Assembly (NCBI RefSeq): GCF_000018145.1
Contig: NC_009952.1
Span: 2,790,001-2,854,000, forward strand
Direction: 5' to 3'
Length of the DNA stretch: 64,000 nucleotides
Source: Dinoroseobacter shibae DFL 12 = DSM 16493
GTDB lineage: Bacteria > Pseudomonadota > Alphaproteobacteria > Rhodobacterales > Rhodobacteraceae
How positions within the stretch are numbered: position 1 is the stretch's first letter; each line of letters opens with the position of its first letter. The notes below the pieces were generated by a model, which saw nothing but the letters and a program-made list of their open reading frames with translations, made no database searches and was not told where the DNA came from. The translations under genes and the position numbers were made by a program. This document shows, one piece after another, positions 1-64,000 of the stretch.

Positions 1-428
1 ATGATGTTGTCATGCAGGCTCTCGCGGCGCAGGTCGAGGAAGCGGTATTTCAGCCGGGTTTCCTCGGGGTATTCCTGGTCGCCGAAGACCGGCAGGGGCA
101 GTTCCTCGGCGGTGCCCAGCACCTCCATGTCGCGGATGAAGACCTCGATCTCGCCGGTGGGGATCTTGGGGTTGATCAGGCTCTCGTCGCGGGCCTTCAC
201 GGTGCCGTCGATGCGGATGCACCATTCGGAGCGGACCTTCTCGACCTGCGAGAAGACCGGGCTGTCGGGATCGCACAGCACCTGGGTCATGCCGTAATGG
301 TCGCGCAGGTCGATGAAGAGCACGCCGCCATGATCCCGCACCCGGTGGACCCAGCCCGACAGCCGGACCGTCTGGCCAACGGCGTCCTTGGTCAGCTCGG
401 CGCAAGTATGGGTGCGAAAGGCGTGCAT
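1..428 (-). CDS. aspS: Aspartyl-tRNA synthetase, N-terminal part (runs off the left edge)
   Basis: The enzyme charges tRNA-Asp (in many alphaproteobacteria also tRNA-Asn) with aspartate in the cytoplasm. About 142 N-terminal residues are present and cover the OB-fold anticodon-binding domain, with the typical string [20 protein letters not shown] near residues 22-41 and the motif YRFLDLRR near residue 130. The catalytic domain lies beyond the window. The ATG at 428 fits family start [12 protein letters not shown]; an in-frame ATG 13 codons upstream (467) is a less likely start. Identification is by recognised family sequence. Confidence 0.93.
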
Positions 429-527
429 CTGGGGTCCCCGGAACTCTGGTGTGAAGTCTCGGGCCATACATACGACCGGGCTCTGGCTGTCAAGGTCGCG
501 TCAGAGCCTGCGGGCGGCGGGCTGGAC

Positions 528-1004
528 CTATTCGACCACCACGCGCCCGAAAGCCTCGGTCGGGGGCACGGCCTGGTCGCGCACATGGATCGGATAGACG
601 CCCTTGCGCATCGGATGGAAGCTGAACCGCGCGGATCCCGCATCGTCGCATTCGATCGCCCGGAAGGTCAGTCCCTGCATGTAAAACTCGATATCCACCT
701 CGCCCACGGAGAGCACCCGGATATGCGCGTTTTCCAGCAGCTCGGTCGCCTCGAAATGATAGCCGGTCTCGGAGGTCAACGCCTCCGGGCAGACCACGTT
801 GAAGCGGTAGTAGCCGCCATGGGCAAGGGTGAACTCCTCCGGGGCGATGGTCACGGCGCCGTCCTCTGCGCGCGTGATTTCCATGAAGATGTCCTCGGGC
901 GCCCCGGCCCCGACGCGACCGGATTCCTGCGCATCCGCGAAGGCGCCGGAAGCGGTGACGCATGCGAGTGCGAGCACGGCCGCGGCTTGTGTCAAACTGG
1001 TCAT
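528..1004 (-). CDS. Small secreted protein, cupredoxin-like fold without copper-site motif
   Basis: 158 residues. The start at 1004 is chosen because GGGAGG lies just upstream and a signal peptide (MTSLTQAAAVLALACVTASGAFA) follows. The mature part looks like a beta-sandwich with an HGGYYRF segment and a C-terminal strand after RKGVYPIHV, but the Cys-His-Met copper loop of true cupredoxins is missing; two cysteines occur elsewhere. The layout resembles the protein at 33214-33660 in the lanthanide/PQQ island (shared YY-F strand, DDAG turn, KPG/RKG-xYY/YP strand). Function unknown; a periplasmic metal or protein-binding role is inference. Confidence 0.75.
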   Translation of the reverse strand: MTSLTQAAAVLALACVTASGAFADAQESGRVGAGAPEDIFMEITRAEDGAVTIAPEEFTLAHGGYYRFNVVCPEALTSETGYHFEATELLENAHIRVLSVGEVDIEFYMQGLTFRAIECDDAGSARFSFHPMRKGVYPIHVRDQAVPPTEAFGRVVVE

Positions 1005-1139
1005 ATGAACCTCCCGGTGGTTTTCGGCTCCAAGGTGCGCGCTGTCGGGTGCATCAGCAACCGATGCCAAAGTCGGATGGCGCCGCACCACGATCGCGCG
1101 ATGATCGACACAGCGGACAAGATCGGGGGAGACCGAGAG

Positions 1140-1742
1140 ATGAAAGCAACGGCTTTGGGGGTCGCGCTAGCCTGCCTCGCGCTCCCCGCGACGGGGGCGG
1201 ACCGCGATTCGGTGAACGCCCTTCTTGCGGACAATCAGTGCCGGGACTGCGACCTGGCGGGAGCCGAGCTGGCCGGGGCGGATCTGCGGGACGCGTATCT
1301 GACCTATGCGGTGTTCGATGGCGCCAATCTGGAAGGGGCGGATCTGCGCGATGCGTTCATGCCGTTTGCGCAGTTTTCCGGCGCGCGGATGCGCGGGATC
1401 CTGTTCGACCGCACGAATGCACGCGACACCGTGTTCGCGGGGGCGGACCTGCGCGCGGCGTCGATGGTGGGGGTGGCCTTGCCGAGGGCAACGCTGACCG
1501 AGGCGGATCTCGGCGGAGCGGATTTGAGCGGGGCGTTTCTGGAGGGGGCGAATTTCGGCAATGCCCGGCTGGTGGGCGCCGTACTGCGCGAGGCTGACCT
1601 GACCGGTGCGAGGCTGACCGGGGCCGACCTGTCGGAGGCGGACCTGACAGGCGCGGTCACGCAGGCGGCGGGGTTCTCGGGGGCTGTCTTCTGCCGCACG
1701 GTGATGCCCGACGGCACGCTGCGCAGCGACGGCTGTCCCTAG
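1140..1742 (+). CDS. Secreted pentapeptide-repeat protein
   Basis: 200 residues: a signal peptide (MKATALGVALACLALPATGA) followed by nearly uninterrupted A(D/N)LxG-type pentapeptide repeats from about residue 40 to 185, which fold as a right-handed quadrilateral beta-helix. Two cysteine pairs flank the helix (CRDC near residue 36, and Cys in the C-terminal cap), so disulfides are possible. The ATG at 1140 starts the signal peptide; the same frame is open far upstream but that extension is antisense to the neighbouring gene. Family members do varied jobs and nothing here fixes the role. It is convergent with bchJ. Confidence 0.82.
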   Translation: MKATALGVALACLALPATGADRDSVNALLADNQCRDCDLAGAELAGADLRDAYLTYAVFDGANLEGADLRDAFMPFAQFSGARMRGILFDRTNARDTVFAGADLRAASMVGVALPRATLTEADLGGADLSGAFLEGANFGNARLVGAVLREADLTGARLTGADLSEADLTGAVTQAAGFSGAVFCRTVMPDGTLRSDGCP

Positions 1743-1784
1743 GGGCGCCTCGGCGCACAGCGCGCGTGGCGGCGCGCGGGGCGC

Positions 1785-2408
1785 TCAGCCGATGCGCCGC
1801 AGCTCGAAGCGGCAGGCGGGTGCGCCCACCGCGCAACAGGCGGTCTCGCGGGCCCGGAAGTCCGGGGCCACCAGGCGCCGGAACAGGGTCTCGAACACGG
1901 CGACATGCCAGAAACAGATCGGGCTTTGCGCCTGTTCGCCACGCACCACCGGGTTGTCGGCGATCTCGAACACCATGGGGCGGGTCGAGACGACCGAGAA
2001 CCGGCCGGAGCCGGCGAAGGTCCAGGCATGTTTCGCGATCGCCACGCTGAGCAGCTTCGCCGCCGGCCCCACGGGCAGAGCCCGCAAGAGCCATTGCACC
2101 GGCCTGGGGATCCGGTTGGCGATGATGTAATTCGCCGTCGCCTCCCCGGCCGCCCAAGCGAGCCGGGGCGCGTCGCCGGGGCGGTCCCGGCGCAGGGCCT
2201 GGTGCAGCCGCGCGACCGGACGCTCGTCGATCATGGCATCGTCGGAGGGGATATCGAACAGCCCCGCGAGCGCCATGACATGGGCGACAAGCTCGGGGCC
2301 GCCCTCTTCATCCAGCACGGTGATCAGCTGCAGCACCGCATTGGGGCCGATCCGGGCCGTGGTGTCCGGGGCCGCCCAGACGCGGCCCGCGGCGGTATCA
2401 AGGGGCAT
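1785..2408 (-). CDS. bchJ: Bacteriochlorophyll biosynthesis protein BchJ (4-vinyl-reductase-type domain)
   Basis: 207 residues, with the V4R-like domain of the BchJ family: an N-terminal segment (residues 15-60) and a C-terminal region with a cluster of cysteines in RETACCAVGAPACRFEL, typical of V4R proteins. BchJ was first described as a divinyl reductase for the C8 vinyl group but may act as a small-molecule carrier in tetrapyrrole synthesis. The ATG overlaps the bchE stop as TGATG, so the two are translationally coupled; bchE-bchJ adjacency is also known in Rhodobacter. Expression follows the PpsR/FNR-type promoter upstream of bchE. Confidence 0.9.
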   Translation of the reverse strand: MPLDTAAGRVWAAPDTTARIGPNAVLQLITVLDEEGGPELVAHVMALAGLFDIPSDDAMIDERPVARLHQALRRDRPGDAPRLAWAAGEATANYIIANRIPRPVQWLLRALPVGPAAKLLSVAIAKHAWTFAGSGRFSVVSTRPMVFEIADNPVVRGEQAQSPICFWHVAVFETLFRRLVAPDFRARETACCAVGAPACRFELRRIG

Positions 2409-4051
2409 CAGACATCTTCCATCTGCTGCGAGCCCCCGCCACAGGCCTTGATCGGTTCACGCTTCTCATGGCCCTCGGGCAGCTTGAAGGAGGTGTCGAG
2501 CGCCTTGCGTCGGGCCTTGGCCTGAGACGCGCGGTCGGCGGCGGCCTCCCAGTCGTCCATCTGGGCCTTGGCGATCTTCCGGGTCCGGTCGAAGTTGAAA
2601 TTGACCTTGTCCTTGGATTGCGGGCCCCAGTAATTCGCCTTGCCCAAATCGTAGAACTTGCGTTCGAACCCGGCCTTGAGGAAGGCCTTGAGACAGCCCA
2701 GCAGGTATTTTCGCCGGTAGCCCGTGCCGCGCCACGGATAGTGGAACAGCGCCTTGCGGGAATAGAACCGGCGGTAGTTCTTCATCACCCCGTCCAACAG
2801 CTCGCCCCGGGTCATGGCATCGGGGGCCATGATCGGCGTGACGAAGTTGTATTTCGAGAAGTCGAAGACCTCGACCTTGTCACCCAGTTCCTGGAAGAGC
2901 GGGGTGAAGGGCCAGGGCGTGTACATTGCCCAGTTGGCGAGGTCCGGCTGCCAGTCCCAGGCCATCTGGAAGGTTTCCTCCAGCGTCTCCGCCGTCTCGT
3001 TGTCGAGACCCACGATGAACTGCGCCTCGGTGAAGATGTCGGCCTCGCGCAGCAGTCGGATCGCCTCCTTGTTTTCCTCGACCTTGGTTTCCTTGTTGAA
3101 CTGGTCGAGCTTGAGCTGCGCAGCGGCCTCGGTGCCGAGGCTGACATGGACGAGACCGGCCTTGCGATAGAGCGGCAACAGCTCCTTGTCGCGCATGATG
3201 TCGGTCACGCGGGTGTTGATGCCCCACTGGATCTTCTCGGGCAGGCCGCGCGCGATCAGCTCTTCGCAGAACTGGATGAACTTGCGCCGGTTGATGGTGG
3301 GTTCCTCGTCCGCGAGGATGAAGAAACCGACGCCGTGATTGTCGACCAGGTTCTCGATCTCGTCCACGACCTTTATCGGGTCCCGGACACGGTAGTCGCG
3401 CCAGAATTTCCACTGCGAGCAGAACGAACAGGTGAACGGGCAACCGCGCGCCATGTTCGGGATCGCGACCTTCACGCCCAGGGGGACATAGATGTACTTG
3501 TCCCATTCCAGCAGCGACCAGTCCGGGTTGATTCCATCCAGGTCCTTGACCGTGCTTGCGGCCTGGGTCGCGACGATCTGATCGCCCTCGCGGAAGGCCA
3601 GCCCCTTGATCTTGCGCTGATCCTCGGGCCAGCGCCCCTCGGCGACACAGCGGGCCAGTTCGACCATGATCTCTTCGCCTTCGCCGCGGATGATCACCTC
3701 GACCTCGGGGGCCTCGGCCAGCACCTGCTTGTACATGAAGGTGCCGTGGATCCCACCCAGCAGGCGCACCGCGTCGGGGCAGGCCTCGGACGCGATTTTC
3801 AGAACCTTTTCAGCCTCGTAGATCGCGGGGGTGATCGCGGTGGTGCCGACGATATCGGGCTGCAGTTCTGCGAGCTTTGCCCGGAGATCCTCGTCGGGCA
3901 TGTGGTTGGTCATGGCATCGAGGAAGTGAATGTCGTCGAAACCGGCCGCCTTCAGCGACCCGGCGAGATAGGCCACCCAGGCCGGTGGCCAGTTGCCGGC
4001 AATCTCGGCGCCGCCGGAATGATAATTTGGGTGGACGAAAACGATGCGCAT
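2408..4051 (-). CDS. bchE: Mg-protoporphyrin IX monomethyl ester oxidative cyclase, anaerobic (BchE)
   Basis: 547 residues. A cobalamin-binding domain occupies residues 1-140, and the radical SAM domain carries C204-x3-C208-x2-C211 for the 4Fe-4S cluster. The C-terminal domain (about 440-547) is the family extension and ends in a Cys-Gly-Gly-Gly stretch. BchE forms the isocyclic ring E of bacteriochlorophyll using water-derived oxygen, so it works without O2. The start at 4051 is preceded by GGAGGGG. It heads a bchE-bchJ unit set apart from any larger photosynthesis cluster in this window. The oxygen-dependent cyclase AcsF is not visible here but may lie elsewhere. Confidence 0.96.
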
Positions 4052-4068
4052 TAGAACCCCTCCGCGAT

Positions 4069-4098
4069 TTTAGAGAAGTCTGACAGTTTGTGTGTCAA
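4069..4098 (-). promoter_or_regulatory. Putative sigma-70-type promoter of bchE
   Basis: On the minus strand, TTGACA (4093-4098) is followed after 18 bases by TCTAAA (4069-4074), just ahead of the GGAGGGG ribosome site and the bchE ATG. The -35 hexamer is one half of the PpsR palindrome, the expected geometry for repression. Inferred from sequence only. Confidence 0.5.
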
Positions 4099-4112
4099 TC
4101 AACATTGACACA
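4091..4112. promoter_or_regulatory. PpsR/CrtJ-type operator upstream of bchE
   Basis: An 8-bp arm TGTGTCAA and its exact reverse complement TTGACACA flank TCAACA. The inner part reads TGT-N12-ACA, the consensus of the light- and oxygen-responsive repressor PpsR (CrtJ) of purple bacteria. It overlaps the likely -35 element of bchE and lies between the bchE start and the end of the pilin-like gene. Confidence 0.8.
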
Positions 4113-4118
4113 AGTCAA
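4105..4118. promoter_or_regulatory. FNR/CRP-type site (FnrL candidate) overlapping the PpsR operator
   Basis: TTGACACAAGTCAA is a perfect TTGAC-N4-GTCAA dyad, close to the FnrL consensus TTGAT-N4-ATCAA. It shares six bases with the PpsR palindrome and lies upstream of the putative -35 element, where an activator could act. FnrL control of bchE is established in Rhodobacter; the assignment here is by sequence. Confidence 0.6.
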
Positions 4119-4119
4119 G

Positions 4120-4332
4120 TCAGTCCACGGGAACCGGCACGTTGAAATCGGTGTGAATCTGGTGCGTGTTCAGCTGCCGATTCAAGGAGCCGGAATTGGT
4201 GGTCATCGAGGGGCCCAGCACGGCGGCGACGGCGATCGCCAGCCCGACGAGCGCTGCGGTCAGAACCACCCAATCGACCGTGACGGCCCCGTCTTCGGAC
4301 CGGATGAATGGTTCGAGCTGCGCGTACCGCAT
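4120..4332 (-). CDS. Flp/type IVb pilin-like small protein
   Basis: 70 residues. A short polar leader (MRYAQLEPFIRSEDG) precedes AVTVDWVVLTAALVGLAIA, a hydrophobic helix starting right after E-D-G. This is the shape of Flp prepilins cut by a TadV-type peptidase at Gly/Ala. The C-terminal 30 residues are polar. The start at 4332 is supported by AGGA upstream; the longer upstream frame is mostly arginine/glycine-rich read-through. No tad genes are nearby, so pilus assembly is not shown and it may be a stand-alone membrane peptide. Confidence 0.7.
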   Translation of the reverse strand: MRYAQLEPFIRSEDGAVTVDWVVLTAALVGLAIAVAAVLGPSMTTNSGSLNRQLNTHQIHTDFNVPVPVD

Positions 4333-4514
4333 GATGTCCTGTCCTTCCCGGGCCGAAACCGGCCAGCCGCATGTCCTCCCGGGATGCCAGAGCGATGGGG
4401 CGGCGGCGCGACGGAAATTGGGCGAGATCAAGATAGCACCCCGACCCCAGCGGCCTTGCGCCCGCACCGCCCGCATGTATAACGCCGACAATTTGCGCCA
4501 CTGGAGTCTGCCCG

Positions 4515-7828
<3,314 letters not shown>

Positions 7829-7832
<4 letters not shown>

Positions 7833-7933
7833 CCGGGCGCGCGCGATCGGCCACGGCCAGGGCGGGACTTGCCCTGCTGACACTCGCTGCACTGGCGGGA
7901 TGCGGGGGCGTGCCCCTCATCCCGATCATCTGA
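7829..7933 (+). CDS. 34-residue lipoprotein coupled to carB
   Basis: The ATG overlaps the carB stop as ATGA. The peptide has an arginine-containing n-region, a hydrophobic stretch ([14 protein letters not shown]) ending in a clear LAGC lipobox at residues 22-25, and only nine further residues (GGVPLIPII). It would be a very short acylated peptide, in the way of entericidin-like lipopeptides. Function unknown. The coupled start, lipobox and stop before the convergent neighbour support a real gene, but its small size leaves doubt. Confidence 0.6.
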
Positions 7934-7946
7934 CCCCGCGCCGCGC

Positions 7947-8738
7947 TCAGCGCAGCTCGGCCCATTTCGACACCCGGGGCCGACCGCCGCCATGGGGCGC
8001 GGATTCCAGCACGTAAGACGCGCCGGGCGGCACCGTGGTGGTCACGAAACAGGCCTTGTCCCAGCTGTCGTTGTTGTTCCTGGTCTCGGCCACGGTCACG
8101 CCGTTCACCTTGAGCCGGGCATGACAGCGGTTCGAGTCCCCCACATTGATCGTGGCGGCGACCACGATGGGATACTCCCGGCTGTTGGTCTGGCTGCGCC
8201 CGACGGGCCGTTGCGCGGCGCCGAACTCTTCCCATTTCCGTCCGGCGAGCTGATCGATCCGCCGCGTCAGGCGCGTGACATCCCCGTCCCCTGCCGCGGC
8301 CCCGCGGATCTCGGTACGCAGGGCGCGGATATCCGCGTTGACCGACGCCTGCAGGTCGCGTGTCGCGGCCGTGACCGCCCGCGAAATCCGGTCGTCCAAC
8401 CCCTCGAGGCTGCGGCCCTGCTGGGTCACGCTGCGCTCCAGACCCGAGACGCGCATGCCCAGGTCCGCGAGGCCCTCCACTTGCCGCTCGGTGCGGCCCA
8501 GCTTGCGCTCCAATTCCGCCACCCGGGTCTCCAGCGCCGCAAGATCGCTCCGCGTCTCCTCGGCGCAGGTCAGCAACGCGTTGATCTTGCGCGTGTCCGA
8601 AGCATTGCTGCCGAGAAAATTGAGCTGGCGCGCGCATTCATTGGCAGAGGCCGCGTCGGGCAGGGCGACAGCCGCGGTCAAGGCCAGGGCAAGGGCCGGG
8701 CCACAAACGGGCAAAAGGCGAAGGGAAAACGAAGGCAT
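7947..8738 (-). CDS. Secreted coiled-coil protein of unknown function
   Basis: 263 residues. The start at 8738 has AAGGAG upstream and begins a signal peptide (MPSFSLRLLPVCGPALALALTAAVALPDAASA). Residues about 55-150 form a long heptad-rich coiled coil (LETRVAELERKLGRTERQVE onward). The C-terminal 90 residues look globular, with two cysteines (NRCHARLKV and DKACFVTT) that may pair, and an aromatic, glycine-rich beta pattern. It may be a periplasmic trimer or dimer. Convergent with the carB unit, 13 bases from the lipoprotein stop. Confidence 0.72.
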   Translation of the reverse strand: MPSFSLRLLPVCGPALALALTAAVALPDAASANECARQLNFLGSNASDTRKINALLTCAEETRSDLAALETRVAELERKLGRTERQVEGLADLGMRVSGLERSVTQQGRSLEGLDDRISRAVTAATRDLQASVNADIRALRTEIRGAAAGDGDVTRLTRRIDQLAGRKWEEFGAAQRPVGRSQTNSREYPIVVAATINVGDSNRCHARLKVNGVTVAETRNNNDSWDKACFVTTTVPPGASYVLESAPHGGGRPRVSKWAELR

Positions 8739-8860
8739 GAAAAACTCCTTTGACAAGATATCCGGCATGGATTCAGCATCTTGCGTTAGATCTCCGTCAT
8801 TCCGCCGCGACCCCGGCCCCGGACGCTTGCCGCAGGGTGCGGACCGGGCTATTGCGCGCC

Positions 8861-9451
8861 ATGGCCAAGCTTTACTTCCACTACTCCACCATGAACGCGG
8901 GCAAATCGACCGCGCTGCTGCAAGCCTCGCACAATTATATCGAGCGGGGGATGCAGACCCACCTGATGACCGCGCGGCTCGACCACCGGGCGGGCGAGGG
9001 CCGGATCGGCAGCCGGATCGGGCTGAGCGCGCCTGCCGACACCTTCGGGCCCGAGACCGACCTCTTCGACGCGCTGGCCCTGCGGCTCAAGGGCGGGCCC
9101 TGCGCCTGCGTCTTCGTGGACGAGGCGCAGTTCCTGACCGAGGACCAGGTCTGGCAACTCGCCCGAGCGGTGGACGATCTGAACCTGCCGGTGATGTGCT
9201 ACGGGCTGCGGGTCGATTTTCGCGGCAAGCTGTTTCCCGGCTCGGCGGCGCTGCTGGCGCTGGCGGACGAGATGCGCGAGGTGCGCACGATCTGCCATTG
9301 CGGGCGCAAGGCCACGATGGTGGTGCGCCGCGACGCCGAGGGGCGCACGGTGACCGACGGTGCCCAGGTGCAGGTGGGCGGCAACGAGACCTACCTGTCG
9401 CTCTGCCGCCGCCACTGGCGGGAAGCCACGGGCGACCGCCCGAGGGGTTAG
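8861..9451 (+). CDS. tdk: Thymidine kinase (type II)
   Basis: 196 residues. The P-loop GKST sits in YFHYSTMNAGKSTALLQ near residue 15, the Walker B-type VFVDEAQFL near residue 85, and the zinc-ribbon cysteines CHC near residue 145 with a CRRHW segment near the end. It phosphorylates thymidine to dTMP for salvage. The ATG at 8861 matches the family start MAKLYFHYS. The stop overlaps the end of the convergent gene by four bases. Confidence 0.94.
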   Translation: MAKLYFHYSTMNAGKSTALLQASHNYIERGMQTHLMTARLDHRAGEGRIGSRIGLSAPADTFGPETDLFDALALRLKGGPCACVFVDEAQFLTEDQVWQLARAVDDLNLPVMCYGLRVDFRGKLFPGSAALLALADEMREVRTICHCGRKATMVVRRDAEGRTVTDGAQVQVGGNETYLSLCRRHWREATGDRPRG

Positions 9452-10284
9452 AGGCGCAGCGCCTGCTCCATATCGAAGATCGTCACCAACAGGGGCGACT
9501 GGTCGGTCTGGACGAACCCGGCCGAGCTGCGCTGCACATCCACGATTGTGACCATCACCACGAACAGGAAGCCCGAGAACATGAAGGTGCGCCAGGACAG
9601 CACGCGTCCCTGCATGCCCGCCCGGTTGCCCAGCAGGAACAGCGATGCCAAGGCCGTTGCCAGCAGCATCAGCTGCGTCACGTCCGAGACCGGCACCGCG
9701 AAGGTCTGCATCCGGTAGAGATGGGCATCGATCGCGTCGTTCATGGCCGAGGCGATGAAGGTCGCGACCGGCGGCTCCACACCGTCGGTTGCCGCCAAGG
9801 TCGCGGGCCAGAGTTTGGCCTGAGCCGCGAGACTCGTTTCCAGGAACGCCCGGACATCCGCCTCGCTTTCGACCCGGGCCACATCGGGCACGACCCGTGT
9901 CAGGGTATAGTCGTAAATCGCGGTCTTGAGGTCGGTGCGCGCGCCCTCGCCCGCGTAATCGGCGCGCAGAAAGACCGTGCCGAGCGCCGCCGCCTCGTCG
10001 ATCACCGCGACCTTGCGGGTCTGGGCGAGCGACAGGGCATGGCCGAAGCTGAACGCCAGCAGCAGCCCGAGCAGGCCGAGGATCGCGCCCAGCGTTGTCT
10101 CGCCCAGCACCTTGTCGATGATCTTGCCCTTGGCGAGGGTCCGGGCACGCTGCCGTTGGCCGAAGAGAAACCCGGTGACCGCCGCTGCCGGCAAGGTCAG
10201 GGCCAGCAGAAGAACCGTCGTGCCCAGCGAGAATACCGGCAACCGCATCTCGCCGTAAATTGCGACCGCTGTCGTCCCGTCCAT
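9448..10284 (-). CDS. DUF4239 (bestrophin-like) membrane protein
   Basis: 278 residues. There are two N-terminal hydrophobic segments (about 18-45 and 70-95), the latter in LLGLLLAFSFGHALSLAQTRK, then a soluble stretch (KVAVIDEAAALGTVFLRADY) and two C-terminal hydrophobic segments (about 200-225 and 235-255). This 2+2 layout and the E-A-x-x-L-G-T motif match DUF4239 proteins, which resemble bestrophin channels. Physiological role unknown. The start at 10284 (MDGTTAVAIYGE) follows AGAAGG. Confidence 0.75.
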   Translation of the reverse strand: MDGTTAVAIYGEMRLPVFSLGTTVLLLALTLPAAAVTGFLFGQRQRARTLAKGKIIDKVLGETTLGAILGLLGLLLAFSFGHALSLAQTRKVAVIDEAAALGTVFLRADYAGEGARTDLKTAIYDYTLTRVVPDVARVESEADVRAFLETSLAAQAKLWPATLAATDGVEPPVATFIASAMNDAIDAHLYRMQTFAVPVSDVTQLMLLATALASLFLLGNRAGMQGRVLSWRTFMFSGFLFVVMVTIVDVQRSSAGFVQTDQSPLLVTIFDMEQALRL

Positions 10285-10366
10285 GCCTTCTGCTTTCCCA
10301 CGGTTCTCTTGCCGCCACTCTACGCACCGCGCCTTGGCAAAAGAAAGAAGTTTCAGCAGCCTGGCA

Positions 10367-11317
10367 TCACACCGGGTTGGGCAGCGGCGCGCCCTCGGCA
10401 CAAGCGATAAGATTGTCGAGCGCCATGTGCCCCATCGCCTCGCGCACCTCCAGCGCGGCGGTGCCGAGATGGGGCAGCAGCACGACATTCTCCATCCCGA
10501 TCAGGGCCTCGGGCACCGCAGGCTCGAACTCGTAGACATCGAGCCCCGCCGCGCCGAGCTGCCCTGCCTGCAGCGCCGCGATCAACGCGGCCTCGTCCAC
10601 CACGTCGCCCCGGGCGATGTTGACGAAAACCGCATGGGGCTGCATCGCGGCAAACGCCTCCGCCCCGATCAGGTGATGGGTCTCGGCCCCGCCGGGCACG
10701 GCGACCACCACGATATCCGCCGCTGCCATGACCTCGGCCACGCTGGCCAATTGCCGCGCTGGCAGATCGGGCGTCTTGGGCGAGCGGTTGTAGAACACCA
10801 CCTCCATCCCGAACCCGTGGTGGCAGCGCGCGGCGATCGCCTGGCCGATCCGGCCCATTCCGATCACGCCCAGGGTCTTGCCGGTCACATGCAGGCCCAG
10901 CATCTGCGTCGGGTGCCAGCCCGTCCATGTGCCCGCGCGGACCAGCCGCTCCCCCTCGCCCGCGCGGCGCGCCGCCATCAGGATCAGGGTCAGCGCCGTG
11001 TCCGCCGTGGCATCGGTCACGGCACCCGGGGTGTTGGTCACCGCCACCCCCGCCGCGCGCGCCGCCACCGCATCGATATGGTTGTAGCCCACCCCGAAAT
11101 TCGCCAGCAGCCGCGCGCGGGGCTCCGGCACATCGGCGAACACCTCCGCCGAGAACGCGTCGCCGAGCGTGGGCAGCACGAGGTCATAATCCCGCAGGGC
11201 CCCGCGCAGCTCCTCTGCGCGCATGGGCTGGGTCGTCTCGCGCAGCGTGCAATCGAACCGCGCCCGGGCGCGCGCCAGAACCGCCTCCGGCAAGGGCCGG
11301 GAAATCAGAAGTTTCAT
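10367..11317 (-). CDS. D-isomer-specific 2-hydroxyacid dehydrogenase (glyoxylate/hydroxypyruvate reductase type)
   Basis: 316 residues. A Rossmann NAD(P)-binding motif GxGxxG is seen as GVIGMGRIGQAIAARC near residue 150. The catalytic Arg, Glu and His are in NIARGDVVDE (about 235), DVYEFEP (about 265) and LPHLGTAA (about 285). The family reduces glyoxylate or hydroxypyruvate to glycolate or glycerate. The start at 11317 overlaps the csaA stop as TGATG, and it is the last gene of the YbjN-like/proC/csaA operon. The substrate is inferred from family only. Confidence 0.88.
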   Translation of the reverse strand: MKLLISRPLPEAVLARARARFDCTLRETTQPMRAEELRGALRDYDLVLPTLGDAFSAEVFADVPEPRARLLANFGVGYNHIDAVAARAAGVAVTNTPGAVTDATADTALTLILMAARRAGEGERLVRAGTWTGWHPTQMLGLHVTGKTLGVIGMGRIGQAIAARCHHGFGMEVVFYNRSPKTPDLPARQLASVAEVMAAADIVVVAVPGGAETHHLIGAEAFAAMQPHAVFVNIARGDVVDEAALIAALQAGQLGAAGLDVYEFEPAVPEALIGMENVVLLPHLGTAALEVREAMGHMALDNLIACAEGAPLPNPV

Positions 11318-11655
11318 CAGTAAAGCCGCCCTCCCAGCGGAACGTCGAGATCCGGGCGCAGCAGCACCACCTCCCCGTCTGTATCCGGCACCCCGAGCAC
11401 GAGGATCTCGGACATGAACTTGCCGATCTGGCGCGGCGGGAAATTCACCACCGCCATCACCTGCGTGCCGATCAGCGCCTCTGGGGCGTAATGCCGGGTG
11501 ATCTGGGCCGAGCTTTTCCTGACGCCCAGCGCGCCACCGAAATCCACCCAGAGCTTGATCGCGGGCTTGCGCGCCTCCGGGAACGGCTCCGCCTGCACCA
11601 CGCGGCCCACGCGGATGTCCACCTTGAGGAAATCGTCGAACGTGATCTCGGCCAT
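11317..11655 (-). CDS. csaA: CsaA-type tRNA-binding (EMAP-II-like) protein
   Basis: 112 residues made almost entirely of the tRNA-binding OB-fold, with the family strings FLKVDIRVGRVVQAEPFPEARKP split by the first two strands, SSAQIT, VMAVVNFPPRQIGKFMSEIL and the ending VPLGGRLY. CsaA binds tRNA or unfolded protein as a dimer; its physiological role is not settled. It sits three bases after proC and overlaps the next gene start, so it is clearly in an operon. Confidence 0.92.
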   Translation of the reverse strand: MAEITFDDFLKVDIRVGRVVQAEPFPEARKPAIKLWVDFGGALGVRKSSAQITRHYAPEALIGTQVMAVVNFPPRQIGKFMSEILVLGVPDTDGEVVLLRPDLDVPLGGRLY

Positions 11656-11658
11656 GGG

Positions 11659-12480
11659 TTAGTCCGCCAACTCCCGCCCGCGCTGCGCCGCCGCCGCCAC
11701 CGCCCGGCGCAAAAGCGGAGGAAACCCGGTCTCGGCATCCATCAGCACCTCCAGCGCCGCCGCCGTGGTCCCACCCGGGCTGGTGACATTGACCCGCAAC
11801 TGCGCAGGTCCCTCGTCGGCGGCCTCGGCCAGCGCGCCCGCGCCCGCCACGGTCGCCTGCGCCAGTTGCAGGGCAAGCGCGGGGGGCAGGCCCTCCGCCT
11901 CCCCGGCGGCGGCAAGCGTCTCGATCAGGTGAAAGACATAAGCCGGCCCGGACCCGGACACCGCCGTGACCGCGTCCATCTGGTGCTCGCCCTCCAGCCG
12001 CACGGTCTGCCCGATGGCCGAGAGCAGCGCCTCGGCCAGGGCCATATGCGCCTCGGTGGCCGCCCCGTTGCCGACCAGCGCCGTGATCCCCTTGCCGATG
12101 GCCGCGGGGGTGTTGGGCATGGCACGGATGATCGGGGTCGCGGGTCCGAAGGCCGCCTCGAAAAACCGGATCGGGGTGCCCGCCGCGATGGACAGGACCA
12201 GCGTCGCGCCCCCGCCCAGCGCGGTCACCGGGCCCAGCGCGTCGCCCATCATCTGCGGCTTGACCGCCAGCAGCGCGATCGCGGGGGCCTCGGGCACGCC
12301 CGCGTTCAGGTGCAACCCCTGGGCGGCCAGCCCCGTCAGCCAATCGGATGGTTTGGGGTCCAGAACCCAGACCGACCCGGGCGCGATCCCCTGTGCCAGC
12401 CAGCCCTGCAGCATGGCCGACCCCATCTTTCCGCAGCCAAGCAGGAACAAGCCCCGGCGGCGCACATCTTCGAGACCCAT
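11659..12480 (-). CDS. proC: Pyrroline-5-carboxylate reductase
   Basis: 273 residues. The N-terminal dinucleotide-binding GCGKMGSAMLQGW is near residue 15 and the P5CR signature is in the C-terminal helical domain (VSGSGPAYVFHLIETL near 165, and VTSPGGTTAAALEVL near 235). It catalyses the last step of proline synthesis, P5C plus NAD(P)H to proline. The start at 12480 has GGGAGGGG upstream; a longer frame upstream lacks family similarity. It lies between a YbjN-like gene and csaA on the same strand. Confidence 0.95.
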   Translation of the reverse strand: MGLEDVRRRGLFLLGCGKMGSAMLQGWLAQGIAPGSVWVLDPKPSDWLTGLAAQGLHLNAGVPEAPAIALLAVKPQMMGDALGPVTALGGGATLVLSIAAGTPIRFFEAAFGPATPIIRAMPNTPAAIGKGITALVGNGAATEAHMALAEALLSAIGQTVRLEGEHQMDAVTAVSGSGPAYVFHLIETLAAAGEAEGLPPALALQLAQATVAGAGALAEAADEGPAQLRVNVTSPGGTTAAALEVLMDAETGFPPLLRRAVAAAAQRGRELAD

Positions 12481-12511
12481 ATCCCCTCCCGCGTCGTCCT
12501 TGCGCGGCAGG

Positions 12512-13015
12512 TTAGGCGCGCCCGTAAGCCTCCGCAATGGCAACCTGAATGGCCGCCTCGGGGGCTTCCTCGCCCCATGTGGCCAGTTGGAAGGCGGGGT
12601 AGAACCGCTCGCAATTCAGAAACGCCGTGGTCAGCATCCGGTCGATCTGCTCCGGCCCGGCCAGCGCGCCGCCGCTGAGCACCAGGGCGTAGCGGTACAC
12701 CAGCAGGTTCTGTTGCGCCCAATGGGTGAACGCCCCGGTCCAGCACTTGTCGTTGGCCGCGTTCAGCACCGCGTGCAGCGCCGGAACCCGGTGCGCCGGC
12801 GGCTCCATGTCGAAGGTCATCACCAGCCGCAGGGTTTCGTCGTAATGGGACCAGGCGAGCGTGACCGAATAGGTCCGCCACTGGCCTTCCACCGCCATGG
12901 CGATCTGGTCATCCGCGATACGGTCGAAATCCCAGTCATGATGCTCCGCCAGCGATTCGACGATGTCGATCGGGTGAAGGTCTTCGGTCTCATAATGCTG
13001 CTCGACAAGTGACAT
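12512..13015 (-). CDS. YbjN domain-containing protein
   Basis: 167 residues (start MSLVEQHYETEDLHPIDIV; an ATG nine codons upstream at 13042 is possible and neither has a strong ribosome site). The YbjN fold resembles type III secretion chaperones and is widespread in alphaproteobacteria, with the family strings DWDFDRIADDQIAMAVEGQW and a conserved NCERFYPAFQLATW near residue 140. Function is not known. It heads the proC operon. Confidence 0.82.
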   Translation of the reverse strand: MSLVEQHYETEDLHPIDIVESLAEHHDWDFDRIADDQIAMAVEGQWRTYSVTLAWSHYDETLRLVMTFDMEPPAHRVPALHAVLNAANDKCWTGAFTHWAQQNLLVYRYALVLSGGALAGPEQIDRMLTTAFLNCERFYPAFQLATWGEEAPEAAIQVAIAEAYGRA

Positions 13016-13325
13016 GCCCGGCCCCGTTTTTCTGCCTGCCATGGGGTGTCCCACAATAGGCTGGGTGTCGTTACAAGACCCGCGCCGCGGCGGCCCGCGT
13101 CTTACTAGATATGGTGTAAGCGATGGCTTCACCTGTAAAGAAGAATTTTTGTGACAAACAGCGTGAAACCGTCGAGAGCTGGGGTTATCCACAATAATTT
13201 GTGTTAACAGCTGCTTAACCCCATAGACTGCGCCCCGGCGTGGAATCGACCCGTTTGCGTCAAGATCGGGTCTCAATTGTCTGAGAACAATTCCTGAAAC
13301 CATTCCCCACGACCGGAGGCCCGCC
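13016..13325. other. Intergenic region, divergent promoters, one DnaA-box sequence
   Basis: No gene seen. It contains a palindromic CGCCGCGGCG core, an AT-richer stretch, a perfect DnaA-box sequence TTATCCACA at 13185-13193, and the near-palindrome GTTAACAGCTGCTTAAC at about 13204-13220. The region separates the YbjN-like gene from the divergent acidic membrane protein gene and presumably carries both promoters. A single box is not evidence of an origin. Confidence 0.5.
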
Positions 13326-14246
13326 ATGGCACTGCGCTACGATTTCGACATCCTGCCTGTCTGCGACGACGCTCCCGCCGCGTCGGAAGATATGGCCCCT
13401 GCCCGGGAATTGGGCGTCTCCTGCATGGCGCTGTTCCGCGATCCCGCCACGGTGGACGCCCTGAAGGCCGCGCCCGACGGCCTGCGCGTCTACCTGGAGG
13501 CGTCGGGATTCGGCCTGACCGCCCATGACAGCGGCGCGCCCGAGGGCACCTATCCCGCCGAGGACGAGGAAACCCGCCTCGCGCTGATCGCGCAGCTTGC
13601 CGCCCGCCTGCCCCATGCGGACCTGACCGCCGACGACCTGCAACCTGCCACGCCGAAGGACGACAGCGACCGATTCGACCTGCCCGCCTTTCTGCACAGC
13701 CTGGAGACGGCACAGCCCTTGGCGCAGGACCCCCCGGCCCCGCCGGAGCCAACGGAGGCGGACGCCTGGGATTCGGCCGAACTTGCCGCGGCCGAGACCG
13801 CAGAGCCGCTGGACCCGGACACCACCGAACCCGCGCCTCGCACGGACCCGGAGGACGCGGCCGAGAGCCCGGCCGCGCCCCCCGAAGAGGAAAATTGGGT
13901 CGACCTGATCGCGAAATTCACGGAAGGCGCGGAGCGCGCGTCTCCCCCGGATAGCGCCGCGGAAGACGATGCAGAATGGCAATCCGCGGATGAAGGGCCG
14001 ACAGAGAACCGCGACACAGACGCGGCTGCGGCCCCGGACATGGCGGAGGACATCTGGGACGCACCCGGTTACGAGGACGACGTGGACACCGAAGCGGCGC
14101 AAGACCCCGCGCCCGACAGAAAGCTGACCCTCGTGCGCCTGGTGGCGGGCATCGCGCTCCTGGCTGGGTTGATCCTCGCCGCGCCGCTCGTGATGGACAA
14201 GGTGATGCCCCTGGTCGAGGCCAACGCCACCGCGATCGCGCGCTGA
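13326..14246 (+). CDS. Highly acidic, C-terminally membrane-anchored protein of unknown function
   Basis: 306 residues. The N-terminal 90 residues look folded (MALRYDFDILPVCDDAPAA onward, with an ARELGVSCMALFRDP segment). Residues about 105-265 are low-complexity, rich in Glu, Asp, Ala and Pro and probably disordered. A single transmembrane helix (LVAGIALLAGLILAAPLVM, about 275-295) is followed by a short tail. The topology suggests a cytoplasmic domain held at the membrane by a flexible acidic linker. A GGAGG site precedes the ATG. No family recognised. Confidence 0.72.
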   Translation: MALRYDFDILPVCDDAPAASEDMAPARELGVSCMALFRDPATVDALKAAPDGLRVYLEASGFGLTAHDSGAPEGTYPAEDEETRLALIAQLAARLPHADLTADDLQPATPKDDSDRFDLPAFLHSLETAQPLAQDPPAPPEPTEADAWDSAELAAAETAEPLDPDTTEPAPRTDPEDAAESPAAPPEEENWVDLIAKFTEGAERASPPDSAAEDDAEWQSADEGPTENRDTDAAAAPDMAEDIWDAPGYEDDVDTEAAQDPAPDRKLTLVRLVAGIALLAGLILAAPLVMDKVMPLVEANATAIAR

Positions 14247-14248
14247 GC

Positions 14249-14491
14249 CTAGCCCTTCGCCTCCAGCGCTTCGATCCGCGCCTTCAGCGCCTCGTTCTCC
14301 TCGCGGGCCTTCTGCGCCATGCCGCGCACGGCATCGAATTCTTCGCGCGTGACGAAATCCCGGTCCGCCAGCCAGCGGTCCATCATCCCCTTCATCGCGG
14401 TCTCGGCTTCGTCCCTGGCCCCTTGCGCCACGCCCATGGCGTTGGTCATCAACTGGCCGATATCGTCGAACAACTTGTTGCGGGTCTGCAT
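14249..14491 (-). CDS. ubiK: UbiK/BMFP-family accessory factor
   Basis: 80 residues. A short N-terminal helix (LFDDIGQLMTNAMGVAQGAR) precedes VTREEFDAVRGMAQKAREEN and a C-terminal coiled coil ending EALKARIEALEAKG. This matches BMFP (YqiC/UbiK) proteins, which trimerise through the coiled coil and in enterobacteria help ubiquinone synthesis. The start at 14491 is chosen for the GGAG site; another Met lies four codons upstream. Divergent from lgt. The role in this organism is inferred. Confidence 0.85.
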   Translation of the reverse strand: MQTRNKLFDDIGQLMTNAMGVAQGARDEAETAMKGMMDRWLADRDFVTREEFDAVRGMAQKAREENEALKARIEALEAKG

Positions 14492-14603
14492 GGGGCGCTC
14501 CATCTGCTGCGTGACCCCGTATATGGCCCCGTCCCCCTGAAACCTCAAGGTTGACAAGCCCTCGGCCAGCCCGGACACATCGCCCCAGATGCCGGAGCCC
14601 GTG

Positions 14604-15491
14604 ATGCCGTTCGCCATACCCTTCCCGCCGCTGAGCCCCGAGATCTTCGCGATCGAGATCGGCGGGGTGACCCTCGCCCTGCGCTGGTATGCGCTGGCCT
14701 ATATCCTCGGGCTGGTGCTGGGCTGGCGGATCGTGACCGGGCTGGTCAAGCGCCCCGCGCTCTGGGGCGCGCGCCCCGCCCCGATGTCCCCGCCGCAGGT
14801 CGAGGCCCTGCTGACCTGGGTGATCCTCGGGGTGGTGCTGGGCGGGCGGCTGGGCTTCGTGCTGTTCTACCAGCCCGATTACTACCTGCGCCATCCGGCC
14901 GAGATCCTGATGGTCTGGCAGGGCGGCATGGCCTTCCATGGCGGGCTTGTGGGCGTGGTGCTGGCGGTGGCGATCTTCTGCTGGCGCGAAGGCGTGCCCC
15001 ATTTGCAGGCCGCCGATGCGCTGGCCGTCGCGACCCCGCCGGGGCTGTTGCTCGGACGGATGTCGAATTTCATCAATGCCGAGCTTTGGGGCCGGCCCAC
15101 GGACGCGCCCTGGGGCGTGATCTTCCCCGGTGTCTCGGCCCAGAATTGCGGCCAGCCCGCGGGGGAGCTTTGCGCGCGCCACCCCTCGCAGCTCTACGAG
15201 GCGGGGCTGGAGGGGCTTCTGCTCGGCCTCGTGCTGTGGTGGCTGGTGCGGCGCGGCGCGCTGGCGCGCACGGGGACGGTGTTCGGCACGTTCCTCGCAG
15301 GCTACGGCGCGGCGCGTTTCGTGGTCGAACTGGTCCGCCAGCCGGATGCGCAATTCGTCTCCGCCGGCAACCCGGTGGGCCATGCGCTGCACTTCGGCGG
15401 CTGGGGCCTGACCATGGGTCAGATCCTGAGCCTGCCGATGATCGCGCTCGGCCTGTGGCTGATCGCGCGCGCCCGCCGCACCGCGCCATGA
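14604..15491 (+). CDS. lgt: Prolipoprotein diacylglyceryl transferase
   Basis: 295 residues and about seven membrane segments. The Lgt signature is seen as [20 protein letters not shown] near residue 150, with the conserved [12 protein letters not shown] near 195. It moves diacylglycerol from phosphatidylglycerol to the lipobox cysteine of prolipoproteins in the inner membrane; the small lipoprotein at 7829 would be a substrate. The start at 14604 has GGAG seven bases upstream; an ATG five codons earlier is possible. Its stop overlaps the next start (ATGA). Confidence 0.95.
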
Positions 15492-16579
15492 CCCCGCTGG
15501 CGGAGATCCTCGCCGCGCGGATCGCCGCGACCGGCCCGATCACCGTGGCCGAGTTCATGGCCGAATGCCTGCTGCACCCCACCCACGGCTATTACACCAC
15601 GCGCACGCCCTTCGGTCAGGCGGGCGATTTCACCACCGCACCGGAGATCAGCCAGATGTTCGGGGAATTGCTGGGCCTCGCGCTGGCCCAGGCCTGGCAC
15701 GACCAGGGCGCACCGCCCGGCGCCATTCTTGCCGAGATCGGGCCGGGGCGCGGCACGCTCATGGCCGACATCCGGCGCGTGCTGAAACAGGTGCCCGGCG
15801 CCGCCACCCTGCGCCCCCACCTGGTTGAGGCCAGCCCCGCCCTGCGCGCCGAGCAGGCAACCCGCGTGCCGGAGGCCGTCCGGCTCGACCGGGTGGAGGA
15901 TCTGCCCGACGCGCCGCTCTTGCTGGTGGCCAACGAGTTCTTCGATGCCCTGCCCATCCGCCAGTTCGAGCGCCACGCCGCGGGCTGGGCCGAACGGCAG
16001 ATCGGGCTGGCCGAGGGCGCGCTGGCCTTCGGGCGCGCCCAACCCGCGGCGCTGGCATCCCTCGCCCACCGGATGGCGGATACAGGCCCCGGCGATCTGG
16101 TCGAAACCTGCGCCCCGGCGCAGCCGATCATCGCCGAGATCGCGGGCCGCATCGCGCGCCACGGCGGCGCGGCGATCATTGCAGACTATGGCGACTGGCG
16201 CTCGAAGGGCGACACGTTGCAGGCGGTGCGCGCCCATCGCCCGGACCCGGTGCTGGCCCATCCCGGCCAGGCCGACCTGACCGCTCATGTGGATTTCGAG
16301 CCGCTGGCGCAGGCCGCGCGCACCGCCGGCGCGAGCGTATCAGCGATGATCCCCCAGGGCGTGTTTCTTGAACGGCTGGGCATCACCACCCGCGCCCAGG
16401 CCCTCGCCACGGGACTGGAAGGCGCGGCATTGCAAAGCCACATCGCCGCACATCGCCGCTTGACCCACCCGGAGGAAATGGGAACCCTGTTCAAAGTGCT
16501 CTGTGTGAGTCCCCCATCCGCGCCCCCCGTGCCGGGGTCCATCGCCCCGCCCAACCCCGGGAAACCCGACGCCCCATGA
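15488..16579 (+). CDS. SAM-dependent methyltransferase of the MidA/NDUFAF7 family
   Basis: 363 residues. The SAM-binding motif [13 protein letters not shown] is near residue 83, the family string [28 protein letters not shown] is spread over residues 31-58, and an [12 protein letters not shown] segment lies near 155. The mitochondrial relative NDUFAF7 methylates an arginine of a complex I subunit, so a complex I role is possible but unproved here. It is coupled by ATGA overlaps to both lgt and the laccase-domain gene, a common order in this bacterial group. Confidence 0.88.
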
Positions 16580-17334
16580 CGCTCGAGATCCTCACATCGC
16601 CCGCCCTGCCGGTGGCGCACGGGTTCTTCACCCGCAAGGGCGGCGCGTCCTCGGGCGTGTTCGAGGGGCTCAATTGCGGCCCCGGCTCCAGCGACCAGTC
16701 CGACACCGTGGCCCTGAACCGCGCCCGCGTGGCCGCGGCGATGGAGGTGCCGGTCAGTGCGCTCGCCACGGTGAACCAGGTTCATTCGCCGGACGTGGTC
16801 ACGCTCGAGGCCGCCCCGGCGCCCGGCCCTAAACCCACCGCCGACGCCATGGTCACCGCGACCCCGGGCCTCGTTCTCGGCATCCTGACCGCCGATTGCC
16901 AGCCGGTGCTCTTCGCCGACGGGCAGGCGGGCGTCATCGGCGCGGCCCATGCGGGCTGGCGCGGCGCGCTGGACGGCGTGCTGGAGGCCACGATCGACGC
17001 CATGGTGGCCGCGGGCGCCCGGCGCGAGGCGATCACCGCGGTGATCGGCCCGTCGATCTCCCAGCGGGCCTACGAGGTCGGGCCCGAGTTTCTCGACCGT
17101 TTCCTCGACGACGACCCCGAGAACAGCCGCTTTTTCGCCGGGGGCCAGGACGGCCGGGCGCATTTCGACCTGATCTCCTACGGGCTGACCCGGCTGCGGG
17201 GCGCGGGCATCGCCCAGGCCGAGTGGACCGGCCATTGCACCTACAGCGATCCGGGCCGGTTCTTTTCCTACCGCCGCAGCGTCCATGGGGGCGAGGCAGA
17301 TTACGGCCGGCTGATCTCGACCATCCGGCTCTGA
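16576..17334 (+). CDS. pgeF: Peptidoglycan editing factor PgeF (multicopper-laccase-like domain, YfiH)
   Basis: 252 residues. The conserved zinc and active-site motifs are VNQVHSPDVV near residue 75, TADCQPVLF near 113, AAHAGWRGALDGV near 130 and the late GHCTYSDPGRFFSYRR near 222. In E. coli PgeF removes wrong amino acids from muropeptide precursors; relatives also act as purine nucleosidases. Last gene of the lgt/midA-like/pgeF unit, overlapping the previous stop by four bases. Confidence 0.93.
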   Translation: MTLEILTSPALPVAHGFFTRKGGASSGVFEGLNCGPGSSDQSDTVALNRARVAAAMEVPVSALATVNQVHSPDVVTLEAAPAPGPKPTADAMVTATPGLVLGILTADCQPVLFADGQAGVIGAAHAGWRGALDGVLEATIDAMVAAGARREAITAVIGPSISQRAYEVGPEFLDRFLDDDPENSRFFAGGQDGRAHFDLISYGLTRLRGAGIAQAEWTGHCTYSDPGRFFSYRRSVHGGEADYGRLISTIRL

Positions 17335-17504
17335 GCGGCCCTGTCGGGCCCGATGCCCGCCACATTCCTGCCTTGTTTCGCCCCGGCCCCCCGCGTCAGA
17401 TGCATGGAATACCTGCAAACGCGGGCATTTCCGCAGGGCCACTGCCCCCCGCAACTTTTACAATTTTCGTCAAATTTCGGCCTTTTTTGCCCGCAAGGCT
17501 GACC

Positions 17505-17532
17505 ACAATTCGCGATCACGAGCGCGGATTGT
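17505..17532. promoter_or_regulatory. Imperfect inverted repeat upstream of a small gene
   Basis: ACAATTCGCG and CGCGGATTGT are reverse complements with one mismatch, separated by eight bases. It sits about 40 bases before the small ORF at 17573, where an operator or transcript hairpin would be expected. No regulator is assigned. Confidence 0.4.
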
Positions 17533-17572
17533 TCCCAACTGCCACTCACGGCGCCAAATTAAGGCACAAACC

Positions 17573-17725
17573 ATGATGAAAGACACGCCCCGCTGGCTCC
17601 GCGCGCTGCTGCGCGCCACGGCCGAACACACCCCGCCCCCGCCCTATGCCCGCCAGGTGCGCCCGCCGCTTGCCCTGCGCGACGCGCCACCTGCACCGGA
17701 GCGGCGCCGCGCCGCGGGAGGCTGA
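17573..17725 (+). CDS. Small basic proline-rich protein (50 residues), hypothetical
   Basis: The frame starts with ATGATG preceded by AAGG at the right distance. The product begins MMKDTPRWLRALLRATAEHT, then a PPPPYARQVRPP segment and an arginine-rich end. The N-terminal 18 residues could form an amphipathic helix. It precedes the Hint-domain gene by about 108 bases on the same strand and has its own upstream inverted repeat. No family assigned; the coding call rests on the start context and position. Confidence 0.45.
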   Translation: MMKDTPRWLRALLRATAEHTPPPPYARQVRPPLALRDAPPAPERRRAAGG

Positions 17726-17754
17726 CCCCGCGTTAAGGATGACCCGTCGAATTC

Positions 17755-17773
17755 TTTGACAATTTTAGTCAAA
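17755..17773. promoter_or_regulatory. Perfect inverted repeat upstream of the Hint-domain gene
   Basis: TTTGAC and GTCAAA flank AATTTTA, giving a 6-bp dyad with a 7-base spacer about 60 bases before the gene start. The inside sequence GACAATTTTAGT recurs exactly at 57495-57506, and a relative (ACAATTTTCGTCAAA) lies at 17460-17474. Likely a protein-binding site; the regulator is unknown. Confidence 0.45.
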
Positions 17774-17833
17774 GCGCACAGGTTCAGCGGGCTGACCACG
17801 GTGGGGGCCGTACAGCAACCCGAGGGTAAGAAC

Positions 17834-18538
17834 ATGGCTCCACTCGTCCGTCCGCCGGTCCCGGTCACCGTATCCAATGGTGCAGACGCCACCGCGCAAC
17901 CGTCCGTTCTGGCCAGATTCGACAGCCACTGCATCGAACAGGGCGCGCGCAGCTTCTGCGCCCGCAAGCCCGAGATCGTAACGCGCCTGCTGCCGGCCTT
18001 CGGGATCCTCGCCCAAGGCACCCAGATCCGAGTACCCACGGGCAGCGTCGCGATCGAGGATCTGGGCCTCGGCGACACCATCGCCCCGGGTGACGGCGGC
18101 ACCGCTCAGATCACCTGGATCGGCGAGGTCACCTTGCGGCCCGACGCGCTCGACACCCCTTGGCTGCGCCGCGTACAGCCCGAACGCTTCGGCTTCGGCC
18201 GCCCCCTCAGCGACAGCATCCTCGGCGCCGCTGCCGAGGTACAACTCGGCGGCGCCCGCGACATCTCCAAGCCGCTCTCGACTTTCGGTCATGACGACAT
18301 GATCACCGCGCTGGTCCCGCAAGCCCCAGTCCGCATGTTCCAGATCGCCTGCGCCAGCCCCGCCTGGGCCGTGGCCAACGGTCTGTCGATTCGTACCCTG
18401 AACACGGACGGTTTCCTGTCCCGCCAACCCGATCTTCTCGCACAGATGTTCGCCAGGTTTATGCCCGGGCTGACCACGCGGCCCGCACCCGAACGCTTCG
18501 TCACCGCCTCGCCCTTCCGCCGCGCCCGCCTGGGCTGA
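17834..18538 (+). CDS. Hint-domain protein
   Basis: 234 residues. From about residue 75 there is a Hint-like core: FGILAQGTQIRVPTGSVAIEDLGLGD (the position that in self-splicing domains begins with Cys, here without it), then a strand pair around ITWIGEVTL and a late FGHDDMITA segment. Such Hint_2-type proteins are common in roseobacters, often in secreted or RTX-linked contexts, and usually of unknown function. The start at 17834 follows GAGGGTAAG. No signal peptide seen. Loss of the nucleophile suggests no splicing activity (inference). Confidence 0.75.
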   Translation: MAPLVRPPVPVTVSNGADATAQPSVLARFDSHCIEQGARSFCARKPEIVTRLLPAFGILAQGTQIRVPTGSVAIEDLGLGDTIAPGDGGTAQITWIGEVTLRPDALDTPWLRRVQPERFGFGRPLSDSILGAAAEVQLGGARDISKPLSTFGHDDMITALVPQAPVRMFQIACASPAWAVANGLSIRTLNTDGFLSRQPDLLAQMFARFMPGLTTRPAPERFVTASPFRRARLG

Positions 18539-18557
18539 GCCCCCGGACGCCCGCCCG

Positions 18558-19058
18558 TCAGGCGATCTGGCTGAGACGCGCTTCCATGACATCGAAGGGG
18601 ACGCCGGGCTCGTCCTTGGCCCCCCGGATCACCAGCGAGGTCTTCACGCTCGCCACGTTCTCCGCCGCGGTCAACTCGCCGGTCAGGAAGCTCTGGAAGG
18701 ACGACAGGTCCGGGGCCACGCATTTCAGGATGAAGTCGATCTCGCCGTTCAGCATGTGGCACTCGCGCACCAGCGGCCAGGCCCGGCAGCGCGCCTCGAA
18801 GGCGCTCAGATCCGCCTCCGCCTGGCTGTTCAGCCCGACCATGGCAAAGACCTGCACCTCGAATCCCAAGGCGCGGGTGTCGACACTGGCATGGTAGCCG
18901 CGGATGAACCCGGCCTCCTCCAGCGCGCGCACCCGGCGCAGGCAGGGCGGGGCCGAGATGCCGACGCGCCTGGCCAATTCGACATTGGTCATGCGCCCGT
19001 CCCCCTGCAATTCAGCAAGAATCTTGCGGTCGATCGGATCAAGTTTGGATGCGTGCAT
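18558..19058 (-). CDS. Lrp/AsnC-family transcriptional regulator
   Basis: 166 residues. N-terminal winged helix: LDPIDRKILAELQGDGRMTN, then VELARRVGISAPPCLRRVRALEE (helix-turn-helix about residues 24-45). C-terminal RAM ligand/oligomerisation domain from about 70, with the typical MLNGEIDFILKCVA. Regulators of this type sense amino acids. The start at 19058 is preceded by GAAGAGGG. Divergent from trxB across a 164-base region, so it may control itself and trxB. Confidence 0.92.
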   Translation of the reverse strand: MHASKLDPIDRKILAELQGDGRMTNVELARRVGISAPPCLRRVRALEEAGFIRGYHASVDTRALGFEVQVFAMVGLNSQAEADLSAFEARCRAWPLVRECHMLNGEIDFILKCVAPDLSSFQSFLTGELTAAENVASVKTSLVIRGAKDEPGVPFDVMEARLSQIA

Positions 19059-20221
<1,163 letters not shown>

Positions 20222-20238
20222 CCGCCCCGCAAGGCAGC

Positions 20239-20256
20239 CCGGGCCCGCAGGCCCGG
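20239..20256. terminator. GC-rich hairpin between convergent trxB and peroxidase genes
   Basis: CCGGGCC - CGCA - GGCCCGG, a 7-bp perfect stem in the 46 bases between two stops. There is no T-run, so termination may be weak or need Rho. Confidence 0.4.
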
Positions 20257-20267
20257 ACCGCGCTGGC

Positions 20268-21320
20268 TCAGGGCAGAACCTCGCCCGTGGGCCGCGGCGT
20301 CGCCGCCGTTTCCACCGGCAGGATCGGATAGACCACCTCCGGCATCTCCCCGGTCAGGGCGCGCAGGAAGGCCACGATCTTGTCCGCCTCATCCTCGGTG
20401 ATATCGGCACCGAGCTGCGAGTCGCCCATGATCTGCACCGCGGCCTTCAGGTCCCACACCACGCCGGAATGGAAATAGGGCGCCGTCAGCTCGATATTGC
20501 GCAGGGGCGAGGCCCGGAAGACATAGGAATCATCCGCCGTCTCGGTCACCGCGAATCGGCCCATGTCATCGGGCGGCAGCACATCCGCCCCCGGCTTCTC
20601 GATCAGCCCGAAGGGATAGTAGCCGTTGCCGCCCAGGTTCACCCCGTTATGGCAAGAGGCGCAGCCCTTGTCGATGAAGAGCGCCAGGCCCTCCTTCTGG
20701 TCCTCGCTCAGCGCCGCCTCGTCCCCGTTCAGATAGGCATCGAAGGGCGCGGGCGTGATCAGCGTGGCCTCGTAGGCCTCGATCGCCTTAGCGAAATTGT
20801 CGAAGGACACCGGGTCGGCCTCTTCGGGAAAGGAGGCCGTGAACCACTCCACATATTGCGGCATGGAGTTGAGCGTCGCGATCACGTTCTCCGGCGTGTT
20901 GGCCATCTCGACCCCCGCCTGCACAGGCCCCTTGGCCTGCGCTGCCAGGTCCTCGGCCCGCCCGTCCCAGAACTGCGCGATGTTGAACACCGCGTTCAGC
21001 ACCGTGGGCGAGTTGCGCGGCCCCTTCTGCCAGCCATGGCCGATCGAGACCGGCATGTTGTCGTCGCCGCCCGTCGCCAGGTTGTGGCAGGAATTGCACG
21101 AAAACACCCCCGACGCGGACATCCGCGGGTCGAAGAACAGCGCCTTGCCCAGGTCGATCTTCTCCGGCGTGACGGGGTTGTCGCGCAGCGCCGGGATCGT
21201 GGAGGGCACCGGCTCGAACAGCTCGCGCGCCTGCTCCTGCAGGTCGGACGCGGACGCCGCGGACGCGGCCAGAACAAGCATGGAAACAGTGCCAAACCGG
21301 AGGGCTGGGTGACAGGCCAT
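20268..21320 (-). CDS. Di-haem cytochrome c peroxidase (CcpA/MauG family)
   Basis: 350 residues with a signal peptide (about 1-25). Two c-haem sites are visible: CNSCH near residue 75 and CASCH near residue 220. The layout is that of bacterial CCP, which reduces periplasmic H2O2 with electrons from small cytochromes or cupredoxins. AAGGAG precedes the ATG at 21320. Upstream lie an Irr-like box and an FNR-like dyad, so iron and oxygen control are likely. MauG-type roles cannot be excluded, but no mau genes are present. Confidence 0.92.
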   Translation of the reverse strand: MACHPALRFGTVSMLVLAASAASASDLQEQARELFEPVPSTIPALRDNPVTPEKIDLGKALFFDPRMSASGVFSCNSCHNLATGGDDNMPVSIGHGWQKGPRNSPTVLNAVFNIAQFWDGRAEDLAAQAKGPVQAGVEMANTPENVIATLNSMPQYVEWFTASFPEEADPVSFDNFAKAIEAYEATLITPAPFDAYLNGDEAALSEDQKEGLALFIDKGCASCHNGVNLGGNGYYPFGLIEKPGADVLPPDDMGRFAVTETADDSYVFRASPLRNIELTAPYFHSGVVWDLKAAVQIMGDSQLGADITEDEADKIVAFLRALTGEMPEVVYPILPVETAATPRPTGEVLP

Positions 21321-21360
21321 GAGAAACTCCTTTTCTTGTGGACCTTAGCCTGCCCGGCCT

Positions 21361-21381
21361 AACTTGGAATCGTTCTAAGTT
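21361..21381. promoter_or_regulatory. Irr/ICE-box-like palindrome upstream of the peroxidase gene
   Basis: AACTTGGAA - TCG - TTCTAAGTT: arms match except at one position. It fits the TTnGAA-N3-TTCnAA core of the iron control element bound by Irr in alphaproteobacteria. It lies about 40 bases before the peroxidase start, where a promoter would be. Confidence 0.5.
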
Positions 21382-21383
21382 TG

Positions 21384-21397
21384 TTGACTCAGGTCAA
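21384..21397. promoter_or_regulatory. FNR-type site upstream of the peroxidase gene
   Basis: TTGACTCAGGTCAA is a perfect TTGAC-N4-GTCAA dyad, the same type as upstream of bchE. It is placed two bases beyond the Irr-like box, upstream as for an activator. FNR control of ccp genes is known in other proteobacteria. Confidence 0.55.
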
Positions 21398-21576
21398 ATC
21401 CGAACGCCCAACGCCACACGATAGGAAATTCCTATCAATACGCCGCGCGAAACCCGTCCATCGCCCGCCCTGTGCCCGGATCAACACAGCGTTTACCGCG
21501 ATCGCAAATTGTTCTTGGCAGATCGGGTTGGCTGCCATATGCGTTCAGCCGTGAACACATATTGAGTCCCGCCCCG

Positions 21577-23652
21577 ATGAACGCCCAGCCCAAACCGATC
21601 TCCGCCGAGGAGGAAGACCTGCTCTTCCGCCTGCTGCGGCAGCTCGACCTGACCCCGGACGCCTCCCAGCGCGCCCTGGCCGGGGCATTGGGCATCTCCC
21701 TGGGCCGGGTCAATGCGCAGCTGCGCGCCGCCGCGGAGGCCGGGCTGATCGAGATCACAGAACGGACCGGGACCGACCGGCGCCAGCGTTTCGCCTATGG
21801 CCTGACGGCCCGGGGTGCAGCGCAGAAAACCCGGCTCATCGACAAGTTCCTCGCCCGCAAGTTCACCGAGTTCACCGCCCTTCATGCCGAGCTGACCGGC
21901 TCGGCCCAATACCCGATCCCCCCCCAATTCAGGAGCTTTCCGATGCAAAACCCCCACGCCCCGATCACGGAGCTCTACGTCTCCGCCGACAGCGCCCAGA
22001 AGCTGAAGGTCGAAGCCGCGTCGCTTCCCTCCTGGGACCTGACCCCGCGCCAGATCTGCGATCTGGAGCTGCTAATGAATGGCGGGTTCAACCCGCTCAA
22101 GGGCTTCCTCGGCAAGGACGACTACGACAGCGTGGTGGAAACCATGCGCCTGGCGGACGGCTCGCTCTGGCCGATGCCCATCACCCTGGATATCAGCCAG
22201 GATTTCGCCGACACGGTCGAGCCGGGCCAGGACATCGCCCTGCGCGACCAGGAGGGCGTGATCCTCGCCATCCTGTCGATCTCCGACAAATACGTGCCCA
22301 ACAAGGCCCGCGAGGCCGAAATGGTCTTCGGCGCCGACGACCTGGCGCATCCGGCGGTGAACTACCTGCACCACGTCGCGGGCCCGGTCTATCTCGGCGG
22401 TGCCATCACCGGCATCCAGCAGCCGATCCATTACGACTTCCGCGCCCGCCGCGACACGCCCAACGAGCTGCGCGCCTATTTCCGCAAGCTCGGCTGGCGC
22501 AAGGTCGTGGCCTTCCAGACCCGCAACCCGCTGCACCGCGCGCATCAGGAGCTGACCTTCCGCGCCGCGCGCGAATCCCAGGCCAACCTGCTGATCCACC
22601 CGGTCGTCGGCATGACCAAGCCCGGCGATGTGGACCACTTCACCCGCGTGCGCTGCTACGAGGCGGTGCTCGACAAGTACCCGGCCGCCACCACCACCAT
22701 GAGCCTTCTGAACCTGGCCATGCGCATGGCCGGCCCGCGCGAGGCGGTCTGGCACGGGCTGATCCGCAAGAACCACGGTGTGACCCATTTCATCGTCGGC
22801 CGCGACCACGCCGGCCCCGGCAAGAACTCCGCCGGGGAGGATTTCTACGGCCCCTATGACGCGCAAGACCTCTTCCGCGAGCACGAAGAGGAAATGGGCA
22901 TCACCATGGTGGACTTCAAACACATGGTCTGGGTCCAGGAGCGCGCGCAATACGAACCCATGGACGAGATCAAGGACAAGGACGAGGTCACGATCCTGAA
23001 CATCTCGGGCACCGAGCTGCGCCGTCGCCTGTCCGAGGGGCTGGAGATCCCCGAATGGTTCTCCTTCCCCGAAGTGGTGGCCGAACTGCGCAAGACCCGC
23101 CCGCCGCGGGCCAAGCAGGGCTTCACCGTGTTTCTGACGGGGCTGTCCGGCTCGGGCAAGTCCACCGTGGCCAACGCGCTTATGGTCAAGCTGATGGAAA
23201 TGGGCGGCCGCCCGGTCACGCTGCTGGACGGCGACGTGGTCCGCAAGCACCTGTCGTCCGAGCTCGGCTTCTCGAAGGAACACCGCGACATCAACATCCG
23301 CCGCATCGGCTATGTCGCCTCCGAGATCACCAAGAACGGCGGCATCGCGATCTGCGCCCCCATCGCGCCCTACACCGCCACCCGCCGGGCCGTGCGCGAG
23401 ATGATCGAGGCCTATGGCGCCTTCGTGGAAATCCACGTCGCCACCAGCCTCGAGGAATGCGAGCGCCGCGACCGCAAGGGGCTCTACAAGCTGGCGCGCG
23501 AGGGCAAGATCAAGGAGTTCACCGGGATCTCCGACCCCTACGAGGCGCCGACCAATGCCGAGCTGGTGCTGGACACCGAAGGGACCGAGGTCGACTATTG
23601 CGCCCAGCAGGTGCTGTTGAAGCTCGAATCCATGGGCCTCGTCGCGGCCTGA
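21577..23652 (+). CDS. MarR-type winged helix fused in frame to bifunctional sulfate adenylyltransferase/APS kinase
   Basis: One open frame of 691 codons. Residues about 8-105 are a winged helix of the EPS-associated MarR type (SQRALAGALGISLGRVNAQL, then TARGAAQKTRLIDKFLARK). Residue 123 is the usual start of Sat (MQNPHAPITELYVSADSAQK). The sulfurylase motif RNPLHRAHQELT and the APS-kinase P-loop GLSGSGKST (about residue 522) follow. The Sat-CysC part makes APS and then PAPS from sulfate and ATP. AGGAG before the internal ATG at 21943 allows a separate Sat-CysC product. An 8-C run just upstream (about 21918-21925) could hide an indel, but neither shifted frame ends cleanly before Sat. Fusion or two overlapping products remain open. 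Confidence 0.85.
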   Translation: MNAQPKPISAEEEDLLFRLLRQLDLTPDASQRALAGALGISLGRVNAQLRAAAEAGLIEITERTGTDRRQRFAYGLTARGAAQKTRLIDKFLARKFTEFTALHAELTGSAQYPIPPQFRSFPMQNPHAPITELYVSADSAQKLKVEAASLPSWDLTPRQICDLELLMNGGFNPLKGFLGKDDYDSVVETMRLADGSLWPMPITLDISQDFADTVEPGQDIALRDQEGVILAILSISDKYVPNKAREAEMVFGADDLAHPAVNYLHHVAGPVYLGGAITGIQQPIHYDFRARRDTPNELRAYFRKLGWRKVVAFQTRNPLHRAHQELTFRAARESQANLLIHPVVGMTKPGDVDHFTRVRCYEAVLDKYPAATTTMSLLNLAMRMAGPREAVWHGLIRKNHGVTHFIVGRDHAGPGKNSAGEDFYGPYDAQDLFREHEEEMGITMVDFKHMVWVQERAQYEPMDEIKDKDEVTILNISGTELRRRLSEGLEIPEWFSFPEVVAELRKTRPPRAKQGFTVFLTGLSGSGKSTVANALMVKLMEMGGRPVTLLDGDVVRKHLSSELGFSKEHRDINIRRIGYVASEITKNGGIAICAPIAPYTATRRAVREMIEAYGAFVEIHVATSLEECERRDRKGLYKLAREGKIKEFTGISDPYEAPTNAELVLDTEGTEVDYCAQQVLLKLESMGLVAA
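21931..21945 (+). promoter_or_regulatory. Internal ribosome site and start codon for a Sat-CysC-only product
   Basis: AGGAGC lies seven bases before the ATG at 21943, where Sat homologues normally begin. Initiation here would give a 569-residue enzyme without the winged helix. This site decides how the long frame should be annotated. Confidence 0.6.
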
Positions 23653-23702
23653 GCCGCGCCCCTGGGCACCGCCGCCCGACCCCGGCACCGGCCCACAGGA
23701 AA

Positions 23703-23728
23703 ACAGCCTCCCCCCGGGGAGGCTGTTG
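23703..23728. terminator. Bidirectional terminator hairpin
   Basis: AACAGCCTCCCC and GGGGAGGCTGTT form a perfect 12-bp stem with a 2-base loop, flanked by A-rich sequence on the left and T-rich on the right. It lies between the convergent sat-cysC and outer-membrane protein genes and can serve both. Confidence 0.8.
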
Positions 23729-23745
23729 TCATTGGCACACCAGGC

Positions 23746-24336
23746 TCAGAACGCCCGTTTCCAGCCCACCGACACCGCGGTCGACCCGCTGTCATTCTCG
23801 AACGTGCCATAACCGTCCGAGCGATGGTGCAACCCGACGAGCAAGGTGCTGTCCTCCACCGGCGTGTTGAACTCCAGCTCCGCCTTCCAGAAGAAGAAGT
23901 TGCGCTGGGACTCGCCCGTGCGCTCCACCTCCACGCTGGGCACATCGGTCGCGTGGGACAGGCCCAGCCCGTAGGCGAAGCTCTCGAACGCATCGATCCA
24001 CGGGTTCGGCGGGGTATAGCGCAGCACCACGGGCAGGTTCACCTCCCAATGGTCCATCTTGCCGAAATGGCGCACCAACTGCCCCTCGATGCCCCAGCTG
24101 AACCGGCTGGCACCGATCTGCCGCTCGATCCCGGCCGCGACGCCCACCAGGTAGGAGTCCGCCCAGGTCACATCGAAGGACATCACGTCGAACGAGGTGT
24201 TCTCGGTCATCGAGGCGCCGAACACCGTCACATGCCGCTCCCAGGCCGGGCCCAGCTCGAAGGCCGCGGCCGCACCGGGCCCGACACAGGCGACCGACAA
24301 CGCGAGCGCGCCGATCTTTCGTTTCACATCACGCAT
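23746..24336 (-). CDS. Outer-membrane beta-barrel protein, possible PagL-like acyloxyacyl hydrolase
   Basis: 196 residues with a signal peptide (MRDVKRKIGALALSVACVGPGAAA). The rest alternates aromatic and polar residues as in an 8-stranded barrel and ends in a terminal aromatic (VGWKRAF). A LLVGLHHRSDGYGTF segment near the C-terminus is placed like the catalytic His-Ser of lipid A 3-O-deacylases, although the exact HxSN motif is altered (HRSD). Lipid A deacylation is therefore a guess. The start at 24336 follows GGAGAG. Confidence 0.7.
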   Translation of the reverse strand: MRDVKRKIGALALSVACVGPGAAAAFELGPAWERHVTVFGASMTENTSFDVMSFDVTWADSYLVGVAAGIERQIGASRFSWGIEGQLVRHFGKMDHWEVNLPVVLRYTPPNPWIDAFESFAYGLGLSHATDVPSVEVERTGESQRNFFFWKAELEFNTPVEDSTLLVGLHHRSDGYGTFENDSGSTAVSVGWKRAF

Positions 24337-24451
24337 GTACTCTCCGATCTCAGGCCACGGCCGGGACGGCCGCGCGACTCCCTTGCGCGCTTCAAGACAT
24401 AGAAAAAGCCCGCGGGCAGGACCAGACCCTTCGCAGCCCGTCGCGGGGCTC

Positions 24452-24486
24452 AAAAGAAAACCCCGCCCGGCGCGCGCCGAACGGGG
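24452..24486 (-). terminator. Intrinsic terminator of the cox operon
   Basis: Read on the minus strand, CCCCG and GGCGCGCGCC form a two-part hairpin closed by CGGGG and followed by TTTTCTTTT. It lies about 30 bases after the coxM stop. Confidence 0.75.
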
Positions 24487-24513
24487 GTCTTGTCTGTCGA
24501 ATGCGCGCCCGTG

Positions 24514-25302
24514 TCAGGCGGCGGCAACCGCGCGCCCGGTCAGCACCTTGACCAGATGCGCCCGGTAGGCGCCCGTGCCATGCAGGTCGTTGATCATCCC
24601 GTCCGCCGGAACCGACAGATCCTTGATCGCATCGGCGGAGAAATTTCCGCTCAGCGCCGCCTCGGCCTCGGTCCAGCGGAACACGCCTTCTTCCGACGCG
24701 CCGGTCACGGCCACGCGCACGCCGCCCGAGAACTTGGCCACGAACACGCCCACAAGGCTGAAGCGCGAGGCGGGCTGGACGAACTTCTGCCAGTTTGCCT
24801 TCTCGGGCACCGGGAAGCGGACCTCCGTGATGATCTCACCCTCTTCGAGCGCGGTGGTGAACATCCCCTGGAAATAGTCGTCCGCCGCGATCTCCCGCGT
24901 GTTGGTCACGATGGTCGCCCCCGATCCCAGCGCCGCCGCCGGATAGCAGGCCGCCGGGTCGTTATTGGCAAGGCTGCCGCCGATCGTGCCGCGGTTGCGC
25001 ACCGCCGGATCGCCGATCTTGCCCGCCAGGTCCGACAGAGCCGGGTACTTGGCCGCGGTCTCGCGCGCGACGACCGCGTGAACCGTGCCGCCACCGATGC
25101 AGATCTCGCCCGCATCATTGGTGCAGACACCCTTGATCTCGGCAATGCCCGACAGGCTCACCAGGGTCTCGGGCGCGGCCAGCCGCTGCTTCATGGTGGG
25201 CAGCAAGGTCTGCCCCCCGCCCAGCGCCTGGGCCTCGTCGCGCGACAGGGCCTTGACCGCATCCGCGACGGTGGTCGGTTTCACAAACTCGAAATTGTGC
25301 AT
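24514..25302 (-). CDS. coxM: Form II CO-dehydrogenase-like medium subunit (FAD-binding)
   Basis: 262 residues. FAD-binding motifs GGGQTLLPTM (about residue 28) and TIGGSLANNDPAACYPA (about 108) are those of molybdenum hydroxylase flavoproteins. It carries electrons from the 2Fe-2S subunit to the acceptor. Last gene of the cox operon (G-S-L-M order), 48 bases after coxL and followed by an intrinsic terminator. The true substrate depends on CoxL. Confidence 0.92.
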   Translation of the reverse strand: MHNFEFVKPTTVADAVKALSRDEAQALGGGQTLLPTMKQRLAAPETLVSLSGIAEIKGVCTNDAGEICIGGGTVHAVVARETAAKYPALSDLAGKIGDPAVRNRGTIGGSLANNDPAACYPAAALGSGATIVTNTREIAADDYFQGMFTTALEEGEIITEVRFPVPEKANWQKFVQPASRFSLVGVFVAKFSGGVRVAVTGASEEGVFRWTEAEAALSGNFSADAIKDLSVPADGMINDLHGTGAYRAHLVKVLTGRAVAAA

Positions 25303-25350
25303 ATCTCTCTCCCGTTGAAGGGAGCCCCGCCCGAAGGCAGGGCCCGTCGC

Positions 25351-27726
<2,376 letters not shown>

Positions 27727-27799
27727 GTCATTCTCCCTCGGAGTATCCTGGGTCAAATCCGGCCGGGCGCACCATAGCGCCAGCAGCCAAGCTCAGTGG

Positions 27800-28288
<489 letters not shown>

Positions 28289-28336
28289 TCAGATCCTCCC
28301 TGATCCCTTAATCATGTCTCGTCCGACGGGTCGGCC

Positions 28337-28867
28337 TCAGCTTACGAGCTTCTTGAGCCAACCCTTCTTCTTGCCGCCCTCGGCGGCCTCATCCGTCCCG
28401 CCCTCGTCGTCGCCACCCTCCGGCGCCGGGCCTTCGATGGTTTCCTGGAACTTGGCGAAGAACTGATCCGCCATCTTCTTGGCGAACCCGTCGATGATCC
28501 GGCTGCCGAGCTGCGCGAGCTTGCCGCCCACCTTGGCATCCACGTCGTAATGCAGCCGCGTGCCGGTCTCGATCGGCTCCAGCCGCACATTGGCGCCGCC
28601 CTTGGCAAAGCCCGCGGCCCCGCCCTTGCCCTCGCCGACAATGTTGACGCTCTCCGGCGCGACCATGTCCTGCAACTCGACCGAGCCCTTGAACGTGGCC
28701 TTTACCGGGCCGACCTTCTGAACCACCACGGCCTCGAACCCCTCCTCGGGGGAGCCGTGCATCTCCTGGCAGCCCGGCACACAGGCCTTGAGAACCTCTG
28801 CATCCAGCAAGGCATTCCAGACCGTCTGTGGGTCCGCGGCGATGTCGCGCGAGTCGGTAAGATGCAT
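28337..28867 (-). CDS. coxG: CoxG-type SRPBCC protein
   Basis: 176 residues: a START/SRPBCC-like hydrophobic-cavity domain (residues 1-145, with the family turns LKACVPGCQEM and KVGGKLAQLGSRIIDGFAKKMADQFF), then an acidic low-complexity linker (GDDEGGTDEAAEGG) and a basic amphipathic tail KKKGWLKKLV. In Oligotropha CoxG helps anchor CO dehydrogenase to the membrane, and the basic tail fits that. Here it leads the operon, upstream of coxS. Confidence 0.9.
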   Translation of the reverse strand: MHLTDSRDIAADPQTVWNALLDAEVLKACVPGCQEMHGSPEEGFEAVVVQKVGPVKATFKGSVELQDMVAPESVNIVGEGKGGAAGFAKGGANVRLEPIETGTRLHYDVDAKVGGKLAQLGSRIIDGFAKKMADQFFAKFQETIEGPAPEGGDDEGGTDEAAEGGKKKGWLKKLVS

Positions 28868-28943
28868 CGGGGTCTTCCTTTCCGGTTGTGAGTGAGCCTA
28901 GCACGGGCACAGGGTGCGACTATTCAGACTAAGGTCGCAGATT

Positions 28944-29846
28944 TCAACGCTCCGGCGGCCGGAATTGCAGGCCGTAGTCGGCGAAGATCTGCTCTATGCG
29001 CCCGTCCTCCAGGGCATAGCGCACCGCGTCATCGACCCAATAGGCCAGCGGGCGATAGGCGAAATTGATGCCCAGCCCGATGGTCCACTCGCCGCGCGCG
29101 AAGCCCGGCAAAGGCGGCTGGTGGACGCCGATCCGCTCCGTCGCCCCATGCTCCAGCTGCGCAAGCGGGCCCATCGCCGCCTTGACCTCGCCCGCATCGA
29201 GCGCTGCCATCGCCTCCTCCATGGTGGTAAAGCGGCGGATGTTGTTCAGAAGCTGCCCCCCGGCCATGGACGACAGGTAGAAATCCGCGATCGAGTCGTT
29301 CTCCACCGCCACGGTGTCGAACCGGAAATAGGCCGGCACCGGCTTTTCCTCGGGATAGCTCGCCTTGTCATAGGCGATGGCGATGCTCTCCTTGTAATAC
29401 TGCCCGGTGAAGACGACCTGCTCGACCCGGCAGGTGAAGGCACTGTCATAGGGCACGCGCATCATGATGTTGGACACCGCCCCGCCGATGATCGGGCCGC
29501 GCCAGACATTGTTGCGCAGGTCCGCATCCAGCGTCTCGCCCGCGGCCACGAAGTTGAACCGCGGCTCCACCCCGATATCCTCGGCGATCAGCTTGCCGAT
29601 CTCGATATCGATCCCCCGGGGCGTGTTGCCCTCTTTCCACGAATAGGGCGGAAAATCCTCGTAAACGGCGATGGTGACGAAGCCCCGCTCCTGGATCGTG
29701 TCCAGGTCCTGACCGACGATGTCGCGGCCGACATTCTGGGGCTTGGGTTGCGGAACCCAATCGGCGCACCGGTCGGCATGGGCCGGTGCGCTCAGGGTAA
29801 TCGTCGACATGATGGCAGCAGCAATCCAGACGGAAATGCGGACCAT
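28944..29846 (-). CDS. Quinoprotein-dehydrogenase-associated substrate-binding protein (XoxJ/MxaJ type)
   Basis: 300 residues with a signal peptide (MVRISVWIAAAIMSTITLSAPAHA). A family 3 solute-binding fold follows, with GFVTIAVYEDFPPYSWKEG near residue 50 and the late NFAYRPLAYWVDD. Proteins of this sort lie beside PQQ alcohol dehydrogenases; MxaJ/XoxJ are thought to help enzyme assembly rather than transport. The start at 29846 has GGAGGAAG. It follows the cytochrome gene on the same strand by 73 bases. The four-residue longer start is less favoured. Confidence 0.88.
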   Translation of the reverse strand: MVRISVWIAAAIMSTITLSAPAHADRCADWVPQPKPQNVGRDIVGQDLDTIQERGFVTIAVYEDFPPYSWKEGNTPRGIDIEIGKLIAEDIGVEPRFNFVAAGETLDADLRNNVWRGPIIGGAVSNIMMRVPYDSAFTCRVEQVVFTGQYYKESIAIAYDKASYPEEKPVPAYFRFDTVAVENDSIADFYLSSMAGGQLLNNIRRFTTMEEAMAALDAGEVKAAMGPLAQLEHGATERIGVHQPPLPGFARGEWTIGLGINFAYRPLAYWVDDAVRYALEDGRIEQIFADYGLQFRPPER

Positions 29847-29919
29847 TCTTCCTCCCATGGTATTGGATCGGCGCGCTTTTTTATGTTGTTCGGCGCGCGC
29901 CGAAACGTGGCTGAGCCGA

Positions 29920-30594
29920 TTATTGCGCGGCAGACAGGCCGACCGTCAAGGTCTCTGCGGCGGACTTGTAGCTTTCCGGCGATCCCGCCAGCTGGGCCGC
30001 GGCCCGCCAGGCCACGCTGTCGGCCAGCGGCGCGCCGCTTTCGGTGTAAACCTCAGCGGCGATCGCTTCGAGCTCGGCCTTCAGCGCCGCCTCGTCGCCG
30101 ACATCCCCCGCGATGAGCTGGTCCCGGATCTCCTTCAGGCGGTCCTGGTGGTCATCCAGCGCGCCCTCGCCCGGCCGCGTCTCGATATAGAGCCGGATCG
30201 CCCAGGCCGCCTTCTGGCCCAGCAGGTCGCCGAAAGCCGGCATCTTGGTGATCCCGTTCTGGGTGTAGCCATAGATGTAGCGCTCCATGTACCACTCGTC
30301 GCCATACTCCTCGGCCTCCAGGTACCGCAGGTCCGGCGCCAACCCGCCAGACACCGCGCCCAGCCCGTGGCAGCGCGCGCAGTTCTGGTTGTAGCCCGAC
30401 GCCCCGATATCGATGGCGGTCTTCCAAAGCTCCGGCTCCAGGTCCCGGTAGGGGTTCTCGGTCAGCCACTCTTCACCGACCTCCGGCAGGACGTCCGTAT
30501 CGACCGGCTGTGGCGAGACATCGCCATGGGCATGGGCCATCGTGGCGGCAAGAACGGCGGCGAAGGCCAGTTGTGTTGTCGTCTTCAGGTCCAT
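29920..30594 (-). CDS. Cytochrome c-550 of the PedF/XoxG type
   Basis: 224 residues with a signal peptide (about 1-22, ending AHA). The mature N-terminus HGDVSPQPVDTDVLPEVGEEW and the single haem site CARCH near residue 73 (GYNQNCARCHGLGAVSGGLA) match cytochromes linked to PQQ alcohol dehydrogenases. The distal Met is probably in ITKMPAFGD near 113. It would take electrons from the periplasmic dehydrogenase. It is divergent from the ABC-transporter operon and co-oriented with the XoxJ-like gene. Confidence 0.9.
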   Translation of the reverse strand: MDLKTTTQLAFAAVLAATMAHAHGDVSPQPVDTDVLPEVGEEWLTENPYRDLEPELWKTAIDIGASGYNQNCARCHGLGAVSGGLAPDLRYLEAEEYGDEWYMERYIYGYTQNGITKMPAFGDLLGQKAAWAIRLYIETRPGEGALDDHQDRLKEIRDQLIAGDVGDEAALKAELEAIAAEVYTESGAPLADSVAWRAAAQLAGSPESYKSAAETLTVGLSAAQ

Positions 30595-30906
30595 TTTCCT
30601 CAGCTCCCACGAAGGTTGTTTGATATGTTCGCCCCGCTTTTAACCGAGAGCGTGCAGCCGCAGAATTGGACTTTGGTTCAACAGACCTTCGTGCAGCAAG
30701 GGCATGATGCCGCGGCAGGGCCCATCCCCGCGCACCCGACCGTTAACCCCTGAAAACAAGCGTCTAATCCGGTGCACCGCCCGCGCTCATCGCCGAGGCC
30801 CGGTCGACCCGGCACCGCCCCGGTCGGCGGCACGCATCCTCATACCTTGGTCGCATTTTACTCCGCAGAGCGTTGTTCGTACCGTCCGGTCAAAAGGGAG
30901 GATCAC
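30595..30906. promoter_or_regulatory. Divergent promoter region of the PQQ/lanthanide island
   Basis: No gene seen in 312 bases. ATACCTTGGTCGCATT at 30842-30857, followed by TTACTCC, lies about 50 bases before the substrate-binding protein start and matches the element repeated at 37940-37981. A weaker copy, CTTTGGTTC, is at 30671-30679 on the side of the cytochrome gene. GGGAGG before 30907 is the ribosome site. Confidence 0.5.
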
Positions 30907-32067
30907 ATGCATCGCATACCGTTGGGCCTTTGTGCCGCGGCCCTGTTGGCAGGCCCTGCCGCCGCCGTGGAGCTGTCCGTTCACTACCTGCGCCAAGACG
31001 TCCCCCTTCCGCCGACCCTGTCCAATCTCGACCCCCAGCCCGAGGATCTCGGCATGGCCGGAGCCCGCGTCGGGCTGGACGACAATACCACCACCGGCAA
31101 GTTCCTGGGCCATACCTACACGCTCGAGATCACCGAGGTGGCCGAGGGCGAGGACCTGCTGGCCGCGGCCCGCGCGGCCCTGGCCGAAACCCCCTACCTG
31201 CTGGTGGACGCCCCGGCGGCGGACCTGCTGGCCATCGCCGACATGCCAGAGGCGGCCGAGGCGCTGATCTTCAACGTCGCCGCCGCGGACGTGGCCCTGC
31301 GCGACGCCGAGTGCCGCGCCAACGTGCTGCACACCCTGCCCTCGGATGCCATGCGCACCGATGCCTTGGCGCAGCTTCTGGTGCTCAAACGCTGGGACGA
31401 CCTGGTGCTGATCTCCGGCACCTACCCGGTGGACGTGGCCTATGCGGATGCGCTCCGCAAATCCCTGCGCAAGTTCGGCCTGTCCCTCGAGGCCGAAAAA
31501 ACCTGGGCCTTCGATGCCGACATGCGCCGCAACGCGTCGCAGGAAGTGCCCCTCTTCACCCAGGATTTCGGCGATTACGACGCCCTGCTGGTGGCCGACG
31601 AGGTCGAGGATTTCGGCCGCTACATCCTCTACAACACCTGGCAGCCCCGCCCGGTCGCCGGCTCCGAGGGGCTCAGCCCCCGCACCTGGTCGCCGGTGGT
31701 CGAACAATGGGGCGCGGCCCAGCTCCAGTCCCGCTTCACCGACACGATCGGGCGCGACATGGAGTCGAAGGACTACGCCGCCTGGGCGGCCATGCGCAGC
31801 CTGGGCGAGGCGGTCGTGCGCACCTCCGCCGCCGATCTGCCCACCCTGCGCAGCTACATCCTCGGCGACACGTTCGAGCTGGCGGGCTTCAAGGGCCGCC
31901 CGCTGACCTTCCGCCCCTGGAACGGCCAGCTGCGCCAACCGATCCCGATCGTCCACCCCCGCGCCCTGGTCGCCCAGGCCCCGCTGGAGGGTTTCCTGCA
32001 CCAGCGTACCGAGCTTGACACGCTCGGCCTCGACGAGCCCGAAAGCGCCTGCACCGCCTTCGACTGA
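30907..32067 (+). CDS. ABC substrate-binding protein of the PQQ alcohol dehydrogenase system (PedA1/LutA-like)
   Basis: 386 residues with a signal peptide (MHRIPLGLCAAALLAGPAAA). A periplasmic binding protein of the branched-chain amino-acid type (HYLRQDVPLPPTLSNL near residue 24, VLISGTYPVDVAYADALRK near 165). This family is found only beside quinoprotein alcohol dehydrogenases. In Pseudomonas putida the PedA1-A2-B-C system, and in Methylobacterium the Lut system, are needed for lanthanide uptake. First gene of the plus-strand operon; the shared CTTGGTCG element lies upstream. Confidence 0.87.
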   Translation: MHRIPLGLCAAALLAGPAAAVELSVHYLRQDVPLPPTLSNLDPQPEDLGMAGARVGLDDNTTTGKFLGHTYTLEITEVAEGEDLLAAARAALAETPYLLVDAPAADLLAIADMPEAAEALIFNVAAADVALRDAECRANVLHTLPSDAMRTDALAQLLVLKRWDDLVLISGTYPVDVAYADALRKSLRKFGLSLEAEKTWAFDADMRRNASQEVPLFTQDFGDYDALLVADEVEDFGRYILYNTWQPRPVAGSEGLSPRTWSPVVEQWGAAQLQSRFTDTIGRDMESKDYAAWAAMRSLGEAVVRTSAADLPTLRSYILGDTFELAGFKGRPLTFRPWNGQLRQPIPIVHPRALVAQAPLEGFLHQRTELDTLGLDEPESACTAFD

Positions 32068-32129
32068 CCCGTCCCGCCCGTTCCCCGGGGCCAACGCGCC
32101 CCCCAACCATCCAGAGCCGGAGCCACACC

Positions 32130-33107
32130 ATGAGACCGACCCTGACCGCCGCCGCCACCACCGCCCTGCTGCTGGGCACCACCGCCGCCCTCGCCTCGGG
32201 CGAGATCTGGGTGACCAACGAAAAGGACGACACGATCAGCGTGATCGACATCGCCACCCTCGAAGTGGTCCGCACCATCGAGACCGGCGAGCGCCCGCGC
32301 GGCATCACCTTCTCCAAGGACTACTCCCGCGTCTATATCTGTGCCTCCGACAGCGACACGGTGCAGGTGATGGACCCGGTCACCGGCGAGATCCTGCACG
32401 ACCTGCCCTCGGGCGAAGACCCCGAGCAGTTCGTCCTGCACCCCAACGACCGCCACCTCTACATCGCCAACGAGGATGACGCGATCACCACCGTGGTGGA
32501 TACCGAGTCCCGCCAGGTCATCGCCCAGATCGATGTCGGGATCGAACCCGAGGGCATGGCCGTCTCTCCGGACGGCAAGATCGCCATCACCACCTCCGAG
32601 ACCACCAACATGGCGCACTGGATCGACACCGAGACCCAGACGCTCTTCGCCAACACCCTGGTGGACAGCCGCCCGCGCCACGCGGAATTCATCAAGGACG
32701 GGACCGAGCTCTGGGTCAGCGCCGAAATCGGTGGCACGATCTCGGTGTTCAACGTCGAAGACCAGAGCGAGATCACCAAGATCTCCTTCGAGGTCGATGG
32801 CGTCCACCCCGACCGGGTGCAGCCCGTGGGGTTTGAATTCACTGAAGGCGAAACCCACGCCTATGTGGCACTCGGGCCGTCGAACCACGTCGCGGTGGTG
32901 AACGCCGAAACCTACGAGGTGGAGGACTACATCCTCGTGGGCCGCCGGGTCTGGCACATGGATTTCTCGCCCGACCGCTCGCTGGTCTTCACCACCAATG
33001 GGGTGTCCGGCGACGTGACCGTGATCGACGTGGCCAAGCGCGAGGCGATCAAGTCGATCAAGGTCGGCCGGTTCCCCTGGGGGGCCGCCATGCGTCCCAC
33101 CGAATAG
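32130..33107 (+). CDS. PQQ-dependent catabolism-associated beta-propeller protein (PedA2-like)
   Basis: 325 residues. Signal peptide about 1-24, then seven YVTN-type blades such as SGEIWVTNEKDDTISVIDI and GDVTVIDVAKREAIKSIKVG. The family occurs in alcohol dehydrogenase gene clusters together with the ABC genes around it and acts in the periplasm. Its exact role in metal uptake or enzyme maturation is unknown. It is 62 bases after the substrate-binding protein gene. Confidence 0.9.
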   Translation: MRPTLTAAATTALLLGTTAALASGEIWVTNEKDDTISVIDIATLEVVRTIETGERPRGITFSKDYSRVYICASDSDTVQVMDPVTGEILHDLPSGEDPEQFVLHPNDRHLYIANEDDAITTVVDTESRQVIAQIDVGIEPEGMAVSPDGKIAITTSETTNMAHWIDTETQTLFANTLVDSRPRHAEFIKDGTELWVSAEIGGTISVFNVEDQSEITKISFEVDGVHPDRVQPVGFEFTEGETHAYVALGPSNHVAVVNAETYEVEDYILVGRRVWHMDFSPDRSLVFTTNGVSGDVTVIDVAKREAIKSIKVGRFPWGAAMRPTE

Positions 33108-33121
33108 ATCTGCATCCTCAG

Positions 33122-33182
33122 GGCGGGACTTCCCCGCCTTCCCCCCCAAAAAAACCTTTCCCGCGCCGGGGTGAACCCCGGC
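33122..33182 (+). other. Two hairpins between the propeller gene and the next gene
   Basis: GGCGGG/CCCGCC at 33122-33138 and GCCGGGG/CCCCGGC at 33165-33182, with an A-run between. They could be an attenuator or RNA-stability element inside the operon, or the first could be a weak terminator. Confidence 0.4.
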
Positions 33183-33213
33183 CTACCCGTGACTCAAACT
33201 TGATGGAGACCCC

Positions 33214-33660
33214 ATGAAACACCTCATCTTCCCCCTCGTCGCCGCCCTCGCCCTGCCCGCCGCAAGCTTCGCCGACGGCGCGCCGCGCAGCGACTGGGGC
33301 CGCGCGGGCATCCTGTCCTCGGCCAACAAGGCCGACCTGCCCCCGATCATGCTCAGCTCCGGCACGCCGCTCTCCGAAGCCCCGTGGGTGCTGACATCCG
33401 GCACCTATTACGAGTTCGAGATCCAGGGCGACGGCTCGGCCGAGCTTGCCCTGGAAGGGGCCGAGTTCTTCCGCGCGATCTGGATCGACGAAATCGTGGT
33501 CAACGACCTCGAGATTCGCCCCCTCGGCGTCAACTCCATCGAGTTCGACGATGCGGGCGAGATGGAAATCGGGTTTGTCGCCATCAAGCCGGGCAGCTAC
33601 TATCTGCGTATCCCAGGCTCCACCGGAGAGACCCAGCGCCTTGAAATCACCATCGAATAG
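33214..33660 (+). CDS. Small secreted beta-sandwich protein inside the lanthanide-uptake-type operon
   Basis: 148 residues with a signal peptide (MKHLIFPLVAALALPAASFA). The mature protein has no cysteine and no histidine, so it cannot hold a cupredoxin copper site, although the strand pattern (GTYYEFEIQG, EFDDAGEMEIGFVAIKPGSYYLRI ending) is cupredoxin-like. It is rich in Asp and Glu, which could bind hard metal ions (inference). Its layout resembles the protein at 528-1004. It lies between the propeller and ATPase genes, six bases before the ATPase start, in the place where lut clusters carry small periplasmic proteins. Confidence 0.78.
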   Translation: MKHLIFPLVAALALPAASFADGAPRSDWGRAGILSSANKADLPPIMLSSGTPLSEAPWVLTSGTYYEFEIQGDGSAELALEGAEFFRAIWIDEIVVNDLEIRPLGVNSIEFDDAGEMEIGFVAIKPGSYYLRIPGSTGETQRLEITIE

Positions 33661-33666
33661 ACGCGC

Positions 33667-34386
33667 GTGACGGGCCTGTCCGTCCGCAACCTGAGCTTCT
33701 CCTACGGCTCCAGGCGCGCCCTGTCGGATGTCAGCTTCGACATCCCGCAAGGCGCGTTCTGCGCCTTGCTCGGCCCCAATGGCGCGGGCAAGTCCACGCT
33801 CTTCGGGCTGCTCACCCGGCTTTTCACCAGCCCCGAAGGCACCATCACCGTGGCCGGGCATGAGCTGCGCAAGACGCCCCGCGCGGCCCTTGCCGAGATC
33901 GGCGTGGTGTTCCAGCAATCCACCCTGGACGTGTCGCTCTCGGTGGAGCGGAACCTGAAATACTTCGCCGCCCTGCACGGGCTGGCCGGGGCCGAGGCCG
34001 CCCGCCGGATCGACGCCGCGCTCGACCGGCTCGACATGGCCGAGCGGCGGCGGGAGACCGTGCGCGACCTCAATGGCGGCCACCGCCGCCGGACCGAGAT
34101 CGCCCGCGCCCTGATCCATTCACCCTCGGTGCTGCTGCTCGACGAGCCGACCGTGGGGCTCGATGCGGCCTCCCGCGCCGCGATCACCGCCCATGTCCAC
34201 GATCTGGCCGCGGAGACCGGGCTGACCGTGCTCTGGGCCACCCACCTCACGGACGAGATCCGCGATACCGACCAGCTGCTGATCCTGCACAAGGGCGAGA
34301 TCCGCGCCGACGGGACCGCCGCCGAGATCCGCGGCAACACCCCGCTCACCGAGCATTTCCTCCGCGTCACGGCGCAGCCCGCATGA
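33667..34386 (+). CDS. ABC ATP-binding protein of the PQQ alcohol dehydrogenase system (PedB/LutE-like)
   Basis: 239 residues with a GTG start. Walker A GPNGAGKST near residue 37, Q-loop FQQSTLDVSLS near 83, signature LNGGHRRR near 137 (in place of LSGGQ, as usual in this family), Walker B VLLLDEPTVGLD near 157 and an H-loop in WATHLTDE. It pairs with the ABC-2 permease gene at 34868, but an unusual 481-base gap with repeats separates the two. Confidence 0.9.
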   Translation: MTGLSVRNLSFSYGSRRALSDVSFDIPQGAFCALLGPNGAGKSTLFGLLTRLFTSPEGTITVAGHELRKTPRAALAEIGVVFQQSTLDVSLSVERNLKYFAALHGLAGAEAARRIDAALDRLDMAERRRETVRDLNGGHRRRTEIARALIHSPSVLLLDEPTVGLDAASRAAITAHVHDLAAETGLTVLWATHLTDEIRDTDQLLILHKGEIRADGTAAEIRGNTPLTEHFLRVTAQPA

Positions 34387-34430
34387 CCGCCCGCCGCCCC
34401 CCTGCGCCCCCGCCCGACATCCGGCGCCGA

Positions 34431-34452
34431 CAAGCGGTTTCGAAACCGCTTG
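34431..34452. repeat. TTCGAA-centred perfect palindrome, copy A1
   Basis: 22 bases: arm CAAGCGGTTTC and its exact reverse complement, no loop. 45 bases after the ATPase stop. Identical to copies at 34584 and 40645. No T-run follows, so it is not an ordinary intrinsic terminator. Confidence 0.85.
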
Positions 34453-34583
34453 ACCCCGCCCGGTCGCACCCGGAGGGCCCGGACTGCGCGCCGGATCGCG
34501 GGTCGCAGCGCCGCGCCCTCTTCCGGTTGCCAGACAGCCCGCCGCCACGGCCGCCTCGCGCCTGCGCCGGACGCACGCGCCAC

Positions 34584-34605
34584 CAAGCGGTTTCGAAACC
34601 GCTTG
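34584..34605. repeat. TTCGAA-centred perfect palindrome, copy A2
   Basis: 22 bases, identical to copy A1, 153 bases downstream of it (start to start), in the same gap between the ATPase and permease genes. Confidence 0.85.
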
Positions 34606-34761
34606 CGCGCCCTGGCCCCCAGCGGCCGAAGATCGCGGCCACCGCGCGCGCACCGCACCCCCGAGGGGCGCGCTGTCCCGCCGCGCGCGCCCCGCGCCCG
34701 ATCCGCATCGCAAGCTGTGGGCGTGCCTGTCGCGGCGTCCGTCCCCGGCCCCCGCGCCCGG

Positions 34762-34774
34762 ATTGTCAGACAAT
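34762..34774. promoter_or_regulatory. Inverted repeat ATTGTC-A-GACAAT, possible GntR-type operator
   Basis: A 13-base perfect dyad of the TTGTCnGACAA form often bound by FadR-subfamily GntR regulators. It lies 93 bases before the permease start and directly before a tandem repeat. No gntR gene is nearby. Confidence 0.4.
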
Positions 34775-34775
34775 G

Positions 34776-34819
34776 TGCCCGACACTTGCCCGACACTTGC
34801 CCGACACCTGCCCGACGCC
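34776..34819 (+). repeat. Four tandem 11-base units before the permease gene
   Basis: TGCCCGACACT twice, then TGCCCGACACC and TGCCCGACGCC. The 11-base period is about one helical turn, so the units face one side of the DNA. Function unknown. Confidence 0.8.
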
Positions 34820-34867
34820 GATCCGACCGGGTCTGGCGCGCCTTTTCGACGGTCGGAGCACGCGCCC

Positions 34868-35659
34868 ATGAGCCCCTATCTGATCGCCCTTTTCGCCATC
34901 GTCGAGCGCGAAGCCTTCCGCTTTTTGCAACAGCGCGAGCGCTTCGTCGCGGCCCTCGTGCGCCCCCTCGTCTGGCTGCTGGTCTTCGCCGCGGGCTTCC
35001 GCGCGGCCCTGGGACTCAGCATCATCCCGCCCTACCAGACCTACATCACCTACGAGGTCTACATCGTGCCCGGCCTGTGCGGAATGATATTGCTTTTCAA
35101 TGGGATGCAGTCGTCGCTCAGCCTCGTCTACGACCGGGAGATGGGCTCCATGCGCCTCCTGCTGACCTCGCCCCTGCCGCGCTGGTGGCTCCTGTTCTGC
35201 AAGCTCACGGGCGGCACCCTGATCTCCATCGCCCAGGCCTATGCGTTTCTCGCCATCGCCGCGCTTTTCGGCATCCAGATGCCCTGGCACGGCTACCTGC
35301 TGGCCTTTCCCGCGCTGCTCGTGGCGGGCCTGATGCTCGGCGCGCTCGGGCTGGCATTGTCGAGCTTTATCAAGCAGTTGGAGAATTTCGCCGGGGTGAT
35401 GAACTTCGTGATCTTCCCGATGTTCTTCCTCTCCTCCGCGCTCTATCCGCTGTGGAAAATGGCCGAAAGTTCCGAACTTCTGCATGACATCTGCGCGCTC
35501 AATCCGTTCACCCACGGGGTCGAGCTGATCCGCTTCGCGCTCTACGGCGAGCTGAACCTGCCCGCCCTGGGCTGGACCACGCTGGCCTGCGCGGGGTTCA
35601 TGGCGCTGGCGCTCTGGGGCTACGACCCGGCCCGCGGCATGATCAAGCGCAAGGGATGA
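34868..35659 (+). CDS. ABC-2 type permease of the PQQ alcohol dehydrogenase system (PedC/LutF-like)
   Basis: 263 residues and about six membrane helices. The string RPLVWLLVFAAGFRAALGLS is near residue 36 and the DREMGSMRLLLTSPLPRWWLL cytoplasmic loop (about 92-112) is typical of ABC-2 permeases. It should work with the ATPase at 33667. The start at 34868 (MSPYLIALFAIVERE) is chosen because earlier in-frame Met codons fall in the repeats. Confidence 0.88.
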   Translation: MSPYLIALFAIVEREAFRFLQQRERFVAALVRPLVWLLVFAAGFRAALGLSIIPPYQTYITYEVYIVPGLCGMILLFNGMQSSLSLVYDREMGSMRLLLTSPLPRWWLLFCKLTGGTLISIAQAYAFLAIAALFGIQMPWHGYLLAFPALLVAGLMLGALGLALSSFIKQLENFAGVMNFVIFPMFFLSSALYPLWKMAESSELLHDICALNPFTHGVELIRFALYGELNLPALGWTTLACAGFMALALWGYDPARGMIKRKG

Positions 35660-35705
35660 CCGAAGCCCCGGCCCCTGCTATCATGGCCCGAACCCTGGAG
35701 GCGCC

Positions 35706-36251
35706 ATGCGTACCATACCCCTGATTCTCTGTGCCTTTCTGGCCGGCCCCGCGCTGGCCGACGAAGCGGAGGTCGATCCCGGCGGCACCCTGAACCCCGA
35801 CGAGATGACCTGGCAATCCATGCTGGACCGCGCCGACCGGGGCGAGACCGACATGGTGCTCTGCGCCTCGGGCTACATGCTCACGAAGTCCGGCGACCAC
35901 GAGAACGCGCGCAAGATTTTCGAGAATTGCGCCGAGGCCGGCTATACCGGGGCGATGACCTGGATGAGCCAGCTCGACGACAACGGCCTCGGGGCCGACG
36001 AGAACCCGGATGCCGCCGCCGAGTGGAACCGCCGCGCCGCCGAGGCCGGGGATGCGGTCGGAAAACTCAACCATGGCATAGACTTGCTGCGCGGACGCGG
36101 GATCGCCAAGGATCCGATCAAGGGCCGCCGGATGGTGGACGAGGCCGCGGCCGAGGGCATCGTCGCCGCCCAGCGCCTGCGCGGCGCGGGCTATGATCTG
36201 GACGAGGTCACTCCCGACGCCGACAACTGGAAATACGCGCCCTTGTTCTGA
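35706..36251 (+). CDS. Secreted Sel1/TPR-like repeat protein
   Basis: 181 residues with a signal peptide (MRTIPLILCAFLAGPALA). Sel1-type helical repeats follow (NARKIFENCAEAGYTGAMTW, then DAAAEWNRRAAEAGDAVGKL and GRRMVDEAAAEGIVAAQRL). Sel1 proteins scaffold protein complexes; a role in the alcohol dehydrogenase system is suggested only by position. GGAGG precedes the ATG. Its last 61 bases overlap the end of the convergent ABC ATPase gene. Confidence 0.8.
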   Translation: MRTIPLILCAFLAGPALADEAEVDPGGTLNPDEMTWQSMLDRADRGETDMVLCASGYMLTKSGDHENARKIFENCAEAGYTGAMTWMSQLDDNGLGADENPDAAAEWNRRAAEAGDAVGKLNHGIDLLRGRGIAKDPIKGRRMVDEAAAEGIVAAQRLRGAGYDLDEVTPDADNWKYAPLF

Positions 36252-36943
36252 CGCTCCGCGCCCAGGGTCGCGGGGCTGCCGGTCAGGGCCACGATGCGCG
36301 AGGCGAGCATCTCCGCCTCCCGTTCCACATGGGTGACGAGGATCGTGGCCAGCCCCCGCGCCGCCCGAAGCCGGGCAAAGAGCACCATCATGTCCTCGGC
36401 CAGGTCCGGGTCGAGCGACACGAAAGGCTCGTCCATCAGCAGCACATCCGGGTCCGACCCGAAGGCCCGCGCCAGCGACAGCCGCCGCTGCTGGCCCAGG
36501 GACATCTGGGTCGGGTACTGTTTTTCCTGGGCCGAAAGTCCGACCTCGGCCAGCGCGCGCCGCGCGGCCTCGACCCCCAGCCCGGTGGACAGCCGGACAT
36601 TGTCCAGCGCCGACCGCCAGGGCAGCAGCGTCGGTTCCTGGAACACCATGGCCAGCCGCGGCGGCGTGGTCAGCCGACCGCGATAGCGCGACTCGAGCCC
36701 CGCGATGATCCGCAGCAGGGTGGATTTGCCGACCCCGGACGGCCCGGTGATGGCCAGGGTCTCCCCCGCGCGCACCTCCAGCGTCAGCGGCCCGAGGATC
36801 GGCGCGCCGGGCTCAAAGCCCATCTCCTGCAACTCGAGCCGGACAAGGGGCGCGCGCGGCTCGGCTTGCGCCCCCGCCGCGGTGCTGGCGTCGGTAGCCA
36901 CCCGCAGGGGCCGCCGATCAGCTTCCGGGCTGGACAAAGACAC
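36191..36943 (-). CDS. ABC ATP-binding protein (nitrate/sulfonate/taurine type)
   Basis: 250 residues. Walker A GPSGVGKST near residue 68, Q-loop FQEPTLLPWRSALDNV near 100, signature MSLGQQRRLSLARAF near 145, Walker B VLLMDEPFVSLDPDL near 165, and H-loop VTHVEREAEML. The relatives are SsuB/TauB. Its start overlaps the end of the substrate-binding protein gene by 26 bases, but no permease gene is in the unit. The final 20 codons overlap the Sel1-like gene tail to tail. Confidence 0.87.
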   Translation of the reverse strand: MSLSSPEADRRPLRVATDASTAAGAQAEPRAPLVRLELQEMGFEPGAPILGPLTLEVRAGETLAITGPSGVGKSTLLRIIAGLESRYRGRLTTPPRLAMVFQEPTLLPWRSALDNVRLSTGLGVEAARRALAEVGLSAQEKQYPTQMSLGQQRRLSLARAFGSDPDVLLMDEPFVSLDPDLAEDMMVLFARLRAARGLATILVTHVEREAEMLASRIVALTGSPATLGAERQNKGAYFQLSASGVTSSRS

Positions 36944-37889
36944 CCTCGGGCAACTCCGTGGCCGCGCCGAGCAGCTCTTCGCCCCCCAGTTCGGCCATCA
37001 GCTTGAGCATCCGGTTGGCCGCATCCTCGTCCACCGGACCCGGCGCCGGGATACCCGCGCGGAAGCCCGCCTTCAGGGCTTCGAATTCCGCATCGGTGTT
37101 GGCATTCATCCGGTCGCGCAGACGGTCCCATTCGGCGTCGTCGGAGGCCAACAGATCCTTGGCACTGCGCGACGCCGCCGCCAGGCCGCGCACGATTTCG
37201 GGGTGCTGGGCCAGCATCTCGCCGGTCAGCACGTAGCCCAGCAGCGGGGTCTCACTGTCCAGCCCGAGGGATTCCGCGGCATCGGTGACGCTGACCACCT
37301 GGCGCATGCCGGAGGCCCCCATCTTGGCCATGAAATGCCAGTAGTTGATCGCCCCGTCCAACTCCCCCTGCAGCGCGGTCTTGAAGATCAGCGGCGGCGC
37401 GCCGTAGACCTGCTCTGTCCCGGTCTTGAGATCGAGCCCATGGGCCTGCTTCGCGTAGGCCTGCAGGATCAGCCAGCTCTTGTCGAGCGGCCCGCCCGCG
37501 ATGCCGATCTTGCCCCCTTCGAGGTCAGCGAGCGACTGCACAGGGCTGTCTTCGGACACCATCACGCCGCCCACGGCCTTGGAGTAGGGCAGGAACACGT
37601 AGTCCTTGCCCGCGGCACGCTGCCGCGCCACCCAGAGCCAGTCCGACACGATCACGTCGGTCTCGCCGCCCTGGAATGCGACCTGGGCCGCGGACCCGCC
37701 GGCCACGCCGGTGACCTGCAACTCGAAGCCGTTGGCCGCATCGAACCCGTGATGCTTGATGGTGTCGAGTTCCCAGTTGACGGTGCCGAATTTCAGCACC
37801 TGTGCCCGCAGGACGGGTGTTTCGGCCAATGCGGCCACGGTGGTAATCGCAAGGGCCGCGACCCCGGCGCACAGCTTGGTCATGAACAT
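36918..37889 (-). CDS. ABC substrate-binding protein (NMT1/SsuA-like)
   Basis: 323 residues from the ATG at 37889, which follows GGGAGGGATC; the signal peptide is MFMTKLCAGVAALAITTVAALA. The fold is that of the taurine/sulfonate/thiamine-precursor binding proteins (LKFGTVNWELDTIKHHGFD near residue 32, GGETDVIVSDWLWVARQRA near 70). The ligand is unknown; the location in an alcohol-oxidation island suggests something linked to it, such as a cofactor. Two copies of the CTTTGGTCG element lie 51-92 bases upstream, reading toward this gene. Confidence 0.85.
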   Translation of the reverse strand: MFMTKLCAGVAALAITTVAALAETPVLRAQVLKFGTVNWELDTIKHHGFDAANGFELQVTGVAGGSAAQVAFQGGETDVIVSDWLWVARQRAAGKDYVFLPYSKAVGGVMVSEDSPVQSLADLEGGKIGIAGGPLDKSWLILQAYAKQAHGLDLKTGTEQVYGAPPLIFKTALQGELDGAINYWHFMAKMGASGMRQVVSVTDAAESLGLDSETPLLGYVLTGEMLAQHPEIVRGLAAASRSAKDLLASDDAEWDRLRDRMNANTDAEFEALKAGFRAGIPAPGPVDEDAANRMLKLMAELGGEELLGAATELPEGVFVQPGS

Positions 37890-37939
37890 GATGATCCCTC
37901 CCGGATTTGCCACACTCTACCAAGGCGCGCAGGGGGTGA

Positions 37940-37981
37940 AATACGACCAAAGCGTCATCCCGAATACGACCAAAGCGTCAT
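37940..37981 (-). promoter_or_regulatory. Direct repeat of a 19-base element (CTTTGGTCG box)
   Basis: Plus-strand AATACGACCAAAGCGTCAT occurs exactly twice, at 37940-37958 and 37963-37981, a 23-base period (about two helical turns). Read toward the substrate-binding protein gene each unit is ATGACGCTTTGGTCGTATT. The copy nearest the gene continues TTCACCCC, aligning with TTTACTCC after the single copy at 30842. Likely a binding site for the local response regulator. Confidence 0.65.
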
Positions 37982-38063
37982 TCAAAGGGTGCCGTGATTT
38001 GACATACCTCATTCTTCGAAGCGGGGCTCCGGCTTAGGCTTCCCGCAAGCAATGGAGGACGAC

Positions 38064-38483
38064 ATGACCCGAATACTCACCGCCGCAGCCCTGGGCCTGA
38101 CGATGCTGGCACCGGCTGCGCAGGCAGGTCCGGCAACATTCGAACAAGTCAAGATCGACGCGGGCGCGGCGCTCTACGAGGCCGAGTGCCGCCGCTGCCA
38201 TGCCCCGGACAGCGACCATGAAAGCTATGGTCCCCCGCTGAACAATATCGTGGGGCGCGCGGCCGGGATCGTCGAGGATTACGACTATTCCATCGCGCTC
38301 GAAGCCTCGGGCATCGTCTGGACCCCGGCCGCCCTGCGCGCCTGGATGGAAGACAATGACGGCTTCATGCCCGGCACCAAGATGCGCCATGTGGGCATCG
38401 AGGACCGCACCGTGCAGGATTTCATCATCGCCTATCTGACCAGCATCTCCGATGTCGAGATGAACCAGTCGCTGGACAAGTAG
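38064..38483 (+). CDS. Small c-type cytochrome upstream of the alcohol dehydrogenase
   Basis: 139 residues with a signal peptide (MTRILTAAALGLTMLAPAAQA). The haem site is CRRCH near residue 47, and the distal Met is in FMPGTKM near 113. Its class I fold resembles cytochrome c550 (ExaB-like). Placed directly ahead of the PQQ dehydrogenase on the same strand, it is a likely electron acceptor. GGAGG lies before the ATG at 38064. Confidence 0.9.
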   Translation: MTRILTAAALGLTMLAPAAQAGPATFEQVKIDAGAALYEAECRRCHAPDSDHESYGPPLNNIVGRAAGIVEDYDYSIALEASGIVWTPAALRAWMEDNDGFMPGTKMRHVGIEDRTVQDFIIAYLTSISDVEMNQSLDK

Positions 38484-38510
38484 CCCCGACATCCTGTCCG
38501 ATCTCGCACG

Positions 38511-38534
38511 CGGCGGCCCCTGGGTCGCCGTTTT
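38511..38534 (+). terminator. Intrinsic terminator after the small cytochrome
   Basis: CGGCGGCCC and GGGTCGCCG pair with one G-U, then TTTT follows. It separates the cytochrome transcript from the alcohol dehydrogenase promoter. Confidence 0.65.
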
Positions 38535-38780
38535 GCGTGTTAGGGGTGGGAATTTGCCGGCACAAGGCGCGCCGGGCGCGACCCAGCCCTGCGACTTTGG
38601 TCGGCAGAAACGGGTCCGGAGGAGCATGATCCGCTTGTATGGGGACCCAAAGATGCATCTAAAATACGGGTTACGACTATTGTGCAATAGGTGCGCGTGC
38701 GGATTCTGGGGGACAAACGGCCCAGAGGAGTCCCCGCTGCTCGGGGATCTTAGGGACAGTAACACCATGGAGGAAACCGC
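38535..38780 (+). promoter_or_regulatory. Leader and promoter region of the alcohol dehydrogenase
   Basis: No gene seen. CTTTGGTCG at 38595-38603 is a shorter match to the island element. A less GC-rich stretch (about 38640-38690) has TATTG-TG-CAATA. GGAGGAAA at 38769-38776 is a strong ribosome site. Confidence 0.4.
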
Positions 38781-40547
38781 ATGAATCGGTTTATTGCCGC
38801 TGTAACCGCTGCCGTTGTCGCGACAGGCGCGGCCTACGCAGAAGGCATCACGGAACAAGACCTGGCCAATGACCAGGCGGATACGAGTCGCGTGCTGACC
38901 AACGGCATGGGCCGCCACCTGCAGCGCTACTCGCCGCTCGAGACGCTCAACAAGGACAACGTGGAAAACCTGGTTCCGGCCTGGGCCTTCAGCCTCGGCG
39001 GGGAAAAGCAGCGCGGACAGGAAACTCAGCCGCTCATCTATGACGGGATCATGTACATCACCGGCTCCTACAGCCGCGTCTATGCGATCGACGTCGAGAC
39101 CGGCAAGGAGATCTGGCAGTACGACGCGCGTCTGCCCGAAGGCATCCTGCCCTGCTGTGACGTGATCAACCGCGGCGGCGCCATCTATGGCGACAAGTTC
39201 TACTTCGGCACGCTCGATGCCCGCATCGTGGCGCTCGACCTGAAGACCGGCGACGTGGTCTGGCGCAAGAAGATCGACGATTACAAGGCGGGCTATTCCT
39301 ACACGGCCGCCCCGCTGATCGTGAACGGCCTCGTGGTCACCGGCAACTCCGGCGGCGAGTTCGGCATCGTCGGCGCGGTCGAAGCCCGCGACGCGGAAAC
39401 CGGCGAGCTGGTCTGGAAGCGTCCGGTGATCGAAGGTCACATGGGAGAGTTGAACGGCGAGCCGTCCACCATGACCGGCACGCTGAACGCGACCTGGCCG
39501 GGCGACATGTGGAAAACCGGCGGCGGGGCGACCTGGCTCGGCGGCTCCTATGACGCGCGCACCGACACGCTGATCTTCGGCACGGGCAACCCAGCGCCCT
39601 GGAACAGCCACCTGCGCGGTGCGGGCAAGCCGTCCGAGGACGGAATGGGCGACAACCTCTATGCCGCCTCGCGTCTCGGGATCGATCCGGCCACCGGCGA
39701 GATCAAGTGGCATTTCCAGACCACCCCCCGGGAAGGCTGGGACTTCGACGGCGTGAACGAAGTCGTCGCCTATGACGACCGCGAGGGCAACCCGCGCCTG
39801 GCAACCGCCGACCGCAACGGCTTCTTCTACGTGCTGGATGCCGCGGATGGCAGCTTCGTGTCGGGCATGCCCTTCGTGGAGCAGATCAGCTGGGCCTCGG
39901 GCCTCGACGAGAACGGGCGTCCGATCTTCGTGGAGGAAAACCGTCCGGGCGATCCGGCCGAGGCCGCCGACGGCAAGAAGGGGGAGACGGTCTTCGCGGT
40001 TCCGGGCTTCCTGGGCGGCAAGAACTGGATGCCCATGGCCTACAGCCAGCGCACCGGCAACTTCTACGTGCCCGCCAACGAATGGGGCATGGATATCTGG
40101 AACGAGCCGATCACCTACAAGAAAGGGGCCGCCTATCTGGGCTCCGGCTTTACCATCAAGCCGCTCTTCGAGGACCATATCGGCGCGATCAAGGCGATCG
40201 ACCCGGACACGATGGAAACCAAGTGGGTCTACAAGAACGACGCACCGCTCTGGAGCGGCGTGATGACCACGGCCGGTGGCCTGGTGTTCTTCGGCACCCC
40301 GGAGGGCGAGTTCATCGCGCTCGACGACGAGACCGGCGAGAAGCTCTGGTCCTTCCAGACCGGCTCCGGCATCGTCGGCCAGCCCATCACCTGGGAACAG
40401 GATGGGGAGCAGTATGTCTCGGTCATCTCCGGCTGGGGCGGCGCGGTTCCGCTCTGGGGCGGCGAAGTGGCCAAGAAGGTCAACTACCTCAACCAGGGGG
40501 GGATGCTCTGGACCTTCCGCCTGCCCAAGCAGTACGCGGCCAACTAA
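38781..40547 (+). CDS. PQQ-dependent alcohol dehydrogenase, ExaA/PedH type with lanthanide signature
   Basis: 588 residues, signal peptide 1-20, then an eight-bladed quinoprotein propeller. The adjacent cysteines C125-C126 form the vicinal disulfide over PQQ. The catalytic Asp is D321 in [11 protein letters not shown], and D323 two residues on is the extra acidic ligand that marks lanthanide-dependent enzymes (calcium enzymes have Ala, Ser or Thr there). Overall similarity is to PedE/PedH ethanol-type enzymes rather than MxaF. It oxidises primary alcohols or aldehydes in the periplasm. PQQ synthesis genes are not in the window. A strong terminator follows. Confidence 0.93.
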
Positions 40548-40573
40548 GGCAACCTGCCACTGCAACTCACGCG

Positions 40574-40602
40574 ACGCGCGCCCCATCCGGGCGCGCGTTT
40601 TG
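40574..40602 (+). terminator. Intrinsic terminator of the alcohol dehydrogenase gene
   Basis: A 10-bp stem, ACGCGCGCCC with GGGCGCGCGT, loop CATCC, followed by TTTG. Confidence 0.85.
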
Positions 40603-40644
40603 CGTTCGACCGGAGCCCGGGCGCAGGCGGGCAGCACCGCGGAC

Positions 40645-40666
40645 CAAGCGGTTTCGAAACCGCTTG
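40645..40666. repeat. TTCGAA-centred perfect palindrome, copy B1
   Basis: 22 bases, identical to copies A1 and A2 although about 6 kb away. About 45 bases after the terminator of the alcohol dehydrogenase gene. Confidence 0.85.
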
Positions 40667-40710
40667 ACCCGCCCCGCGTCGGCATCTGCGCCCGGCCCGG
40701 GGAGGGGGCC

Positions 40711-40730
40711 AAGCGGGCGCGCGCCCGCTT
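40711..40730. repeat. GC-centred perfect palindrome, copy B2
   Basis: AAGCGGGCGCGCGCCCGCTT, a 20-base perfect palindrome that shares the AAGCGG outer arm with copies A1, A2 and B1 but has a GC core in place of TTTCGAAA. It abuts the next palindrome with no spacer. Confidence 0.8.
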
Positions 40731-40750
40731 ACGCGTTTTCGAAAACGCGT
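40731..40750. repeat. TTCGAA-centred perfect palindrome, copy B3
   Basis: ACGCGTTTTCGAAAACGCGT, a 20-base perfect palindrome. With the preceding one it makes a continuous 40-base double palindrome. Confidence 0.85.
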
Positions 40751-40904
40751 GCCCGCGCCAGGCCCCGCCGGATTGCATCGAAACCCGGTCCATGAGACCA
40801 ATGGCTTGGTTTCCAGCACAGGTTTTTCACCTATGCTCGACCCACTCGAGAACGCGCACCAGACGCGGGGGCGCGGCACATACCGCAGGGAGACACACGG
40901 GCAC

Positions 40905-41591
40905 ATGACCTCGCCAGTCGCATTCCGAAGCGCGATGATCGTGGACGATCATCCCCTCTTTCTCGATGCGCTCTCCATGACCTTGCGAACGGTCTCCGAC
41001 ATCGACGAGATCGCGACTGCGGACACGATGGAATCCGCTCTGTCCCAACTGGATGGCGCCACACCGGATGTGATCGTGCTCGACCTGAACCTGCCGGACG
41101 TGAACGGGCTCGACGGGTTGATCCGGCTCAAGACCGCTGTCCCCTCCACCCCGGTGGTGGTCGTCTCGTCCATGGCCGACAACCGGATGATCACCTCGAC
41201 CCTGCGCGTGGGCGCCTCGGGCTTCGTGCCCAAGCACTCCAAGCGCGAAGTCTTCCGCGAAGCCTTCGACGCGATCCAGAACGGCACGGTCTTCACCCCC
41301 GAGAACTACGTGCCCAACACCGATGCCGACAGCCCCCAGAACAACGCCGAGGAAGCGCTCGCACGGCTCGGCCTGCTGACCAAGCAGCAGGCCCGCATCC
41401 TGCAGCTGATCTGCGCCGGCAAGCTGAACAAGCAGATCGCCTATGACCTGTCCATCGCCGAGACGACCGTGAAGGCCCATGTCACCGCGATCATGCGCAA
41501 GCTGGGGGTCCAGAGCCGGACGCAGGCGGTTTTGATTGCACAGGAGGCGAATTTCGCCAATTTTGTGGCGAGCGACAATACGTTGGCCTGA
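40905..41591 (+). CDS. LuxR/NarL-family response regulator next to the PQQ dehydrogenase
   Basis: 228 residues. The receiver domain has acidic residues D14-D15 and the phospho-acceptor D60 (VIVLDLNLPDVNG). A linker follows and then a LuxR-type helix-turn-helix (about 160-215: LTKQQARILQLICAGKLNKQ and ETTVKAHVTAIMRKLGVQSR). Such regulators (PedR, AgmR/ErbR) activate quinoprotein alcohol dehydrogenase genes in pseudomonads, and the position just after the dehydrogenase supports that role. Likely partner: the hybrid kinase at 42817. Confidence 0.9.
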   Translation: MTSPVAFRSAMIVDDHPLFLDALSMTLRTVSDIDEIATADTMESALSQLDGATPDVIVLDLNLPDVNGLDGLIRLKTAVPSTPVVVVSSMADNRMITSTLRVGASGFVPKHSKREVFREAFDAIQNGTVFTPENYVPNTDADSPQNNAEEALARLGLLTKQQARILQLICAGKLNKQIAYDLSIAETTVKAHVTAIMRKLGVQSRTQAVLIAQEANFANFVASDNTLA

Positions 41592-41645
41592 TACGGGGCG
41601 ACGACGAGGGCCGCACCGAAGACGGCCCATGGGAGGGGACCACAG

Positions 41646-42845
41646 ATGCTCAGCTCGCCGGAGACCGCGGCGCAGCCCGTCGTGCAGGCCAGCGTGCTCT
41701 GCACGGACCCGGATCCGGTGGACACGCTCTGCGCGGCCCTCGGCGCCGAGCCTCTCGCCCTCGTCATCCTGTTCGTCAGCCCCTCCACCGATTTCGGCGA
41801 GGTGATCCGGGCCGCCAGCGCGCGGTTCGGCGAGACCCCCGTGCTGGCCTGCACCACCGCGGGCGAGATTTCGGCCCAGGGGTACACCGAGGACGAGATC
41901 GTCGCGGTCGGCCTGCCATCGCGGCATTTCGCCATCGAGACCATGCTGATCGACACGCTCGAAGAGATCGACTCCCAGGAATTGATCGGGCGCACGATCC
42001 GGCGGCGGCAATCGCTGATGCGGCTTGCACCCGACTGGCAGAACGAGTTCGCCTTCCTGATGATCGACGGGCTGTCGCTGAAGGAGGATGAGCTGGCCTT
42101 CGGGCTGGCCACGGGGCTCGGTCCCGTGCCGCTCTTCGGCGGGTCCGCCGGGGACGGCGCGCGGTTCGAGGAAACCTTCGTCGCGCTCAACGGCATCGCC
42201 TACCAGGACGCGGCGATCGTCACCTTCGTGCGCACCCGCTGCCCGGTGCGGGTCTTCAGCCTCGACCACCTGCGGCCCACGGACCGGCGGATGGTGGTGA
42301 CCGGGGCCGACCCGAGCCGCCGCATCGTGCGCACGCTCAATGCCGCGCCCGCCGCCCGGGAATACGCCCGTATCCTGGGCAAGGATCCCGAGCAGCTCGG
42401 CCCCTTCACCTTCGCCGCCCACCCGGTGGTGGTCACCATCGGCGGCACCCACCATGTGCGCGCGATCCAGCAGGTGACCGAACAGGGCGACCTGGTGTTC
42501 TTTTCCGCCATCGACGAGGGGCTGGTGCTGACCCTGGCCGAGCCCGACCACCTGGTCGAGCATCTCGAACGGGAATTCCAGGCCCTGTCGGCCGAGGTCA
42601 AACCGGCCGCCATCATCGCCTGCGACTGCATCCTGCGGCGGCTGGAGGCCGGTCAGAAGCAGCTTCTGGGCCGCATGTCGAACACGCTGGCCGAGCATTG
42701 CGTTGTCGGCTTTTCAACCTATGGTGAACAACTGAACGCAATGCACGTGAATCATACCATGACCGGGGTGGCGATCTATCCACCGCCGCCGGAAGATGGT
42801 GAGGCCGGGAGCCTGCATGACCGACTGGCTGATCGACCCGAATGA
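41646..42845 (+). CDS. FIST-domain sensory protein
   Basis: 399 residues. FIST N domain (about 20-220; ALVILFVSPSTDFGEVI, TPVLACTTAGEISAQGY, GLGPVPLFGGSAGDG) and FIST C domain (about 240-370; NTLAEHCVVGFSTYGEQLNAMHVNHT). FIST proteins are thought to bind small ligands such as amino acids or fatty acids and often sit next to signalling genes. Here the last 29 bases overlap the start of the hybrid kinase, so it may be the kinase input module. No membrane segment. Confidence 0.9.
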   Translation: MLSSPETAAQPVVQASVLCTDPDPVDTLCAALGAEPLALVILFVSPSTDFGEVIRAASARFGETPVLACTTAGEISAQGYTEDEIVAVGLPSRHFAIETMLIDTLEEIDSQELIGRTIRRRQSLMRLAPDWQNEFAFLMIDGLSLKEDELAFGLATGLGPVPLFGGSAGDGARFEETFVALNGIAYQDAAIVTFVRTRCPVRVFSLDHLRPTDRRMVVTGADPSRRIVRTLNAAPAAREYARILGKDPEQLGPFTFAAHPVVVTIGGTHHVRAIQQVTEQGDLVFFSAIDEGLVLTLAEPDHLVEHLEREFQALSAEVKPAAIIACDCILRRLEAGQKQLLGRMSNTLAEHCVVGFSTYGEQLNAMHVNHTMTGVAIYPPPPEDGEAGSLHDRLADRPE

Positions 42846-44847
42846 TACGCTGGAGCAGCAGAACGCCAAGCTGCGCCAGATCACCGGCGTGCTCATGCGC
42901 CGGGTCGAACAGGATACCGACCGCACCGGTGTCGCCTATCGCCAGTTCGAACGCGCCGCCCTGCTGGAGGACCAGGTCCGCCAGCGCACCGCCGACCTGG
43001 AACATGCGCTCGACCTTCTGAACGAATCCAACGCGCGGCTGGCCGAGGCCAATCGCGCCGCCGAGAGCGCGCGGGCGGACCTGTCCAGTGCGATCGAGAC
43101 GATCCAGGAGGGCTTCGCGCTCTTCAACGCGCGCGACGAGCTGGTGATGTGCAACAGCCGGTTCGGAATGCACATGCTCGATCTGCAGACCGAGCTGACG
43201 CCGGGGCTGAGCTTCGCGCGCTACGTGGAGCTGGTCAGCCGCAGCAAGTACCTCGCCCTGCCCGAGGGGGTCGGCTCCGCGGACTGGGCCGCGCGACGCC
43301 TGAAACGGCACCAGGACAATCACGTGATCTTCAACGTCCGCATGGTGCGCGACCGCTGGAACAAGCGCGTCGGCACCCTGCTGGCGCTGCCGCTGAACCG
43401 GTTCCGCCTGGGCACGCAGTTCCAGTCCCTGCTGGAGCGTTTCGAGGCCGAGCTGAGCTTCGAGTCCGAGGAAAACCGTGCGAACCTCTGGCGCTGGGTG
43501 ATGCGCAAGACCAATCGCAAGCCGATCAGCTTCGAGGTCAAGCGCCGGGATGGCATGATCCTCGACGTCTTCGCCCAGGAGATGCCCGACAAGGGCTTCG
43601 TGATCAGCTTCACCGACGTGACCGCCGAACGCGAAGCCACCCGCACCCTGTTCCAGGTCAACGAGTTGCTGGAACAGCGGGTGATGGAGCGCACGCTGGA
43701 GCTGGAGGATGCGCTATCCTCGGCGGAGCGGGCCAATGCCTCCAAATCGCGCTTCGTGGCCGCCGCCAGCCACGACCTGCTGCAACCGCTCTCGGCGGCC
43801 AAGCTCTATGTCTCGGCGCTGGACGGGCCGGAGACGACCGAGGCCACGCGGGAGATCGCCCACAAGGCCCACCGCGCCTTGCTCAGTGTCGAGAACATCA
43901 TCGACGCCCTGCTCGACATCTCGAAACTCGAAGCCGGCATGGCCGCGCTGGAGGTGTCGTCGGTGCCGCTGAACACGGTGTTCGACGCCATCCGCGAACA
44001 ATTCAGCCCGCTGGCTGCCCAGAAAGGTTTGGAATTCAAGGTGATGCCCTGTGCGGTGGTGCTGGAATCCGACCCATCCTACCTGCGCCGGATCGTGGCC
44101 AACCTGGTGTCCAACGCCATCCGCTACACCGCCGAGGGGCGGGTTCTGGTGGGGGCGCGGCGCAACGGCAATTCCATCCGGATCGAGGTCTGGGATACCG
44201 GCCCCGGCATCCCCGAGGCCAAGCAGGACATCATCTTCCAGGAGTTCGAGCGCCTCGATGCCAAGGCCAGCGCCTCCGAGGGGCTGGGGCTGGGCCTCGC
44301 CATCGTGGAGCGGGCCTGCGCGCGGCTCGGCCACCCGCTGGGCCTGTGGTCGGTGATGGGCCAGGGCTCGGGCTTCTTCGTCAACGTCGCCCGGTCGATG
44401 CAACCGCACCTGACCCTGAACACCGGCCTGACCAAGATGAGCAGCGCGGGCCTTCAGGGCAGCGGGATGATCGTGCTGCTTGTGGAGAACGATCTCGACC
44501 TGCGCCGCGCCATGACCCTGCTGCTCGAGAAATGGGATATCAGCGTTCTGGACGTGCACGGCGCCTCCGAGGCGGTCGAGCTGCTGGACGAGATCGAGAT
44601 CGCGCCGGACGCCATGCTGATCGACTACCAGCTCGACGGCGGGGAGAACGGGCTCGACCTGATCCGGCAGGTGCAGGCGCGCCATGGGGCGGTGCCCACG
44701 CGGCTGATCTCGGCCAACCGCTCGCCGGAGCTGCGGGCGCGCTGCGCGGCGCAAAACATCGAGCTGCTCAACAAGCCCATCGATGCCCGCACCCTGGAGC
44801 GGTTCCTGACCGAAGCGCTGAAATCGGCGCGCGATTTCCGCGCCTAG
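42817..44847 (+). CDS. Cytoplasmic PAS hybrid histidine kinase (NahK/ErcS'-like)
   Basis: 676 residues with no membrane helix. N-terminal coiled coil (about 10-90), a PAS domain (90-270), a second coiled coil, HisKA with H319 in AAASHDLLQPLSAAKL, HATPase_c with N433 and G boxes WDTGPGIPEAKQD and GLGLGLAIVERA, and a C-terminal receiver with D603 (MLIDYQLDGGENG) and K653. The architecture and H-box match NahK/ErcS' kinases. ErcS' is part of the ethanol-oxidation control network in Pseudomonas aeruginosa, which supports a role here. It is co-transcribed with the FIST and response regulator genes. Confidence 0.9.
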   Translation: MTDWLIDPNDTLEQQNAKLRQITGVLMRRVEQDTDRTGVAYRQFERAALLEDQVRQRTADLEHALDLLNESNARLAEANRAAESARADLSSAIETIQEGFALFNARDELVMCNSRFGMHMLDLQTELTPGLSFARYVELVSRSKYLALPEGVGSADWAARRLKRHQDNHVIFNVRMVRDRWNKRVGTLLALPLNRFRLGTQFQSLLERFEAELSFESEENRANLWRWVMRKTNRKPISFEVKRRDGMILDVFAQEMPDKGFVISFTDVTAEREATRTLFQVNELLEQRVMERTLELEDALSSAERANASKSRFVAAASHDLLQPLSAAKLYVSALDGPETTEATREIAHKAHRALLSVENIIDALLDISKLEAGMAALEVSSVPLNTVFDAIREQFSPLAAQKGLEFKVMPCAVVLESDPSYLRRIVANLVSNAIRYTAEGRVLVGARRNGNSIRIEVWDTGPGIPEAKQDIIFQEFERLDAKASASEGLGLGLAIVERACARLGHPLGLWSVMGQGSGFFVNVARSMQPHLTLNTGLTKMSSAGLQGSGMIVLLVENDLDLRRAMTLLLEKWDISVLDVHGASEAVELLDEIEIAPDAMLIDYQLDGGENGLDLIRQVQARHGAVPTRLISANRSPELRARCAAQNIELLNKPIDARTLERFLTEALKSARDFRA

Positions 44848-45545
44848 GGCGCGGCGCGGGCGATCAGGGCCTGCACCGAGGGGCCGAGCGCTGCGACGAT
44901 CTTGGCGACCCCGGCCGCATTGGGATGGATCCCGTCGCTCTGCATGTAGTTGCGCAAGGCCGTGGCCTGGTCGTCCTCGGCGGTCAAGGCGGCCAGGAAA
45001 CTCTCTTCGTGCAGTGCCCCGTATTGCGCGGCCAGCTCGGGATACATCGCGTCGAACGCGGCCTTGTAGTCGGGGCCGTAATTGCCCGGCGCCTCCAGCC
45101 CCACCAGCAGCACCGGCAACCCCCGCGCCGCCGCCCGGCTCAGGATCCCGTCGAGATTGGCGCGGCTCACCGCCGGGTCGATCCCGCGCAGCAGGTCATT
45201 GCCCCCCAGCGCCACGATCAGCGCGTCGACCTCGGGCGTCAGCGTCCAGTCCACCCGGCTCAGCCCGCCCGCGGTGGTATCGCCCGACACGCCCGCATTG
45301 ATCAGCGTGACCTCCTCGCCCTGCGCCTCCAGCCAGGCCTGCAGCTGCGGCACGAACCCGTCCTGCTGCGGCAGCCCGTAGCCCTGGGTCAGGCTGTCGC
45401 CCAGGGCCGCGACCACCACCGGCTCGGCCCAGGCGGGCGCAAGGCTCAGCCACAGTGCGCTCGCGGCCGCGGCAAGTCCCGCGCCAGCCTTGCGAATGCC
45501 GCCATCCGCCCCATATCCAGACGCAACGCCCCGCAATGCCCGCAT
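44844..45545 (-). CDS. tesA: SGNH arylesterase/lysophospholipase (TesA-like)
   Basis: 233 residues from the ATG at 45545; an arginine-containing n-region and a hydrophobic stretch (GLAAAASALWLSLAPAWA) make a signal peptide. SGNH blocks: ALGDSLTQGYGL (Ser), NAGVSGDTTAGGL (Gly), LIVALGGNDLLRG (Asn) and SDGIHPNAAGVAKI (Asp/His). A periplasmic esterase or thioesterase. Only 22 bases separate its start from the divergent ybbA-like gene, the same arrangement as in E. coli. It ends overlapping the hybrid kinase by four bases. Confidence 0.9.
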   Translation of the reverse strand: MRALRGVASGYGADGGIRKAGAGLAAAASALWLSLAPAWAEPVVVAALGDSLTQGYGLPQQDGFVPQLQAWLEAQGEEVTLINAGVSGDTTAGGLSRVDWTLTPEVDALIVALGGNDLLRGIDPAVSRANLDGILSRAAARGLPVLLVGLEAPGNYGPDYKAAFDAMYPELAAQYGALHEESFLAALTAEDDQATALRNYMQSDGIHPNAAGVAKIVAALGPSVQALIARAAP

Positions 45546-45567
45546 CCCCCACCGGAGACCCCTTCCC

Positions 45568-46272
45568 ATGACCGATCCCGTTCTGTCCCTGACCGATGTG
45601 TCCCTGCGCCTGGATGGCAACGCGGGGCCGGTGGATATCCTGCATGATATCTCGCTGAAGGTCGAAACCGGGGAAACTGTGGGGCTGATCGGGCCGTCGG
45701 GGTCTGGCAAGTCGTCTCTCCTCATGGTGCTTGGCGGGTTGGAGCGTGCGTCTTCGGGGCAGGTGCTGGCGCTCGGCCATGACCTGACCCGGCTCGATGA
45801 AGACGCGCTCGCCCGGTTCCGCAGGGATCATATGGGCGTGGTGTTCCAATCCTTCCACCTCATTCCGACAATGACCGCCCTGGAAAACGTCGCCACCCCG
45901 CTGGAACTGGCCGGCGCGGCAGACGCGTTCGAACGGGCCGAGGCCGAACTGGTCGCCGTGGGGCTTGCCGACCGGGTGCATCACTACCCGTCGCAGATGT
46001 CCGGCGGCGAGCAGCAGCGCGTGGCGCTCGCCCGCGCCGCCGCCCCGCGCCCGGCGCTGCTCCTGGCCGACGAGCCCACGGGCAACCTCGATGGCAGCAC
46101 CGGCGAGGCGATCATGGACCTTCTCTTCGGGTTGCGTGACCGGCACGGGGCGACCCTGGTTCTCGTGACCCATTCGCGCGAACTGGCCGCGCGCTGCGAC
46201 CGGGTGGTCCGCCTGCGCGACGGCCGGATCGAGAGCGACAGCGCCACCGCCCCACGCGAGGCCGCGGAATGA
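45568..46272 (+). CDS. ybbA: ABC ATP-binding protein, MacB/LolD-like (YbbA)
   Basis: 234 residues. Walker A GPSGSGKSS near residue 43, Q-loop FQSFHLIPTMTALENV near 95, signature MSGGEQQRVALARAA near 147, Walker B LLLADEPTGNLDG near 170, and H-loop VTHSRELA. It belongs to the group that drives FtsX-type mechanotransmission permeases. It overlaps the permease gene by four bases and is divergent from tesA. Confidence 0.92.
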   Translation: MTDPVLSLTDVSLRLDGNAGPVDILHDISLKVETGETVGLIGPSGSGKSSLLMVLGGLERASSGQVLALGHDLTRLDEDALARFRRDHMGVVFQSFHLIPTMTALENVATPLELAGAADAFERAEAELVAVGLADRVHHYPSQMSGGEQQRVALARAAAPRPALLLADEPTGNLDGSTGEAIMDLLFGLRDRHGATLVLVTHSRELAARCDRVVRLRDGRIESDSATAPREAAE

Positions 46273-48797
46273 ACCTGGCCGTCGCGGGCCGGATCGCCCG
46301 GCGGGAATTGCGCGGCGGGGTCCGCGGGTTCCGGGTCTTCCTGTTGTGCCTGGTGCTGGGCGTGGCGGCGATTGCCGCCGTGGGCTCAGTCCGCGTGGCG
46401 ATCCAGCAGGGGCTGGAGCGCGAAGGCGCGGTGATCCTTGGCGGCGATGGCCAGATGGAGTTCACCTACCGCTTCGCCGAGCCGGATGAACTGGCGTGGA
46501 TGGAAGAGAACGCGCTCGAAGTCTCTGAAATCGTGGAGTTCCGCTCCATGGTCGTGGTGGACGGGCCCGAGGGACCCGAACGCGGGCTGACCCAGGTCAA
46601 GGCGGTCGACGACCTCTATCCGCTGAAGGGCGCGGTGGTGCTGGAGCCCGCGATCCCCCTGGCCGAGGCCTTGGGCGGCGAGATCCCCGGCGCGGTCATG
46701 CAGCGGGTTCTGATCGACCGGATGGGGCTGGAGATCGGCGACACCTTCCGGCTGGGCACGCAGGAGTTTCGCCTCACCGCCGCGCTGGAGCGCGAGCCGG
46801 ACAGTGCCGGGGGCGGGTTCGGCCTTGGCCCCACCACCATCCTGCGCACCGAGGCGCTGGCCGAGAGCGGCCTGATCGGCCCCGGCACCCTCTACGAGAC
46901 CGAGTACCGCCTCGCGCTGCCCGAGGATGCGGACCTGCAGGCGCTGGAGGAGGAGGCCGAGGCGCTCTTCCGCGACACCGGCATGCGCTGGCGCGACAGC
47001 CGCAACGCCGCGCCGGGGGTCGAACGCTTCGTCGAACGGATCGGGTCGTTTCTGGTGCTCGTCGGGCTGGCGGGGCTCGCCGTCGGCGGCGTCGGCATCT
47101 CGGCGGCGGTGCGCGCCTATCTCGACGGCAAGACCCAGGTGATCGCGACGCTCAAGACCCTTGGCGCCGAGGGGGGCACGATTTTCGCGGCCTACCTGAT
47201 GCAGATCGGCATCCTGACGGCGATCGGCGTGGGCCTGGGCCTGGTGCTCGGGGCGGCGATCCCGATCGTGGCGGCCCCGCTGCTGACCGCGAACCTGCCC
47301 ATGCCCGCGGCCTTCGGGCTGCATCCGGGGCCCCTGGCCGAGGCCGCGCTCTACGGGGTGCTGACGGCGCTGGTCTTCACGCTCTGGCCGCTCGCCCGGA
47401 CCGAACAGGTGCGCGCGGCGGAGCTTTTCCGCGATGCGGCGGCGCCGAAATTCCACCTGCCCAGCCGCCGCTACATGGTGGCGCTGGGGCTGGCGGTCGC
47501 GGCCCTGATCGGCAGTGCCGTGGCCTTCTCGGGCATCCCGACCCTGGCGCTCGGCTCGCTCGGCGGGATCGCCGGGGCGCTTTTGCTGCTGGTGGGGGCG
47601 GCCTGGCTGGTGCGGCGCGCCGCCCGGCGGCTCGCCCGGTCGCGCATGGTGCGGGGGCGGACCGCTCTGCGCCTGGCCCTGGGGGCCGTGGGCGGACCGG
47701 GCGGCGAGACGACCTCGGTGGTCCTGTCCCTGGGCCTCGGCCTTGCGGTGCTGGCCGCCGTGGGCCAGATCGACAGCAACCTGCGCAACGTGATCGCCGA
47801 GGAACTGCCCAATGACGCGCCGAGCTACTTCTTCGTGGACATCCAGCCCGACCAGATCGGCGATTTCCTCAGCCGCACCCGGGGCGACCCGGCCGTGCGG
47901 CGGGTGGACAGCGCGCCGATGCTGCGCGGGGTGATCACCCGGATCAACGGCGAACCTGCCCGCGAGGTGGCGGGCGATCACTGGGTGCTGCGCGGCGACC
48001 GGGGCGTGACCTATGCCACCGCACCCGGGCCGGACACCCGCATCGTCGAAGGCGCATTCTGGCCCGAGGATTATGACGGCCCACCGCAGATCAGCTTCGC
48101 CGAGGAAGAGGCCCGCGAGTTGGGACTGGAACTCGGCGACCGGCTGACCGTGAACATCCTCGGGCGCGATATCGAGGGGGAGATCACGAGCTTCCGGGTC
48201 GTGGACTTTTCCACCGCCGGGATCGGGTTTGTGCTGACCATGAACCCCGCCGCCCTGCGCGGCGCGCCGCACACCTTCATCTCCACCGTCTATGCCGAGG
48301 AGGCCGCCGAAGCGCAGCTTCTGCGCGACGTGGCGGCGGACGCGCCGAACATCACCGCGATCCGGGTGCGCGACGCCATCGACCGGGTGACCGAGGCGCT
48401 CTCGGGGCTGGCGGCGGCGACAAGCTACGGCGCGGCGGCGACGCTGGTCACCGGCTTCGTGGTGCTGATCGGGGCTGCGGCGGCGGGCGAGCGGGCGCGG
48501 GTGTTCGAGGCCGCGGTGCTCAAGACCGTGGGCGCGACCCGGGGGCGGATCCTGGCGAGCTTCGCGCTGCGCTCGGCGATGCTGGGGCTGGCGGCGGGGC
48601 TGGTGGCGATCTTCGCCGGCGGGCTGGCGGGCTGGGGGGTGATGACCTTTGTGATGGAGGCGGGCTACCGGTTCGAGCCCGTCTCGGCGCTGGCCATCGT
48701 CACCGGCGGGGCGCTGGCGACCCTGCTGGCGGGGCTTGCCTTCGCCTGGCGGCCCCTGGCCACCCGCCCCGCCCGGACCCTCCGCGCCCGGGAGTAG
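46269..48797 (+). CDS. ybbP: FtsX-like ABC permease, double-domain type (YbbP)
   Basis: 842 residues. One N-terminal helix (about 18-45) is followed by a periplasmic domain, four helices in the middle (about 260-380), further helices around 405-455, a second large periplasmic domain and three C-terminal helices (about 720-835). This 10-helix duplicated FtsX layout matches YbbP. With YbbA it probably handles lipids or lipoproteins, and the linked esterase TesA supports a lipid-related role. The substrate is unknown. Confidence 0.9.
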   Translation: MNLAVAGRIARRELRGGVRGFRVFLLCLVLGVAAIAAVGSVRVAIQQGLEREGAVILGGDGQMEFTYRFAEPDELAWMEENALEVSEIVEFRSMVVVDGPEGPERGLTQVKAVDDLYPLKGAVVLEPAIPLAEALGGEIPGAVMQRVLIDRMGLEIGDTFRLGTQEFRLTAALEREPDSAGGGFGLGPTTILRTEALAESGLIGPGTLYETEYRLALPEDADLQALEEEAEALFRDTGMRWRDSRNAAPGVERFVERIGSFLVLVGLAGLAVGGVGISAAVRAYLDGKTQVIATLKTLGAEGGTIFAAYLMQIGILTAIGVGLGLVLGAAIPIVAAPLLTANLPMPAAFGLHPGPLAEAALYGVLTALVFTLWPLARTEQVRAAELFRDAAAPKFHLPSRRYMVALGLAVAALIGSAVAFSGIPTLALGSLGGIAGALLLLVGAAWLVRRAARRLARSRMVRGRTALRLALGAVGGPGGETTSVVLSLGLGLAVLAAVGQIDSNLRNVIAEELPNDAPSYFFVDIQPDQIGDFLSRTRGDPAVRRVDSAPMLRGVITRINGEPAREVAGDHWVLRGDRGVTYATAPGPDTRIVEGAFWPEDYDGPPQISFAEEEARELGLELGDRLTVNILGRDIEGEITSFRVVDFSTAGIGFVLTMNPAALRGAPHTFISTVYAEEAAEAQLLRDVAADAPNITAIRVRDAIDRVTEALSGLAAATSYGAAATLVTGFVVLIGAAAAGERARVFEAAVLKTVGATRGRILASFALRSAMLGLAAGLVAIFAGGLAGWGVMTFVMEAGYRFEPVSALAIVTGGALATLLAGLAFAWRPLATRPARTLRARE

Positions 48798-49207
48798 CCC
48801 GCAAGGACCGGGGAGGGGTTGCGCCGCGCTATGCGCGTCGCCGGGGTTTCACGAGGTATTGCGCCGCGCTGACGCGCGTCGCCGGGGCGGGGGCTCCGCC
48901 CCGCCGCCATTGTCGCTCGGACCAATGGCGCGCCAATGACGGCCCCCGGAGTATTTGGACAAAGATGAAGCAGACGGTGGGCGCTCGCCGGTGCCGTCGC
49001 CGCGCCTGTCGCGCCGGGCAAGCGCGCCCGCGCATCCTGGCGCTCACCCGGACCGGCGCTGCGACTACCCGCCCCCGACAGGGGGCGGGCCGGGCCCAAC
49101 GGGAGGCGCTGCGCCCGGCAGTGTGCGGCAACGACGGGCGGGAGCCCCCAGAACCGCGAGAGCGGCCAAGAGCCGCCGGAGACGGCCCTGAAGGCGCCCG
49201 GGCCGAC
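48798..49207. other. Gene-free GC-rich gap with direct repeats and hairpins
   Basis: 410 bases between convergent ybbP and gcvP with no credible gene. They hold a 28/29-base direct repeat, a hairpin at 48884-48902 (GGGGCGG/CCGCCCC), a motif CCCCGGAGTATTTGGACAAA near 48943 and a 9-bp stem CCCGCCCCC-GACA-GGGGGCGGG at 49068-49089. The last could terminate gcvP, but no T-run follows. Confidence 0.6.
48819..48887 (+). repeat. Two near-identical direct repeats of 28-29 bases
   Basis: 48819-48846 and 48859-48887 both read TTGCGCCGCGCT, then a short variable part (AT or GAC), then GCGCGTCGCCGGGG. Separated by 12 bases, 40-base period. Each unit contains an inverted GCGC element. Confidence 0.75.
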
Positions 49208-52072
49208 CTATTCCGCCGGTTCGGCGTAGTCTTCGACCGGCGGGCAGGTGCACACCAGGTTGCGGTCGCCATAGGCGTTGTCCACCCGGTTCACCGGCGG
49301 CCAGTACTTGTCGACCCGGAACGCGCCCGGCGGGTAGCAGGCCTGCTCGCGGCTATAGGGGCGGTCCCAGTCGCCCACCAGATCCTCGACCGTGTGCGGC
49401 GCGCGCTTGAGCGGGTTGTTCTCCGCATCCAGGCTGCCCGCGGCAATCGCATCCGCCTCCTCGCGGATCGCGAGCATCGCGTCACAGAACCGGTCGAGCT
49501 CGGCCTTGGGCTCGGACTCGGTCGGCTCCACCATCAGCGTCCCCGCCACGGGCCAGCTCATGGTCGGCGCGTGAAAGCCGCAATCCATCAGCCGCTTGGC
49601 CACGTCCTCCACGGTCACGCCCGCGATCTTGTCCAGAACCCGCGTGTCGAGAATGCACTCATGCGCCACCCGCCCCTTGTCGTTGGCATAGAGGATCGGG
49701 AAGCCCGCGCTCAGCCGCTTGGCCATGTAATTGGCGTTCAGGATCGCCACCTTGGTCGCCTGGGTCAGCCCCGCGCCCCCCATCAAGAGGCAATAGGCGT
49801 AGGAGATCGTCAGGATCGACGGGCTGCCATAGGCCGCCGACGCCACCGCCCCCGCGTCGCCGAACCCCGCGCCCGTGGCCGTCGCATGGCTCGGCAGATG
49901 CGGGGCGAGATGCGCCTTCACCCCGATCGGCCCCATGCCGGGACCGCCGCCGCCATGGGGGATGCAGAAGGTCTTGTGCAGGTTCAGGTGGCTCACATCG
50001 CCGCCCAGATCGCCCGGGGCCGACAGCCCCACCATGGCGTTCATGTTGGCCCCGTCGATATAGACCTGCCCGCCATGGGCATGGGTGATGTCGCAGACCT
50101 CGCGCACGATCTCCTCGAACACCCCGTGGGTCGAGGGATAGGTGATCATGCAGCCGGCGAGGTTTTCCGAATGCTGCTCGGCCTTGGCGCGGAAATCCTC
50201 CAGGTCGATATCGCCGTTCTCGGCGGATTTCACCACGACGACCTTCCAGCCGACCATCTGCGCGCTGGCGGGGTTGGTGCCATGGGCCGAGGTCGGGATG
50301 AGGCAGATATTGCGATGTCCCTCGCCCCGCGCCCGGTGATAGCCGCGAATGGCCAGAAGGCCCGCATATTCCCCCTGCGCGCCGGAATTGGGCTGCATCG
50401 ACATCGCGTCATAGCCCGTCACATCGCACAGCATCTGCGACAGCTCGGCGATCATCTCGTGATAGCCCGCCGCCTGGTCCGCGGGCGCGAACGGGTGCAG
50501 GTTGGCAAACTCCGGCCAGGTGAGCGGCAGCATCTCGACCGTCGCGTTCAGCTTCATGGTGCACGACCCCAGCGGGATCATCGCCCGGTCCAGCGCCAGG
50601 TCCCGGTCCGCCAGACGCCGCATGTAGCGGGTCATCTCCGCCTCGGCGCGGTTCATGTGGAAGATCGGGTGGGTCATGTAGCTGCTCTCGCGCAGCATCT
50701 CCTGGGGCAGGTGATAGACCATCCGGGTCTTGTCATAGACCATGCCCTCGGCCCCGAAGGCGCGCCAGACCGCCTCGATGGTGCGGCCCAGGGTCAGCTC
50801 GTCCAGGGTGATCCCGATCCGGTCCGTGCCGACCTTGCGCAGGTTGACGCCCTCGCGCAGGGCGGCGGCGAGGATCACGCCCTGCATCGACCCCACCTTG
50901 ACCGTGATCGTGTCGAAATAGTCCTGCGGGTCCACCTTGAAGCCCAGCTCGGTCAGCCCGTCGGCCATGCGCGCGGTTTTCCGGTGCACGGTCTGAGCGA
51001 TGGCCTTGAGCCCGTCGGGCCCGTGGAACACCCCGTACATGGACGCCATGACCGCCAGCAGCGCCTGCGCGGTACAGACGTTGGAATTGGCCTTCTCGCG
51101 GCGGATATGCTGCTCGCGCGTCTGGAGCGACAGCCGGTAGGCCTTGTTGCCGCGCGCATCCACCGACACCCCGATGATGCGGCCCGGCATGGACCGCTTC
51201 AGCGCGTCGGTGCAGGTCATGTAGGCCGCGTGCGGGCCGCCATATCCCATGGGCACGCCGAAACGCTGGGTCGAGCCGATGGCGATATCGGCCCCCATCT
51301 CGCCGGGGGATTTCAGCAAGGTCAGCGCCAGCGGGTCCGCGGCCACGACGGCCAGCGCGCGGGCGCCGTGCAAAGCCTCGATCACGTCGGAATAGTCGCG
51401 CACATGGCCATAGCTGCCCGGGTACTGGAAGAGCGCGGCAAAGACCGCCTCTGGGTCGAGCGCGTCGACCGCGCCCACGATCACCTCGATCCCCAGGGGC
51501 TCGGCCCTCGTGCGGATCACGTCGATGGTCTGGGGGTGGCAATCCTCGGCCACGAAGAAGCCGCGCGCCTTGGACTTCGACGCGCGCTGCGCCATGGCCA
51601 TAGCCTCGGCCGCCGCGGTGCCCTCGTCCAGCAGCGAGGCATTGGCGATTGGCAGCCCGGTCAGGTCCGCCATCATCGTCTGGAAGTTCAGCAGCGCCTC
51701 GAGCCGACCCTGGCTGATCTCGGGCTGGTAGGGGGTATAGGCCGTGTACCAGGCCGGGTTTTCCAGGATGTTGCGCAGGATCACCGGCGGCGTGTGCGTG
51801 CCGTGATAGCCCTGCCCGATCAGCGAGGTCAGGACCGTGTTCTTGTCCGCCAGCTCCCGCATCCGGTGCAGGGTGTCGCGCTCGCTCAGGGCCGGGCCGA
51901 AAGCCAGCGGATCACGCCGCCGGATGCCCTCGGGCAGCGCTTCGTTGATCAGCGCCTCCAGGGACGGCACGCCGAGCGTGGCGAGCATCTGTCCCATCTC
52001 CTTGGGCGAGGGGCCGATATGGCGGCGATTGGCGAAATCGTAGGGCGCGTAGTCCGTCAGCGAAAAACCCAT
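49208..52072 (-). CDS. gcvP: Glycine dehydrogenase (decarboxylating), P protein
   Basis: 954 residues, the single-chain type in which N- and C-terminal halves are fused. The pyridoxal-phosphate lysine is in [18 protein letters not shown] near residue 700; other family strings are [14 protein letters not shown] near 17 and [15 protein letters not shown] near 510. It decarboxylates glycine and loads the aminomethyl group onto lipoyl-GcvH. It follows gcvH on the same strand by 91 bases. Confidence 0.97.
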
Positions 52073-52163
52073 GGTGGTCTCCTTGCGCGAAGCGGCGGGG
52101 GCCTGAGGCGGGGTCGGGACCGCCTCGGGCGGGCGTATTTCCGGAACGATAAGGGGCGCGGCC

Positions 52164-52532
52164 TTACCCGATCAAGGCGGCGTAGCCCTCGGCATCCAGC
52201 AGCTCGGACAGCTCACCCGGATCGCTCAGCTTGATCTTGTAGAGCCAGGAATTGCCCTCCGGATCCTCGTTGAGTTCCGCGGGCGTCTCGACCAGCGCCG
52301 CGTTGGCCTCCAGAATCTCGCCCGTCACCGGGGCAAAGATGTCCGAGGCGGCCTTGACGCTCTCGACGACGCCGATCTCGTCGCCCTTGACGAAGGTCTC
52401 GCCCTCGGGCTGCAGCTCGATGAACACCACCTCGCCCAGTTGCTCGGCGGCGTGTTTGGTGATGCCGATGGTGGCCGTGTCATCCTCGACCTCGATCCAT
52501 TCGTGGTCATCGGTGTAGTATGTTGTGGGCAT
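52164..52532 (-). CDS. gcvH: Glycine cleavage system H protein
   Basis: 122 residues. The lipoyl-bearing lysine is in [14 protein letters not shown] near residue 65, and the family string [24 protein letters not shown] lies near the N-terminus. It carries the aminomethyl group between the P, T and L proteins. 13 bases after gcvT; operon order is gcvT-gcvH-gcvP. Confidence 0.97.
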
Positions 52533-52545
52533 CGCGCGGGGCCTT

Positions 52546-53631
52546 TCAACGTTTATAGCGGTGCGGAACGAAGGGGAGCGGGGTGACCGTTGCGGGCTGG
52601 GGCTTGCCGCGCAGGATCACGTGGATCTCGGTGCCGGGGGCGGCGTGGCTGGCGGTCACGTAGCCCATGGAGATCGGCGCCTGGAGCGTGGGGGCGAACC
52701 CGCCGCTGGTCACGGTGCCGAGCGGTGTGCCGTCGGGCGCGGTGATCTCGACGCCCGCACGCACGGGCGCGCGCCCCTCGGGGCGCAGGCCGACCAGCCG
52801 GCGGGCGGGACCGTCGGCCAGCTCGCCCAGGATCCGCGCGGCACCCGGGAAGCCCCCCTCGGCGCGGCGGCGCTTCGGGATCGAGAACCCCAGCCCCGCC
52901 TCGGGCGGCGAGGTGCCCTGGTCGATATCCTGGCCGTAAAGCGGCAGGCCCGCCTCCATCCGCAGGGTGTCGCGCGCGCCCAGCCCGGCGGGCATGGCCC
53001 CCCCGGCGATCAGCGCCCGGGCGAAGGCCTCCGCCGCGGTGGCGGGCAGGGAGATCTCGAACCCGTCCTCGCCGGTATAGCCCAGCCGCGACAGGCGCAG
53101 ATCCTGTCCGTCCCACGCCGCCTGCGCGCTCTGCATGAAGCGCAGATCCTCCGCCGCGGGCACCAGCCCGGCCACCAGCGCGGCTGCCGCGGGGCCCTGC
53201 ACGGCGATCAGGGCGTGGTCCTCGATGACCCGAAGGGTGCAATCGGGCAGCCCCGCGCGCAGCAGGCCCACGTCCTGGTCCGCCATGGAGGCGTTGGCCA
53301 CCACATAGAGCCCCCCGGGATCGCGGGTCACGATCAGGTCGTCATAGATCCCCCCCGCCCCGGTGGTCAGCTGGGTATAACGCGCCTGCCCGGGGGCGAG
53401 GCTGGTGATGCCGCCGGGCACCAGCCGCTCCAGGGCGGCGGCCGGGTCGTCGCCGGTGATCTCCATCTGGCACATGTGGCTGACATCGAACAGGGCGGCG
53501 CCTTCGCGGCAGGCGGCATGCTCGGCCATGATGCCCGTGGGGTACTGCACGGGCATCTCCCACCAGGCGAAGGGCACCATCTTTGCGCCTAACTCAAGAT
53601 GTAGGGGGTGCAGCGGCGTTTTCTTCAACAT
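52546..53631 (-). CDS. gcvT: Aminomethyltransferase, glycine cleavage T protein
   Basis: 361 residues from the ATG at 53631 (MLKKTPLHPLHLELGAKMVP); an ATG nine codons upstream is possible. Folate-binding strings: MPVQYPTGIMAEHAACREGAALFDVSHM split around residues 30-55, GYTGEDGFEI near 190 and LGARDTLRMEAGLPLYG near 225. It transfers the one-carbon unit to tetrahydrofolate and releases ammonia. First gene of the operon. I looked for a glycine riboswitch upstream and saw none. Confidence 0.96.
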   Translation of the reverse strand: MLKKTPLHPLHLELGAKMVPFAWWEMPVQYPTGIMAEHAACREGAALFDVSHMCQMEITGDDPAAALERLVPGGITSLAPGQARYTQLTTGAGGIYDDLIVTRDPGGLYVVANASMADQDVGLLRAGLPDCTLRVIEDHALIAVQGPAAAALVAGLVPAAEDLRFMQSAQAAWDGQDLRLSRLGYTGEDGFEISLPATAAEAFARALIAGGAMPAGLGARDTLRMEAGLPLYGQDIDQGTSPPEAGLGFSIPKRRRAEGGFPGAARILGELADGPARRLVGLRPEGRAPVRAGVEITAPDGTPLGTVTSGGFAPTLQAPISMGYVTASHAAPGTEIHVILRGKPQPATVTPLPFVPHRYKR

Positions 53632-53823
53632 GGGGCGCTTTCCGAGGTGAGTCGCCAAGGGGACATCCGTGCCGGTTTCCTATCGGAAACACGCCCCCCC
53701 GTGCAAGCCGGGAAGGCGGGCGCGGCGAAATATCCGCCTGCCCGAGCCGACTACCGCGCCTTTGGCGCTTGCATCCGCCCGCGGCCCGCGCCCATCCTGA
53801 TCCGAACCACGTCCGGAGGCCCC
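53632..53823. promoter_or_regulatory. Divergent gcvT/galM promoter region
   Basis: 192 bases with a 6-bp hairpin GTTTCC-TATC-GGAAAC at 53675-53690 and a run of seven C just after it. It should hold promoters in both directions. GGAGG before 53824 is the galM ribosome site. Confidence 0.4.
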
Positions 53824-54828
53824 ATGTCCGCAGAAATCACCCCGTTCGGGAAGACCGCCCAAGGCACGCAGGTCCACGCGATCACCCTCGCCAGCGACGC
53901 GTTGCGGGTGACGCTGCTGACCTGGGGCGCGGTGATCCAGGATGTGCGCCTGACCGGGGTGGCGCAGCCGCTGACCCTCGGGACCGCGGATCTGGCCGCC
54001 TATGCCGGGGCGATGAACAGCTTCGGCGCGCTGATGGGGCCGGTTGTGAACCGGATCAAGGGGGCCGCCGCCCCGATCGCGGGCCAGCGCCACGCCTTCG
54101 AGGCCAATCTCGACGGCGCCCATACCAAGCATGGCGGCAGCCACGGGCCGCAATACCGGGTCTGGCACCTGCTGGAGAGCAGCCCGACCCATGCCCTGCT
54201 GGAGACGGTGCTGCAGGACGGGCTGTCGGGCTTTCCCGGCAACCGCACCCTGCGCGCCGAGTACCGGGTGAACGGCGCCGATCTGGACCTGGTGGTGATC
54301 GGCACCACGGACGCCCCGACCCTGATGAACATCGCCAATCACAGCTACTGGAACCTCGACGGCTCCGACAGCATCGCGGGCCATACGCTGCAGATCGCCG
54401 CGGACAGGGTGACGGTGAACGGCGACGACCTGATGGTCACGGGCGAGGTCATGGCGGTGGCGGGCACCCGGTTCGACTTCCGCAGGCCCCGCGCGTTCGA
54501 CCCGGGCCCCGAGAACCGGTTCGACCTGAATTACGTGCTGGCCGATGCCAAGCGGCCCCTGAGCCATGCCTGCACCCTGACCGGCACCTCCGGCGTGCAG
54601 ATGGAGATGTCCACCACCGAGCCGGGGTTGCAGGTCTTCGATCTGGGCACCTTCACCACCGCGCCCCATCCGGGCCATGCGGGCACGCCCTATCCGCGCT
54701 TCGCGGCCATCGCGCTCGAGGCGCAGGGCTGGCCCGACGCGGCGAACCATGCGGGCTTCCCGCCGATCGAGATCGGCCCCGATCACCCCTATCACCAGCA
54801 CACGCGCTGGCGGTTCCGCCGCCCCTGA
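53824..54828 (+). CDS. galM: Aldose 1-epimerase (mutarotase)
   Basis: 334 residues. Family strings: NRIKGAAAPIAGQRHAFE near residue 78, HGGSHGPQYRVWH near 105 (active His), NIANHSYWNLDG near 172 (second active His) and the late IALEAQGWPDAANHAGFPP with the catalytic Glu. It interconverts alpha and beta aldose anomers. The start at 53824 is preceded by GGAGG. Divergent from gcvT; its 3' end lies in a tandem duplication. Confidence 0.93.
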   Translation: MSAEITPFGKTAQGTQVHAITLASDALRVTLLTWGAVIQDVRLTGVAQPLTLGTADLAAYAGAMNSFGALMGPVVNRIKGAAAPIAGQRHAFEANLDGAHTKHGGSHGPQYRVWHLLESSPTHALLETVLQDGLSGFPGNRTLRAEYRVNGADLDLVVIGTTDAPTLMNIANHSYWNLDGSDSIAGHTLQIAADRVTVNGDDLMVTGEVMAVAGTRFDFRRPRAFDPGPENRFDLNYVLADAKRPLSHACTLTGTSGVQMEMSTTEPGLQVFDLGTFTTAPHPGHAGTPYPRFAAIALEAQGWPDAANHAGFPPIEIGPDHPYHQHTRWRFRRP

Positions 54829-54882
54829 CACCCGCCGCGCCGCTCGTCCGCCCCTGACACCCGCCGCGCCGCTCGTCCGCCC
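54819..54882 (+). repeat. Tandem 29-base duplication at the galM stop
   Basis: Units 54819-54847 and 54848-54876 are identical and start CCGCCCCTGACACCCGCCGC; six bases of a third copy follow. The first unit carries the galM stop (TGA at 54826), so the second is a copy of the gene end plus its flank. Confidence 0.85.
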
Positions 54883-54909
54883 TGCGGGCGTCCTCGCGCG
54901 GCCCGGGGC

Positions 54910-55275
54910 TCAGCTGCCGCGATAGGTGGAGAACGAGAAGGGCGAGAGCAGCAGCGGCACATGGTAATGCGCCCCCGGATCGCTCATCCCGAAGCGGATC
55001 GGGATCTCGTCGAGAAACAGCGGCTCCGCCCCCGCCTGCCCGGTGTCGCGCAGGTAGTCGCCCGCATGAAACAGCAGCTCGAACACGCCGGTGCGGAACT
55101 CAGCTTGGGGCAGGATCGGGCCATCGGTGCGCCCGTCGCTATTGGTGTGCTTGGCGGCGACCACCTCGCGCATGGTCCCGTCCAGCCGGTAGAGCACGAT
55201 ATGCATCCCCGCCGCCGGCACGCCCCGCGCGGTGTCGAGCACATGGGTGGTCAGATAACCTGTGTCTTGCGCCAT
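54910..55275 (-). CDS. uraH: 5-hydroxyisourate hydrolase (transthyretin-like)
   Basis: 121 residues. N-terminal LTTHVLDTARGVPAAGM with the active His (residue 11), Arg in DGRTDGPIL, and His in GAHYHVPLLLSPFSFSTYRGS; the C-terminal Y-R-G-S tetrapeptide is the enzyme signature. It hydrolyses 5-hydroxyisourate to OHCU in urate breakdown. No other urate genes are in the window. Downstream is the galM tail. Confidence 0.95.
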   Translation of the reverse strand: MAQDTGYLTTHVLDTARGVPAAGMHIVLYRLDGTMREVVAAKHTNSDGRTDGPILPQAEFRTGVFELLFHAGDYLRDTGQAGAEPLFLDEIPIRFGMSDPGAHYHVPLLLSPFSFSTYRGS

Positions 55276-55515
55276 GGCGCTCCCCTTCCTGTGGTCCCGA
55301 GGCGGCTCCGCGGCAGACCGCCGCCACAGCGCTCCGGCCCGAGGATCGGGTCACGCGCCGCGCCGGTGCAGCCCCTGCGGATCGCCTGGCAGTAGGCGCA
55401 ATTCCGACCCCGAAGGGAAGGGAAATCTTGCCCCCCGCACCGCGCCAGGGGCAGGGACAACGGGCCCCGGGCGGGACGCCTCGCGCAGGCGCAGGCGCGC
55501 GCTCGGCCACCGGGC

Positions 55516-55537
55516 CAACGATCTTCGAAGATCGTTG
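55516..55537. repeat. TTCGAA-centred perfect palindrome, copy C1
   Basis: 22 bases: arm CAACGATCTTC and its exact reverse complement. Preceded by GCCACCGGGC, as is copy C2. Confidence 0.85.
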
Positions 55538-55636
55538 CCGCGCCCGGCCCAGGCCTCTGGTCACGATGCCCGGACCAGCACCGGACCGCGCCGCACGCGC
55601 AGCGCCCGGCCCGACGCGCGCCACCTGCCACCGGGC

Positions 55637-55658
55637 CAACGGTCTTCGAAGACCGTTG
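55637..55658. repeat. TTCGAA-centred perfect palindrome, copy C2
   Basis: 22 bases: arm CAACGGTCTTC and its exact reverse complement, 11 bases after the GAPDH stop. It differs from C1 by one base in each arm; the two changes compensate and keep the palindrome perfect. Confidence 0.85.
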
Positions 55659-55669
55659 CACCGCGCCGC

Positions 55670-56659
55670 TCAGAACTTCGACATCCGGATGGCCACGTCG
55701 AGCATCCGGTTCGCGAAGCCCCATTCGTTGTCGTACCAGCCGAACACCCGCACCATCCCGCCGGCGCTCACCTGGGTCTCCCGCGTCGCCATGATCACGC
55801 TCTCGGGCCGCTGGCGCAGGTCCGACGACACCAGCGGCTTGCCCGTCACCCCGATGATCCCGCCCGCGGCCTTCTCCAGCGCCGCGTTCACCGCCGCCAC
55901 CCCGGGCCGCGCGCGCAGCATCACGCTCAGATCCACCGCCGAGACCGACGCCACCGGCACCCGGACCGCCGCCCCCTGGATCCGCCCCGCCAGCCCCGGC
56001 AGCACCAGGTCGGTCAGCGCCTGGGCGCTCGTGGTCGTGGGCACCATGGACAGGGCCGCCGCCCGACTGCGCACCGGGGTGTCCATCGGCATGTCCACCG
56101 TGGGCTGGCTGCCGGTATAGCAATGCACCGTGGTCATGTGCCCGGTCTCGATCCCGAACGCGCGGTCCAGCAGGTTCACCAACGGCGCGACCGCATTGGT
56201 CGTACAGGACGCGTTCGACACGATCCGGTGCCCGCGCCCCAGCTCCGCGTCATTGGCGCCCAGCACCAGGGTCCAGTCCGCCTGCAGCGACGGCCCCGAG
56301 ACCAGCACGCGCGCCGCCCCCGCCTCCAGCGCCCGCTCGGCAAAGGCCCGGTCCGAGCCGCGCCCGGTGCACTCCATCACCAGGTCGACCCCCGACAGGT
56401 CCCGGTCCCGCAGGTTCGCCACGGTCGAGAACGGGATCCGCCGCCCGTCGACCACCAGCGCCCCGGCCTCCATGCCCACCTCGCCCCGCCAGGGGCCGAA
56501 CACGCTGTCGTATTCGAAGAGATAGGCGCAGGTCTCCAGCGGCGCGATATCGTTCACGCCCACGATCTGCAGCCCGGGCCAGCCACCGCGGAGCCAGGCC
56601 CGCAGGACGGATCGGCCGATCCGACCGAACCCGTTGATGATCACATTGTACTGTCGCAT
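55670..56659 (-). CDS. Glyceraldehyde-3-phosphate dehydrogenase-like protein, divergent
   Basis: 329 residues. NAD motif INGFGRIGRSVLRAW at residue 8, catalytic Cys in SNASCTTNAVAPL near 150, and the His in MTTVHCYTGSQPTVD near 177 (the usual string is TxHAYT). The residue after GVN is Asp, which favours NAD. The substrate-binding loop (PMDTPVRSRAAALSMVPTTTSA) departs from typical glycolytic GAPDH, so an alternative substrate such as erythrose 4-phosphate is possible. The start at 56659 follows GAGGAGG. Confidence 0.88.
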   Translation of the reverse strand: MRQYNVIINGFGRIGRSVLRAWLRGGWPGLQIVGVNDIAPLETCAYLFEYDSVFGPWRGEVGMEAGALVVDGRRIPFSTVANLRDRDLSGVDLVMECTGRGSDRAFAERALEAGAARVLVSGPSLQADWTLVLGANDAELGRGHRIVSNASCTTNAVAPLVNLLDRAFGIETGHMTTVHCYTGSQPTVDMPMDTPVRSRAAALSMVPTTTSAQALTDLVLPGLAGRIQGAAVRVPVASVSAVDLSVMLRARPGVAAVNAALEKAAGGIIGVTGKPLVSSDLRQRPESVIMATRETQVSAGGMVRVFGWYDNEWGFANRMLDVAIRMSKF

Positions 56660-56961
56660 GGGGGGCCTCCTCGCCCCCTGACATGGCCCAAGCGCGCAGC
56701 CCGCGCAAGACGCCCTGTCAGCGGACGGATACCCGCCATGCCCCTTCCCCGAGACCGGCAGCGGCACCTGCGCGGACGGGTCGGAAAGATCCGCCATCCG
56801 CGCAGGCGCCCCCGCCCCCGGATCGTGCCGCGCCAATCGGACCGGCATATCCCGGCACGACACCGCCCGGCCCACGGCACGGGCGGCGCAGCGCCCTTTG
56901 ACCGAGATCAGCGACACCGCCCCGCGATGCGCTATGCTGAGGCGCAAGAGAGGAGACCCCC
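56660..56961. other. Divergent intergenic region, GAPDH and stress-protein promoters
   Basis: 302 bases, GC-rich, no credible gene or clear operator. GGAGA before 56962 is the stress-protein ribosome site. Confidence 0.5.
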
Positions 56962-57378
56962 ATGTACACACGCATTCTGGTCCCCGTGGACCTCGACAAC
57001 GCCGACAAGCTGACAAAGGCGCTCGATCTGGCCGGACAGACCGCCAAGGCCCACGGGGCCGAGGTGATCTATGTCGACGTGGTCGACGCCGTGCCCACGA
57101 CCTCGACCCGCACCGAAGGGCAGAAAGCCGGCGCGCGGCTCGCGCAATTCGCCGCCGACCAGGGTCTGGCCCATGACATCAAGACCCGCGGCCATGTCAC
57201 CCTGCGCGGCGATCTGAGCCTGAACGTGGGCGCGGACATCCTCAAGGCCGCCCGCGATACCCAGGCCGACCTGATCGTCATGGGCACTCACATGCCCGGC
57301 CTGAAGGAGTATTTCCTGTCCTCCAACGCCGGCTACGTCGCCACCCACGCCCCGATCACGGTGACCGTGGTGCGCTGA
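56962..57378 (+). CDS. Universal stress protein (UspA family)
   Basis: 138 residues in one Usp domain: TRILVPVDLDNADKLTKALDLA at the N-terminus and the nucleotide-binding glycine loop MGTHMPGLKEYFLSSNAGYVATHAPITV near the end (G-x2-G-x9-G-S/N pattern partly kept). Its role in stress is inferred from family. A weak hairpin GGCCCG-AA-CGGGCC (57401-57414) follows the stop. Confidence 0.9.
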   Translation: MYTRILVPVDLDNADKLTKALDLAGQTAKAHGAEVIYVDVVDAVPTTSTRTEGQKAGARLAQFAADQGLAHDIKTRGHVTLRGDLSLNVGADILKAARDTQADLIVMGTHMPGLKEYFLSSNAGYVATHAPITVTVVR

Positions 57379-57604
57379 CGCGGCCCCGTCGTCCGGCCGT
57401 GGCCCGAACGGGCCGGGCCGGGGGCGTTCGGGACCTATGCGCGGCCGCGACATGGGCCCACGCGCGCACGGAGCGCGCGGCACCCCCTATTTCCGACAAT
57501 TTTAGTAGACTTCGTACGAGGGTCTGGTAATTGTCGACCGCCAGCTCCGCGCCGAAGGCGCCGAACGCACGCTTTCCAACAACAATCCCATACAGGAGCT
57601 TGCC
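57379..57604 (+). promoter_or_regulatory. Promoter region of the pseudoazurin-like gene
   Basis: GACAATTTTAGT at 57495-57506 is shared exactly with the inverted repeat before the Hint-domain gene (17758-17769). A TCGTACGA palindrome lies at 57512-57519. AGGAG before 57605 is the ribosome site. No FNR site found. Confidence 0.4.
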
Positions 57605-58090
57605 ATGACCTCGCGCATGACACGGCGTTTCTTCCTTGCATCCACGGCGGCGGTTTCGGTCGCCAGACCGGCCCTCGCACAGTCCCAGACCGTGGTGGAA
57701 ATGCTCAACAAGGACCCGGACAACCCCAGGCTGCGCATGGTGTTTTCGCCACGGATCGTGGTCGTGCAGCCCGGCGACACGGTGAAATTCGCCGCCACCG
57801 ATCCCAGCCATAACAGCGCCTCGATCGACGGGATGCTCCCCGAAGGCGCCGAGGCCTGGAACGGCAAGATCAACGAGGAAATCGTCGTGCCCTTCCCGAC
57901 ACCCGGCTTCTATGGCTACAAGTGCACACCCCACGCCGCCACCGGCATGGTCGGTCTCGTGATCGTCGAGGGCGCGGGCATGATGGCCAATCTCGAGGCG
58001 GCGCAAGGCGTCAAACAGCGCGGGCGCGCCGCGAAGGTCTGGGAAGAGATCTGGGCCGAAGTCGCGGAGATGGAGTTCGCCACCTCCTGA
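57605..58090 (+). CDS. Pseudoazurin-like type I copper protein with Tat-like signal
   Basis: 161 residues. The leader contains TRRFFLASTAA, a twin-arginine-type motif, so export folded is possible. Copper ligands: His in DPSHNSASI (about residue 63), Cys and His in GYKCTPHAATGMVG (about 106-109) and Met six residues later. The C-terminal helical extension with GRAAKVWEEIWAEVAEME is as in pseudoazurins. It carries electrons in the periplasm, for example to a peroxidase or nitrite reductase; the di-haem peroxidase in this window is a possible partner. Confidence 0.9.
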   Translation: MTSRMTRRFFLASTAAVSVARPALAQSQTVVEMLNKDPDNPRLRMVFSPRIVVVQPGDTVKFAATDPSHNSASIDGMLPEGAEAWNGKINEEIVVPFPTPGFYGYKCTPHAATGMVGLVIVEGAGMMANLEAAQGVKQRGRAAKVWEEIWAEVAEMEFATS

Positions 58091-58367
58091 CGCAGGCGCG
58101 GGCCGGCCGCCCCCGCGCCCGCGCTCTTGCGGGCCCATGGCCGACGCCCGCGGGAAGGCGGGGCGCGCGCGCAAACCTCCGGGGCCGCGCCGCGGCTGGC
58201 CCCGCCCGCCTCCGATCCGCGCCGCTGCGCGCCGCTGCGCGCGCCCGGAGGCAGGCCACAGGACGGGACAGCGGGTCGCACCCGGGGCGTCTGGACCCGC
58301 AAAGCCGCAAGGCTAACTCAGGTCCAAGACCCGAAGACCCGAGCGTAGCCCTCCCGCGGAGTTCCCG
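58091..58367. other. Gene-free region upstream of the quinol oxidase operon
   Basis: 277 GC-rich bases with a 10-base tandem repeat (GCGCCGCTGC twice, about 58220-58239). CTAACTCAGGTCCAAG near 58314 is only a poor FNR-like match. GGAG precedes the cydA-like start. Confidence 0.45.
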
Positions 58368-59762
58368 ATGGACACACTGATCCTGTCGCGCATCCAGTTC
58401 GGCGCGAATATCTCGTTCCACATCCTGTTCCCGACGATCACCATCGCGCTCGGCTGGGTGCTGCTGTTCTTCAAGCTGCGCTTCCAGGCCACCGGGGACG
58501 GCAAATGGATGGAGGCGTATCGCTTCTGGGTGAAGGTCTTCGCCCTGAGCTTCGCCATGGGCGTGGTGTCGGGCATCACCATGTCGTTCCAGTTCGGCAC
58601 CAACTGGCCGGGCTTCATGGAGCATGTCGGGAACATCGCCGGGCCGCTTCTGGCCTACGAGGTGATGACCGCCTTCTTCCTCGAAGCCGTGTTCCTGGGC
58701 ATCATGCTCTTCGGGGTCAGCCGTGTGCCGCCCTGGCTGCACACGCTGGCCACCTTCCTCGTGGCCTTCGGTACCACCATGTCCGCCTTCTGGATCCTGG
58801 TGCTGAACAGCTGGATGCACACGCCCCAGGGGTACGAGATCCGCGATGGCGTGGCCTATGCCACCAACTGGCTGGAGATCATCTTCAACCCGTCCCTGCC
58901 CTACCGGTTCAGCCATACGTTGCTGGCCTCGGGCCTGACGGTCGCCTTCCTGCTGGCGGGGCTGTCGGCCTTCCGCTGGCTGCGCGGCGACCGCTCCGAC
59001 GGCGTGCGCGCGGCGATGCGCACGGGCGTGACGCTGGGCGCGCTGCTGATCCCGGTGCAGATCTTCGTGGGCGACATGCACGGGCTCAACACGCTCGAAC
59101 ACCAGCCCGCCAAGGTCGCGGCGATGGAAGGACACTGGGACGGCGACAAGAGCCCGGTGCCGCTGGTGCTCTTTGCCCTGCCCAATGCCGAGACCCGCGA
59201 GAACGATTTCGAGATCGCCATCCCCTATCTCGGCTCGCTGATCCTGACCCATTCGCTCGACGGCAAGATCCCCGGCCTGAACGACTTCGTCACCGAGGAC
59301 GGCGAGGTGCTGCATCCACCCGTGGCCAAGGTGTTCTGGTCGTTCCGGGTGATGGTCGCCACCGGCATGGCCATGCTGGTGATGAGCTGGGCCGCGATGT
59401 GGTTCATGCGCCGGGGCCGCGGCATCGAAGGCCTGCCCAAACCGATGCTCTACGGCTTCGTCGCCATGGGCTTTTCCGGCTGGATCGCCACGCTGGCGGG
59501 CTGGTACACCACCGAGATCGGCCGCCAGCCCTGGCTGGTGGATGGGGTGCTGCGCACCGCCGACGCGGTGGCGGACGTGCCCGCCGGCATGGTGCTGGGC
59601 ACGCTTCTGGCCTATCTCGCGGTCTACGCGGCGCTGATCTTCTGCTATATCAGCGTGCTGACCTATCTCGCGGCCAAGGCGGCCAAGGGCGAGCCCACCC
59701 GCATCTTCGACACGCCCCGTTCGGGCGAGGCCGAAGTGCGCGCCATCACCCCGGCGGAGTAG
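58368..59762 (+). CDS. cydA: Quinol oxidase bd-type subunit I (CioA/CydA-like)
   Basis: 464 residues and about nine membrane helices. Haem ligands H18 (NISFHILFP) and H183 (RFSHTLL), acidic residues E98 and E106 in LAYEVMTAFFLEAVFLG, and the GRQPW motif at 385-389. The quinol loop after GDMHGLNTLEHQPAK is short, as in cyanide-insensitive (CIO) enzymes. It oxidises quinol and reduces O2 to water without pumping protons. The next gene starts four bases after the stop. Confidence 0.94.
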   Translation: MDTLILSRIQFGANISFHILFPTITIALGWVLLFFKLRFQATGDGKWMEAYRFWVKVFALSFAMGVVSGITMSFQFGTNWPGFMEHVGNIAGPLLAYEVMTAFFLEAVFLGIMLFGVSRVPPWLHTLATFLVAFGTTMSAFWILVLNSWMHTPQGYEIRDGVAYATNWLEIIFNPSLPYRFSHTLLASGLTVAFLLAGLSAFRWLRGDRSDGVRAAMRTGVTLGALLIPVQIFVGDMHGLNTLEHQPAKVAAMEGHWDGDKSPVPLVLFALPNAETRENDFEIAIPYLGSLILTHSLDGKIPGLNDFVTEDGEVLHPPVAKVFWSFRVMVATGMAMLVMSWAAMWFMRRGRGIEGLPKPMLYGFVAMGFSGWIATLAGWYTTEIGRQPWLVDGVLRTADAVADVPAGMVLGTLLAYLAVYAALIFCYISVLTYLAAKAAKGEPTRIFDTPRSGEAEVRAITPAE

Positions 59763-59766
59763 GACC

Positions 59767-60780
59767 ATGGGCGCGATCTTCTCCGACCCGGCCCAGTGGT
59801 TGCCGCTGACCTTTGCCGCCCTCATGGGGCTCTCGATCCTGATCTACGTGGTGCTCGACGGGTTCGACCTGGGCGTGGGGGTGCTCTTCCCCTTCGCCGA
59901 GGACGCCGAGAAGGACCGCATGGTCGCCTCCATCGGCCCGTTCTGGGACGCAAACGAGACCTGGCTGGTGCTGGCCATCGGCATCCTCCTGGTGGCCTTT
60001 CCCGCCGCCCATGGCGCGATCCTCACCGCACTCTACTTGCCCGTGGCGATCATGCTGATCGGGCTGATCCTGCGCGGCGTATCCTTCGAGTTTCGCGCCA
60101 AGGCCCCGGCCGCCCAGAAACGCGCCTGGAACAACGCGTTCTTCATCGGCTCGATGATGACCTCGCTGAGCCAGGGCTTCATGCTGGGGCTCTACATCAT
60201 GGGCCTGCAATGGACGGTCTGGACCGTGGGCTTCGCCACCCTGACGGCGGTGTTCCTGACCGTGGCCTATTCCTTCATCGGTGCGACCTGGCTGGTTCTG
60301 AAGACCGAAGGCGCGCTGCAACTCAAGGCGGTGGAGTGGTCCAAGGGCGGGATCTGGGGGCTGGTGCTGGGCCTGGGCGCGGTGTCGCTGGCCTCGCCGC
60401 TGGTCAGCCCGCGCATCTTCGACAAGTGGTTCTCTTTCCCCGAGATCGTGCTGCTGGCCCCCCTGCCCTTGATGTTCTGCCTGCTGATCGGCCTGCTGTT
60501 CGTGGGGCTCAAACGCCTGCCCACCGCCGATGACAGCTTTGCCTGGCTGCCCTTCGCGGCGACCATCGTGCTCTTCATCCTGGCGTTCTTCGGCCTGGCC
60601 TACTCGTTCTACCCCTACGTGGTGCCCGAGCAGCTGACGATCTACGAGGCCGCCAGCGCGCCGGAAAGCCTGCTGATCATCCTCGTGGGCACGGTCTTCG
60701 TGCTCCCGGCGATCCTGGGCTACACGGTGCTCAGCTACGTGATCTTCCGCGGCAAGGCGCGCGCGCTCAGCTACGACTGA
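59767..60780 (+). CDS. cydB: Quinol oxidase bd-type subunit II (CioB/CydB-like)
   Basis: 337 residues and about eight helices. Family strings: LIYVVLDGFDLGVGVLFPFA near residue 20, SIGPFWDANETWLVLA near 57, and SLSQGFMLGLYIMGLQWTVW near 132. It is the structural partner of subunit I. No small CydX-like gene follows before the convergent neighbour. No cydCD in the window. Confidence 0.94.
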   Translation: MGAIFSDPAQWLPLTFAALMGLSILIYVVLDGFDLGVGVLFPFAEDAEKDRMVASIGPFWDANETWLVLAIGILLVAFPAAHGAILTALYLPVAIMLIGLILRGVSFEFRAKAPAAQKRAWNNAFFIGSMMTSLSQGFMLGLYIMGLQWTVWTVGFATLTAVFLTVAYSFIGATWLVLKTEGALQLKAVEWSKGGIWGLVLGLGAVSLASPLVSPRIFDKWFSFPEIVLLAPLPLMFCLLIGLLFVGLKRLPTADDSFAWLPFAATIVLFILAFFGLAYSFYPYVVPEQLTIYEAASAPESLLIILVGTVFVLPAILGYTVLSYVIFRGKARALSYD

Positions 60781-60800
60781 GCCGCCGCCCGGCGCCGGGC

Positions 60801-61355
60801 TCACATCATCGCGGCGGGCGAGCGTTCGGTGAACACCCGGATGTAATCGCCGGGCGACGACCCCGCCCAATAGACCCAGAGCCGGAACGGATTGTCGGGG
60901 TCGATCCAGACCTCGTCGCCCCGCTCCAGCCCGCGCAAGTCGGTGCTGAGATAGGTCACGTCCGTATTGGCCAGGAAATCCGTCGCGTCCATCGTCCCGG
61001 GCTGCGCCGCGATGCCGAGGATCGGCGCGTCGAACTCCACATAGCCGTATTGCACCCCGTCGATGCTGTCGAAGAACACGTAATGGCTCGCCACCACCTG
61101 CCCCGCCGGGATCACCCCATCCTGTCCGCCGATATCCACCCGGATCGGCGCGGCCAGCGCGATGTTCTGGTCCTCGTCGAAGGCATAGAGGTGATCGGTG
61201 TCGAAATTGTCCGCCCCCACGGCAAACCCCGGGCTGGTCTCCAGCTTCACGAAGCTGCCCGCGCCGCTCTGGCGCAGGATTTGCCCGTCGAGCACCACCG
61301 CCCCCGCCGTCGCCCCCCAGACCGCCACCGCCAAACCGCCCCATCCTGCGCGCAT
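60801..61355 (-). CDS. Secreted protein of unknown function
   Basis: 184 residues with a signal peptide (MRAGWGGLAVAVWGATAGAVV region). The mature part is beta-rich and acidic (VVLDGQILRQSGAGSF, GADNFDTDHLYAFDEDQNIAL, DEVWIDPDNPFRLWVYWAGSSPGDYIRVF) and has no cysteines. Proteins like this occur singly in alphaproteobacteria; function is not known to me. The start at 61355 follows GGGAGGGA. Convergent with the oxidase operon. Confidence 0.75.
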   Translation of the reverse strand: MRAGWGGLAVAVWGATAGAVVLDGQILRQSGAGSFVKLETSPGFAVGADNFDTDHLYAFDEDQNIALAAPIRVDIGGQDGVIPAGQVVASHYVFFDSIDGVQYGYVEFDAPILGIAAQPGTMDATDFLANTDVTYLSTDLRGLERGDEVWIDPDNPFRLWVYWAGSSPGDYIRVFTERSPAAMM

Positions 61356-61498
61356 CCCGTCCCTCCCCGTGACCGCCCCCAGCCTACGGCACGGCCAGCC
61401 CCAGGCAAACCCCTGGCGGAAACCCGCGCCGCGGGGCCCCTTGCCAAACCGGCCGCGCTTCGATTGTCTGAGCGCGAACGGACGCAAGGGGGACCATC

Positions 61499-62269
61499 AT
61501 GGCACTGGAAATCTACCAATACCCATACGGACCGGGCGCGAATTACGGGGTTCTGCTGCATGACCCGTCCTCCGGGGCCACCGCCTCGGTCGATGCCGGC
61601 GACGCCGCCGCCCTGCGCACCGCCCTGAAGAAGACCGGCTGGACCCTGTCGGAGATCTGGATCACCCACCACCATGCCGACCACACCGACGGGGTGGCGG
61701 AGATCAAGGCCGAAACCGGCTGCACCGTGATCGGCCCCAAACCCCAGAGCGCGCCGATTGCCGGGGTCGATACCCGCTACGGCGACGGCGACAGGTTCGA
61801 CTTCTCCGGCCACGAGGTGCGGGTGATCCACACGCCGGGCCACACCATCGACATGATCAACTTCTACCTGCCCGCCGAGGGCGTCGTCTTCACCGGCGAC
61901 ACGCTCTTCGTGATGGGCTGCGGGCGGCTCTTCGAGGGCGACGGGCCGATGATGCATGCCAGCCTGCAGAAACTCGCCGCCCTGCCCGCCGACACGGTGA
62001 TCTATTGCTCCCACGAATATACCGAGGCCAACGCGGATTTCGCCCTGACCGTGGACCCCGAAAACCCGGACCTCAAGGACAAGGCCGCCCGGGTGAAGGC
62101 CCTGCGCGCCCAGGACAAGCCCACCGTGCCCACGACGCTCGCCGAAGAGCTGGCGACCAACCCCTTCCTGCGCGCCCATGACACCCGCATCCGCGCCCAT
62201 CTGGGCCTGGAAACGGCCAGCGATGCCGAGGTCTTCACCGAAATCCGCCGCCGCAAGGACAATTCCTGA
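61499..62269 (+). CDS. gloB: Hydroxyacylglutathione hydrolase (glyoxalase II)
   Basis: 256 residues. Metallo-beta-lactamase motif THHHADHTDG near residue 56 and further metal ligands in HTPGHTIDM (about 115), GDTLFVMGCGRLFEG (about 137) and YCSHEYTEANADFA (about 172). It hydrolyses S-lactoylglutathione to lactate, and relatives deal with S-formyl- or other acyl-glutathiones, which could complement alcohol oxidation here (inference). Confidence 0.94.
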   Translation: MALEIYQYPYGPGANYGVLLHDPSSGATASVDAGDAAALRTALKKTGWTLSEIWITHHHADHTDGVAEIKAETGCTVIGPKPQSAPIAGVDTRYGDGDRFDFSGHEVRVIHTPGHTIDMINFYLPAEGVVFTGDTLFVMGCGRLFEGDGPMMHASLQKLAALPADTVIYCSHEYTEANADFALTVDPENPDLKDKAARVKALRAQDKPTVPTTLAEELATNPFLRAHDTRIRAHLGLETASDAEVFTEIRRRKDNS

Positions 62270-62281
62270 CGCGGGCGCCGC

Positions 62282-63010
62282 TCAGTCCGCCCCGGCCACC
62301 CGCCGGGCGGGCGCGTCCGCAGGCACCCAGCCGCCGATCTCCAGGATCAGCTTGCGCCGGATCGCGTCGCCCAGGCTCGCCTCGCTATCGGCGGTGATGA
62401 CGAAGGCCCCCGGCCCGCCAATGATCCGCTCTGCATAAATCCGCTCCAGGTCCGCGCCGCTGGGCCGCCCGTTGCAGAACCGGCACAGGATCGGCAGGCC
62501 GTTGATCGTGATCCCCGCCGCCAGAACCTCCGACCGGGCCTCGGCAATGGACGGCCCGTTCCAGTTGTTCGCGCTGTCGCCGGAAAAATCGATCACCTTG
62601 CGCCAGCCCTCATAGGCGTTGGTCTCGATCAGCTCCTTGCCCTTGAGCAGCGCCGAGCCGATCGCGTTGCGCCCGAAGGCCCGGCGCGGCGGCGGCAGCA
62701 GGGCCTCGGCAAAGGCCCGGGCGCTCGCCGCATCCGAGATCACCATCCACGGCACCACCACGTCCTCGGTGCCCGCCGCCGCCCATTCCACGTAGGTCAC
62801 CGCGATCTTGCCATAGGCCGAGCCCTCGATCACCGCCAGGACCGACGGGTCGGTGATCGCCTCGGCATAGCCCTGGCGCTGGAACGCGATCTCCGCCGCG
62901 TCGATGGAACCAGACGCATCGGCCAGCAGCACCAGTTCGACCTCCACCTCCTCGGCGGTGGCCAGCTGCGGCATCAAGGCAAGAAGGAGGCCAAGCGCGA
63001 TCCGTTTCAT
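62282..63010 (-). CDS. DUF1194 secreted von Willebrand A-like protein
   Basis: 242 residues with a signal peptide (MKRIALGLLLALMPQLATA). The domain starts VELVLLADASGSIDAAEIAFQR, with a metal-ion-dependent adhesion-type DxSGS motif, and carries VIDFSGDSANNW near residue 145 and the cysteine pair CRFCNG. DUF1194 proteins are common in Rhodobacterales and of unknown function. The start at 63010 is chosen for the signal peptide. Convergent with gloB. Confidence 0.88.
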   Translation of the reverse strand: MKRIALGLLLALMPQLATAEEVEVELVLLADASGSIDAAEIAFQRQGYAEAITDPSVLAVIEGSAYGKIAVTYVEWAAAGTEDVVVPWMVISDAASARAFAEALLPPPRRAFGRNAIGSALLKGKELIETNAYEGWRKVIDFSGDSANNWNGPSIAEARSEVLAAGITINGLPILCRFCNGRPSGADLERIYAERIIGGPGAFVITADSEASLGDAIRRKLILEIGGWVPADAPARRVAGAD

Positions 63011-63045
63011 CCCCTGGAGGTAGCGCGCCCCGCGATCCGGAAAAG

Positions 63046-63480
63046 TCAGGCCTTCTGGGTCAGGTACACGCCCAGCGCCATCGCCGCGATACCCAGCGCC
63101 CGCGTCGTCTCCAACGGGGTCTGGCGCGCGCCGAACAGGCCGAAATGGTCGATCACCGCCGCCGAGGCCAGCTGCCCCAGCAGCACGAAGAAGACCGCGT
63201 TGCCGACCCCGAAACTCGGCGCCACATAGGTGATCGACAGCACGTAGAACGCCACCAGCACACCGCCCAGGAACAGATGCCGGGGCTGGGCCGCAAGCCC
63301 GTCGAACCCCTGCCGCCCCGTGGCCAGCATCACCACCGTCGTCGCACACAGCGCCACCAGGAACAGGATGAACGCCGCCGTGGCCGGCGCGCCGATCTGG
63401 CTGCCCAACCGGGCGTTGAGCGCCGCCAGCACCGGGATACCGATCCCGGCGAGCAGCATGACAAGGGCGTGTGTGGGCAT
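63046..63480 (-). CDS. DMT-superfamily membrane protein (DUF606/YdcZ-like)
   Basis: 144 residues and five hydrophobic segments. The repeated half-EamA fold begins LVMLLAGIGIPVLAALNARLGSQIGAPATAAF (written in two parts: helix 1 and the loop), and the conserved SFGVGNAVFFVLLGQL lies near residue 88. Paired or single DUF606 proteins are small-molecule transporters of unknown substrate. The start at 63480 is chosen over a longer frame without family similarity. Confidence 0.85.
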   Translation of the reverse strand: MPTHALVMLLAGIGIPVLAALNARLGSQIGAPATAAFILFLVALCATTVVMLATGRQGFDGLAAQPRHLFLGGVLVAFYVLSITYVAPSFGVGNAVFFVLLGQLASAAVIDHFGLFGARQTPLETTRALGIAAMALGVYLTQKA

Positions 63481-63542
63481 CTGGGGGCTCCGCGATCCGT
63501 TCGGCCCATCCTGACCGCGCCCCGCCGTGGCGGCAAGCAAAG

Positions 63543-63556
63543 TTGCGCGAAATCAA
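63543..63556. promoter_or_regulatory. Weak FNR-type site upstream of a cytochrome gene
   Basis: TTGCGCGAAATCAA: the right half ATCAA is perfect and the left half TTGCG is degenerate. It lies 67 bases before the cytochrome start, a plausible activator position. Confidence 0.35.
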
Positions 63557-63622
63557 GGAGTCGGAAACAAGACCCGGCTATGCTCGACCCGGAACGAGGC
63601 AGATTGCAGGAGGTATCTGGAC

Positions 63623-64000
63623 ATGCGTGAGCTTCTATTCGGACTGGGCACCGCCGCCATGCTGTTTTCCGGACCGGGCCTTGCGGACCCGGTGGACGAG
63701 GGGCGGCAGCTCTTTCGCGACTATTGCGTGACCTGCCACGGGATGGAGGGGCGTGGCGACGGGCCGATGACGCAGGTGCTCACCATCGCGCCCCCGGACC
63801 TTGCGCGGCTCAGCGTGGATAATGACGGGGTCTTCCCGGTCAGCCGCGTGGTCGCCCGGATCGACGGGCGCATGCCCATCCTGGGCCATGGCGGCCCCAT
63901 GCCGGTCTTCGGGGATCTCTTCGACGGCGAAGCCGGCGCGCTGGACAGTGAAACCGGCGCCCCGATCCTGACCAGCCGCGCCATGGTCGCCGTGGTGGCG
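63623..64000 (+). CDS. c-type cytochrome, N-terminal part (runs off the right edge)
   Basis: 126 codons are present. Signal peptide MRELLFGLGTAAMLFSGPGLA, then DEGRQLFRDYCVTCHGMEGRGDGPM, whose CVTCH near residue 33 is a c-type haem site. A later MPVFGD with the likely distal Met is near residue 95. A class I periplasmic cytochrome; partner unknown. AGGAGG lies upstream. Confidence 0.85.
   Translation, partial: MRELLFGLGTAAMLFSGPGLADPVDEGRQLFRDYCVTCHGMEGRGDGPMTQVLTIAPPDLARLSVDNDGVFPVSRVVARIDGRMPILGHGGPMPVFGDLFDGEAGALDSETGAPILTSRAMVAVVA

What the first reader, a model, noticed from the sequence alone, without database searches (positions are those of the whole stretch)
34431..55658. A family of perfect 20-22 bp palindromes, mostly centred on TTCGAA, clustered in three gene-free gaps
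Seen in sequence: five 20-22 bp perfect palindromes with TTCGAA at the centre, plus a companion with a GC core. They occupy three gaps only: two in 34387-34867, three in 40548-40904 and two in 55276-55669. (Three of the TTCGAA copies are the identical 22-mer, so the TTCGAA total is six positions: 34431, 34584, 40645, 40731, 55516, 55637.) C1 and C2 differ by one base per arm with both sides changed together, which points to selection on symmetry. There is no loop and no T-run, so they are not ordinary terminators. They may bind a dimeric protein, form cruciforms, be methylation-sensitive sites or be mobile palindromic elements.
Basis: partly seen in the sequence, partly recalled or inferred. 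Interest (0 to 1): 0.78.

Follow-up and report, generated by a model that had tools for sequence, protein, structure and literature searches.

The report
Self-complementary hairpin elements at gene ends
Short perfect DNA palindromes that a reader noticed in one stretch of a marine bacterium belong to a large family of hairpin-forming elements placed mostly just behind genes, found in a number of related bacteria, whose arms change sequence but nearly always stay self-complementary.

Summary
The genome (one contig 100% identical to Dinoroseobacter shibae plasmids) holds 80 sites of CAA-N5-TTCGAA-N5-TTG (control 0). Anchoring only on AAG-N4-TTNNAA-N4-CTT, all four free pairs are complementary in 88 of 92 intergenic sites in the stretches read and in 226 of 230 in loci from related Rhodobacteraceae. 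Units form twins 85-153 bp apart, arms identical in 22 of 27, or ~95-bp arrays of four hairpins at ~24-bp pitch (31 found). They lie behind stop codons and avoid divergent gaps. A twin fills a 188-bp gap between lexA and comEC, which overlap in 13 of 17 relatives. At orf69-trpB arrays are kept across genera while hairpin sequences differ. One-sided (wobble) changes are nearly absent: 4 versus 133 two-sided cells. Best reading: a REP/BIME-like hairpin element marking gene ends, active on both strands; not a REP proper (perfect palindromes, no Y1 transposase found in this genome) and without the T-tail of intrinsic terminators. Mechanism and spread are unproven. A small uncharacterised protein family (orf69) is curiously linked to such hairpins.

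The parts
34431..34452 (.). near palindrome of a twin (CAAGCGGTTTCGAAACCGCTTG), 44 bp behind the stop of the ABC-transporter ATPase gene 33667-34386
34453..34583 (.). 131-bp GC-rich spacer of the twin; the spacers share no motif or structure
34584..34605 (.). far palindrome of the twin, identical to the first
40645..40666. family palindrome, 97 bp behind the stop of the PQQ-dependent dehydrogenase gene 38781-40547 and downstream of a T-tailed terminator-like hairpin at about 40575-40601 (found by my scan; not listed by the stricter scan)
40711..40730 (.). 20-bp palindrome with GC core (AAGCGGGCGCGCGCCCGCTT), abutting the next
40731..40750 (.). 20-bp palindrome ACGCGTTTTCGAAAACGCGT, 85 bp centre to centre from 40645
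55516..55537 (.). far palindrome of a twin (CAACGATCTTCGAAGATCGTTG)
55538..55636 (.). 99-bp GC-rich spacer of the twin
55637..55658 (.). near palindrome (CAACGGTCTTCGAAGACCGTTG), 11 bp behind the stop of the glyceraldehyde-3-phosphate dehydrogenase gene (55670-56659, minus strand); differs from 55516 by one compensated base per arm

Best explanation
The palindromes are units of a dispersed gene-end element of Rhodobacteraceae: 20-22 bp hairpins, nearly all perfect, of the form (C)AAG-N4-TTNNAA-N4'-CTT(G), mostly with TTCGAA at the centre, laid down as twins around a 64-131 bp spacer or as arrays of two to five at a pitch of about 24 bp, mostly close behind stop codons and often between convergent genes (shown). 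I infer that each unit acts by intrastrand pairing, as a stem with a four-base loop, on both strands: a bidirectional 3'-end hairpin that stops or slows RNA polymerase or protects the 3' end of the mRNA, like E. coli REP/BIME elements. Arms drift in concert, through selection for pairing on both strands and perhaps helped by template-switch repair of imperfect palindromes (inferred). Elements are gained at new gene ends (well supported at lexA, less so at sufE) and can be kept for a long time (supported at orf69-trpB).
For: Anchor test that does not ask for complementarity: 88 of 92 (own genome, 1.214 Mb read) and 226 of 230 (related loci) intergenic sites have all four free pairs complementary. 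35-pair structure on 27 arrays: 97.4% of cells paired and 133 two-sided changes, against 80.2% and 30.7 in shuffles and at most 48.2% and 25 in slid versions. The centre need not be palindromic (27 of 396). Gene ends: 0 of 47 clusters inside called genes; divergent gaps 2 of 47 versus 162 of 571 of all gaps, convergent 18 of 47 versus 84 of 571; other species 3 of 109 versus 110 of 422 divergent. Within 30 bp of a stop: 36 of 45 against a null mean of 21.5. T-run terminators are scarce at gene ends with a unit within 35 bp: 1 of 45 versus 59 of 432; convergent 0 of 26 versus 26 of 134. Same gene junction with different but paired hairpins.
Against: No RNA data. G-U intermediates are nearly absent (4 of 944 cells), also in tandem gaps, where only one strand should matter as RNA (48 of 50 and 100 of 102 sites perfect); of six single mismatches one is G-U, four A-C, one C-C (sense unknown for one A-C). 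This fits a DNA-level or two-strand constraint better than mRNA pairing alone. Some units lie behind a T-tailed hairpin (28920, 40645). In the other species the scarcity of T-run terminators is not significant (12 of 95 versus 51 of 263, P 0.16). Seven of 135 clusters in other species fell inside called genes. Two of 11 carriers with the orf69-trpB junction lack the units there. The twin spacers have no explanation.
Confidence: 0.5

Rival explanations
1. Selfish mobile palindromes (REP- or MITE-like) copied by a transposase in trans; they sit behind genes only because insertion there does least harm.
For: Five arrays in this genome are 86-96% identical over 88-101 bp, in both orientations. lexA-comEC: gap 188 bp here, overlapping in 13 of 17 relatives; sufE: 187 bp here, overlapping in 6 of 17, or 6 of the 11 where the neighbour is the same.
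Against: No Y1 (IS200/RAYT) transposase found in this genome and in only 1 of 12 carriers. Twin spacers are unrelated to each other. The orf69-trpB site holds units in 9 of 11 carriers with that junction. No tight-pattern site on the plasmids (45 of 45 on the chromosome).
Confidence: 0.25
2. A duplex-DNA site or cruciform: bound by a dimeric protein, by gyrase at convergent gene ends, or extruded under supercoiling.
For: Two-strand symmetry almost without wobble; invariant or nearly invariant AAG/CTT and TT/AA positions in slots 1, 3 and 4; central CG or GC in 369 of 396; convergent gaps enriched.
Against: A dimer site would not need complementarity at the freely varying N4; some centres are not palindromic. 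Convergent gaps tend to positive supercoiling, which disfavours cruciforms (established knowledge, not tested).
Confidence: 0.15
3. The perfect symmetry is mutational: replication template switching keeps rewriting one arm from the other, so palindromes stay perfect without selection on pairing.
For: Hardly any one-sided changes; twin partners identical in 22 of 27 (permutation mean 7.5, maximum 14).
Against: Does not explain the fixed AAG/TTNNAA/CTT positions, the gene-end placement or the kept site at trpB.
Confidence: 0.1

Closest known systems
REP / BIME (PU) elements of enterobacteria (details recalled; passages of PMC2267715 mention gyrase and IHF binding, mRNA stabilisation and attenuation)
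   Same: Multi-copy hairpins outside genes, at 3' ends of transcription units, often paired
   Different: Perfect rather than imperfect palindromes; mostly CAAG...CTTG ends; arms vary but stay complementary; arrays of four at a 24-bp pitch; no Y1 transposase found in this genome
RIME (Rhizobium) and CIR (Caulobacter) intergenic elements (RIME recalled; CIR seen only as a mention and a reference in PMC10969869; the original paper is not held)
   Same: Alphaproteobacterial intergenic elements of about 100 bp or more with inverted repeats (recalled)
   Different: Sequences could not be compared here; no Rfam family matches the window's sites
Intrinsic transcription terminators
   Same: Hairpin close behind the stop codon; in this genome T-tailed terminators are scarce where a unit is near
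   Different: No T-run; symmetrical and so bidirectional; often in series
MITE/ERIC-like elements
   Same: Dispersed units of about 95-190 bp, apparently gained at gene ends
   Different: No long terminal inverted repeat; twin spacers share no sequence; target-site duplication not examined

Membership tests
REP/BIME | multi-copy extragenic palindromes near gene ends | tested here: met
REP/BIME | imperfect palindrome with GTAG/GGAG head (recalled definition) | tested here: not met
   outer bases are mostly CAAG...CTTG (slot 2 ACG...CGT) and the arms are perfect or nearly so
REP/BIME | RAYT (Y1_Tnp, PF01797) in the genome | tested here: not met
   own genome 0 matches; 1 of 12 carriers
Intrinsic terminator | hairpin close behind the stop codon | tested here: met
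   36 of 45 clusters within 30 bp
Intrinsic terminator | T-run directly after the stem | tested here: not met
   none of the window's seven palindromes
Intrinsic terminator | terminates transcription | not testable with these tools
   needs 3'-end mapping or reporters
RIME/CIR/Bru-RS alphaproteobacterial elements | sequence similarity to the described consensus | not tested
   consensus sequences not held; no Rfam match to the window's sites
MITE | terminal inverted repeats with conserved interior | tested here: inconclusive
   twin palindromes could serve as termini, but spacers are unrelated; five four-hairpin arrays are conserved throughout
MITE | target-site duplication | not tested
   borders of the gained stretches were not mapped

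The most novel reading that the evidence does not exclude
A gene-end hairpin system whose structure is kept and whose sequence is free, with a small protein family (orf69, about 69-84 aa, no Pfam or NCBIfam family at its cut-off) as its cognate partner: each paralogue would recognise its own hairpin class, found behind its gene and dispersed behind other genes, and so set 3' ends or spread the elements without a classical transposase.
Probability: 0.12. Interest if true: 0.85.

Novelty: new variant of a known kind. Interest (0 to 1): 0.6.

Why it matters
It gives marine Rhodobacteraceae, including the model D. shibae, a REP-like gene-end element that I did not find in the literature searched, with very clear covariation and hardly any wobble intermediates. 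That makes two questions testable: how transcripts without T-tailed terminators end in GC-rich alphaproteobacteria, and whether palindromes stay perfect by selection or by templated mutation. The gained stretch at lexA and the kept site at trpB offer natural before-and-after comparisons.

Tried and rejected
Rfam: no match to any family in window 30000-60000 at E up to 1; in seven loci only a cobalamin riboswitch, ffh RNA and a tRNA reached the gathering score. RAYT/IS200 origin: no Y1_Tnp found in the genome. Homologous twin spacers: among 36 clusters compared with 60-bp flanks, matches of 60 bp or more occur only between five four-hairpin arrays, 10 of 10 (the full listing was cut in its middle). 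29 spacers share no k-mer above shuffles and fold no better than shuffles (mean z -0.2 and -0.05). Spacers captured from elsewhere: no convincing source in the loci held, which include a little over a quarter of the genome (loci L001-L025 left out of the print as repeats of own stretches; best E 7e-6 over 36 bp in another species, taken as chance). Strand-specific loop (GG against CC): no clear bias, few cases. Chromosome dimer site dif: the D. shibae dif is described as one 28-bp site at the terminus (passages of PMC7901474), whereas this family has 80 dispersed sites. orf69 fold: model with mean pLDDT 81.5, no solved structure at E <= 0.001, best 0.27, no sequence relative in the PDB below E 0.13; left open. 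Literature: searches gave no description (listings with titles and starts of abstracts seen); passages read in PMC7901474, PMC2267715 and PMC10969869. Only openly licensed PubMed Central papers are held, so a subscription paper could hold a description. Gene positions come from my own codon-model gene caller, which misses some genes and misplaces some starts.
Full report
WHAT WAS CHECKED. Seven perfect palindromes of 20 bp or more in 64 kb compare with 0.32 per window in first-order Markov sequence, at most 3 in one of 100 windows. The window is C1:2790001-2854000 of a 4.42-Mb genome; a 20-kb piece of its 190,506-bp contig is 100% identical to two Dinoroseobacter shibae plasmid records.

GENOME-WIDE FAMILY. 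The pattern CAANNNNNTTCGAANNNNNTTG has 80 places in the genome and 0 for the reversed control; five other genomes of the genus have 0, 0, 0, 0 and 1. A tighter form has 45 places, all on the chromosome; one 14-bp core, CGGTTTCGAAACCG, lies on contig C2. In 1.214 Mb read closely (59 stretches plus window, 34 of the stretches chosen around known sites), family palindromes of 18 bp or more form 47 clusters: 27 of two, 11 of one, 8 of three, 1 of four. None was listed in the 25 control stretches, 500 kb, but these had been placed where one search shows no tight-pattern site.

SYMMETRY. Anchoring only on AAG....TT..AA....CTT, without asking for complementarity between, 88 of 92 intergenic sites in this genome and 226 of 230 in related loci have all four free pairs complementary; independent letters would give under 1%. 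The related loci were fetched by a pattern that fixes two of the four pairs in one unit per locus. Inside called genes there were 0 sites here and 10 in the related loci, 9 of them fully complementary, which may be gene-calling errors. The centre is CG in 332, GC in 37, and GG, CC, TG, CA or TC in 27 of 396 intergenic TTNNAA hairpins with arms of at least 8, so arms rather than the whole palindrome are kept. Predicted RNA stems of six units have 8-9 pairs and a four-base loop, -8 to -14 kcal/mol.

ARCHITECTURE. Two arrangements occur. Twins: 85-153 bp from centre to centre; arms identical in 22 of 27 twins with TTCGAA centres, against a permutation mean of 7.5 and maximum of 14. The 29 spacers are 78% G+C and share no motif or structure; 53 convergent gaps without the family are 68% G+C. 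Arrays: four hairpins at centre distances of about 24, 23 and 25 bp; 31 four-unit and 17 three-unit arrays in the stretches and related loci. Slots of this genome's arrays that looked empty hold hairpins with GG or CC centres. Five arrays in this genome are 86-96% identical over 88-101 bp, in both orientations. The alignment of 27 arrays gives 97.4% paired cells, 21 of 35 pairs with two-sided changes and 133 such cells; shuffles give 80.2% and 30.7, slid versions at most 48.2% and 25. Arrays were chosen with at most one mismatch per hairpin, so the less biased test is. One-sided changes are only 4 of 944 cells.

PLACE. With home-made gene calls, 0 of 47 clusters lie inside genes; 2 of 47 lie in divergent gaps against 162 of 571 of all gaps of 60 bp or more (P 1e-4) and 18 of 47 in convergent ones against 84 of 571 (P 1.5e-4). 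In other species 7 of 135 clusters fell inside genes; of 109 with both neighbours, 3 are divergent against 110 of 422 (P 2e-9) and 52 convergent against 78 of 422 (P 3e-9). The nearest stop is within 30 bp in 36 of 45 (null mean 21.5, maximum 28) and in 81 of 106 (null mean 53.1, maximum 63); the null slides the cluster within its own gap. In tandem gaps 23 of 27 and 40 of 54 are nearer the upstream stop than the next start. Gene ends with a unit within 35 bp rarely have a T-run terminator in this genome: 1 of 45 against 59 of 432 (P 0.03), convergent 0 of 26 against 26 of 134 (P 0.009); in the other species the difference is not significant, 12 of 95 against 51 of 263. Where the unit is further off, a T-run hairpin can come first, as at about 40575-40601 in the window (5 of 16 here, 7 of 32 in others).

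GAIN AND KEEPING. lexA and comEC: gap 188 bp with a twin here, but -4 or -7 bp in all five genus relatives and -7 in 8 of 12 other family genomes, the rest being 10, 141, 261 and 588. sufE and its neighbour: 187 bp here; -4 in two genus relatives, 359 and 581 in two that seem to have an extra gene, another neighbour in one; -4 in three, -29 in one, 80-93 in three and not adjacent in five of 12 others, so gain is less certain there. At mlaC and trpE the relative G002 has gaps of 10 and 56 bp against 163 and 126 here; at fmt it has 129 against 104, which shows no gain. So at least at lexA the twin with its whole spacer appears to be an addition. Yet sites are also kept: 23 locus pairs, one of them within a single metagenome bin, share both flanks (all loci were fetched by one pattern, which favours this). 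In some the hairpins are nearly unchanged while the linkers differ (L148 and L153, one mismatch), in one a hairpin is broken (L081 against L162), in others number and sequence of hairpins differ. At the junction of a small gene (orf69) and trpB, 9 of 11 carriers with that junction, and D. shibae and five named loci (two of which look like the same genomes as carriers), have one to five family hairpins starting within about 25 bp of the orf69 stop, largely different between genera; the two other carriers lack TTNNAA units there. In seven genomes examined without array matches or with at most one pattern hit, orf69 was not found next to trpB and there were no such hairpins; an eighth (G001) gave no trpB. 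Some carriers were recognised by this very site.

DISTRIBUTION. A covariance model of the array finds 21 of 149 family genomes at E <= 0.001 (at most 27 candidates scored per genome, matches counted on both strands).

MECHANISM. Shown: the family, complementarity with free sequence, gene-end place, gain at one locus with a second likely, keeping at one junction. Inferred: action as intrastrand hairpins on both strands at transcript ends. The near absence of wobble, also in tandem gaps (48 of 50 and 100 of 102 perfect), speaks for a two-strand or DNA-level constraint, or for templated repair of the arms; I cannot separate these.

OPEN LEAD. orf69 paralogues are mostly followed by hairpins of other classes: 25 of 29 loci, 16 of them orthologues at trpB and not all independent, have at least one perfect hairpin within 60 nt of the stop and 14 have two or more, against 34 of 170 and 0 of 170 in the control stretches here, and 76 of 287 and 10 of 287 at other gene ends of the related loci. 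One such class, ATTCCATCCATGGAAT, occurs 11 times in G007, and its pattern 4 times in G046, but not in six other genomes; 9 of 10 places looked at are intergenic, mostly near a stop and beside a second hairpin. This may mean a cognate protein, or only that tandem gene-end hairpins are common in these bacteria. The AlphaFold2 model (mean pLDDT 81.5) matches no solved fold convincingly.

Noticed in passing
own genome, C1:246065, 1067468, 1783391, 2090806, 2123651, 2948130: A second palindrome family TGTTTCGC(AT or GC)GCGAAACA, 18 bp, six copies listed in the stretches read, none inside a called gene.
   Followed up: no
own genome, C1:24887 and 2949750: Perfect palindrome (A)AAACCTTCCCCGCGGGGAAGGTTT(T), 24-26 bp, in two intergenic places.
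   Followed up: no
L319 (C1:1064088-1064294 of the own genome), L320-L339: orf69, a small protein family without a Pfam or NCBIfam match at the cut-off, in the gene before trpB and as paralogues, mostly followed by hairpins.
   Followed up: partly
L340-L351 (G007, G046): Another tandem gene-end hairpin class, CAAATTCCATCCATGGAATTTG beside a second hairpin such as CAAAAATCTTCGAAGATTTTTG.
   Followed up: partly
L110, L117, L164: Palindromes with GTCGAC centre (for example ACGGCGCGTCGACGCGCCGT in L110 and L117) in the same kinds of loci, perhaps a sister class.
   Followed up: no
L030 16284-16335 and 16426-16561: A twin lies close to an Rfam ffh RNA, in what my gene calls make the same gap.
   Followed up: no
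own genome plasmids C2-C6: None of the 45 tight-pattern sites lies outside the chromosome, although the other contigs make up 14% of the genome.
   Followed up: no
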